Of a stretch of 47,738 nucleotides of DNA, positions 1 through 47,738 are shown in pieces. Source of the stretch: Candidatus Epulonipiscium viviparus (GTDB taxonomy: Bacteria > Bacillota > Clostridia > Lachnospirales > Cellulosilyticaceae). Under the pieces are notes generated by a model. That model did not search any database and was not told the DNA's origin. It saw only the letters and a program-made list of their open reading frames with translations. The translations under genes and the position numbers were made by a program. The DNA is taken from assembly GCF_000171335.1 (NCBI RefSeq), contig NZ_ABEQ01000004.3, forward strand, positions 2,501 to 50,238, in the 5' to 3' direction. Each line of letters starts with the position of its first letter. The stretch's first letter is position 1.

Positions 1-188
1 GAATACACATCCACTATACCCTTTATACAGGCGCTCAGCTGTGACTCTAGCGGCAATTCTGTACTCGTCATTGACTGTATCGATTCACCAAACTTTGAAA
101 TAATTGAATCGGCCGCGTTTAATTGCTCTATAAATTTCGGATCATCAAACCCTTTATATAATACATCTAAATTCCAATTTACTCCCAT
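1..188 (-). CDS. M3-family oligoendopeptidase F-like protein, N-terminal fragment (runs off left edge)
   Basis: Reading leftward from the ATG at 188-186, 62 codons are open to the window edge. The N terminus contains NWNLDVLYKGFDDPKF. This resembles the W-[DN]-L-x-x-[LI]-Y-x-x-[FI] opening that I associate with M3-family oligoendopeptidases (PepF), cytoplasmic zinc peptidases that cut short peptides. The catalytic HEXXH motif would lie outside the window, so the family call rests only on this opening. The start is supported by an AAAAAAGGAGC ribosome binding site about nine bases upstream (around 198-208 on the plus strand). The gene is divergent from the regulator at 353, and the AT-rich stretch 203-245 probably holds its promoter. 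An unrelated protein with a similar start cannot be excluded. Confidence 0.55.
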   Translation of the reverse strand, partial: MGVNWNLDVLYKGFDDPKFIEQLNAADSIISKFGESIQSMTSTELPLESQLSACIKGIVDVY

Positions 189-289
189 AATCAAATTGCT
201 CCTTTTTTAATATAATATAACATAATATAGTATGGTATATTTTTGGGAAATAATACAGATATTTTATGATTATATCAAAATCTCATACG

Positions 290-319
290 TTGACTTACGA
301 GCGATAAATGTAGTACACT
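290..319 (+). promoter_or_regulatory. Candidate sigma-A-type promoter for the regulator/acyl-CoA synthetase operon
   Basis: A TTGACT -35 box at 290-295 is followed after 18 bases by TACACT at 314-319. It lies about 34 bases before the ATG at 353, with a GAAGGGAG ribosome binding site around 338-345. The spacing fits a vegetative promoter with a short leader. This is a pattern match only. Confidence 0.5.
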
Positions 320-352
320 GTATTTATTAAAAACGCAGAAGGGAGTAATTTT

Positions 353-1564
353 ATGTCGGATAAGCATTACAGATTAGGTTCAGATCAACACCAAGCTTGG
401 GCCAAAGATTATTTTTTTGCACCTAGAGGAATCGGATTTAGAGAACCCGGAATAGTGGCGTTAGACAGCGATCAGCTGAGCGCGTATAATGTAGCGAAAT
501 CTTTTTATCAAAGTTACCCAGAGGTTTTTAACATAGAATATATCGCGGCCGAAACTGGTATCGAACCAGAAGATATTAAGAGCCGGATCACAAGGATGTA
601 TAACGAGCGCATTATCATGTTGGTGATCAACCCCGCTGTTGCAACATATGGGTGGGGACTATATTACTGGGTGGTAAAATTTAAGCCCGATACTCCAAAT
701 CATGTCAAAATTAAATTAAGCGAGTGGTTTCAAAATAAAGATGATATATGCACAGGCTATGAAACGGTCGGGGATTTTGACTATTTTAATGGCAACCATA
801 TGCGAGTGTTAGACAACTTACTATCGGATGTAATTGGTCATTTCAAAAATATGGATGAAATAGAATACGTTCACCTATGCCCGATAAGGCGAGACGTGCG
901 AGAATCCAATGTAAACATGTGGGATGCGCCTCAAGATAGCTACCGTAAATTTGTCTGGGCCGAGGATCAGCTGGAAAAACTTTTCGCGGGGCAAAATAAA
1001 ATCGATGCCATAGATTTTGCAATCATCAACGCAATAAACAATACAAAAAGCGTGGGCGATATGTTTAACTACGACGTATTAGCGAATCTGTCGGGGCTCG
1101 ATGCCAAAATGATGAAAGAAAATTTATGTGAAATTTGCGATACCCGAAGAATTATGGTGCCAATGCTATTTGTCAACTATATGAAACTGGGGCTAACCAA
1201 AAAGATGTTTCTACTACGATTATTCCAAAATATCCCTTGCTATCAAAAGGCACAACTCGTAGATAGCTTCGCAAACAACCCAACGTATGGTGATATTTGG
1301 GAATTTACGGATTCATTTTATGATATAATGATCGCAACATACGAAGAACTTTCCGACGTCGAGTCCCTCAAAAATGATCTGCTTACAATAGCCGAAATTG
1401 AAGAAATCCAAGAGGCAAGTTCCAGCAGACAATTTAGACGTTGGACAGCGAGGTTAGACGATCAAAATGGCTTCTGGGAAGAATGTGTTTTTACGGATGA
1501 CTTTCTCCAAAACCGCACTGTGCCTAATTATAATACCGATAGGAGGGGAAAAAAATGGAAATAG
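353..1564 (+). CDS. Tandem-domain Lrp/AsnC-like transcriptional regulator
   Basis: The 403-residue protein seems to contain two successive Lrp/AsnC-type halves. A winged-helix segment lies at about residues 41-95 (includes IAAETGIEPEDIKSRITRM), followed by a RAM-like ligand-binding segment at about 100-185. A second helix-turn-helix lies at about 216-275 (VLANLSGLDAKMMKENL), followed by a weaker RAM-like region to about 360. Ordinary Lrp proteins are about 150 residues, so this is a double-length form. Such proteins usually sense an amino acid or a metabolite and bind DNA as dimers. The start is backed by the GAAGGGAG site upstream and a promoter-like sequence at 290-319. The last ten bases overlap the next gene, which indicates translational coupling, so the regulator may respond to that enzyme's substrate (inference). 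The family is called from pattern and not from a search. Confidence 0.6.
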   Translation: MSDKHYRLGSDQHQAWAKDYFFAPRGIGFREPGIVALDSDQLSAYNVAKSFYQSYPEVFNIEYIAAETGIEPEDIKSRITRMYNERIIMLVINPAVATYGWGLYYWVVKFKPDTPNHVKIKLSEWFQNKDDICTGYETVGDFDYFNGNHMRVLDNLLSDVIGHFKNMDEIEYVHLCPIRRDVRESNVNMWDAPQDSYRKFVWAEDQLEKLFAGQNKIDAIDFAIINAINNTKSVGDMFNYDVLANLSGLDAKMMKENLCEICDTRRIMVPMLFVNYMKLGLTKKMFLLRLFQNIPCYQKAQLVDSFANNPTYGDIWEFTDSFYDIMIATYEELSDVESLKNDLLTIAEIEEIQEASSSRQFRRWTARLDDQNGFWEECVFTDDFLQNRTVPNYNTDRRGKKWK

Positions 1565-2958
1565 TAAGCGCTAGAGAGTATGTCATCAACAATTTGCAGT
1601 ACGCATTTAACCCAAAGTCCATCGCCATCGTCGGTGCCAGTCGCTACTATACCAAAGTGGGGTATAAAGTAATCGAGGCCCTAAACACCTGGGGATATAG
1701 AGGCAAAATCTATCCGGTTAATCCAAGAGCGACAAAAGTGTTTGGACTCATGGCGTATCCCACGGTAAAAGATATTCCAAACGAAATCGATTTAGTATTT
1801 ATCGCAACTCCGGCCCATATCGTAAAATCCGTATTAGAAGATTGCGTGGCCAAAGGAGTTAAAATCGTGGTCATCGCAACGAGCGCGTTCAAAGAAATTG
1901 GGCGTGGCGATCTACAAGATAAACTGACGCAATATTGCCGTGATAATCAGCTTCCACTAATTGGTCCAAATTTAATTGGGCTGGGCAGTCCGTACCTCAA
2001 TTTTAATTGTGGCTTTATACCATATTTACCAGTAAAAGGTGCCGTTGCTATGATCTCGCAATCTGGGGCCAACTTGCTCGCGTCGCTTGGCGCATCGCAG
2101 AAAGATCGGTTTGGCATAAGCTTTTTCGTAGGTCTTGGCAATAAAGCCGACGTAGATTTCTGTGAATTTATCGAATACGCAAATCGCGATGCCCATACGA
2201 AATGCATTTCGCTATATATCGAAGGAATCGATTGTCCGGAAGCATTTATAAAGACGTGTCAAAACGCGACCAAGCCAATTGTGGCGATAAAAGCTGGTGG
2301 ATCAGCAATTGGAAAAAAAGCAGCCTTTGCGCATACCGCATCGGAAAATTTACAAACGAGCAACGAATACTACGACGCGCTATTTAAAGAGGCCAAAGTA
2401 ATAAGAGTCGCAACATGGCAAGAGTTTTTGGATGTTTCGCTAGGGCTAGGAATGATGCCCCCTCTAAAAAGTAGCAGCATCGTCATGATAACAAACGGGG
2501 GCGGATCAGGGCTCCTTAGCTGCGATCATTTTGAAAGATGTGGCCTACCAATGCGCGAGCTTCAAGATATTTCAGCGGAATTGGCGCAACGAGTCAAAGC
2601 GTATATGCCAATGTTTGGGTCGTCGCTAAACCCAGTCGATATTTCAGGAACAGCAACACCGACGCAATACAAAGGAGCGTTCACCCAAGCGCTAAGAGAC
2701 CCGAGAGTCGATGGGGTACTGGGATCGATCTGCCCAACAGCGGTAACAAAGGTAGAAGAGATCATCGACATCGTAATAGATTTGCATAAGACATATAAGC
2801 ATCTGAACAAACCGTTCATCATGGAATGCCAAGGTGGCGAAGAATGCCAGCGCGCGATTTACAAACTGCGAGAGAACGGCATTCCGGCGTATGGAACACC
2901 GGAGCAAGCGGTTAACGCGATGATCGCTCTGTACAAGTACTATAACATTAAGCGGTAA
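1555..2958 (+). CDS. CoA-binding ADP-forming acyl-CoA synthetase, alpha-subunit type
   Basis: The 467-residue protein has the layout of the alpha subunit of ADP-forming acetyl/acyl-CoA synthetases, which convert acyl-CoA + ADP + Pi to acid + CoA + ATP. A Rossmann CoA-binding domain starts at about residue 20 (IVGAS at 25-29). A succinyl-CoA-ligase-like domain follows with ISQSGA at 167-172. The family's phosphohistidine is probably H260 in AHTAS (usually SHTGS). GGGSGLL at 315-321 and NPVDISG at 359-365 also match family blocks. The usual GPNC motif reads GPNL (137-140), so the Cys is replaced. No ATP-grasp beta subunit is fused or adjacent, so the partner must be elsewhere if the enzyme is active. 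The start at 1555 has an AGGAGGGG site and overlaps the upstream regulator by 10 bases. A terminator follows. A general acyl-CoA or CoA-binding role is safe, but the exact substrate is unknown. Confidence 0.8.
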   Translation: MEIVSAREYVINNLQYAFNPKSIAIVGASRYYTKVGYKVIEALNTWGYRGKIYPVNPRATKVFGLMAYPTVKDIPNEIDLVFIATPAHIVKSVLEDCVAKGVKIVVIATSAFKEIGRGDLQDKLTQYCRDNQLPLIGPNLIGLGSPYLNFNCGFIPYLPVKGAVAMISQSGANLLASLGASQKDRFGISFFVGLGNKADVDFCEFIEYANRDAHTKCISLYIEGIDCPEAFIKTCQNATKPIVAIKAGGSAIGKKAAFAHTASENLQTSNEYYDALFKEAKVIRVATWQEFLDVSLGLGMMPPLKSSSIVMITNGGGSGLLSCDHFERCGLPMRELQDISAELAQRVKAYMPMFGSSLNPVDISGTATPTQYKGAFTQALRDPRVDGVLGSICPTAVTKVEEIIDIVIDLHKTYKHLNKPFIMECQGGEECQRAIYKLRENGIPAYGTPEQAVNAMIALYKYYNIKR

Positions 2959-2983
2959 CGGGCCATAACGGAGCGGATCATAT

Positions 2984-3014
2984 AAGGGGGCGATATAATC
3001 CAGGCCCCCCTTTC
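2984..3014 (+). terminator. Intrinsic terminator of the regulator/synthetase operon
   Basis: AAGGGGG (2984-2990) pairs with CCCCCTT (3006-3012) around a loop of about 15 bases, followed by a short T run. It sits 26 bases after the stop codon at 2958. Confidence 0.75.
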
Positions 3015-3181
3015 TAACACATGTCGCTATCGATGATATTGCTTGTCTACTGCTTTGTTTTATTGCCAAATTTTACATAAATAGTTTTATCCATCTGTAT
3101 TTTATTTCGTTCTATACATATATAATAGTTGTCTTTATGATAGGATATCGCGAAAACACTGCTGCTTTTGTAAAAATATTG

Positions 3182-3211
3182 TTGAATTAACTCATGTCCC
3201 CATGCTATATT
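3182..3211 (+). promoter_or_regulatory. Possible promoter of giant gene A(+)
   Basis: The 450-bp gap 3015-3465 holds no gene that I can support and is very AT-rich. TTGAAT at 3182-3187 and TATATT at 3206-3211 are 18 bases apart. A TATAAT at 3121-3126 is an alternative with a poor -35 box. Either would give a leader of 250-340 nt. This is weak pattern evidence. Confidence 0.25.
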
Positions 3212-3368
3212 CGTCAATTTCAAGATATTTTTATATCTCTTGATCTAGCAGATTTGCCGAAATCAATTCGATAACAAAAAAAACAGAATATTTGTAATTT
3301 TTGGTTCATATATTCTTAATGTATTATCTATTAACATTTTGTTTAACATTTCGTTTTATTATTTCTTG

Positions 3369-3397
3369 CTGCGTAAAATTTTCTTATGCAGGTTTTT
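3369..3397 (+). terminator. Terminator-like hairpin in the leader of giant gene A(+)
   Basis: CTGCGTAA (3369-3376) pairs with TTATGCAG (3384-3391), allowing one G-U pair, around a seven-base loop. GTTTTT (3392-3397) follows directly. It lies about 70 bases before the ATG at 3466, so it would act inside the leader if transcription starts further upstream. It may be an attenuator or the end of a short upstream transcript. Confidence 0.45.
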
Positions 3398-3465
3398 GCG
3401 ATGTATATGATTTGATTTTTCATGCATGTACCGCATTTTTATATTCATAAAGGAGATGAGTTATA

Positions 3466-6400
3466 ATGGCTTTAATGAAAAAATATCGAAGACAGATGGC
3501 AGCGACTCTTGTTGGTGCGATCATTTTAGGACCTATTAGTACTTTTGCAACTACCCCAGAAATTAATAAAGTAGGCGATTTAGTGGCTCTTGACGCGGCT
3601 AATACTGATCATGCAGGTCTTGCAGCAAATCATGGATACCTTTTTGAGTTACCGGGAACTCTACCTACTGATTACTCAGATGCGTTCTTAGTAACTAAGA
3701 CTGACTTCGAAAATGATTACGCTATCGATGCGCTTATTCTTGACGCTATCAGGCTAACTGGTATCAACACTTCTTCTACCGATGGTCTAGAGTATAAAGC
3801 AGCTGATAAATTTGTTGCGGAGAATAACACCGCTTTCGTTGAACTAAATGATTTACTTTATAAAACCACTTTTACTGGTAAAGGGTTCCAGTCCCACGTT
3901 GCGACCCTGAACTCCTCTTTGCAAGCGGCTATTGATGCTGTCAAAAATTTAATCCCTCAATCTGGAACAGGTACTGATGCTACTGGCTCCTCTAGCTACC
4001 AATTACGCATAGATGATTTAAAGAAATCTATTCATATAATTGATGCTCATATCGATTTTTCTGCTGCTCGAACTATTACTACTGGAACTGCTGATCCAGC
4101 TACTCCAACTAATCCAACTGAATTAAAAACCGGTTCAACTTCATTAGTTCCAATTGCAATAAGCTCCGATGGGAAGGATATCGCTAGCGATAAATATTGG
4201 GTAACGGCGACTATACGTAATGAAGTTGTTGAGGCGCTCGTAGCGGCTGATGAAGCTGTACAAAATGCCTACGCCGATGCTTATGCAGCTGAGAAAGCGG
4301 CTGCTAAAGCTGATAAAGCTGTACAAAATGCCTCCGCCGATGCTGAGGCTGCTACTGATACTGATACTGATACAACGATTAAAGAAGTATTTGAAGATAA
4401 TATAGAACATGGAATTACGAATCTCGGAACATTAGTTGCGCCGACTAAATTTAGTGGCTCACCTGATTTGGAGAAGGAAACCAATGAATCTGGAGAAGCT
4501 AAAACATCCACTGAGGAAGATTACGATAAGGATACACTAAGATCAGCTGATCAAGATTACACCACCACCGAGGAGCTTATTACTGCACAACAAAATCTGA
4601 CGAATGCTTATGCGAAATATATCGCATCTGCTAAACTAGGCACGCATGTTGTCAAAACAGCGAATCTCGAAGTTCAAATCGCGTTAGCTATGTTAGGATT
4701 AGATATTGAGGATGCTGTGACATTAAAAGATGATACTGTACCAGATTCGATTTCAAGGGCATCTGATACTCCTAAATTTTATGTTTATCAAACAACTGAT
4801 GGTGCCTCTTTTACAAATTCTACAAAAGCCACAGCTACTAAGATTGTAGAAACTACTACCGCGCCTACAGTTTTGAGAGAAGGCTTTAGCGATGACGCTA
4901 CCTATTTTATAGCGCCAGCTGTACTTGATAGTGAGTCAACAGAAAATTGGACTCATGGTATTACTGGTCTTTCACCAGCGGATATGCCTATGAAATACAT
5001 CTTGGAATCTGATGCCGAAAATATTTTGGCGGATTTGCAAGCGAAATACAACGAATATTTGGGATATGATGGAAACGATGAAGATGGAGAACTATTAAAC
5101 GGTCCTACATACTCAGAAGAAATCGCGGCGGGGGCGACAACTAATAAGCTGGCTGCAGTTATCGGAAACATCGCGGAGATCGCGACAGCTGTCGAAAATA
5201 AGACTAAATTGGCTAAAGTGGGTGATGAGGATCAACAAAAACAGGCCGCGATATTGGATTTGAAAAAGTATCTATTATACTTCGATGTGGCGGAGGTGGT
5301 AGATAATGCTGGATCTAAAGTATTCAAAAAAGCTGATGCTTTTACCGTGGCTGGTCTTAATAAAGAAGTAGTTGATAATGATACTCCGGCTGTTGCTGCT
5401 AGTAAAGCCGCCGAGTTCAATCCTGCTTCCATTAATGATGATTTAACAGGTACGATAACACCTAGACCCGAAACGGAGTATTACAATATCTCAGCTTACA
5501 AGGGAGTTGATATAGCAGATACTCAGTATTGGATCCCTAACGGTAAAATTTCTTTACAAACCAATCTCGCGAATGCAATTAAAGCGGCTTGGGAGTTGTT
5601 CGAAGTGGTACCTGACACTGAAGCTGGTGATCAAGTTGATGACACTACTTCAGCTACTCTATCCACTCTCACCAGCAAACTCGATGACATTAAAACTGCC
5701 CTTAAAGCATACGATGATGCGGCTAAGCCAGGTCGTTTAGCTGAATTTACAGATTCAAATGCAACCGGTGTACTCAAAGATGCTGAAACTGCGTTAGCCA
5801 CTCTTGATGGTCTCATCACTTTACCAACCATTGCAGTAAATACAGAAACTGGCAAACTTAAAATCACGGCAGCAAGAAAGATGGCTGCCGAAAGTGAGAG
5901 CGTACCAGCTTTATCTGATGACGGAATTTTCGCTATTAGCCAGGAAGCGTTTAAATCAGGATCTGATACAGGATATGAGTGGGGCGGCGACTCCAATGTT
6001 GCTGATGAGCAGAAAAAACTCATCGCTACAGCAAAGAAATATGTAACGCCAGCTCAGCTGGATGACTTAATCGCAGCCGCTAAGAAGCTGATGGATTTTG
6101 TAGCATACAAAGATCAATTCGCCGAAATTCATGCTGCCGGTACAAAGCAGGCGTTGAAAGATGAACTCTCAGACTATATCGACTACGCTACTGGCGACCA
6201 GCTTCAAAATGATATAGCTAATCTCGCTAATGCATTAATTGAGTTTAATGCGGGCAGTAAGCCGGTGATGTCTTATACAACTAATAGAACTGCATTAAAT
6301 GATGCTATCATTGACCCAACTACTGGACTTCGAAACACAATAAAAGTAGATAATACTAATAATGGAACTGTTTACATCGATTCTGCTGATAAAAAATTAG

Positions 6401-9400
6401 TTGTATCCGATGACGGTGGATATACTTATAAGACTTATACAGTGGGTACTGGATGGGATACGACTACTACATCATTTGCAGCTGATGGCAGTACCGCTGA
6501 GTTGTGGGTAACAACCGAACAGCTCGAAGATTACAACGACGCTATCGTGGCCGCTGAACAAGTTATTTTAGAGACTTTCCCTACAGCAAAGAAAGGTGAT
6601 GGTAATCCTGAAACTGAGCAAGCATTGAGCGGAACATATACCGAAGTAACATGGGGCTCTGGTGTACTTGCAAAAATGACGGATGCCTTCAAATCTGATA
6701 AAGACGACTACTTCACCCAAGCGACGGCGACATTAGCTAAAGCGACGTCGGTATTCGATGCGGCGAAGTCAGATAAAACCGATATTACAGCTGCGGCAGA
6801 TGCGTATGATGATTTTATGGAAGAAATTGGAGATCCGTATACTGCAGCTACTGACGATCCTGCATTACGTGCTTTAGGATATCTTGATGCTAACGAGGTA
6901 ACAGCTCCAGATCCTACAACTGGAATCGCAGCGAAATTATATAAGATCACAGATAAAGAAGACTACTTCCCAGTGGGTGTATACGTATCTGGTGATGGTA
7001 ATGTCGTTATCAACTCTGCTACTGGTAAATTATATGGTAAACTAGCGGATGGTACAACTGAGGATACACCGGCACCAACTACATTCGTTCATAAAAATTT
7101 AGCCGATGCCTTAATCGCAGAGTACAAAGAAATTTTGACATTCATAGGCGATAAAAGTAAAGAGGAGCACTTGGCGGAATTCAATAAAGATAACAAGTAC
7201 TTCACCAACGCTATAGCAGATCTCAAGGCCGCGGCGAAGGCGTATGACGATGGCACCAAAGACCATCAAGCTACGGCTTATACAGAAGCTTATACAGGAA
7301 TTCAAAGCGAGTTAATAACTGATACTGCATTAAACACAGATACATTTAAGTTCACAAACGCAGATGGAACAGCTTCTGGTCTTACCGCGGCGAATGCATT
7401 TGCAGCGGGGACAGTTGACAGTGCTAATAAAAAAATCGACACCACCCAGATCGCGCTAGGCGATGCAGTAAAACTTTCTACAGACGGTATATATGTATAT
7501 GGCGAAGATGGCAAAAAAACTAGTGCTGTATTAGAGGCAGAAGATTATTGGGTAACACCGGATATGTTCAAAACCTTAAAAGCGGCCATGATCGCGGCAC
7601 AAACAATAGTGAATAAGGCAGCTGACTTAATAAACGATTCTGTCGAAGGTTATATCGGTGATGAAAAGTACTTCGATACAGAATATACTAATAGTAACTT
7701 AGAGTCAGCGATCACAGCATTCACACCAACCCAAATTGGGGCCACTGAAGGTTTCGATGATGCTGGCAAAAAGCATTGGCTGGATCAAGCGAATGTAATT
7801 CTCTACGGTACAGATGGGATATTGGGCGGAACCGACGCCGATGCGTATGTCAGCGCTGAAAAAGGTGGGGTAGACGTTCTCAAAAAAGCCGCACTAGATA
7901 TTATTGCAGCTAAAGACGGTATTGCAGGAATATCAGACGATGAGATCACATCATTTATGACCGGAGCTCCTGACGTTACTAATCAATATCTCACCCAAGA
8001 TTATGCAGATAAATTGCTCGCGGCTATCGATGCGATACCAGATACTGGATCTACTTCTGATCAAGTGGCTACATTGGCTGAGCTCGTGAATGCAAAATCG
8101 CAGAACACCGCTATTATCGATCTACAATCTTCAGCCAAAGTTGATCTCTACAATGCTCACGTTACTGCAACTGCGAAACTCAAAGATGCTAACGGTACAG
8201 ATGTGACCACAAGTGGAGTCGCTGGCGCTGATGTTCTTAGCCACGAATATTGGGTTACCCCGGCTGCTAAAGAAAAACTTGATTCTGCTATCGAGGCAGC
8301 GGCTATCGAACTCGATAAAACGGCGAACACCTCCGATGTGAGCACCGCGCTTAAAACTCTGACTTCCGCATCTAACGCTTTCGTTCCTAAACCTGGTACG
8401 GCTACCGCAGCCAATATCAAAGCTCTCGAGCAAGCGAAAGCTGATTTACTCGAAGCTATCAACGTTGCCGCACCTCTTGTTGGATCTAAAATCTATGATG
8501 AAGCTGGTAAATTAACATCGGATTCAGGCACCGGCGATGAAATCGTAGTGAGCGATGCGAACGGTACAAATGTAAGCGGCACGACAACAGGAACTAGCCT
8601 TATACCAACTGGCGGAACTAAGTGGACTTCTTCTGCAGTAAGAAAAGTTATGACCACCGCTATCGATGATGCGCTCGAGGAGCTCACATCTCCTCAAGCT
8701 ACTCTTGCAAAACTCGAGGCTGCCATTACCAAAATTACAACTGCTACCGAGACATTCAAGACGACAGCTCAATTCGGTACCAAAGAATCTTATGACAAAA
8801 TTGTTGCGACACTCAGAAAATATATTTCTTACGTCGAGAACGGTAACTTTGCTTATAAGATAGATACTGATCTTATAATCCAGGTGCCTGCAGTGGAAGA
8901 TATTTTGGTCAGCTCCGCATTCGGATCCGATGTTCCAGCGAGCGCGTTATGGACCACCGCCACCGCTAAGTCGACTATCGCCAGTGCCGCTACTAAAGCT
9001 AACACTTTCGTTGACAAATTTGCTAGCCCTGACACCCCTGATGCGAGAGCAACTCTCGATGTGGCAATCGCGGCTCTCACCGAAATGCAATCCGCGTTCG
9101 AGTTATTCTACGGCCGAAACATCAACGGCGATATTAAAGCTGATATTGTTCCAGCGTTATTACTCGGAACTGATGCTATCGAAACGGCGTCTCTACGAGA
9201 GGCTATCAATACGGCCAATAAAGCAATCAACAACTTGAAATATCTTCCAGGAGTTGCTGCACCTAGCAATACGTACACCAGCGAAGATGGCCAAACTGGA
9301 ATGGAATACGGAACTACTGGAGCTGGCGAGATCCACGTTACTGCCAAAGTCAATGGCGTCGACGTACCGGCAAACGCAAAATGGGTTACTTCACTCGACG

Positions 9401-12400
9401 TTACAAAATATGCCAACGCTGTGACCGCGGCTCAATCCGTTCTCGATAAATTTATGACCGCATCAAACGCAAACGCGACACCTTTGACTACCGCATTAAA
9501 AACTCTCGACGCAGCAACTACGGCGTTCGAAGCCGCGACGAAAACCGCTGGATCTCCTAATTCAGAAACTCTCGCATATAGCGCAGCGCTCAAGCAATTG
9601 TCCGAAGCTGTAGCTCAGGCATATAGCGTAATCGGCTTAGCTAAAGATGGCGTATCGTCACAAGATGAGTTGGTTCCAGGCCCACTCGATTTATATGCGC
9701 AGGTGAAATTGAGTCTCTCAGGAGATGGTGGCGACGTGTCCTCGTTCTACGCGTGGATTCCACAACTCAACTACACTGCCTTCAAAACTGCGATCGATCG
9801 TGCCGCAACAGCAGTTAACACAGCAACGTCAACCACTTTAAATCTGAACAACGAGTACAAACTTTTGAACACCGCCGTGACTACACTCAACAAAGTGATC
9901 ACCAGCGCGAAAAACTCTGCGGGCCAAAACAATGCGCTTATCGAGCAAGTGGATATCGTCAACGAGCTCATCAAAGCTGCAGAAGCGATCCTTTACGGAG
10001 CGGACAGACGCAGTCCAGTTTTCACATCCGCAAATGGCCTAGACGTTCCAACCGACTCCAAATGGCTGCCTGCTACAACGATTACAGCTTTGAAAAATCA
10101 AATTACGTTAGCGCAAGCGTCGATCTTCAACACCACAACCGAAACAGTTGGCGAAGCGACAGGCACAGGCAAAACGACCATCGCGGCATTACAAAATATT
10201 GTAAAAACATTCACAACTACAGTGCAAACAGCCGAAAAAGCATTGAAAGACGGTAAGCTCGATGCGGAGCTCGAAGCGGCAGATGCGGCGAAAGCAAAAG
10301 TGGAGTTAAAAATATTAATCGACGAGGCAAATCTGTTAACAGAAACTAAAACTAGCGAAGCGCAAGGCACGGACGTGGCAGATAGCTTTAAGTGGGTAAC
10401 GACAGAAGATGTAGACGGCTTCAAGTACACAGCAGACGGCGATGAAGAATCTGAGGCACCGCTAGTATTTATCGAGGCAGTACTCAAAGAAGCGACTACC
10501 GCATATGCGACGAAATATACCGAGCCGGGAGCAAATGCGACGTTCACCGTAGCAGCAGCTAACCTCGAAAGCGCTATCACTCAGTTTACAAATGTAACTG
10601 GAAATCTTTTACCAAATGGTGAGGCACTTGCTGAGGGCGATGAAGCAATCGGCGGAGCGAACGGTACATTGACATCACTGACTACAGCCAAATCTGTGTT
10701 AGCAAATAGTATAGCAACGATGACTGAATATGTAGAATCGATCGTCGAAGTTGATGACCCTGCTGTCCTCACTGAAGATGGTGACATATACGAATTGGCA
10801 ATAGGAACGCTTTACGCAGATACTGATGACATCGAAGTTATGGTGACCGCGATCGAAAAAGCTCAAGATGCGATCGACGATCTTGAGGGAACTCCAGACG
10901 ATGCGAAAAAATTAACCGCGGGCTCAACCGATGGAGCAACAGTTACTGGTGATACAACTAGTACATTATATACTCTAAACGAGGCGTTCAAAACTTTCTC
11001 TGGAAAGGCACACGCCAATGGTACAGTAGTTGGAACACCTCAAGTAGTTGCAAAAGCAAAATATGCGGGAACAGCATTAGAGCAAGCGAAAGCAGCAGTA
11101 GAGGCACTTATGGCCAACGGCGATGCGCTTCCGATCGTTCCATATGCTAGTGCAGCCGTGGCTGATGCAAAAACTTATCTGACAGGATTAATCAATGCAG
11201 TTATTGAAAATGCATATATCAATGAAACAATCGCCGTGGAAGTAGCAGATCCTGAAATTGAAGCTCCAGTAGCTGGAACGTCCGAAGAGCCTGAAGGAAC
11301 AGTAGGCGAGGGTACAGCAACAATTACGTTGTCAGTGAAGTCTGCAGGAAAAACTGACATTAAGGCAACAGTGGAAGACCTTGAATTCATCATTGCGACA
11401 GAAGCGTATAAGTGGACGATGATAGAGAAGGCAGATGTGTTAACAGCGGCGAGCAGATTGGATTCCGCTAGAGACAGCTTTGTACTCGACGGAACTATTC
11501 TCACCGACAAAACGACCGACAAAACGGATGAAAGAATAAAAGCGAATGCAAAACTAGCGGCCGCAGCGATCTATACTCAAGTAACAAAATTGATAGGCAA
11601 TTCAGAGATAAATGTTTCCATTATTTCAGCAGATGCGGACGAAGACAATGCAATGGCAACTGAGAATGTTTTCACGGGCACAAATGGAACGGCAACCGAC
11701 GCGACTGGATTGGCGAATGCATATGAAGAGGATGGCGTATTCGCATTCAACGTAGCATTACAAATTCCTTATGATGGTACTTTCGCTCCAGCAATTATTG
11801 CGACGATAGCATCTGAGTATGATATCGAGAGTAAAGTTATAGAAGTTGTAAACGATGGCGAAAGCGCAGCAGATACGTATACAATAATTTTCGACGAACC
11901 ATTTGAAACAGAGATCACAAAAGCAGAGTGGCCTACTTCAGATACGTCTACTCTAAAGACAGCGGTAGAGAAAATTGAGAAAGGTAGATCTACAACACTT
12001 GCAACCCCAGTAACCGGTGACGATGAAGCCACAGTTCTTGGTGGAATTTTAACATCGATCACTACGTTAATCGCTAGTCCTGACATCCAAGTTTATTTAG
12101 TATCATCAGAATTTGATGCGGAAGGAGATGAACTGACAGCCGCTAACATTTTCGTACCTACTACTGCTCCAGGAACTAATGCAGGTGGAATCGCAGGTGC
12201 AGCACCAGCTGTAGATGCCTACGAAGATGGAAAATTTAGCTATAATATAGCGTTAAGAATTCCGTATAGTTCAGGTGTAACAATCAGCGAATTGGATAAT
12301 GTCAAAGAAGTCATCACCGACGGGCATAACGGCGACGAAGACTATAGCAACCATTTCTATACAGTAATCTTCGACGAATCATTCAGCACAAAAGCAACAA

Positions 12401-12489
12401 TAACAAAAAAATCAAGTAGTAATACAAATCAATACGCACCGAAAAACAGTATCGCGAGCAGAATAGTAAATTTCTTTAAGCGTGGGTAA
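3466..12489 (+). CDS. Giant exported helical-repeat protein, type A, copy 1 (3007 residues)
   Basis: I do not recognise a named family for the whole protein. Residues 1-28 form a signal peptide: basic KKYRRQ, a hydrophobic stretch, and likely cleavage after TFA. Eleven helical repeats each begin with an aromatic-[VI]-T-type motif, with W at about residues 245, 689, 1014, 1362, 1596, 1720, 1829, 1973, 2097, 2200 and 2310. Each is followed by a helix rich in Ala and Leu, reminiscent of FIVAR-type surface repeats. From about residue 2600 come beta modules, the first with AGTSEEPEGTVGEG, a motif typical of Ig-like modules in Gram-positive surface proteins. Two further tandem modules start at about 2696 and 2863. 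The end, NSIASRIVNFFKRG, is shared with the paralogues. I saw no Cys, LPXTG or SLH motif. The start has an extended AAGGAGATGA site. No U-tract terminator lies just after the stop. A surface-layer, adhesin or matrix role is inference. Confidence 0.85.
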   Translation: MALMKKYRRQMAATLVGAIILGPISTFATTPEINKVGDLVALDAANTDHAGLAANHGYLFELPGTLPTDYSDAFLVTKTDFENDYAIDALILDAIRLTGINTSSTDGLEYKAADKFVAENNTAFVELNDLLYKTTFTGKGFQSHVATLNSSLQAAIDAVKNLIPQSGTGTDATGSSSYQLRIDDLKKSIHIIDAHIDFSAARTITTGTADPATPTNPTELKTGSTSLVPIAISSDGKDIASDKYWVTATIRNEVVEALVAADEAVQNAYADAYAAEKAAAKADKAVQNASADAEAATDTDTDTTIKEVFEDNIEHGITNLGTLVAPTKFSGSPDLEKETNESGEAKTSTEEDYDKDTLRSADQDYTTTEELITAQQNLTNAYAKYIASAKLGTHVVKTANLEVQIALAMLGLDIEDAVTLKDDTVPDSISRASDTPKFYVYQTTDGASFTNSTKATATKIVETTTAPTVLREGFSDDATYFIAPAVLDSESTENWTHGITGLSPADMPMKYILESDAENILADLQAKYNEYLGYDGNDEDGELLNGPTYSEEIAAGATTNKLAAVIGNIAEIATAVENKTKLAKVGDEDQQKQAAILDLKKYLLYFDVAEVVDNAGSKVFKKADAFTVAGLNKEVVDNDTPAVAASKAAEFNPASINDDLTGTITPRPETEYYNISAYKGVDIADTQYWIPNGKISLQTNLANAIKAAWELFEVVPDTEAGDQVDDTTSATLSTLTSKLDDIKTALKAYDDAAKPGRLAEFTDSNATGVLKDAETALATLDGLITLPTIAVNTETGKLKITAARKMAAESESVPALSDDGIFAISQEAFKSGSDTGYEWGGDSNVADEQKKLIATAKKYVTPAQLDDLIAAAKKLMDFVAYKDQFAEIHAAGTKQALKDELSDYIDYATGDQLQNDIANLANALIEFNAGSKPVMSYTTNRTALNDAIIDPTTGLRNTIKVDNTNNGTVYIDSADKKLVVSDDGGYTYKTYTVGTGWDTTTTSFAADGSTAELWVTTEQLEDYNDAIVAAEQVILETFPTAKKGDGNPETEQALSGTYTEVTWGSGVLAKMTDAFKSDKDDYFTQATATLAKATSVFDAAKSDKTDITAAADAYDDFMEEIGDPYTAATDDPALRALGYLDANEVTAPDPTTGIAAKLYKITDKEDYFPVGVYVSGDGNVVINSATGKLYGKLADGTTEDTPAPTTFVHKNLADALIAEYKEILTFIGDKSKEEHLAEFNKDNKYFTNAIADLKAAAKAYDDGTKDHQATAYTEAYTGIQSELITDTALNTDTFKFTNADGTASGLTAANAFAAGTVDSANKKIDTTQIALGDAVKLSTDGIYVYGEDGKKTSAVLEAEDYWVTPDMFKTLKAAMIAAQTIVNKAADLINDSVEGYIGDEKYFDTEYTNSNLESAITAFTPTQIGATEGFDDAGKKHWLDQANVILYGTDGILGGTDADAYVSAEKGGVDVLKKAALDIIAAKDGIAGISDDEITSFMTGAPDVTNQYLTQDYADKLLAAIDAIPDTGSTSDQVATLAELVNAKSQNTAIIDLQSSAKVDLYNAHVTATAKLKDANGTDVTTSGVAGADVLSHEYWVTPAAKEKLDSAIEAAAIELDKTANTSDVSTALKTLTSASNAFVPKPGTATAANIKALEQAKADLLEAINVAAPLVGSKIYDEAGKLTSDSGTGDEIVVSDANGTNVSGTTTGTSLIPTGGTKWTSSAVRKVMTTAIDDALEELTSPQATLAKLEAAITKITTATETFKTTAQFGTKESYDKIVATLRKYISYVENGNFAYKIDTDLIIQVPAVEDILVSSAFGSDVPASALWTTATAKSTIASAATKANTFVDKFASPDTPDARATLDVAIAALTEMQSAFELFYGRNINGDIKADIVPALLLGTDAIETASLREAINTANKAINNLKYLPGVAAPSNTYTSEDGQTGMEYGTTGAGEIHVTAKVNGVDVPANAKWVTSLDVTKYANAVTAAQSVLDKFMTASNANATPLTTALKTLDAATTAFEAATKTAGSPNSETLAYSAALKQLSEAVAQAYSVIGLAKDGVSSQDELVPGPLDLYAQVKLSLSGDGGDVSSFYAWIPQLNYTAFKTAIDRAATAVNTATSTTLNLNNEYKLLNTAVTTLNKVITSAKNSAGQNNALIEQVDIVNELIKAAEAILYGADRRSPVFTSANGLDVPTDSKWLPATTITALKNQITLAQASIFNTTTETVGEATGTGKTTIAALQNIVKTFTTTVQTAEKALKDGKLDAELEAADAAKAKVELKILIDEANLLTETKTSEAQGTDVADSFKWVTTEDVDGFKYTADGDEESEAPLVFIEAVLKEATTAYATKYTEPGANATFTVAAANLESAITQFTNVTGNLLPNGEALAEGDEAIGGANGTLTSLTTAKSVLANSIATMTEYVESIVEVDDPAVLTEDGDIYELAIGTLYADTDDIEVMVTAIEKAQDAIDDLEGTPDDAKKLTAGSTDGATVTGDTTSTLYTLNEAFKTFSGKAHANGTVVGTPQVVAKAKYAGTALEQAKAAVEALMANGDALPIVPYASAAVADAKTYLTGLINAVIENAYINETIAVEVADPEIEAPVAGTSEEPEGTVGEGTATITLSVKSAGKTDIKATVEDLEFIIATEAYKWTMIEKADVLTAASRLDSARDSFVLDGTILTDKTTDKTDERIKANAKLAAAAIYTQVTKLIGNSEINVSIISADADEDNAMATENVFTGTNGTATDATGLANAYEEDGVFAFNVALQIPYDGTFAPAIIATIASEYDIESKVIEVVNDGESAADTYTIIFDEPFETEITKAEWPTSDTSTLKTAVEKIEKGRSTTLATPVTGDDEATVLGGILTSITTLIASPDIQVYLVSSEFDAEGDELTAANIFVPTTAPGTNAGGIAGAAPAVDAYEDGKFSYNIALRIPYSSGVTISELDNVKEVITDGHNGDEDYSNHFYTVIFDESFSTKATITKKSSSNTNQYAPKNSIASRIVNFFKRG
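4255..4344 (+). repeat. Short internal tandem duplication in giant gene A(+)
   Basis: A segment of about 27 bases starting GCTGTACAAAATGCCT occurs at 4255 and again at 4318, 63 bases (21 codons) apart. It encodes an Ala-rich helical stretch (AVQNAYADA, AVQNASADA) after the first Trp repeat. I did not see it in the B proteins. Confidence 0.6.
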
Positions 12490-12511
12490 GCAAGAAAGCA
12501 GAAAGAAAGCA

Positions 12512-12543
12512 GGTTGTATCGATAATCCTAACCCGATGCAACC
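12512..12543 (+). other. Hairpin without U tract just after giant gene A(+)
   Basis: GGTTGTATCG (12512-12521) pairs with CGATGCAACC (12534-12543), with one G-U pair. No T run follows, so it is unlikely to terminate efficiently. It could stabilise the mRNA 3' end or mark a processing site, and the A(+) transcript may continue into array 1. Confidence 0.4.
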
Positions 12544-13316
12544 GTCCAAAATACTAAACCATCCTCCGAGGCAGCAATAGCTCGGGGGGCGATAATAGCT
12601 CCGGAAGCGACATCGGCTCAGGGGGCGACAGCGGCTCAGGGGGCGACAGCAACTTAGGATGAGATAATAGCTCGGGATACAACATCAACTCGAGAGGCGA
12701 CAGCAACTCAAGATGCGACATCAGCTCAGGAGGCAGCATCAGCTTAGGAGGCGATAAGAGCTCGGGATGCGACATCAACTTAGGATGAGATAATAGCTCG
12801 GGAGGCGGCATCAGCTCGGGATGCGACAATAGCTCGGGAAGCGGCATCGGCTTAGGAGGCGGCATCAGCTTAGGAGGCGATAAGAGCTCGGGAGGCGACA
12901 GCAGCTCGGGAGGCAACATCAACTCAGGAAGCGGCATCAGCTCGGGAAGCGATAATAGCTCAGGATGCGGCAACAGCTCGGGATGCGACATCAGCTCGGG
13001 AAGCGACATCAGCTCAGGATACGGCATCGGCTCAGGATGCGATAACAGCTCGGGAAGCGACATCAGCTCAGGATACGGCATCAGCTCAGGATACGGCATC
13101 AGCTTAGGATGCGGCAATAGCTCAGGAAGCGATAATAGCTCGGGAAGCGGCATCAGCTTAAGAGGCGACATCAGCTCGGGAAGCGGCATCAGCTTAGGAT
13201 GAGATAATAGTTCGGGAGGCTACAATAGCTCGGGATACGGCATCGGCTTAGGATGCGATAACAACTCGGGAAGTGACATCAGCTTAGGATACGATATTAG
13301 CTCGGGGCTTGATTAC

Positions 13317-13370
13317 AGAAATGGCAATGATTACCAATGCGAAAATAGTATTTTCAATCGGCGACACAGC
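13317..13370 (+). repeat. Divergent 54-bp insert in array 1, copy 1
   Basis: AGAAATGGCAATGATTAC and the two following 18-base blocks do not match the array consensus but occupy exactly three units. They recur almost unchanged at 16233, exactly 2916 = 162 x 18 bases later. The insert divides array 1 into blocks. In one plus frame it reads MAMITNAKIVFSIGDTA before returning to repeat sequence. Confidence 0.75.
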
Positions 13371-16232
13371 AACTGAGGATGCGGCATCAGCTTAAGAGGC
13401 GACATCGGCTCAGGAAGCGGCATCGGCTCGGGAAGCGGCATCGGCTTAGGAGGCGACATCAGCTTGGGAGGCAGCATCGGCTCGGGATGCGGCATCAGCT
13501 TAGGAGGCGGCATCAGCTCGGGAGGCAGCATCAGCTTAGGAGGCGACAATAGCTCGGGAGGCGACATCAGCTCGGGAATCGACAGCGGCTCGGGAGGTGG
13601 CATCAGCTCGGGATGCGACATCAGCTTAGGAGGCAACATCAGCTCGGGAAGCGGCAGTAGCTCAGGATGCGGCAACAGCTCGGGAAGCGGCATCAGCTCG
13701 GGAGGTGACATCAGCTCGGGATGAAATAATAGCTCGGGAGGCGGCATCGGCTTAGGAGGCGGCAATAGCTCAGGGGGCGACATCAGCTTGGGAAGCGGCA
13801 TCAGCTTGGGAGGCGGCATCAGCTCGGGATGCGGCATCAACTCAGGATGCGACATCGGCTCGGGAGGCGGCAACAGCTCGGGATGCGACAATAGCTCGGG
13901 AGGCGGCAATAGCTCGGGAAGCGACAATAGCTCGGGAGGCGATAATAGCTCGGGAAGCGGCAATAGCTCGGGAGGCGGCAATAGCTCGGGAAGCGGCATC
14001 AACTCAGGATGCGACATCGGCTCGGGAGGCAGCATCAGCTCGGGGGGCGACAATAGCTCGGGAGGCTGCAATAGCTCAGGAAGCGACATCAGCTCGAGGG
14101 GCGGCATCAACTCAGAGGGCAACAATAGCTCGGGGGACGACATCAACTTAGGATGAGATAATAGTTCGGGAGGCTACAATAGCTCGGGAAGCGGCATCAG
14201 CTCGGGAAGCGGCATCAGCTCGGGAGGCAGCATCAGCTTGGGAAGCGGCATCGGCTCAGGATGTGACAATAGCTCGGGAAGCGATAATGGCTCGGGAAGC
14301 GATAATAGCTCGGGATGCGATAATAGCTCGGGAGGTGACATCAACTCAGGATGCGGCAACAGCTCGGGAAGCGACATCAACGTAGGATGAAATAATAGCT
14401 CGGGAAGCGATAATAGCTCGGGAGGCGACATCAGCTCGGGAAGCGGCATCAGCTCGGGAGGCTACAATAGCTCAGGATGCGGCAACAGCTCGGGAGGTGA
14501 CATCAGCTCGGGATGCGATAATAGCTCGGGAGGCGACATCAACTCGAGAGGCGACATCAGCTCGGGGGGCGACATCAACTTAGGATGAAATAATAGCTCG
14601 GGAAGCGACATCAGCTCAGGAAGCGACATCAGCTCAGGAAGCGATAATAGCTCAGGAGGCGACATCAACTCGGGAGGCGACATCAGCTTAGGAGGCGATA
14701 AGAGCTCGGGATGCGACATCGGCTCGGGATGCGACATCGGCTCGGGATGCGACATCGGCTTAGGAGGCGGCATCAGCTCAGGAAGAGACATCGGCTCAGG
14801 ATACGGCATCAACTTAGGAAGCGGCATCAGCTCGGGAGGCTACAATAGCTCGGGAAGCGACAACGACTCGGGTGGTGACATCAGCTTAGGAGGCGATAAG
14901 AGCTCGGGAGGCGACATCAGCTCGGGAGGTGACAGCAACTCAGGGGGCGACATCAGCTCGGGAGGCTACAATAGCTCGGGAAGCGGCATCGGCTCAGGAT
15001 GCGACATCGGCTCAGGATGCGACATCGGCTTAGGAGGCGACATCAGCTTAGGATGAGATAATAGCTTGGGAGGTGGCAGCGGCTCGGGAGGCGATATCAG
15101 CTCAGGGGGTGACATCAACTTAGGATGAGATAATAGTTCGGGAGGCTACAATAGCTCGGGAGGCGGCAACAGCTCGGGAGGTGACAATAGCTCGGGAAGC
15201 GATAATAGCTCAGGAAGCGGCATCAGCTCGGGAAGCGATAATAGCTCGGGAGGTGACATCAGCTTGGGAAGCGGCATCAACTCAGGAAGCGGCATCGGCT
15301 CAGGATGTGACAATAGCTCGGGAAGCGGCATCAACTCAGGAAGCGGCATCAACTCAGGAAGCGGCATCAGCTTAGGAGGCGGCATCAACTCAGGGGGCGA
15401 CATCAACTCAAGAAGTGACAGTAGCTCGGGAGGCGACATCAGCTCGGGAGGCGATAAGAGCTTGGGAAGCGACATCAACTTAGGATGAGATAATAGCTCG
15501 GGAGGCGACATCAGCTTAAGAGGCGACATCGGCTCGGGAAGCGGCATCGGCTTAGGAGGCGACATCAGCTTAGGAGGCGGCATCAGCTTAGGATGAGATA
15601 ATAGCTCGGGAGGCGACAATAGCTCGGGATGCGACAATAGCTCGGGAAGCGACATCAGCTCGGGATGCGACAATAGCTCGGGATGCGACAATAGCTCGGG
15701 AGGCTACAATAGCTCAGGAAGCGATAATAGCTCGGGAAGCGGCATCAGCTTAGGAGGCGACATCGGCTCGGGAGGTGACAGCAACTCAGGAAGAGACATC
15801 AGCTCAGGGGGCGACAGCGGCTCGGGAGGCGATAATAGCTCGGGAGGCTACAGCGGCTTAGGATGCGACATCAGCTCGGGATGCGGCAATAGCTCGGGAA
15901 GCGACATCGGCTCAGGATACGGCATCGGCTCGGGAGGTGACATCGGCTCGGGAGGCAGCATCAGCTTAGGAGGCGGCATCAGCTCGGGAGGCGACATCGG
16001 CTCGGGAGGTGGCATCAGCTCGGGATGCGATAATAGCTCGGGAAGCGATAATAGCTCGGGAAGCGGCATCGGCTCAGGAGGCGGCATCAGCTTAGGAGGC
16101 GATAAGAGCTCGGGAGGCGGCAATAGCTCGGGAGGCGGCATCAGCTCGGGAAGCGGCATCGGCTCAGGATGCGACATCAACTCAGGGGGCGACATCAGCT
16201 TAGGATACGATATTAGCTCGGGGCTTGATTAC

Positions 16233-16286
16233 AGAAATGGCAATGATTACCAATACGAAAATAGTATTTTCAATCGGCGACACAGC
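16233..16286 (+). repeat. Divergent 54-bp insert in array 1, copy 2
   Basis: This differs from copy 1 by very few bases (for example CCAATACG instead of CCAATGCG) and is flanked by the same preceding unit ending CTTGATTAC. The 18-bp register is kept on both sides. Confidence 0.75.
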
Positions 16287-17310
16287 AACTGAGGATGCGA
16301 CATCAGCTTGGGAGGCGACATCAACTTAGGATGAGATGATAGCTCGGGATACAACATCAACTCGAGAGGCGACAGCGGCTCGGGAGGCAACATCGGCTCG
16401 GGAAGCGACATCGGCTCAGGATGCGACATCAACTCGGGAAGCGGCATCAACTCAGGATGCGACATCAGTTTGGGAAGCGGCATCAGCTTAGGAGGCGATA
16501 AGAGCTCGGGAGGCGACATCGGCTCAGGGGGCGGCAGCAGCTCGGGAGGCAGCATCAGCTTAGGATGAGATAATAGCTCGGGGGGCGACATCAACTTAGG
16601 ATGAAACATCGGCTCAGGAAGAGACATCAGCTTGGGAAGCGGCATCAGCTCGGGAAGCGGCATCAGCTTAGGAGGCAACATCAGCTTAGGAGGCAACATC
16701 AGCTTAGGAGGCGATAAGAGCTCGGGAGGCTACAATAGCTCGGGATGCGACATCAGCTTGGGAGGCGACATCAACTTAGGATGAGATGATAGCTCGGGAT
16801 ACAACATCAACTCGAGAGGCGACATTAGCTCGGGAAGCGGCAGTAGCTCGGGAAGCGACATCAACTCAGGATGAGATAATAGTTCGGGAGGCTACAATAG
16901 CTCGGGAAGCGGCAGCGGCTCAGGATGCGACATCGGCTTAGGAGGCGGCATCAGCTTAGGATGAAATAATAGCTCGGGAGGCGACATCAACTTAGGATGA
17001 GATAATAGCTCGGGAAGCGGCAGCGGCTCGGGAGGCGACATCAGCTTGGGAAGCGGCATCAGCTCGAGAGGCGACATCAACTCAGGAAGAGACATCAGCT
17101 CGGGAAGCGGCATCAGCTTAGGAGGCGACATCAGCTTAGGAGGCGACATCAGCTTGGGAAGCGGCATCAACTCAGGAAGAGACATCAGCTCGGGAGGTGA
17201 CATCAACTTAGGATGAGATAATAGCTCGGGAGGCAGCATCGGCTCAGGAGGCTACAATAGCTCAGGGGGCGACAGCGGCTTGGGGGGCGATAATAGCTCG
17301 GGACTTAGTT

Positions 17311-17460
17311 ATGAAAATGGCAATGATTACCAATGCGAAAATACTACTTTCAATCGACTACACAACGACGAATACATATGATGATTTGACTTTGAATGAA
17401 ACGGCGACTGTATCGGCCGCGGATGATACAGAATTATGGCTCTCGTTATTCTTGCCATAG
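17311..17460 (+). CDS. Possible 49-residue ORF containing the third array insert
   Basis: ATG at 17311 opens a frame beginning MKMAMITNAKILLSIDY and ending ELWLSLFLP before TAG at 17458-17460. Its first part is the third copy of the array 1 insert, 1080 = 60 x 18 bases after copy 2. Its end leaves the repeat and overlaps the terminator hairpin at 17454. It has no good ribosome binding site and no recognised domain. It may instead be the remnant 3' end of a larger coding sequence that once used the array frame. Confidence 0.25.
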   Translation: MKMAMITNAKILLSIDYTTTNTYDDLTLNETATVSAADDTELWLSLFLP

Positions 17461-17496
17461 TGATGTACTTTGTGTTTGTATTACTATGGCTTTTTT
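17454..17496 (+). terminator. Terminator hairpin between array 1 and giant gene B(+)
   Basis: GCCATAGT (17454-17461) pairs perfectly with ACTATGGC (17483-17490), followed by TTTTTT (17491-17496). It would end any plus-strand transcript that crosses array 1. It lies only 56 bases before the B(+) ATG, leaving little room for a promoter between them, so it could also be an attenuator in the B(+) leader. Confidence 0.7.
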
Positions 17497-17505
17497 AATT
17501 TTCTT

Positions 17506-17520
17506 GATGCGGATGGCATC
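17506..17520 (+). promoter_or_regulatory. Small leader hairpin upstream of B(+) ribosome binding site
   Basis: GATGC (17506-17510) pairs with GCATC (17516-17520) around GGATG. An AAAAGGAGATGA ribosome binding site follows and the ATG is at 17552. Confidence 0.3.
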
Positions 17521-17551
17521 AGTTTGTTCTATTTGAAAAGGAGATGACTTT

Positions 17552-20500
17552 ATGTCTTTATTAAAAAAATATCGTAAACAAATGGCTTTTACTTTATTGG
17601 CTACCGGCGCTATTACTATCGCACCTATTGATGCTTTTGGAACTACTCCGTCGTACCCAGATAATTCTATTGGGAAGTTAATTGAGGCAGCAACTAAAAC
17701 AGTCGACGGCGTCAGTACAATTGACGATACTAATGCAATCGGCTATAGTGCAGATTTCCCAGATGAGGTAGATGTAGATATAGAAGACTTAGCGATTGAC
17801 ACTAACTTAAATGCTGCACTCAGGTTTACCGAGTTGCATATTTCTGACATATTAGGTTTGGAGTTTTCTAAAGATCAAGGGTATATTGATTTGCTAGAGG
17901 ACGATGACAATGTGTTTTCCGAGTTGAAAAAAATGCTTAGCACCACAACTATTTCTAAATCTGCTAATCCTGGATTGGTGGAACATCTCAAGTCTCTCAC
18001 AACAATAATTGAGGACACTACTGATAATGTGAAGAAACTGAAGATTGAAGTGGGCGCAGGTTCGGAATACAAAACTTTGATCGATACGCTAAAAGCTGAG
18101 ATTCATTACGTTGATGCTCATATGGATTTCTCTGAGTTTGCTTCAGTGAATGCGGATACTGCAAATGAAAAACCATTCGATTTCGGAGACAGCACCAAAA
18201 CTGTAAATGTTAGTGATCCGACAACGGCGGTATCAATTGCGATTAGTAAAGACGGCTCAGATGTATCCGAAAACAATTACTGGGTAACGCAGGAAACTTA
18301 TAATGCATTGAAGTCTGCTCTCGATGATGCTGTTGAAACTTTGATGAATGTATACAAAGATACCACAATTCTCTCTGATGCAACTAATGGATTCGGTGTG
18401 GCGGTGGAATTATTAGATTCTCCAGATGCTACTACTTCAGCATTCTCAACTTTTGCTGCGGGTAATGAATTCAAAAATGAGGTTGATACTAACGGCACTG
18501 CGTTAGCTATGGGTGCAAAAGCTATAGCGTTGCTACCAGATGAGACTTTCTACAAAATTGAACAGATGCTTGGCACCAAGGAGAATCACACAACCGCTGA
18601 AAATATTGATGAAACCATCGCGGCATTAGAAGATGCATATAGCGAATATCTTGCAGCTGAAAAAGGTTCAGCCGAACTTGCTGATCCAGCTAAATTTGCG
18701 TTAGACACCAAAATCGCCTTGGCGATGACGGGATTGACATCTACCGATGCTATTGCTGGAACCATCCCTGGAGTACCTGCCTTTGAAGATTCCACCACGG
18801 GGATTATATATGTATACACTAATGATACTAAGGCGGTAGATGGAAGTATTCCAAAATCAGCGGCCACTGGTATCGCGGCATACCCTGGCACGGGTGCTCT
18901 GAAGGTAGATGCAAAGGATATGGGATTCGATGATGACTCTAAATTCTTTATTGCTCCAGTAGTAACTGATGATCCATATGATCTTGTAACTGAGAATTTT
19001 GAATTAGCTGACGTAGAGGTAACTGGAGAAATTCCTCTTAAGTACATCACCAAGGCGGAAGCAAATGCAAAATTTAAAGCTGTAAAAGCAATGGTTGATG
19101 AGATGAAACTTTATGATGGTAAAGATATTACAGAAAATGGCGGAGAAGCTGGTGTTGATACTGAAGCCGAATATAAAGCATACCGTGCAGAAATCAGTGC
19201 GGGAGTTTCAGCGGCGGCTAAAAATGATTATGATGCGGATACCAAAATCACTCTTGTAGCCGAGAAGATGGCGGCATTTGGCGAAGAGATGGTAGAATTT
19301 GCTAAAATGGGCACTGGTGCGGAGCAGAAAATTGTGGCAAATACATTAGGGCAATACTTAGCTCACCTCGGCTATGCGACTTGGGATGGTACTAAGAAGA
19401 CATACGCACTAGTAACGATAGATACAACTACTCCTGCGTTCGCTAACCAAAAAGCTGTGGGTACAGATAATACCGAAGTTGCGGGCACCGCTCCAACGGA
19501 AATTGGCGATATCAAGATTGATCCTGACACTACTTCAATAACTGCCAAAACGAACTTCTTTAATATTTCAACTAATGGCGTAGATATTCCTGAAGCACAG
19601 TCTTGGGTAACTGTAGAAGAACGCGATGCCCTTGCCACAGTATTATTGAGTGCTTATGAATTACTTAAAGAAAATCAAACTAAAGTTAATGAAATTACTA
19701 CTATAGTCGCAATACCGAGGTTAGAAGCAAAAATCGAAGAGGTGAAAGCGGCAATTGCGGCATATGATGCGGCCGCTAAAGAGGGTCTCCAGGACAACTT
19801 CAAAGAAGAGGTTAAGAAGATTACCGAAGCTTTGGCTACTGTGGAAGAGTTCGTTACATTACCAGTCTTTGCACTTGAAGATATTGCGACTGAACCTACT
19901 CCTGTTATTACAGAGCAAAGAGCAATAGTGGCTACTAGCAAAACTGCATTATCAAACGAAGGTATTTTCTCTATCACTCGTGAAGTATTCACCGAGGCAC
20001 CTGCCGGATTTACATTAACGAAGAAAGACGGTAACACGAAATCTGCTGCATATAGCGATATCCAGAATCAGAAACTTATCGATACGACTGCTATCGAGAG
20101 CTACGTAACTCCAGCGGATCTTGATGCATTGTTTGCGGCAATCGACCCAGTAGCGTTGTTGGTTAGCAATGAGACTATTGTTCCAGCTGAGGGCATAGTA
20201 GACGTTCACTCTGATGCGATCAAGAATGCGAAAGATCTATACGACGACTTAGTTGCTAAATACTTAAATGGCGAAATCGAAGCAATAGTCAATAAAATTG
20301 AAACAGCGGTGGGAGTTTTCGAAGATGCTAAGAAGGAAGTTGTGTCATATGCCAAAAGAGCTGATCTAGTTGAGGCGATAGATGCTAATATGGAAGATTC
20401 TACCAAGCCAGATGCCGCAGATGGCTCAATTAGAGATCTAATCCGCGTGGATACTGGAACAGTTTATATAGATCCAGATTCAAAAGATCTTATGGTATCA

Positions 20501-23500
20501 AAAGATGGTGGCTATACATTTGTGAAATACACCCCTTCTCCTGATAACGGGGCTACTCCTAGCAAGTGGGAGACTGTTGATGAAGCTCCAGAGAAATGGG
20601 TTGATGAAGCAACTCTGTCGGCATATAACTTAGCAATTGTGGCCGCTGTGAAAGTTGTTGAAGATAGTAAGATTGCAGCTTATCTTGTAGAAGAAGGAAC
20701 CTCACCTTCAACTCCATCTGATGATAAGAAAGCAGATGCCGAAAGTACATTCGATCCAGACTCTACGAAGCCATATGCGGAATTAAAGCTCAACGAAGAT
20801 GTTCTAGCAAATATATTGTCAGCGGCGGCGAATGGTGAAGATTACTTCGAAGAAGCGAAAAAAGAACTCGATGCAGCTAAGGAGGCTTTCGAGAAGGCAG
20901 CTAAAGAGCCAGTAAAAACAGAGGCTGTTGAAGCAAAATTAGAGGAATTCAAAACGGCTCTTGAGGAGCTATACACCATTGAAGAGGCAACAGATGTAAC
21001 TTCACGTGATACTCTTGGATATGTGGCGGCGGGCACAGCTGATGACACCAAAGTAACTGTAGCTAAATTTGTGGATAATAATGGTACTGCAGACGACAAG
21101 ACTGACGATACAATAATTGGATACTTCCCAGCTCACATCTACGTAAGTGACGATACCACTGGCGTAATTAACTCTGTTACAGGCAAGGCATACGGGTTGA
21201 ATACTAGTGGTGAGTCTGATGGTTCGGCTCCTAAGAAGTATGTAAATACTAGAGTATCCAAGAACTTTATCGAGGCCGTTCAAGCAGCAGAAGAAGTAAA
21301 AACCAAGAGCCTTGCGGACCTCAACAAATTGATTACTTCGAATGGCAAATACTTCGATAACATTATAGCTAAGTTGACAGCAGAGAAAGTGAAATTTGAT
21401 GAGGCATCCAAAGCGTATATCGATATAACAGCCTTCAACACAGCCGCAACTGCTGCTCAAGCTTTAATTGGCGCCGGAACAGAATTAAGCGGTGACTTCA
21501 CATTCAAAGACGCCGCTGGTGAAGAGTTCGTAAAAGGAGATGTATTCGAAGGACTAACAATTGCTGATGGCGTAATAGATTTAACGACAGAAATTATATT
21601 GGGAGATACATTAGTATTCTCACTTGATGGTATTTATGAATGCGATGAGAATGGCGTAGCATCTGAGGAAAAACTTGAAACAGGTACTACAACACACTGG
21701 GTAACTCCAACGATGTTCAAAAATCTCAAAGACGCTATCATCGAAGCACAGGAATTAGTCAATTTGGCAACTAGTCTTAACGAAGATATAGTATACGAAT
21801 ATGCTAATACCATAAATACCCTCAATACAATCGAAGCCGGCCTCGCTGTAACAGGAGATACTGATGCAGATAAGGCTCTTAAAGCGGCTGGTGCAGCAGC
21901 AGTAGGGGATCTTGAGCTTTCAGCAGAAGATGAAGAAAACCTCATAATTGCATTCGGCGATGATGCAACTGAAGATCAAAAAACGGAAGCTACCAATATT
22001 GTAGGAAAATTAAAATCTGACTACTTTACAAGTCAAATAGATTTCACTAAAGTTGTGACGGAGTTCGTACCAACTACAATAGAGGCTGTTGATGAAGCTG
22101 CAGCTGGTGACTGGGTTAAGAAAGCGAAAGTAATTATCTATGGAGCTGACGAAGTAGCTGGCGGTGCTGTAGATACTACCAATCCTGATGAACCTGTCGA
22201 CAATAGAGATGCGTTAGTCAGCGAGCTACCAGGTGGATTCGATGTTCTTACGCTAGCCGCTCTTACAGCAGCTGACACGGAGGAAAAGGATGGCGATGGC
22301 AAAATTATTTATGGCCTATCTGATGCCGAGATCACAACCGCATTTGGTGAGGCGGTATACTTTGAGAAAACATACATCGATGCGTTGAAAGCGGCGATAA
22401 AAGTAGTAGAAGATGCGGGCGAAGACGTAGAAGCCGAAGAAGTAGAAGCACTTGCATTGTTAGTAAATCAAGCACCGAAAGAAGTTAAAGATGTAGAAAT
22501 CGAGAATAACGCGAAAATCGATCTATACAATAGCTACGTGAGCACCGAAGCTCTATTAATGAAAGACGGCAAAGAAGTTGTAGCCAGCGACAACAAAGGT
22601 GCTTCAACATCTAAAGACACATATTGGGTAACATCCGCACAATTAAATGGTTTGAAGGCAGCGTTGACGAACACCGAAAAATTATTAAACAATACAACCA
22701 CCACCGCAAAAGCATCTGCCATATTTAATAAAAATCTTGTTGCACAACTTACAACTAACGCGCGTCTTGGAGCGGCGTTCAAGCCATCACCAGGCACCGC
22801 AAATCCAGATGAGCTGACTAAACTTAATGCAGCCAAGGCCGAATTATTAGCACGAATAAATTACGCGACAGTTTTGATAGGCCAAAAAGCATATTTGGAA
22901 GACGGGACTCAAGATGAAAATGCCGTAATTATAGATGAAGGCAGAATCGTTGTCAGTACAGCATTCGGAACCGATGTATCTGGAGAAGATAAAGACGGCA
23001 ATTTAATTCCAGATTCTGGAGATCGCTGGACATCGCAAGCGGCGCTCAATGCAGCGACGACAGCTGTCAAGGCCGCTGTTAATGCATATAAGCATACATT
23101 AGCAACTGAAACATCGTTAGACAAAGCGCAACTGATACTTAATAATAGCATCGCCAACTTCGAGAGAACCGCTCAATACGGAGCGAAAGAATTATACGCA
23201 TCAGTGGCGGCGACAATGCAAACGTATGTGAACAACATCAGAAAAGGAAACGAAACTTATGCCGATGGGGCGATCATCGCAGCAGATCAATTAGCACAAA
23301 GTTTACTCAACGGAGCCGACGTCGCGGTAAACCAATATTGGTCAACCAAACTTGAAGTAACCAAGATTCTTAACGCAGCAACAGTGGCGGAAAACGTTCT
23401 TTTGAAATTTGCCAACCCTGATAAACCAACATCGAAAACTAGCCTTCCGGCGCTTGTCGTATCGCTCAATAATATTAAGAGAGCATACGAATTGTTCTAC

Positions 23501-26500
23501 GGAAGAGATTTAGAAGGCAAAGTGATCGACGAGATTGTTCCGAAAGTACAGCAAGGAACGAACTTAGTGGAGACATCAGAAATCCGCAGCCTTATCGAAC
23601 TTTCCGTAGCCAAAGTCAACGACCTTGTATACCTCAAAGGAGCACCAAGACCGCATTTTAAATACACATTATCAGACGGAACTGCGGGCAACTCGTATGG
23701 CTACGACCAATTGATTCCAGATGAAGATTATAACTTCGAGAAAATGGAAGACGGCGACGATGGCAACGGAAATGGAATCGACGAAGAAGAAGCAGAAAAC
23801 GGAATAGATATCCGCGTATCAAGTAAAGCCAATGGAATCGATGTACCAACCGATACTCAATGGATACCAAGTGTCGCAGTAAATCAATTTGTAGCAGCAA
23901 TCAATGGAGCGCAAACGTCATTAGACCGATTCGACATGGCCGCAGATAAAGTAAAAAATCAAATCATCCTAACAAACGCGATTGCAGCGTTAGAGAAAGC
24001 CAACGGAGCGTTCGACGCGGCAGTAAAAACATCAGATTCTTCTATCAGCGAGGCATCAGAAGCGTATCAAGATTCATACAAAACACTAGCAAATTCGATA
24101 ATACAAGGTTTCAGTGTACTTGGATTCAATGAAAACGGTGTACTCGAGGAAGACATTAGCATGGCGAGTGGAGAATTAGCTATCGAGGTCGCAGTAAGAG
24201 GAACGTTATCAGGAGACGGTGGTGACGTCGACAGTTCATATAACTGGGTACCGATGGTAAATTACAACGGATTTAAAAACGCAGTGATCGTAGCGCAAAC
24301 AGCACTCAATGCTCCAGCGGCAAATACCAAGAGCCTGACCTCCGCATATACTATATTGAACAACGCGGCAACGACGTTGGCGAAAGTAGCAAGCGCTAAA
24401 GGCGAAGGAAGATTTGATGAAAGAGATGGATTAGTATCAGAATTGCAAGGACTTGTCGACGAGGCGAATGCAATTTTATTTGGAGACGACGGGGAAACAC
24501 CAATTTTCACAAGTGCAACTGGCAAAGACGTACCGGTAGGCGAGAAATGGCTTACTGGACCAACAATATCCTCGTTGAATGCACAAGTCACACTTGCAAC
24601 AAACTCGATTATAAATGCCGGGACCAATCCGCACCCTGTAACTGGCTTAAAAGGCAACGGAAGAACTACAATAAATCAGTTAAAAACTAACATTAAAACA
24701 ATAACAACGGTATTAGACAAAACGGAACCAAAAGAAGGAACATTGGAAGGCGAGATGACCGATGCGGCAAAAGCGAGATTAATTCTCAAAGCTCAAATCG
24801 ACCAAGCGAATGAATACGTAAAAACTCGCATAAGTAATTATCAAGGAACTGAGTTAGCAGACGGAGTCATCTGGGTAACAGGTGCGAACGTGGACGGATT
24901 TAAATATAGCGATACGGAGAACGCAGACTCGATACGACCTACAATATTCATATCAATGGCAGCAAAAAGAGCGATGCCAGCATACAATAAACCGTATACA
25001 GCGGTAGGAGCGAAAGAAGGCTATGAGCAAGCGAGCGCCGATTTACAAAGTGCCATCGACCAATTCGAAAATATTTTGGCAAATAAAACACCAAGCGGAG
25101 CGGAAGTTGGAGCAGACGAACCACAACTATCTGGAATAGGATCACTCAATTCAATCAACGCCGAAAAAGTGGCAATCAACGCCAAAATGGCAGAATATTC
25201 CACAACAGTCAAATTAACCAGAGTCGCATCCGAGGAAACAGCAATAGCGAAGTTACCAGAAGGGGTGTATTACGCATCAGCAACAGAGATTGGAACAATG
25301 AACACCGCTATCGCAACAGCGAGAACGGCACTAGGTACATTCGAAAAAACAGTCGATGCTGTCGAGTTTTTAAGAGACGTAGTGTCTGCTGATCTCACTG
25401 AAGCACACGATGAATTCTTAAATGTACGTAAAATGAAAGGTATATACGAAGAGACTACAATGGCAACGGCCGAAACAGCGGTAAAAACATTATTCGATGG
25501 CGAAGATGAGAACCAAATCATCCTTCCAGCTGGTTCAACTGTCGCAAGTGCCACAGCGTATATCAAAAATCTCGTTGAATCTGTTATAGCAAATGAAACT
25601 ATCACGGTAGATGTTATTGATGCAAAGATTACAGAGCCAACAGCTGGAACCGCAGAGGAACCAGAAGGTGAAGCAGGCAGTGGTACAGCAAAAATCAAGT
25701 TAACTAATACCCAAGCGGCAGAAGATGCAGATGCAGCTGACAAAGAGGTAACTGTTGATGCAACCTTCAAAGTAGCGGCGACACCATATAAGTGGGACGC
25801 TATAAGCAAAACGAATGTACTAATGGCGGCATCGAAAGTTCATTCCAAGACAGAATTTGTAGTAGACGGTGCGATAGCGAAAGCGGCCCGCGATGCAGAA
25901 GCAGTTGACGCAGACGACGATACAAAACTCGCAGCTGAAGCAAAAGCAGTCGCAGCTGATTTGAAGATACAAATCGAAAACTTGATCAACGACTCGGCGA
26001 TAGAAGTGTTTGTTGTCGCAGCCGACTCTGCTGAAGACAACGCATTAACTGACGCCCAAAATCTGACTAAAATAACAGCGGCGACTGATGACTACGATAA
26101 TCAAACACCAGATACCGAAAACAAAAAAGGAGAAGATGGCAAGTTAGAATTTAACGTAGCATTGAGATTAAGCTTTGACGAGGTTCCTGGAATCCTAATG
26201 ATCGCCGAACCAGCTATCGTAAGCGAATTGGTTGAAGTTACCAACGATGATGCTGCTGGAACTGGCGCAAGCGATGAGTATTACACCGTTATATTTAAAG
26301 AGGCGTTGACAGCTAAAGTAACGGCAGCACCATACACCGTGAGTTCACCAGCCGACAAGGCAGCAGTTGATATGGCTAATACAATCTACACAGCGAACGT
26401 AAAAACAACAGCTCATAGTATTGAGAATACTCTTGAGAATCCAGCGACTACAGAAGCGTTAGCGAAGGCGCAAATTTCTAAGCAAATCACCAACTTACTA

Positions 26501-27526
26501 ACCGAAGGATTGGGAGACAACAGTACAGATGAAGCTCATAATTATGATGTTATCGAGGACGTAACTTTCGAAATTATCACTACAGAATTTAAGGCACCGA
26601 CCCGAGAGGCAGCCGGATCATTCGCCTTTGCAGTTAAGTTCACCCAAGGCATTGATTCTACATCTAGTGCGGACCAAACTGCATTGGCTATAGAGCAAAA
26701 TCCAGAAGATGTATTAGGCGACTTCGTGGCCGCGCTAGAATCATTCCCTACATTTGCAGCCACTTACGTGTACAATGCAAGCGGTTTACTTGAAAAGGTT
26801 GATCCAAAAGATGATGGAAGCTTCGAATACGAGGAAGGTGTAGGACCATATGTCTTAGCCGACAAAAAGGCAACAGATAAGCTAAGAGCTAGCAGCGAAA
26901 TGATGATGTACCTCAACGCAGCAGTGGGCGAAGCGATAGGTGGAGAAGCTAAAGTTACAATCGATGATAAATACACAGCCTTCAAGAAAGCCCTTTCAGC
27001 AACACCAGCCAAAGCTGGAATAGACGGAATATTCAAATTTGTAGCCGTTGTCACAGACGGGGATAGAACCGAAAGAACATTCCAAATCACTATACCGATC
27101 GTCGCGTTACCATACGAAAAACCAGAAGAAGTCAAAGCGGTAGAAGCGAACCTAATCTCGCTAGGAGTCGACCTTGAAGCGATCGGCCAGTTTGAAGAAG
27201 AAGAGATACCGGCATTCAACGAACCAGTAATCGAGGAGAATTATGAAGACGAATTTGTAAGCGAATACACCGAGGAATTTGTAGAAGAAGAGTTAACATT
27301 CGACGAGCCAGCATACGAAGAAGAAGCATACGAAGAACCTACATTCGATGAAGAATACTTCGAAGAGGAATATTTTGAGGAGTTGTTCGAAGAAGAAGAG
27401 TATTTCGAGGAGCAATTTGAGGAGCAATTCGAAGAGGAACTGTTTATGGAAGAATCATTTGACTTCTCAGCAAGTAAGAATAAGTCATTTATAGCAAGAG
27501 TGAAAAACCTATTTAAGCGTTCATAA
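17552..27526 (+). CDS. Giant exported helical-repeat protein, type B, copy 1 (3324 residues)
   Basis: The protein is a paralogue of A(+), with a signal peptide (KKYRKQMAFTLLATGA core, cleavage near residue 30) and 11 Trp repeats at about residues 244, 685, 1016, 1383, 1692, 1826, 1930, 2104, 2232, 2333 and 2441, in the same order as in A(+). The segment ELFYGRDLEGK and the following helices match A(+) ELFYGRNINGD. Four beta modules follow, starting near 2699 (AGTAEEPEGEAGSG), 2804, 2975 and 3117. Several end in A-x-PY, as in Gram-positive Ig-like surface modules. Residues about 3217-3302 are an acidic/aromatic low-complexity tail. The last residues are FIARVKNLFKRS. I saw one Cys and no known anchor motif. 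It has an AAAAGGAGATGA ribosome binding site and a terminator at 27570. Export is well supported; the biological role is not known. Confidence 0.85.
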   Translation: MSLLKKYRKQMAFTLLATGAITIAPIDAFGTTPSYPDNSIGKLIEAATKTVDGVSTIDDTNAIGYSADFPDEVDVDIEDLAIDTNLNAALRFTELHISDILGLEFSKDQGYIDLLEDDDNVFSELKKMLSTTTISKSANPGLVEHLKSLTTIIEDTTDNVKKLKIEVGAGSEYKTLIDTLKAEIHYVDAHMDFSEFASVNADTANEKPFDFGDSTKTVNVSDPTTAVSIAISKDGSDVSENNYWVTQETYNALKSALDDAVETLMNVYKDTTILSDATNGFGVAVELLDSPDATTSAFSTFAAGNEFKNEVDTNGTALAMGAKAIALLPDETFYKIEQMLGTKENHTTAENIDETIAALEDAYSEYLAAEKGSAELADPAKFALDTKIALAMTGLTSTDAIAGTIPGVPAFEDSTTGIIYVYTNDTKAVDGSIPKSAATGIAAYPGTGALKVDAKDMGFDDDSKFFIAPVVTDDPYDLVTENFELADVEVTGEIPLKYITKAEANAKFKAVKAMVDEMKLYDGKDITENGGEAGVDTEAEYKAYRAEISAGVSAAAKNDYDADTKITLVAEKMAAFGEEMVEFAKMGTGAEQKIVANTLGQYLAHLGYATWDGTKKTYALVTIDTTTPAFANQKAVGTDNTEVAGTAPTEIGDIKIDPDTTSITAKTNFFNISTNGVDIPEAQSWVTVEERDALATVLLSAYELLKENQTKVNEITTIVAIPRLEAKIEEVKAAIAAYDAAAKEGLQDNFKEEVKKITEALATVEEFVTLPVFALEDIATEPTPVITEQRAIVATSKTALSNEGIFSITREVFTEAPAGFTLTKKDGNTKSAAYSDIQNQKLIDTTAIESYVTPADLDALFAAIDPVALLVSNETIVPAEGIVDVHSDAIKNAKDLYDDLVAKYLNGEIEAIVNKIETAVGVFEDAKKEVVSYAKRADLVEAIDANMEDSTKPDAADGSIRDLIRVDTGTVYIDPDSKDLMVSKDGGYTFVKYTPSPDNGATPSKWETVDEAPEKWVDEATLSAYNLAIVAAVKVVEDSKIAAYLVEEGTSPSTPSDDKKADAESTFDPDSTKPYAELKLNEDVLANILSAAANGEDYFEEAKKELDAAKEAFEKAAKEPVKTEAVEAKLEEFKTALEELYTIEEATDVTSRDTLGYVAAGTADDTKVTVAKFVDNNGTADDKTDDTIIGYFPAHIYVSDDTTGVINSVTGKAYGLNTSGESDGSAPKKYVNTRVSKNFIEAVQAAEEVKTKSLADLNKLITSNGKYFDNIIAKLTAEKVKFDEASKAYIDITAFNTAATAAQALIGAGTELSGDFTFKDAAGEEFVKGDVFEGLTIADGVIDLTTEIILGDTLVFSLDGIYECDENGVASEEKLETGTTTHWVTPTMFKNLKDAIIEAQELVNLATSLNEDIVYEYANTINTLNTIEAGLAVTGDTDADKALKAAGAAAVGDLELSAEDEENLIIAFGDDATEDQKTEATNIVGKLKSDYFTSQIDFTKVVTEFVPTTIEAVDEAAAGDWVKKAKVIIYGADEVAGGAVDTTNPDEPVDNRDALVSELPGGFDVLTLAALTAADTEEKDGDGKIIYGLSDAEITTAFGEAVYFEKTYIDALKAAIKVVEDAGEDVEAEEVEALALLVNQAPKEVKDVEIENNAKIDLYNSYVSTEALLMKDGKEVVASDNKGASTSKDTYWVTSAQLNGLKAALTNTEKLLNNTTTTAKASAIFNKNLVAQLTTNARLGAAFKPSPGTANPDELTKLNAAKAELLARINYATVLIGQKAYLEDGTQDENAVIIDEGRIVVSTAFGTDVSGEDKDGNLIPDSGDRWTSQAALNAATTAVKAAVNAYKHTLATETSLDKAQLILNNSIANFERTAQYGAKELYASVAATMQTYVNNIRKGNETYADGAIIAADQLAQSLLNGADVAVNQYWSTKLEVTKILNAATVAENVLLKFANPDKPTSKTSLPALVVSLNNIKRAYELFYGRDLEGKVIDEIVPKVQQGTNLVETSEIRSLIELSVAKVNDLVYLKGAPRPHFKYTLSDGTAGNSYGYDQLIPDEDYNFEKMEDGDDGNGNGIDEEEAENGIDIRVSSKANGIDVPTDTQWIPSVAVNQFVAAINGAQTSLDRFDMAADKVKNQIILTNAIAALEKANGAFDAAVKTSDSSISEASEAYQDSYKTLANSIIQGFSVLGFNENGVLEEDISMASGELAIEVAVRGTLSGDGGDVDSSYNWVPMVNYNGFKNAVIVAQTALNAPAANTKSLTSAYTILNNAATTLAKVASAKGEGRFDERDGLVSELQGLVDEANAILFGDDGETPIFTSATGKDVPVGEKWLTGPTISSLNAQVTLATNSIINAGTNPHPVTGLKGNGRTTINQLKTNIKTITTVLDKTEPKEGTLEGEMTDAAKARLILKAQIDQANEYVKTRISNYQGTELADGVIWVTGANVDGFKYSDTENADSIRPTIFISMAAKRAMPAYNKPYTAVGAKEGYEQASADLQSAIDQFENILANKTPSGAEVGADEPQLSGIGSLNSINAEKVAINAKMAEYSTTVKLTRVASEETAIAKLPEGVYYASATEIGTMNTAIATARTALGTFEKTVDAVEFLRDVVSADLTEAHDEFLNVRKMKGIYEETTMATAETAVKTLFDGEDENQIILPAGSTVASATAYIKNLVESVIANETITVDVIDAKITEPTAGTAEEPEGEAGSGTAKIKLTNTQAAEDADAADKEVTVDATFKVAATPYKWDAISKTNVLMAASKVHSKTEFVVDGAIAKAARDAEAVDADDDTKLAAEAKAVAADLKIQIENLINDSAIEVFVVAADSAEDNALTDAQNLTKITAATDDYDNQTPDTENKKGEDGKLEFNVALRLSFDEVPGILMIAEPAIVSELVEVTNDDAAGTGASDEYYTVIFKEALTAKVTAAPYTVSSPADKAAVDMANTIYTANVKTTAHSIENTLENPATTEALAKAQISKQITNLLTEGLGDNSTDEAHNYDVIEDVTFEIITTEFKAPTREAAGSFAFAVKFTQGIDSTSSADQTALAIEQNPEDVLGDFVAALESFPTFAATYVYNASGLLEKVDPKDDGSFEYEEGVGPYVLADKKATDKLRASSEMMMYLNAAVGEAIGGEAKVTIDDKYTAFKKALSATPAKAGIDGIFKFVAVVTDGDRTERTFQITIPIVALPYEKPEEVKAVEANLISLGVDLEAIGQFEEEEIPAFNEPVIEENYEDEFVSEYTEEFVEEELTFDEPAYEEEAYEEPTFDEEYFEEEYFEELFEEEEYFEEQFEEQFEEELFMEESFDFSASKNKSFIARVKNLFKRS
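27199..27459 (+). other. Acidic/aromatic low-complexity tail of B(+)
   Basis: About 86 residues are dominated by Glu with regularly spaced Phe/Tyr, with motifs such as YFEELFEEEEYFEEQF and FEEQFEEQFEEE. The same tail exists in B(-) (about 31340-31615) and is absent from A(+) and A(-). It is followed by a Ser/Lys linker and the basic end LFKRS. It could be disordered, cation-binding or interaction-prone. Confidence 0.8.
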
Positions 27527-27569
27527 GCCGACATATAGCACGAGGCTGAGCTTGTAGTAGCAATGATAG

Positions 27570-27606
27570 AAAGCCTTCCCTGGAATTTTTTGGGGGAAGG
27601 CTTTTT
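27570..27606 (+). terminator. Intrinsic terminator of B(+)
   Basis: AAAGCCTTCCC (27570-27580) pairs with GGGGAAGGCTTT (27593-27604 region), followed by T residues. The same hairpin with small changes lies in mirror image at 31035-31073 behind B(-). Confidence 0.85.
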
Positions 27607-27688
27607 GTATGCTACCTTGGCGATAGTAGCTGTATTAGCAGTAACTTCGAGACATATGAGCGTTTTTTAATATTGGTGCCAAATAGCC

Positions 27689-27787
27689 TATTCTCAATAG
27701 AGAATAACTAAAGAGGAGGTACTAAAAATAGCAAAACTCAAATTTCGGAGAGGCAGCGAGAGGTTCAGAATTTGTACAGCGTATTAA
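27689..27787 (+). pseudogene. Possible relic gene start (hairpin, strong RBS, no ATG)
   Basis: A hairpin TATTCTC-GAGAATA (27689-27706) precedes a consensus AGAGGAGG site (27712-27719). Eight bases later the frame begins with ATA instead of ATG at 27728, reads IAKLKFRRGSERFRICTAY and stops at 27787. The KLKFRRGS start resembles the opening of some phage tail/receptor-binding proteins, but 19 codons are too few to be sure. It lies in the otherwise gene-free 27607-27847 stretch before array 2. Confidence 0.2.
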
Positions 27788-27847
27788 ACATGCTCATACA
27801 AATAACTCGAAAAATTTGGTTTGGGATTTAGATTAGGATGAGATAAT

Positions 27848-30656
27848 AGCTCGGGATACAACATCAACTCAGGAAGCGACATCAGCTTAGGAGGCGATAA
27901 GAGCTCGGGATGCGACATCAGCTTAGGAGGCGGCAGCGGCTTAGGAGGCGATAATAGCTCGGGAAGCGGCATCAGCTTAAGAGGCGGCATCAGCTCAGGA
28001 GGCTACAATAGCTCAGGGGGCGACATCAGCTCGGGAAGCGGCATCAGCTCGGGATGCGACATCAGCTCGGGATGCGACATCAGCTTGGGAAGCGGCATCA
28101 GCTTAGGAGGCGATAAGAGCTCGGGATGCGATAATAACTCAGGGGGCGACATCAGCTTAGGAGGCGGCATCGGCTCGGGAGGCTACAATAGCTCAGGGGG
28201 CGACATCAGCTTAGGAGGCGGCATCGGCTCGGGAGGCTACAATAGCTCAGGGGGCGACATCAGCTTAGGAGGCGGCATCGGCTTAGGATGAGATAATCGC
28301 TCGGGAAGCGGCATCAACTCAGGATGAGATAATAGCTCGGGAAGCGACATCAACTCAGGATGAGATAATAGCTCGGGATGCGACATCAGCTTAGGAGGCG
28401 GCATCGGCTTAGGATGAGATAATCGCTCGGGAAGCGGCAGCGGCTCGGGAAGCGGCATCAGCTCGGGAGGCAGCATCAGCTTAGGAAGCGGCATCAACTT
28501 AGGATGCGACAATAGCTCGGGATGCGATAATAACTCAGGAGGCGGCATCGGCTTAGGATGAGATAATAGCTCGGGAAGCGGCATCAGCTTGGGAAGCGGC
28601 ATCAACTTAGGATGAGATAATAGCTCGGGAAGCGGCATCGGCTCGGGAGGCGACATCAACTCAGGAGGCGGCATCAGCTTAGGAAGCGGCATCAACTTAG
28701 GAAGCGGCATCAACTTAGGATAAGATAATAGCTCGGGAGGCGACATCAACTTAGGATGAGATAATAGCCTCGGGATGCGGCATCGGCTCAGGATGCGACA
28801 TCGGCTCGGGATGCGACATCGGCTTAGGATGCGACATCGGCTTAGGATGCGGCATCGGCTTAGGAGGCGGCATCAGCTCAGGAGGCTACAATAGCTCAGG
28901 GGGCGACAGCGGCTCGGGATACAACAATAGCTCGGGAAGCGATAATAGCTCGGGAAGCGATAATAGCTCGGGATGCGACATCAACTCAGGAAGCGGCATC
29001 AACTTAGGATGAGATAATAGCTCGGGAAGCGGCATCAGCTTAAGAGGCGGCAGCGGCTCGGGAGGCTACAATAGCTCAGGGGGCGACATCAGCTTAGGAG
29101 GCGGCATCAACTTAGGATGAGATAATAGCTCGGGATACAACATCAACTCAGGAAGCGACATCAGCTCAGGGGGTGACATCGGCTTAGGAGGCGGCAGCGG
29201 CTTAGGAGGCGATAATAGCTCGGGATGCGATAATAACTCAGGAGGCGGCATCAGCTCGGGAAGCGGCATCAGCTTAGGATGCGACATCAGCTTAGGAGGC
29301 GGCATCAGCTTAGGAGGCGATAAGAGCTCGGGAGGCGGCATCAGCTCAGGAGGCTACAATAGCTCAGGGGGCGACAGCGGCTCGGGAGGCTACAATAGCT
29401 CGGGGGGCGACATCAGCTTGGGAAGCGGTATCGGATCAGGATGCGACATCGGCTCGGGAAGCGGCATCAGCTCGGGAGGCAGCATCAGCTTAGGAAGCGG
29501 CATCAACTTAGGATGCGACAATAGCTCGGGATGCGATAATAACTCAGGAGGCGGCATCAGCTCGGGAAGTGGCATCAGCTTAGGAGGTGGCATCAGCTCA
29601 GGAGGCTACAATAGCTCAGGGGGCGACAGCGGCTCGGGAGGCTACAATAGCTCAGGGGGCGACATCAGCTCGGGGGGCGGCATCGGCTTAGGATGAGATA
29701 ATCGCTCGGGAAGCGGCATCAGCTCGGGAAGCGACATCAGCTCGGGAGGCGGCATCGGATCAGGATGCGACATCGGCTCGGGAAGCGGCATCAGCTCGGG
29801 AGGCGACATCAGCTTAGGAAGCGGCATCAACTTAGGATGCGACAATAGCTCGGGATGCGACATCAGCTTAGGAGGCGGCATCAACTTAGGATGCGACAAT
29901 AGCTCGGGAAGCGGCATCAGCTTAAGAGGCGGCATCAGCTTAAGAGGCGGCATCAGCTCAGGAGGCTACAATAGCTCAGGGGGCGGCAGCGGCTCGGGAG
30001 GCTACAATAGCTCAGGGGGCGACATCAGCTTAGGAGGCGGCATCAACTTAGGATGAGATAATAGCTCGGGATACAACATCAACTCAGGAAGCGACATCAG
30101 CTCAGGGGGTGACATCGGCTTAGGAGGCGGCAGCGGCTTAGGAGGCGATAATAGCTCGGGAAGCGGCATCAGCTTGGGAAGCGGCATCAGCTCGGGAGGC
30201 AGCATCAGCTTAGGAAGCGGCATCGGCTTAGGATGAGATAATCGCTCGGGAAGCGGCATCAGCTTGGGAGGCGACAATAGCTCGGGATGCGACATCGGCT
30301 CGGGAGGCGGCAACAGCTCGGGAAGCGGCATCAACTCAGGATGAGATAATAGCTCGGGAGGCGACATCAGCTTGGGAAGCGGCAGCGGCTTAGGAGGCGG
30401 CAGCGGCTTAGGAGGCGATAATAGCTCGGGAAGCGGCATCAGCTTGGGAAGCGGCATCAGCTCGGGAAGCGGCATCAGCTCGGGAGGCGGCATCGGATCA
30501 GGATGCGGCATCGGCTCAGGATGCGACATCGGCTCGGGATGCGACATCAACTCAGGAGGCGGCATCAGCTTAGGAGGCGACATCAGCTTAGGAGGCGGCA
30601 TCGGCTCGGGATGCGACATCAGCTCGGGGGGCGACATCAGCTCGGGAAGCGATAAT
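27848..30656 (+). repeat. Array 2: about 156 tandem copies of the same 18-bp unit
   Basis: The unit family, vocabulary and orientation match array 1. From 27848 to the last unit start at 30639 is 2791 bases = 155 x 18 + 1. The single extra base is a C near 28768 (AGCCTCGGG instead of AGCTCGGG). I saw no divergent 54-bp insert here. A stretch of about 168 bases starting near 29056 is repeated at an offset of 936 = 52 x 18. The array lies between the two convergent B genes and so sits at the mirror axis of the locus, but is not itself palindromic. Confidence 0.92.
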
Positions 30657-30774
30657 AGGTGATCTTTGATAAAAGTGAACCGATAGAGTTTTCATATCAA
30701 CCGAAACTATCCGTGAGACCCTGAGATTTGAAGTTTTGCTAGCAGATATAATTATCTTTGGCTATAGAAAAGGG

Positions 30775-30904
30775 ATGAAAGAAGGTATGGAAGAAGCAAA
30801 ACTTAAAACTCATTCTACTACATGAAGGGATCGATATGGCCATGAAAGTAACAGGGTTGTCAAAAACAGAATTACAACAACTCCAAAATAGCGCATCTTT
30901 TTGA
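30775..30904 (+). pseudogene. Decayed C-terminal end of an Rpn-family nuclease/transposase
   Basis: One frame reads MKEGMEEAKLKTHSTT then a stop (30775-30825). The next frame continues LLHEGIDMAMKVTGLSKTEL and a further LQQLQ region to TGA at 30902-30904. Joined by one frameshift near 30812, this matches the typical end of Rpn (recombination-promoting nuclease/putative transposase) proteins: a G-x-x-x-G-rich helix, then LL-x-x-G-[IM]-[DS] and a TGLS-x-x-[EI] helix. The catalytic PD-(D/E)XK part is absent. A terminator follows at 30918. Only the last ~45 codons remain, so this is a fragment. It sits beside array 2, near the axis of the inverted locus. Confidence 0.5.
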
Positions 30905-30917
30905 AAAATTAAAGCCG

Positions 30918-30954
30918 AAACCTTCTGTGTTGGAATATACTAGGAGGTTTTTTT
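30918..30954 (+). terminator. Intrinsic terminator after the Rpn-like remnant
   Basis: AAACCTTCT (30918-30926) pairs with AGGAGGTTT (30942-30950), with one G-U pair, followed by TTTT. It probably belonged to the intact ancestor of the remnant just upstream. Confidence 0.65.
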
Positions 30955-31034
30955 ATATACGAAAATATAACATCTCTAGCGACCGTTTCAGCGGCAGCTA
31001 AAAATTCTGCTATACGTAAAATTACGATTACATA

Positions 31035-31073
31035 CAAAAAACCTTCCCCCAAAAAATTCCAGGGAAGGTTTTC
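31035..31073 (-). terminator. Intrinsic terminator of B(-)
   Basis: On the minus strand GAAAACCTTCCC pairs with GGGGGAAGGTTTT, followed by more T residues. It is the mirror copy of the B(+) terminator at 27570-27606. The homology of the two 3' flanks ends just beyond it. Confidence 0.8.
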
Positions 31074-31114
31074 TATTGTTGCTACTACAAGCTCAGCCTC
31101 GTGCTATACGTCGA

Positions 31115-31330
31115 CTTATGAACGCTTAAATAGGTTTTTCACTCGTTCTATAAATTCTGATTTACTGAGCTTGCTGAGAAGTCAAATTATGCATTGGCTT
31201 ATGAACGCTTAAATAAGGCTTTTCACTCGTTCTATAAATTCTGATTTACTGAGCTTGCTGAGAAGTCAAATTATGCATCGGATTATGAACGCTTAAATAG
31301 GTTTTTCACTCGTTCTATAAATGACTTATT
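31115..31330 (-). repeat. Three tandem copies of the B(-) C-terminal tail coding end
   Basis: The stretch encoding FIERVKNLFKRS plus stop is present at the true end of B(-) (stop at 31285-31283) and twice more downstream, with stop positions at about 31201-31199 and 31118-31116, spaced 84 and 83 bases apart. The extra copies keep part of the preceding FDFSAS-like coding sequence but carry indels (for example AAATAAGGC instead of AAATAGG), so they are not translated as tails. Tandem duplication at a gene end is the simplest reading. Confidence 0.85.
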
Positions 31331-34300
31331 CTTACTTGTTGAGAAGTCAAATGATTCTTCCATAAACAGCTCCTCTTCGAATTGCTCCTCAAATTGCTCC
31401 TCGAAATACTCTTCTTCTTCTTCGAACAACTCCTCAAAATATTCCTCGTATTCTTCGTCGAATGTAGGCTCTTCGTACGCTTCTTCTTCGTATGCTGGCT
31501 CGTCGAATGTTAACTCTTCTTCTACAAATTCCTCGGTGTATTCGCTTACAAATTCGTCTTCATCATTCTCTTCGATTGCTGGTTCGTTGAATGCCGGTAT
31601 CTCTTCTTCTTCGAACTTATCGATCGCGTCAAGGTCAAGTCCTAGCGAGATTAGGTTCGCTTCTACCGCTTTGACTTCTTCTGGTTTTTCGTATGGTAAC
31701 GCGACGATCGGTATAGTGATTTGGAATGTTCTTTCGGTTCTATCCCCTTCTGTTACAACGGCTACAAATTTGAATATTCCGTTTATTCCAGCTTTGGCTG
31801 GTGTTGCTGAAAGGGCTCTCTTGAAGGCTGTGTATTTATCATCGAGTGTAACTGTAGCCCCACTGCCTACAGCATTTTTCACTGCTGCGCCGAGGTACAG
31901 CATTATGTCGCTGCTAGCTCTTAGCTTATCTGTTGCATTTTTGTCGGCTAAGACATATGGTCCTACACCTTCCTCGTATTCGAAGCTTCCATCATCTTTT
32001 GGATCAACCTTTTCAAGTGAACCGCTTGCATTGTACACGTAAGTGGCTGCAAATGTAGGGAATGATTCTAGCGCGGCCACGAAGTCGCCTAATGCATCTT
32101 CTGGATTTTGCGTTATAGTCAATGCAGCTTGGTCCGCACTAGATGTAGAATCAATGCCTTGAGTAAACTTAACTGCAAAGGTGAATGATCCGTCTGCCTC
32201 TCGGGTCGGTGCCGTAAATGTTTTAGTGATAATTTCGAAAGTTACGTCCTCGATAACATCATAATTATGAGCAGCATCTGTACTGTTGCTTCCAAATCCT
32301 TTGGTTAGTAAGTTGGTGATTTGCTTAGAAATTTGCGCCTTCGCTAACGCTTCTGTAGTCGCTGGATTCTCAAGAGTATTCTCAATACTATGAGCTGTTT
32401 TTTCTACGTTCTCTGTGTAGATTGTATTAGCCATATCAACTGCTGCCTTGTCGGCTGGTGAACTCACGGTGTATGGTGCCGCCGTTACTTTAGCTGTCAA
32501 CGCATCTTTAAATATAACGGTGTAATGTTCCTCGCTTGCGGCAGCTCCAGTAGCATCATCGTTGGTAACTTCAACCAATTCGCTTACGATAGCTGGTTCG
32601 GCGATCATTAGGATTCCAGGAACTTCGTCAAAGCTTAATCTCAATGCTACGTTAAATTCTAACTGGCCATCTTCTCCTTTTTTGTTTTCGGTATCTGGTG
32701 TTTGATGCTCATAGTCATCAGTCGCCGCTGTTATTGTAGTCAGATTTTTGTCGCCAGTTAATGCGTTGTTTTCATCAGAGTCGGCTGCGACAACAAACAC
32801 TTCTATCGCCGAGTCGTTGATCAAGTTTTCGATTTGCATCTTCAAATCAGCTGCGACCGCTTTTGCTTCAGCTGCGAGTTTTGTAGTCTCGTCTGCTGCA
32901 GGATCTTCAGCATCACTGGCCGCTTTCGCTATCGCACCGTCTACTACGAATTCTGTCTCGGAATGAACTTTCGATGCCGCCATTAGTACATTCGTTTTGC
33001 TTATAGCGTCCCACTTATATGGTGTCGCCGCTACTTTGAAGGTTGCATCAACAGTTATATCTTTGTCAGTTGCATCTGCTGCCGCTTGAGTGTTAGTTAA
33101 CTTGATTTTTGCTGTACCACTGCCTGCTGTACCTTCTGGTTTTTCTGCAGTTCCAGGTGTTGAAGCAGTTCCAATAGCTACATCATTAACATCTACCGTG
33201 ATAGTTTCATTTGCTATAACAGATTCAACGAGATTTTTGATATACGCTTTGGCACTGTCGACAGTTGAACTAGCTGGAAGGATGATTTGGTTCTCATCGT
33301 CGCCATCGAATAATGTTTTTATCGCTGTTTCGGCCGTTGCCATTGTAGTCTCTTCGTATATACCTTTCATTTTACGTGCACTTAAGAATGTGTTGTGTGC
33401 TTCAGTGAGATCAGCAGACACTACGTCTCTTAAAAACGTGGCAGCATCGGCTGTTTTTTCGAATGTACCTAGTGCCTTTCTCGCTGTTGCGATAGCGGTG
33501 TTCATTGTTCCAATCTCTGTTGCTGATGCGTAATACACCCCTTCTGGTAACTTCGCTATTGCTGTGTCGTCGGATGCGACTCTGGTTAATTTGACTGTTG
33601 TGGAATATTCTGCCATTTTGGCGTTGATTGCCACTTTTTCAACGTTGATTGAATTGAGTGATCCTGTTCCAGATAGTCGTGGTTTGTCTGCTCCAACGTC
33701 CGCTCCGCCTGGCGTTTTATTTGCCAAAATATTTTCGAATTGGTCGATGGCACTTTGTAAATCGGTGCTCGCTTGCTCATAGCCTTCTTGCGCGCCCACC
33801 GCTGTGTACAACTTATTGTATGCTGGCATCGCTCTTTTTACTGCCATTGATATGAATATTGTAGGTCGTATCGAGTCTGCGTTCTCCGTATCGCTATATT
33901 TAAATCCGTCCACGTTCGCGCCTGTTACCCAGGTGACTCCGTCCGCTAACTCAGTTCCTTGATAATTACTTATGCGAGTTTTTACGTATGCATTCGCTTG
34001 GTCGATTTGAGCTTTGAGAACCAATCTCGCTTTTGCCGCATCGGTCATATCGCCTTCCAATGTTCCTTCTTTTGGTTCCGATCTTTCTAATACCGTTGTT
34101 ATTGTTTTAATGTTAGTGTTTAACTGATTTATTGTAGTTCTTCCGTTGCCTTTTAAGCCAGTTACAGGGTGCGGATCGGTCCCGGCATTTGTGATCGAGT
34201 TTGTTGCAAGTGTGACTTGCGCATTCAACGCGGATATTGTTGGTCCAGTAAGCCAGTTCTCACCTACCGGTACATCTTTGCCAGTTGCACTTGTGAAAAT

Positions 34301-37300
34301 TGGTGTTTCCCCGTCGTCTCCAAGTAAAATTGCATTCGCCTCGTCGACAAGGTCTTGCAAGTCTGATACTAATCCATCTCTTTCATCAAATCTTCCTTCG
34401 CCTCTAGCGCCTGCTACTTTCGCCAACGTTGTTGCCGCGTTGTTCAATCCGGTATATGCGGCAGTCAGGCTCTTGGTATTTGCCGCTGGAGCATTGAGTG
34501 CTGTTTGCGCTGCGATCACCGCGTTTTTAAATCCGTTGTAATTTGCCATCGGTACCCAGTTATATGAACTGTCGACGTCGCCACCGTCTCCTGATAACGT
34601 TCCTCTTACTGCGACATCGATCGCTAATTCTCCACTCTCCAGGCTAATGCCTTCCTCGAATACACCGTTTTTATCAAATCCAAGTACACTGAAACCTTGT
34701 ATTATCGAACTTGCTAGCTTTGTATATGACTCTTGATACGCTTCTGATGCTTCGCTGGTAGAAGAATCTGATGTTTTTACTGCCGCGTCGAACACTCCGT
34801 TGGCTCTCTCTAATACTGTAATCGCGTTTGTTAGGATGGCTTGATTTTTTACTTTATCTGCGGCCATATCGAATCGGTCTAATGACGCTTGCGCTCCATT
34901 GATTGCTGCTACAAATTGATTTACTGCGACGCTTGATATCCATTGAGTATCGGTTGGTACATCGATTCCATTGGCTTTACTTGATACGCGGATGTCTGGT
35001 CCGTTGTCTGCTTCTTCTTCATCGATTCCATTTCCGTTGCCATCGTCGCCGTCTTCCATTTTCTCGAAGTTATAATCTTCATCTGGAATCAATTGGTCGT
35101 AGCCATACGAGTTGCCCGCAGTTCCGTCTGATAATGTGTATTTAAAATGCGGTCTTGGCGCTCCTTTGAGGTATACAAGGTCGTTGACTTTCGCTACAGA
35201 AAGTTCGATAAGGCTGCGGATTTCTGATGTCTCCACTAAGTTCGTTCCTTGCTGTACTTTCGGAACAATCCCGTCGATCGCTTTGCCTTCTAAATCTCTT
35301 CCGTAGAAGAATTCGTACGATCTCTTAATATTATTGAGCGATACGACAAGTGCCGGAAGGCTAGTTTTCGATGTTGGTTTATCAGGGTTGGCAAATTTCA
35401 AAAGAACGTTTTCCGCCACTGTTGCTGCGTTAAGAATCTTGGTCACTTCAAGTTTGGTTGACCAATATTGGTTTACCGCGACGTCGGCTCCGTTGAGTAA
35501 ACTTTGTGCTAATTTATCTGCTGCGATGATCGCTCCATCGGCATAAGTTTCGTTTCCTTTTCTGATGTTGTTCACATACGTTTGCATTGTCGCCGCCACT
35601 GATGCGTACAATTCTTTCGCTCCGTATTGAGCGGTTCTCTCGAAGTTGGCGATGCTATTGTTAAGTATCAGTTGCGCTTTGTCTAACGATGTTTCAGTTG
35701 CTAATGTATGCTTATATGCATTAACAGCGGCCTTGATAGCTGTCTTCGCTGCATTGAGCGCCGCTTGCGATGTCCAGCGATCTCCAGAATCTGGAATTAA
35801 ATTGCCGTCTTTATCTTCTCCAGATACATCGGTTCCGAACGCTGTACTGACAACGATTCTGCCTTCATCTATAATTACGGCGTTTACATCTTGAGTCCCG
35901 TCTTCCAAATATGCTTGTTGGCCTGTCAAAACTGTCGCGTAATTTATGCGTGCTAATAATTCAGCCTTGGCCGCATTAAGTTTATCCATAGCCTCTTTCT
36001 CTGCGGTGCCTGGTGCTGGCTTGAACGCCGCTCCAAGACGCGCGTTAGTTGTAAGTTGCGTAACAAGAGTTTTATTAAATGTGGCAGATGCTTTTGCGGC
36101 GGTGGTTGTATTGTTTAATAATTTTTCGGTGTTCGTCAATGCTGCCTTCAAACCATTTAATTGTGCGGATGTTACCCAATATGTGTCTTTAGCTGTTGAA
36201 GCACCTTTGTTGTCGCTGGCTACAACTTCTTTGCCGTCTTTCATTAATAGAGCCTCGGTACTCACGTAACTATTGTATAGATCGATTTTCGCGTTCTTCT
36301 CGATTTCTACGTCTTTAACTTCTTTCGGTGCTTGATTTACTAACAATGCAAGCGCCTCTACTTCTTCGGCTTCTACTTCGTCGCCAGCATCTTCTACTAC
36401 TTTTATCGCCGCTTTCAATGCATCGATATATGCTTTTTCAAAGTATACCGCCTCACCAAATGCGGTTGTGATCTCGGCATCAGATAGACCATAAATAATT
36501 TTGTCATTGTCATCCTTATCCTCATCCGTGTCAGCTGCTGCAAGAGCGGCTAGCGTGAGAACATCGAATCCACCTGGTAGCTCGCTGACTAACGCATCTC
36601 TATTGTCGACAGGGTCAGCACCGCCAGCTACTTTGTCAGCTCCATAAATAATTACTTTTGCCGCATCAATCCACTCCGCAGCTTTTTCTGTACCAACATC
36701 CTCAGTTTTAGTAGGAACAAATGCCGCCACCACTTCAGTGAAATCTACTTGGCTTTCAAAGTATTTAGTCGTTAATGTTCCTACAAGTGTTTTAGCTGCA
36801 TCTGTTTTCGTAGTATCAGCGAATGCAATTGTGAGGGTTTCTTCATCTTCTGCTGAAAGCTCGAGATCCCCTATTGCTGCTGCACCAGCCGCTTTAAGAG
36901 CCTTACCTTCTTCAGTAGCTATATCAGCCTCGAGGCCGGCTTTGATTGTATTGAGCGCTGTTATTGTGTGAATATATGCATCAACAATACCTTCGTCGAA
37001 GCTTGCGGCATCGTTTATTAATTCCTGCGCATCTATGATAGCGTCTTTTAGGTTTTTGAACATTGTTGGAGTTACCCAATACATACCATCTTCATATACT
37101 TTATCTTCAGTCGCCACACCATATTCGTCACATTCATAAATGCCATCAAGTGATAGTTTAACTTTACCTCCCAATATAATTTCTGTCGTTAAATCTACTG
37201 CATTATCAGAATTAAAGGTTACAGTAATCGCATCTGCAGTTGCGAAAACTTCACCAGCGGCATCTTTGAATTTGAAGTATTCAGTACTGAGTGCCGTGGT

Positions 37301-40300
37301 TCCAAGTGCGGTCTGAGCCAATCCATAATTCGTTGTGAAGGCAGCTTTAACGTCAGCATGTGCTTTCTTACCAGCATCATAGGCCTCTTTCGCAGTAGTA
37401 AGTTTAGTTTGAATATCGTTTAAGTAGTTAGCATTTAGTTCAATTAGCTTATCTAGGTCAACGAGACTCTTGTTCTTAGCATCTTCGGCTGCTTTAATAG
37501 CTAACATATAGTCGTTTACAACTCGTGAATTTACGTAATGAGCCGGAGTATCTTCATATGGCTCGCCCGATACAGAGTTGATAAGGCCAAACTTGTCATT
37601 ACTTACATACACACCTGCAGGGAAGTAGGTGATTGTCTTATCAGCGTTTTCAATTTTATAAACGCTATCTGCAGCTCCTTCGATCCATCCAGATTCTTCA
37701 CGGTTATCTTTCGTAGGAGCTCCAGTCGCAAGAGTGTATAGAGATCCAACAGCGGTGATGAACGTGTCAAGGTCACCTTTTACACTCGTAATATCTTCTG
37801 GTTTTTCATACGCCTTCTCGAAAGCCGCCTTAGCTGTAGCGAGGGTCTCGTTCGCCATTTCAAAGTAATCTTCACCGGTCGCCGCCGCTGATACCATCTT
37901 CGCTAGAACATCTTCGTTAAGACTTAATTCCGCATATGCTTTTGTACTATCAAGAGCGTCGGTTACATCAGCACCGACTTGAGCTGTAGCGCCTGTGCCA
38001 ATAATATCTTTAGCTGCAATCTTACTTTCTTTAACAACGTTCTCAGCGGCCACAATTGCTGCATTATATGCCGAAAGCGTTGCTTCATCAACCCAATTAG
38101 TCGGAGCTGTAGTAACAGGCTCCCACTTGCCAGAAGTATCTCCGTTAATAGGGGTGTATTTCACAAATGTATAGCCACCATCTTTTGATATCGCAACTTC
38201 TGTTGAATCTGGATCTATATAAACTGTTCCATCAGTATCCACGCGGATTAGATCTCTAATTGAGCCATCTGCGGCGGCAGTTCCTGGAGGAGCTTCCATG
38301 TCAGCATTTATAGTAGTAACTAGCTCAGCTCTTTTGGCATATGACACAACTTCCTTCTTAGCATCTTCGAAAACTCCCACCGCTGTTTCAATTTTATCGG
38401 CTATTGCTTCGATTTCGCCATTTAAGTATTTAGCAACTAAGTCGTTATATAGATCGCTCGCATTCTGGATTGCTGTAGAGTGAACGTCTACTATAACTCC
38501 AGCTGGAGCGATAGTAGTATTGTTAACCAACAACGCTACTGGGTCGATTGCCGCAAACAATGCATCAAGATCCGCTGGAGTTACGTAATGAGTAGCCGTA
38601 GCCGCCATAAGCTTCTCGTTTTGAATGAAGCTATGCGCAGCAGTAGCTTCAGTGGCCGCAGCATCAAGTGCGAATCCTTCTGGAGCTACAGTGAATACTT
38701 CACGAGTGATAGTGAATACTCCATCATCGGATAATACAGTCTCCTTAGCCTCAGGTATAGATCTTTGCGTTGCAAGAACCGGAGCAGGTTTAGTGGTAGG
38801 ATCCTCAGGCGTAAATGTAGGAAGAGTAACATGTAGCGTAACCGTAGCCAAAGCATCAGTAATTTTCTTAACCTCTTCTGCGAAGTCGTCCTTGAGACCT
38901 TCTTTAGCGGCTGCGTCGTATGCCTCAATTGCTGCCTCTACCTCCGCGATCTTTGCTTCAACTAAAGCTGTTGATGTTGTAGATGTAGAATCAGCAACTA
39001 GGCCAGAGAGGAATGTGTGCGCATCGTTTAAGGTATATGCAAGATCATTGCGCTCATCAGCAGTTACCCAGAAGTGGTCTTTACCAACATCGAGGCCATC
39101 TTTTGCTGAAATATTGTAGAATGTCTCAACAGTTTTAGCTAGTACAGTAGTAACATCTTTGCCAACATTGAGTTTACCAATCTCCTCGCCAGCAGCTGTT
39201 GAAACAGCGGTGAGAGCCGGTTTTGTGACAAATGCAGTAGTAGCTGTATCAGTTGATGCTGCGAATTTACCATCTGCCCAAGTACCATAGTTAAAGTAAG
39301 CAAGATACTTGCCAAGCGTATCCATAGCCTCTTGCCTTTCAACAGAAGCACCAACTTTTGCTATGTCGGCGATTTCCTCACCAAATGCTGCCATCTTCTC
39401 GGCTACAAGAGTGATCTTGGTATCCGCACCATAATCATTTTTAGCCGCCGCTGAAATTCCCGCACTGATTTCTGCACGGTATGCTTTATATTCGGCTTCA
39501 GTATCAACACCAGTCTTTCCGCCATTTTCTGTAATATCTTCACCATCATAAAGTTTCATCTCCGCGATTAACTTTTTCAATACACTAGCTTTAGCGTTCG
39601 CCTCAGCTGGTGTGATATATGTGGCATCGATTGCAAGATCAGCATCATTTGCAAGATTACGAACTTTTCCAATGGCGAAGGAGTTATTGGTCACAGCTGG
39701 AGAGATAAAGTATTTATCATCATTACCAAAACCGATTTCAGCTTCAGTAGGGTCTGTACCAGTCGCCTTTACAACTTTAGTAGCCGCACTTTTTGCAACT
39801 GGAGCAGTAGTAGTAGAATCGGCGGCGACGGCGGCATACATATACACTTGAGGAGTCGATGCGAAAGAGAGAGCACTCTCTAAGTTAGGATTATCAGCAG
39901 GATCAAGTCCGAGCATCGCTATAGCAATTTGCTTGTCGAGTTCGAATGTAGCGGCATTGATAAGTTCTGCCTCACCGTCTTCGGCATCAAGATAGGTATC
40001 ATACGCATCGGATAGGTTCTTCAACGCTGTTTTTAAATCTTCGATGGTAGTATAGTTGGTAGCGGTTCCGGTACCCATATCTTTATCGTAAGCGGTTTCG
40101 TCTGGTAATTTGGTTATCATTCCCGTAGTGCCTGCTGTTTCATTTGTCGTTAAAGTAGAATCAGTTACCGCTCCGGCGAACTCTTTAAACTTATCAGAAG
40201 TCTCGACAGCGGTACCAAAATCAAATTTAATTGCGGTGTCATCTGCGGTATTCTTGACTTTGGTATCAGGGTAGAAGTTCTTTACAGCGGCAACGGCTGC

Positions 40301-40999
40301 ATCTAGCTTATTTTCTAAGTCTGTGTAGATAGCATCAGTAACCCAGTATTTTCCATCTGTAACATCGAGTCCATCTTTACTAATAGCAATTTTCACGGCC
40401 TGCGTCGCGGCTATAGTTGTATCTTCGCCAAAGTCAACTGGCTTCTGCTCAGTTCCCGCTGGTGGGGCATCAAGAATTAGTGGTGCAAACTCAGAATAAT
40501 CCATATGGGCATCAACGTAGTGAATCTCTTGCTTTAGCTCATCGATAGCTGTTTTGTACGCATCTCCAGTTCCAGCTTCTAAATCGATTTTAGCAACATC
40601 TTTATTAACATCTGTAATAATTTTAGCTATTTCTTCAAGATGCTCAATCAATCCGTGAGAACTGTCTTGTGCTATCTTATCTGTTAGTAACATATTTTCG
40701 AGAGCAACGAATGCTTCATCATCCTCTGGAATATAAAATTGAGTTGTAGCGAATTCTAATCCTTCTGTGAGAGAAGTGTGAAGAGCAGTGAGCCTCAATG
40801 ACTTGCCAAATTCATCATCTATTACAGGAACATCTTTCGGATCAGTAAGCTCTACATAACCAATTGAATCATCAGCATCAGCCTCTGTCATAAGAGAGCC
40901 GATAGTCTCAGCCGCAACATTGAGCGGAGTAACAGCTATAGCACCAGAAGCAAGTAAAGTAAAAGCCATTTGTTTTCGATATTTTTTCATTAACGACAT
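31283..40999 (-). CDS. Giant exported helical-repeat protein, type B, copy 2 (3238 residues)
   Basis: This is an inverted paralogue of B(+), facing it across array 2. The signal peptide (KKYRKQMAFTLLASGA core) probably ends at VAA. The Trp repeats run from about residue 219 to about 2357 in the same order as in B(+). Compared with B(+), the part from about residue 1600 onward is nearly identical, and long stretches of DNA around 35300-35600 and 23300-23500 differ at only a few bases. The N-terminal half shows many replacements and indels, making this copy 86 residues shorter. The acidic/aromatic tail and the end FIERVKNLFKRS are kept. It has an AAAAAAGGAGATGA ribosome binding site. One Cys was seen and no anchor motif. 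The function is unknown; a surface role is inferred. Confidence 0.85.
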   Translation of the reverse strand: MSLMKKYRKQMAFTLLASGAIAVTPLNVAAETIGSLMTEADADDSIGYVELTDPKDVPVIDDEFGKSLRLTALHTSLTEGLEFATTQFYIPEDDEAFVALENMLLTDKIAQDSSHGLIEHLEEIAKIITDVNKDVAKIDLEAGTGDAYKTAIDELKQEIHYVDAHMDYSEFAPLILDAPPAGTEQKPVDFGEDTTIAATQAVKIAISKDGLDVTDGKYWVTDAIYTDLENKLDAAVAAVKNFYPDTKVKNTADDTAIKFDFGTAVETSDKFKEFAGAVTDSTLTTNETAGTTGMITKLPDETAYDKDMGTGTATNYTTIEDLKTALKNLSDAYDTYLDAEDGEAELINAATFELDKQIAIAMLGLDPADNPNLESALSFASTPQVYMYAAVAADSTTTAPVAKSAATKVVKATGTDPTEAEIGFGNDDKYFISPAVTNNSFAIGKVRNLANDADLAIDATYITPAEANAKASVLKKLIAEMKLYDGEDITENGGKTGVDTEAEYKAYRAEISAGISAAAKNDYGADTKITLVAEKMAAFGEEIADIAKVGASVERQEAMDTLGKYLAYFNYGTWADGKFAASTDTATTAFVTKPALTAVSTAAGEEIGKLNVGKDVTTVLAKTVETFYNISAKDGLDVGKDHFWVTADERNDLAYTLNDAHTFLSGLVADSTSTTSTALVEAKIAEVEAAIEAYDAAAKEGLKDDFAEEVKKITDALATVTLHVTLPTFTPEDPTTKPAPVLATQRSIPEAKETVLSDDGVFTITREVFTVAPEGFALDAAATEATAAHSFIQNEKLMAATATHYVTPADLDALFAAIDPVALLVNNTTIAPAGVIVDVHSTAIQNASDLYNDLVAKYLNGEIEAIADKIETAVGVFEDAKKEVVSYAKRAELVTTINADMEAPPGTAAADGSIRDLIRVDTDGTVYIDPDSTEVAISKDGGYTFVKYTPINGDTSGKWEPVTTAPTNWVDEATLSAYNAAIVAAENVVKESKIAAKDIIGTGATAQVGADVTDALDSTKAYAELSLNEDVLAKMVSAAATGEDYFEMANETLATAKAAFEKAYEKPEDITSVKGDLDTFITAVGSLYTLATGAPTKDNREESGWIEGAADSVYKIENADKTITYFPAGVYVSNDKFGLINSVSGEPYEDTPAHYVNSRVVNDYMLAIKAAEDAKNKSLVDLDKLIELNANYLNDIQTKLTTAKEAYDAGKKAHADVKAAFTTNYGLAQTALGTTALSTEYFKFKDAAGEVFATADAITVTFNSDNAVDLTTEIILGGKVKLSLDGIYECDEYGVATEDKVYEDGMYWVTPTMFKNLKDAIIDAQELINDAASFDEGIVDAYIHTITALNTIKAGLEADIATEEGKALKAAGAAAIGDLELSAEDEETLTIAFADTTKTDAAKTLVGTLTTKYFESQVDFTEVVAAFVPTKTEDVGTEKAAEWIDAAKVIIYGADKVAGGADPVDNRDALVSELPGGFDVLTLAALAAADTDEDKDDNDKIIYGLSDAEITTAFGEAVYFEKAYIDALKAAIKVVEDAGDEVEAEEVEALALLVNQAPKEVKDVEIEKNAKIDLYNSYVSTEALLMKDGKEVVASDNKGASTAKDTYWVTSAQLNGLKAALTNTEKLLNNTTTAAKASATFNKTLVTQLTTNARLGAAFKPAPGTAEKEAMDKLNAAKAELLARINYATVLTGQQAYLEDGTQDVNAVIIDEGRIVVSTAFGTDVSGEDKDGNLIPDSGDRWTSQAALNAAKTAIKAAVNAYKHTLATETSLDKAQLILNNSIANFERTAQYGAKELYASVAATMQTYVNNIRKGNETYADGAIIAADKLAQSLLNGADVAVNQYWSTKLEVTKILNAATVAENVLLKFANPDKPTSKTSLPALVVSLNNIKRSYEFFYGRDLEGKAIDGIVPKVQQGTNLVETSEIRSLIELSVAKVNDLVYLKGAPRPHFKYTLSDGTAGNSYGYDQLIPDEDYNFEKMEDGDDGNGNGIDEEEADNGPDIRVSSKANGIDVPTDTQWISSVAVNQFVAAINGAQASLDRFDMAADKVKNQAILTNAITVLERANGVFDAAVKTSDSSTSEASEAYQESYTKLASSIIQGFSVLGFDKNGVFEEGISLESGELAIDVAVRGTLSGDGGDVDSSYNWVPMANYNGFKNAVIAAQTALNAPAANTKSLTAAYTGLNNAATTLAKVAGARGEGRFDERDGLVSDLQDLVDEANAILLGDDGETPIFTSATGKDVPVGENWLTGPTISALNAQVTLATNSITNAGTDPHPVTGLKGNGRTTINQLNTNIKTITTVLERSEPKEGTLEGDMTDAAKARLVLKAQIDQANAYVKTRISNYQGTELADGVTWVTGANVDGFKYSDTENADSIRPTIFISMAVKRAMPAYNKLYTAVGAQEGYEQASTDLQSAIDQFENILANKTPGGADVGADKPRLSGTGSLNSINVEKVAINAKMAEYSTTVKLTRVASDDTAIAKLPEGVYYASATEIGTMNTAIATARKALGTFEKTADAATFLRDVVSADLTEAHNTFLSARKMKGIYEETTMATAETAIKTLFDGDDENQIILPASSTVDSAKAYIKNLVESVIANETITVDVNDVAIGTASTPGTAEKPEGTAGSGTAKIKLTNTQAAADATDKDITVDATFKVAATPYKWDAISKTNVLMAASKVHSETEFVVDGAIAKAASDAEDPAADETTKLAAEAKAVAADLKMQIENLINDSAIEVFVVAADSDENNALTGDKNLTTITAATDDYEHQTPDTENKKGEDGQLEFNVALRLSFDEVPGILMIAEPAIVSELVEVTNDDATGAAASEEHYTVIFKDALTAKVTAAPYTVSSPADKAAVDMANTIYTENVEKTAHSIENTLENPATTEALAKAQISKQITNLLTKGFGSNSTDAAHNYDVIEDVTFEIITKTFTAPTREADGSFTFAVKFTQGIDSTSSADQAALTITQNPEDALGDFVAALESFPTFAATYVYNASGSLEKVDPKDDGSFEYEEGVGPYVLADKNATDKLRASSDIMLYLGAAVKNAVGSGATVTLDDKYTAFKRALSATPAKAGINGIFKFVAVVTEGDRTERTFQITIPIVALPYEKPEEVKAVEANLISLGLDLDAIDKFEEEEIPAFNEPAIEENDEDEFVSEYTEEFVEEELTFDEPAYEEEAYEEPTFDEEYEEYFEELFEEEEEYFEEQFEEQFEEELFMEESFDFSTSKNKSFIERVKNLFKRS

Positions 41000-41024
41000 T
41001 TATTCATCTCCTTTTTTGAAAGAA

Positions 41025-41099
41025 GCGGCGCACGTGGCCGCAATATAAAGTGCAGAGAAAACACAACACTCTGCTAGAAATTGGATATACGAGATCCAA
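41025..41099 (-). promoter_or_regulatory. Three consecutive hairpins in the leader of B(-)
   Basis: Going toward the gene on the minus strand: TTGGAT/ATCCAA (41099-41081), GCAGAG/CTCTGC (41074-41052) and GCGGC/GCCGC (41041-41025). The last lies just before the AAAAAAGGAGATGA site. The leader differs from that of B(+), so the 5' flanks of the two B genes are not mirror copies as the 3' flanks are. No clear promoter could be chosen. Confidence 0.35.
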
Positions 41100-41163
41100 A
41101 AGTAAACATAATAAGAGCCCTAAATAAAATGAGAGAGGGCGTTAAGTATTCATCAATCACAAT

Positions 41164-41188
41164 GGTCGCATTAGCTATTATCGCGACC
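41164..41188. other. Perfect 6-bp stem inverted repeat at the array 3 edge
   Basis: GGTCGC (41164-41169) and GCGACC (41183-41188) flank 13 AT-rich bases. Outer arms CACAAT and ATTGTG extend the symmetry with a bulge. It could be an operator or an RNA hairpin. It marks the boundary between the B(-) leader and array 3. Confidence 0.3.
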
Positions 41189-41198
41189 TGAATGATGA

Positions 41199-44100
41199 TT
41201 GTGTATTGCCATTATTTGGAATTATCAAGATATAAGGTGCCATAACAGCTTAAAGTATTACTTTAACCGAGAAATTTTCGTCACCGGAAACGCTTGTGGT
41301 TGCTACATAATTAGCTTCAAGTATTACTTTAACTGCGGCAAAATCGGCTGTAATTCGTACAGTAAAATTATCGGATGTACCAGCCACAGCGACGATCAAG
41401 ATGTAAATCACCATAACAGCTTAAAGTATTACTTTAACCGAGAAATTTTCGTCACCGGAAACGCCCGTCGTTGCTACATAATTAGCTTCAAGTATTACTT
41501 TAACTGCGGCAAAATGGGCTGTAATTCGTACAGTAAAATTATCGGATGTACCAGCTATTGCGATGATCAAGATGTAAGTCGCCATAATAGCTTAAAGTAT
41601 TACTTTAACCGAGAAATTTTCGTCACCGGAAACGCCCGTCGTTGCTACACAATTAGCTTCAAGTATTACTTTAACTGCGGCAAAATCGGCTATCCTAGCT
41701 ATTGCTATCGCATCGACCTCACCAGCTATTGTCATTGCATCGACCTCATCAGCTGTTGCCACCGAGTCGGCTACCCCAGCTATTGTCATCGCATCGACCT
41801 CACCAGCTGTTGTCATCGAGTTGGCTTCGCGAGCTACTGCCATCGAGTCGACTGCCTAGTTATTGCCATTATTTGGAATTATCAAAATGTAAGTCGCCAT
41901 AACAGCTTAAAGTATTACTTTAACCGAGAAATTTTCGTCACCGGAAACGCCTGTGGTTGCTACATAATTAGCTTCAAGTATTACTTTAACTGCGGCAAAA
42001 TCGGCTGTGATTTGTACAGTAAAATTATCGGATGTACCAGCCACGGCGATGATCAAGATGTAAGTCACCATAACAGCTTAAAGTATTACTTTAACTGAGA
42101 GATTTTCGTCGCCGGAAACGCTTGTGGTTGCTACATAATTAGCTTCAAGTATTACTTTAACTGCGGCAAAATGGGCTGTAATTCGTACAGTAAAATTATC
42201 GGATGTACCAGCTATTGCGATGATCAAGATGTAAATCACCATAACAGCTTAAAGTATTACTTTAACCGAGAAATTTTCATCACCGGAAACGCTTGTCGTT
42301 GCTACATAATTAGCTTAAAGTATTACTTTAACTGCGGCAAAATCGGCCATCCTAGCTATTGCCAGCGAGTCGGCTACCCCAGCTATTGCTATCGCATCGA
42401 CCACCCCGGCTATTGTAATCGAATCGGCTCCGCTAGCTATTGCTATCGCATCGACCTCACCAGCTGTTGCCATCGAGTCGGCTACCCCAGCTATTGTCAT
42501 CGCATCGACCTCATCAGCTGTTGCCATCGAGTTGGCTTCGCGAGCTACTGCCATCGAGTCGACTGCCTAGTTATTGCCATTATTTGGAATTATCAAAATG
42601 TAAGGTGCCATAATAGCTTAAAGTATTACTTTAACCGAGAAATTTTCGTCACCGGAAACGCTTGTGGTTGCTACACAATTAGCTTCAAGTATTACTTTAA
42701 CTGCGGCAAAATCGGCTATAATTTGCACAGTAAAATTATCGGATGTACCAGCTATTGCGATTATCAAGATGTAAATCACCATAACAGCTTAAAGTATTAC
42801 TTTAACCGAGAAATTTTCGTCACCGGAAACGCTTGTGGTTGCTACATAATTAGCTTAAAGTATTACTTTAACTGCGACAAAATCGGCTGTGATTTGTACA
42901 GTAAAATTATCGGATGTACCAGCCACGGCGATGATCAAGATGTAAAACACCATAATAGCTTAAAGTATTACTTTAACCGAGAAATTTTCGTCACTGGAAA
43001 CGCCCGTCGTTGCTACATAATTAGCTTAAAGTATTACTTTAACTGCGGCAAAATCGGCCATCCTAGCTATTGCCATCGCACCGACCTCATCAGCTGTTGT
43101 CATCAAATCGGCTTCACCAGCCGTTGCCATCAAATCGGCTCCGCTAGCTATTGCTATCGCATCGACCTCACTAGCTGTTGCCATCGAGTCGGCTACCCCA
43201 GCTATTGCTATCGCACCGACCACCTCAGCTATTACCATCGCACCGACCACCTCAGCTATTACCATTGAATCGGCTCCGCTAGCTATTGCTATCGCACCGA
43301 CCACCCCAGCTGTTGTCATCAAATCGGCTTTGCCAGCTGTTGCTATCGCATCGACCTCACCAGCTGTTGCCACCGAGTCGGCTTCGCCAGCTATTGCTAT
43401 CGCATCGACCTCATCAGCTGGTGTCATCGAGTTGGCTTCGCGAGCTACTGCCATCGAGTCGACTGCCTAGTTATTGCCATTATTTGGAATTATCAAGATG
43501 TAAGGTGCCATAACAGCTTAAAGTATTACTTTAACCGAGAAATTTTCGTCACCGGAAACGCTTGTGGTTGCTACATAATTAGCTTAAAGTATTACTTTAA
43601 CTGCGGCAAAATCGGCTGTAACATCATTGTGATTGAAAATCATTTTTGTATAAGTATCGACTGATTCGTTATCATTATTTTATGCCATCAAATCAGTCGC
43701 GTTAGCTGTTGCCATCGAGTCGGCTTCGCCAGCTATTGTCATCGCACCGACCTCATCAGCTGTTGCCACCGAGTCGGCTACCCCAGCTATTGTCATCGCA
43801 CCGACCTCATCAGCTGTTGCCACCGAGTCGGCTACCACAGCTATTGCTATCGCATCGACCTCATCAGCTGTTGCCATCGAGTTGGCTTCGCGAGCTACTG
43901 CCATCGAGTCGACTGTCTAGTTATTGCCATTATTTGGAATTATCAAAATGTAAGGTGCCATAACAGCTTAAAGTATTACTTTAACCGAGAAATTTTCGTC
44001 ACCGGAAACGCTTGTGGTTGCTACATAATTAGCTTAAAGTATTACTTTAACTGCGGCAAAATGGGCTGTAATTCGTATAGTAAAATTATCGGATGTACCA

Positions 44101-45224
44101 GCTATTGCGATCATCAAGATGTAAAACACCATAACAGCTTAAAGTATTACTTTAACCGAGAGATTTTCGACACCGGAAACGCCTGTGGTTGCTACATAAT
44201 TAGCTTAAAGTATTACTTTAACTGCGGCAAAATCGGCTGTAATTTGTACAGTAAAATTATCGGATGTACCAGCCACGGCGATGATCAAGATGTAAAACAC
44301 CATAACAGCTTAAAGTATTACTTTAACCGAGAAATTTTCGTCACCGGAAACGCTCGTCGTTGCTACATAATTAGCTTAAAGTATTACTTTAACTGCGGCA
44401 AAATCGGCTGTGATTTGTACAGTAAAATTATCGGATGTACCAGCTATTGCGATGATCAAGAGGTAAAACACCATAACAGCTTAAAGTATTACTTTAACCG
44501 AGAGATTTTCGTCACCGGAAACGCTTGTAGTTGCTACATAATTAGCTTAAAGTATTACTTTAACTGCGGCAAAATCGGCTCCGCTAGCTATTGCTATTGC
44601 ATCGACCTCATCAGCTGTTGCCACCGAGTCGGCTTCGCCAGCTATTGCTATCGCACCGACCACCCCGGCTATTGTAATCAAATCGGCTTCGCCAGCTATT
44701 GCTATCGCATCGACCTCACCAGCTGTTGCCACCGAGTCGGCTCCGCTAGCTATTGTCATCGCACCGACCTCACCAGCTGTTGCTATCGCACCGACCACCT
44801 CAGCTATTACCATCGAATCGGCTTCGCCAGCTATTGCTATCGCATCGACCTCACCAGCTGTTGCCACCGAGTCGGCTACCCCAGCTATTGCCACCGAGTC
44901 GGCTTCGCCAGCTATTGCTATCGCATCGACCTCATCAGCTGTTGCCATCGCACCGACCACCCCGGCTATTGCAATCAAATCGGCTTCGCCAGCTGTTGTC
45001 ATCGCACCGACCACCCCGGCTATTGCAATCAAATCGGCTTCGCCAGCTGTTGTCATCGCACCGACCACCCCGGCTATTGTAATCGAATCGGCTCCGCTAG
45101 CTATTGCCATCGCATCGACCTCATCAGCTGTTGCCATCGAGTCGGCCATCCTAGCTATTGCCATCAAATCGGCTTCGCCAGCTGTTGTAGCTACTCTGAC
45201 GGATTTAATGGTATTTTTTGCTAA
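41199..45224. repeat. Array 3: composite satellite of 171-bp, 27-bp and linker units
   Basis: About 14 starts of a 171-bp unit (X; for example 41248, 41419, 41590) alternate with five blocks of 27-bp units (Y; about 60 in all) and a short linker containing CCATTATTTGGAATTATCAA (Z) after each Y block except the last. X itself has two sub-units that both begin GCTT[AC]AAGTATTACTTTAA. The Y-end landmark GCTACTGCCATCGAGTC occurs at 41833, 42544, 43444 and 43894; the distances 711, 900 and 450 are all multiples of 9. The array has no visible similarity to the 18-bp family, yet it occupies the mirror position of array 1 (between A and B). Confidence 0.9.
41199..45224 (+). pseudogene. Long, nearly open plus-strand frame through array 3 (Cys/Tyr-rich repeat ORF)
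   Basis: One plus frame runs from TTG at 41199 to TAA at 45222-45224, about 1340 codons, with only three stops that I found. All are TGA (42096, 43266 and near 43668), and two of them replace CGA present in sister units. It would encode 57-residue repeats (SLKYYFNREIFVTGNACG...) and 9-residue Cys/His-rich repeats (RIDLTSCCH, RVGYPSYCH). No signal peptide, ribosome binding site or known domain is visible. It may be accidental openness of units whose lengths are multiples of three. I list it as a possible broken gene only. Confidence 0.2.
44547..45190 (-). repeat. Largest 27-bp repeat block, in frame with the preceding A(-) stop
   Basis: About 23 units such as GCTATTGCTATCGCATCG plus ACCTCACCA lie just downstream of A(-). 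On the minus strand, in exactly the frame of A(-) after its TAA, they read as 9-residue Ala-rich repeats (AIAGEADSV, ATADEVDAM) that stay open for about 230 codons from 45236 to 44547. There is no intervening intrinsic terminator that I can see. Confidence 0.7.
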
Positions 45225-45236
45225 TTTTTGAGCTTC

Positions 45237-47738
45237 TTATGAACGCTTGAAGAATGACATAATTCTAGATCCTATAGATCTTGTCGGAGTAGCATTTTTC
45301 ATTGGTGGTGGGCTACCTGCGTCTATTTTTAGATACTCACCAGGAGTTATGATCGCTTCAAATGTTTCGTCGAAGATTACTGTGTAGAACTCATTGTTGG
45401 TAGTGTCATCGGCACCAGAGGCATCATCTTTAACTACTTCTACTAATTCATCCTCGATTGCTGGAGTAGAGATAGTCGCCACACCAGGATTTGCTTTGGC
45501 ATAAGGGATTCTTAATGCTATATTAAATACGAATGCACCGTCTTCAGACTCATCTTCGGCTTCTGGATCCTCAGGGTCTGGCTTATTAACTTGTGGCTCA
45601 TATGCTGCTGTTGCATCGACAGTGTCAGTTGTGAATATATTCTCGGCTTTTAATTCGCCAGTTTCGGCATCAAATCCTTCGGATACAATATATACTTCAA
45701 CATCTCCATTATTAATTAACGCTTTCACTTGTTTCTCGATTTCTTTAGCGGCGAGAAGAGCATTAGCTTTATTTCTAGTTGCCTTATCTGCATCTGCATT
45801 GATTAGTAAGTTGCCATCGATCGTGAATTCTCTTGAAGAGTGAATGCGAGATGCGGCTTCGAGCACTGCTGACTTCTCGATTACTGTCCACTTATATGGA
45901 GCGGCTGCCACTATAAACTCACCTTCGATCACTACTGGTTCAATACCCGTACCCGTAACAGCAGTAGTGCCATCATCTTCCATTAATGTAATCTTAACGG
46001 AAACTTCATTTTCACCAACTTCACCATCAGGCTCTTCTGCAGTACCTGGAGTTGCTGCTGTGAAACCAGTGATTGTAGCTTCAACCTTAAATTGAGCCGT
46101 AATAGGAGTTGCTGTACCAGATCTATCAACAGTAATATTCATGTCTATGCCCGCAGCGGTGATTACTTCGTTAAGTTTAGTTTCGATATGAGCTTTTGCT
46201 CCATCAGTATCCATAGCGTCGGTGGTGCCGGTTTTAAGTGCTGGAACCACGATCAACTCGTCGCTTTCAAGTACCGCGGTTATGGCCGCTACAGCTTGCT
46301 CTAATGGAGTACCTGCGTACTTAGATTTTTCTTTTACTTTGTCAATTTTAGTTGTATCTTCATTAGTTTTGGGATGATTATCGTCTATTCCTGAGAATAA
46401 TTCGAATGCGCTATTTAAATGACCCAATGCGCTAGTAGGTGCCGCAGCTGGATCATCGGCGGTGGTTCCGTCTAATGAACCTGCTGTTAACTTAGCCGCA
46501 TCTGTGGCGGTGTCCTCGAGATCGCTTATCGCATCTGTCGCAATTTCGATCGCGGTTTCTATTGCAGAGATAGAATCAGTGTCTGAATACAACGTGCCCA
46601 TCGCCAATTCGTAAATATCGCCGTCTTCACTTTCGTCAGTCATACTGCTTACTTCTACGACTGTTTCCACATAGGCTTTGATTGCCTCGATTCGTGCAGT
46701 TAACACTTCTTTTGCTGTGTTCAGAGTATCCATTGTTCCAAGGCCTCCGATTAGTGTATCACCAGCGACAGCCTCTCCAGCTGGTGTTTTGTTAGCTACA
46801 ACGTTGGCAAACTGCTCGATCGCTAACTCTAATTTTCCGATTGCTTCAGTCAACTTGGCCGCAGATCCTTCTGCTGTATGCGGATTCGCCTTCAATACAT
46901 CGCTCGCCGCCTTATGCGCGTCAATGATAAATTCTTTCGGTGCCATCGATTCGCTCTCGCCATCAACTGTGAACCCATCCACGTCTTCTTCTGTTACCCA
47001 AGCTAGGCCGTCCGCGACATCGTTCCCTTGTACATCGCTTTGCGCGTACTTTGTATATTCGAATGCCTGCGCTATTAACATCGTAAGTTCGTTTTTCGCT
47101 TTTACCGCATCGGCTGTTTCGAGATCTGAGTCCAGCTTACCAGGTTTTAAAAGTTTGGTTGCAGTTGTGACGCTATTTTTGAGAGACGTGATCGTTTGCC
47201 CAATACTAGCGAGCGTGGTTTTGCCTGTACCAACAGCTCCGGTGATAGGGTCTTTGTCAGTTGTGGTGTTGAAGATAGCAGCAGTAGCTAGCTTGATCTG
47301 GTTGTTGAGTGCAGTGATTTGCGCCGTCGGAAGCCAATTGGAATCATCTGGAACATCCGCCCCGGTCGCTGATGCGAAAATAGGGGTACGTCGGTCGGAA
47401 CCGTAGAGAATGGCTTCGATATCTTTGATAAGCGATTCCAATTCTTCGATTTTGGTGAGCATTTCATCGTTTTTACCCATTCCGTTTTTCGCCGCCGCTG
47501 AAGTTAGGATGGCTGTTGATTTGTCGAACGCGCTATACGCATTGCTAAGCTGAAGGGTAAGCGTGGTCGGTAGGCTGATCACTTTCTTCGCGTTGTTAAT
47601 AGCGTTGACGTAAGCGTTATACTGCAATGTATTTACCCATTGCGAATACGAATCTACGTCGCTACCGTCTCCCGCGAGGCTAAGCTTTATCGTGTTGAGT
47701 AACGCGAGTGGGCCGCCAGCCAAATTGCCGTTGATGAC
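45237..47738 (-). CDS. Giant exported helical-repeat protein, type A, copy 2 (C-terminal 833 residues, runs off right edge)
   Basis: The frame is open to the right edge, so the N terminus is missing. The TTG near 47723 is an internal codon and not a start. It matches the last ~930 residues of A(+). LSLAGDGSDVDSYSQW corresponds to LSLSGDGGDVSSFYAW in A(+), and EDGDIYELAMGTLY to EDGDIYELAIGTLY, a segment that I did not see in B. Beta modules follow, but one fewer tandem copy than in A(+). The end SIGSRIMSFFKRS shares the conserved tail, and there is no acidic/aromatic tail. Identity to A(+) looks only moderate by eye (roughly half to two thirds), clearly lower than between the B copies. By analogy a signal peptide should lie about 2000 residues upstream. 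Confidence 0.85.
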   Translation of the reverse strand, partial: VINGNLAGGPLALLNTIKLSLAGDGSDVDSYSQWVNTLQYNAYVNAINNAKKVISLPTTLTLQLSNAYSAFDKSTAILTSAAAKNGMGKNDEMLTKIEELESLIKDIEAILYGSDRRTPIFASATGADVPDDSNWLPTAQITALNNQIKLATAAIFNTTTDKDPITGAVGTGKTTLASIGQTITSLKNSVTTATKLLKPGKLDSDLETADAVKAKNELTMLIAQAFEYTKYAQSDVQGNDVADGLAWVTEEDVDGFTVDGESESMAPKEFIIDAHKAASDVLKANPHTAEGSAAKLTEAIGKLELAIEQFANVVANKTPAGEAVAGDTLIGGLGTMDTLNTAKEVLTARIEAIKAYVETVVEVSSMTDESEDGDIYELAMGTLYSDTDSISAIETAIEIATDAISDLEDTATDAAKLTAGSLDGTTADDPAAAPTSALGHLNSAFELFSGIDDNHPKTNEDTTKIDKVKEKSKYAGTPLEQAVAAITAVLESDELIVVPALKTGTTDAMDTDGAKAHIETKLNEVITAAGIDMNITVDRSGTATPITAQFKVEATITGFTAATPGTAEEPDGEVGENEVSVKITLMEDDGTTAVTGTGIEPVVIEGEFIVAAAPYKWTVIEKSAVLEAASRIHSSREFTIDGNLLINADADKATRNKANALLAAKEIEKQVKALINNGDVEVYIVSEGFDAETGELKAENIFTTDTVDATAAYEPQVNKPDPEDPEAEDESEDGAFVFNIALRIPYAKANPGVATISTPAIEDELVEVVKDDASGADDTTNNEFYTVIFDETFEAIITPGEYLKIDAGSPPPMKNATPTRSIGSRIMSFFKRS

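Follow-up and report, generated by a model that had tools for sequence, protein, structure and literature searches.

Two facing pairs of giant genes in Candidatus Epulonipiscium viviparus probably encode hypervariable, putatively surface or secreted rods under diversifying selection

The locus analysed here probably comprises two facing A→B gene pairs that encode hypervariable, putatively surface or secreted rod proteins under diversifying selection, a reading to which we assign a probability of about 0.68. It lies in the window, namely the whole stretch of 47,738 nucleotides that was analysed, which corresponds to positions 2501-50238 of contig C89 (NZ_ABEQ01000004.3) in assembly G000 (2.69 Mb, 92 contigs). 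The initial annotation drew attention to the mirror symmetry of the locus, and this symmetry is real but partial; of greater interest than the mirror itself are the giant proteins encoded in pairs, on which diversifying selection appears to be strong.

Layout of the locus and the mirror order

ORF calling and translation gave four giant ORFs in the order A(+) B(+) | B(-) A(-) with the mirror centre at about 29,404, which confirmed the two A and two B paralogues that had been placed in mirror order around 29,400. A(+) (3466..12489, + strand; ORF, translation and module HMM) encodes a giant protein of 3007 aa, predicted to be exported, with 15 FIVAR-like modules, and is without a terminator ahead of array 1, an 18-bp satellite of ~262 copies (12579..17303, +; TRF and frame scan) lying between A(+) and B(+). 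B(+) (17552..27526, +; ORF and module HMM) encodes 3324 aa with 15 modules and an acidic Phe/Glu-rich stretch that is followed by the tail KSFIARVKNLFKRS, and a Rho-independent terminator region lies behind it (27560..27611, +). Array 2, also an 18-bp satellite (27861..30652, +; TRF), forms the spacer between the convergent units. On the minus strand, B(-) (31283..40999; ORF, module HMM and change-point) encodes 3238 aa with 15 modules; 3′ of its stop are two extra 84-bp copies of the CDS end (31111..31282, in a wider span of 31111-31352, - strand), which are decayed duplicate tails, and a terminator region (31031..31080, -) with the same stem as that of B(+). Array 3, composed of 171-bp and 27/54/81-bp satellites (41240..45187, strand not given), lies between B(-) and A(-), the latter present in the window with its 3′ part (45237..47738, -; translation). 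The window end falls on an ambiguous base (one N codon) inside A(-); its completeness past 47,738, a check proposed beforehand, was established in the contig, where the gene runs on to position 56406 and is whole at 2889 aa. Two ORFs of 403 aa (window 353-1564) and 1003 aa (L003:7795-10806) adjoin the locus and had no Pfam or NCBIfam match, and an Rfam scan of the window returned no match.

A third A→B pair was found on contig C78 and in G011, a second genome of the same species, with ~0.7 kb and no satellite between its genes. The repeating unit is thus A then B, and the window holds two such units facing each other. The ribosome-binding site AAAGGAGATG is common to A, B, A78 and B78 (the A and B genes of the third unit) and lies upstream of each. 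With terminators after both B genes of the window, and the satellite straight after A, the layout would fit one transcript per A→B unit.

The mirror order could in principle have arisen as an assembly artefact from collapsed strain variants. The assembly represents a mixed population: it contains ambiguous bases as well as the allelic contigs C17, C5 and C1, and the B end of C5 is 100% identical to B(-) of C89, a sign of graph branching. G000 holds two haplotypes per hypervariable unit (C17, C5 and C1 versus C89 and C78), which means either that several strains were sampled together or that polyploid cells carry more than one allele. G011, in turn, is a single contig of 3,282,261 bp, and the chromosome of Epulopiscium sp. 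type B (Ca. E. viviparus) is described as circular and of 3.28 Mbp (PMC8245194). This one contig carries B+, array 2, B-, array 3 and A- in the order and orientation of C89 at 89-95% DNA identity; its start lies within array 1 and its end within the 21-bp array to the left of A+, an array that C89 also has at its left end, and A+ therefore falls in the unclosed gap of G011. Within the window's own assembly, C17 is an allele of A+-array 1-B+ and C5 an allele of A--array 3-B-, each ~94% identical in DNA. Taken together, G011, C17 and C5 mean that each junction of the C89 locus was seen at least twice, with every junction present in a second, independently assembled haplotype. The mirror order is therefore real, and the artefact that had been named as a possible refutation is highly improbable.

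Satellite DNA was likewise found where it had been reported, with tandem arrays in 3/3 gaps between giant genes (TRF). Arrays 1 and 2 have the 18-bp unit in common and in identical orientation, and array 3 is unrelated, so the satellites are not mirrored; array 2 has the same orientation in G011 as in C89, and the allelic contig C17 carries an array equivalent to array 1. In 0.98 Mb of G011 sampled (blocks L108-L175, this locus included), arrays account for ~6% of the sequence; they lie for the most part outside ORFs and are frequently distant from giant genes. The satellites are a genome-wide intergenic feature, and since they occur across the genome they probably stand outside the variation mechanism. 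Of the 28 arrays ≥300 bp that lie outside ORFs, 25 have a period that is a multiple of 3, and most of the larger ones checked contain stops in every frame despite such a period. The arrays as coding sequence were also considered and rejected, as no frame is open through any array of the window.

Module architecture and range of the protein family

The A and B proteins consist of a signal-like hydrophobic N-terminus (MSLMKKYRKQM...), modules, a C-terminal domain and a cationic tail. The module HMM identified 14-15 copies in each A or B protein, and 13-21 per family member, of a module of ~100 residues with the consensus ...SSxxGADVPxxxxWVTPxxxxALxxAI.... The tail (F/I)xxRVKNLFKRS or similar is found in all A and B proteins, ending in KNLFKRS or NFFKRG, and a search of the other proteins of the genome for the same tail returned B-type genes only. 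A surface location of these proteins is suggested by the signal-like N-terminus and the tail; no LPXTG, SLH or obvious membrane anchor was found in them.

Whole A/B proteins had no match in Pfam and NCBIfam. The module consensus resembles FIVAR (PF07554) with an E value of 1e-3 and 20.2 bits, below the gathering cut-off of 29.2, and individual modules also stay below the Pfam FIVAR cut-off; the best PDB match of the consensus was the Embp structure 6gv8 (E 3.5e-3). AlphaFold modelling of four modules yielded three-helix bundles with three long helices per module and a short beta linker (pLDDT 85), and the predicted fold thus has the tandem three-helix bundles of the FIVAR domain family. Foldseek of the four-module model against the PDB gave no match at E ≤0.001, probably owing to the difficulty of aligning a flexible rod. 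The C-terminal domain was modelled with a pLDDT of 65 as mixed helices and strands, and is predicted to contain beta structure.

The staphylococcal proteins Ebh and Embp are likewise giant exported proteins of tandem three-helix modules (PMC7587433, PMC9302970), and the A/B proteins, as predicted, are like them exported, elongated and built of many helical repeats. The differences are considerable: Ebh/Embp reach a size of 1 MDa, whereas the A/B proteins have ~3,000 residues; Ebh/Embp carry a YSIRK signal and a C-terminal membrane region, whereas no YSIRK was seen in A/B, which have the cationic tail and no hydrophobic stretch at the C-terminus; and, unlike Ebh/Embp, the A/B family shows paired genes, a dN/dS >1 and modules below the FIVAR cut-off.

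A genome-contig scan with one protein query gave no match, and the same scan with an alignment profile matched only Epulopiscium sp. AS2M-Bin001, of the same genus as the window. The family is present in 4/5 genomes of the genus and in 0/19 other genomes of the GTDB family, and the only matches beyond the genus in an order-wide sample were two that were short and weak. Judged by such sequence matches, the giant-protein family was shown to be genus-restricted. Epulopiscium sp. AS2M-Bin001, a different species, has more than 10 family members, with a 4231-residue relative of 21 modules (L123:395-13090) among its proteins. Huge ORFs of 5,500-6,900 residues lie near the locus in G011 (G011:C1 46240-66762, 98729-119368, 3239388-3256001 and 3261255-3279710).

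Amino-acid change between alleles

G000 and G011 are ~99% identical in the background, against 90-95% at this locus. Allelic changes were compared with a neutral expectation from 300 simulations that kept the observed substitution spectrum, and dN/dS was calculated by NG86 with bootstrap intervals; the selection comparisons cover three or four haplotypes by pairwise counting, with no codon-model likelihood test. Between C89 and G011, A- differs by 382 amino-acid and only 61 silent changes where 104 silent ones are expected, and the third unit behaves alike, with 368:58 (102 silent expected) for A78 and 271:42 (76 silent expected) for B78. The same was found between alleles of the window's own assembly for A+ against C17 (112:18, 34 silent expected) and B- against C5 (148:28). 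In each of these five comparisons, 0/300 simulations were as low in silent changes as the observation. The dN/dS values were 1.85-1.94 for A-, A78 and B78 against G011 and A+ against C17, with bootstrap intervals >1 for the three against G011, and 1.47-1.62 for A78/C1, A-/C5 and B-/C5, among which only the A-/C5 interval includes 1. The B genes of the window gave lower values: B+ (C89 vs C17) has a dN/dS of 1.05-1.1, which is not significant, and B- against G011 has 1.05-1.3 over the whole gene, with only its N-terminal part showing the excess.

Neighbouring genes mostly have a dN/dS <0.3, the exceptions being a family member on C91 (0.5-0.7) and a short control ORF with a dN/dS >1 that is a piece of A78 itself; the giant paralogue S40 shows 15:36 changes between G000 and G011 (dN/dS 0.12). 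The dS at the locus is 0.03-0.06 compared with ~0.02 in the background; silent divergence is thus not depressed, and codon bias is not the cause of the values above 1. The alleles therefore combine intact reading frames (in all those compared, except G011 B+) with a dN/dS significantly >1, which by sequence comparison points to diversifying selection, more weakly for B+ and the B- core. G011 B+ (L108:1154-10461) is broken by 19-bp and 1-bp deletions relative to C89; it may be nonfunctional, that is, a pseudogene in the G011 strain, or a misread or assembly error.

The pattern of allelic change is alike in all three units: the N-terminal 1,500 residues are variable, the core to ~2,450 is conserved, the C-terminal domain is variable and the tail is constant. 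It is in these N-terminal residues and in the C-terminal domain that dN/dS exceeds 1. Polar residues change at a rate of 14%, LIFYWM at 3.6% and Trp at 0.6%, and the GxDV...WVT motif hardly varies, in contrast to positions in loops and on helix faces. These alleles have the appearance of a constant scaffold with selected surface change, the surface position of the residues being predicted. Diversifying bacterial surface antigens, such as variable coat and porin proteins, similarly join a conserved framework to variable exposed residues with a dN/dS >1; in comparison with these, the change in the A/B family extends over ~2,000 residues of the giant rods and affects three paired units, and its surface exposure is predicted.

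The amino-acid excess could alternatively reflect relaxed constraint together with imported diverged alleles, the proteins being low-complexity structural filler. The locus dS of about twice the background suggests that the alleles are somewhat older or imported, and allele mosaics do occur, A+ residues ~1700-2250 being identical between C89 and C17; such long identical tracts inside diverged genes would be explained by exchange between alleles. Relaxation, however, yields a dN/dS of up to 1 and not 1.9-3.0, and no neutral simulation reached the observed values. The intact frames, the conserved core residues and Trp, and the purifying selection on the core of B- and A78 (w 0.4-0.6) argue in the same direction, and we regard relaxation as unlikely.

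Under the preferred reading of diversifying selection, each gene would produce an exported rod of ~3,000 residues, made of 14-15 FIVAR-like three-helix modules and a beta-containing C-terminal domain, that would be located at the cell surface or around it. For assembly or anchoring the rod may rely on its conserved core and its tail, and phages, host immunity, predators or competitors would select for diversity on the exposed faces, with allele recombination and occasional gene conversion between units shuffling the variation.

Exchange between units and comparison with known loci

The A copies are, as stated earlier, more diverged than the B copies, with 42% protein identity for A+/A- and 74% for B+/B-. 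The claim that the B arms form inverted repeats of about 10 kb and that the B pair may have been homogenised held for the 3′ part alone. A change-point at 22127/36658 divides the B genes into a 5′ part that is 34% different and a 3′ part that is 5.8% different, corresponding to DNA identities of 66% over 4.6 kb and 94% over ~5.4 kb. The true inverted repeat therefore comprises a left arm at 22127..27535 (+; change-point, windowed identity and BLAST) and a right arm at 31278-36658 within the B(-) region, separated by a spacer of ~3.7 kb. The B+/B- dS reaches 0.88 across the 5′ half but falls to 0.07-0.09 across the 3′ half, and as purifying selection cannot cause such a drop in dS, the 3′ parts have been homogenised or recently exchanged. 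Gene conversion between the B genes may have been helped by their facing 3′ ends ~3.7 kb apart. A 191-bp island inside the diverged B(+) 5′ half (19100..19290, +) is 94% identical to 39372-39562 and is found in G011 as well; its sequence makes a second conversion tract likely.

At informative sites of the B genes, 1369 group the alleles by gene and 15 by strain, which indicates that the homogenisation of the 3′ parts predates the strain split; conversion between B+ and B- as an ongoing process was rejected on the same counts. The closest paralogue of A(+) is A78 and not A(-), an affinity limited to the N-terminal half. A single simple nested inverted duplication is not supported, given the grouping of A+ with A78, and together with the partial homogenisation of B this places the history of the locus, on sequence evidence, in segmental exchange among units rather than in one inverted duplication.

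The initial annotation further proposed that the long repeats can invert the centre. The mirror would then be a recombination switch, in which the B arms invert the centre or swap ends and so vary expression or sequence, and two features speak for it: the true inverted repeats (5.4 kb, 94% identical, ~3.7 kb apart) and the past exchange evident from the homogenised arms. As in invertible phase-variation loci, inverted repeats flank a central segment; unlike in those loci, the centre was found in one orientation in both G000 and G011, the two haplotypes (C89 and G011) that cover it, and no recombinase family was matched among the adjoining genes scanned. These genes comprised a CoA ligase subunit, a permease, a chemotaxis receptor, a SpoVB-like protein and unmatched ORFs. 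No strain-specific exchange since the split is evident either (15 vs 1369 sites), and the centre consists of satellite and two terminators only, so that its inversion would alter no coding sequence except swapped B ends. The proposed inversion thus found no support in these haplotypes, and a switch appears quite improbable.

The gut symbiont Apilactobacillus kunkeei offers another comparison, its Giant1-5 genes lying one after another and encoding extracellular proteins of 3,000-8,000 residues according to the accessible part of their description (PMC12863079). In that part, Giant1-5 resemble A/B in strong between-strain variation, recombination and one homogenised pair; their dS is reported to be 4-8 times dN, i.e. 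purifying selection, opposite to the dN > dS of the A/B alleles, and neither a mirror order nor satellites are described for them there (PMC12863079).

FIVAR-like giants, segmental gene conversion and diversifying surface proteins are each already known. Their combination here, and an amino-acid excess over such lengths, are new as far as the open literature shows, and an earlier description is possible. More speculatively, and with rather low probability, the facing A-B units might act as an engine of diversification that suits a bacterium of extreme polyploidy: numerous alleles would be present side by side in its thousands of genome copies, and recombination of alleles, paralogous units and facing B arms would continually generate new giant coat proteins that escape recognition by phage or host.

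Few known bacteria have cells as large as those of the uncultured Epulopiscium, and the coat and attackers of these cells are little known. An investment of ~10 kb per gene, together with faster-than-neutral amino-acid change over long stretches, points to the surface at which the cell makes contact. The A/B family provides a ready marker for strain typing and offers a test of phage, host or competitors as the evolutionary drivers.
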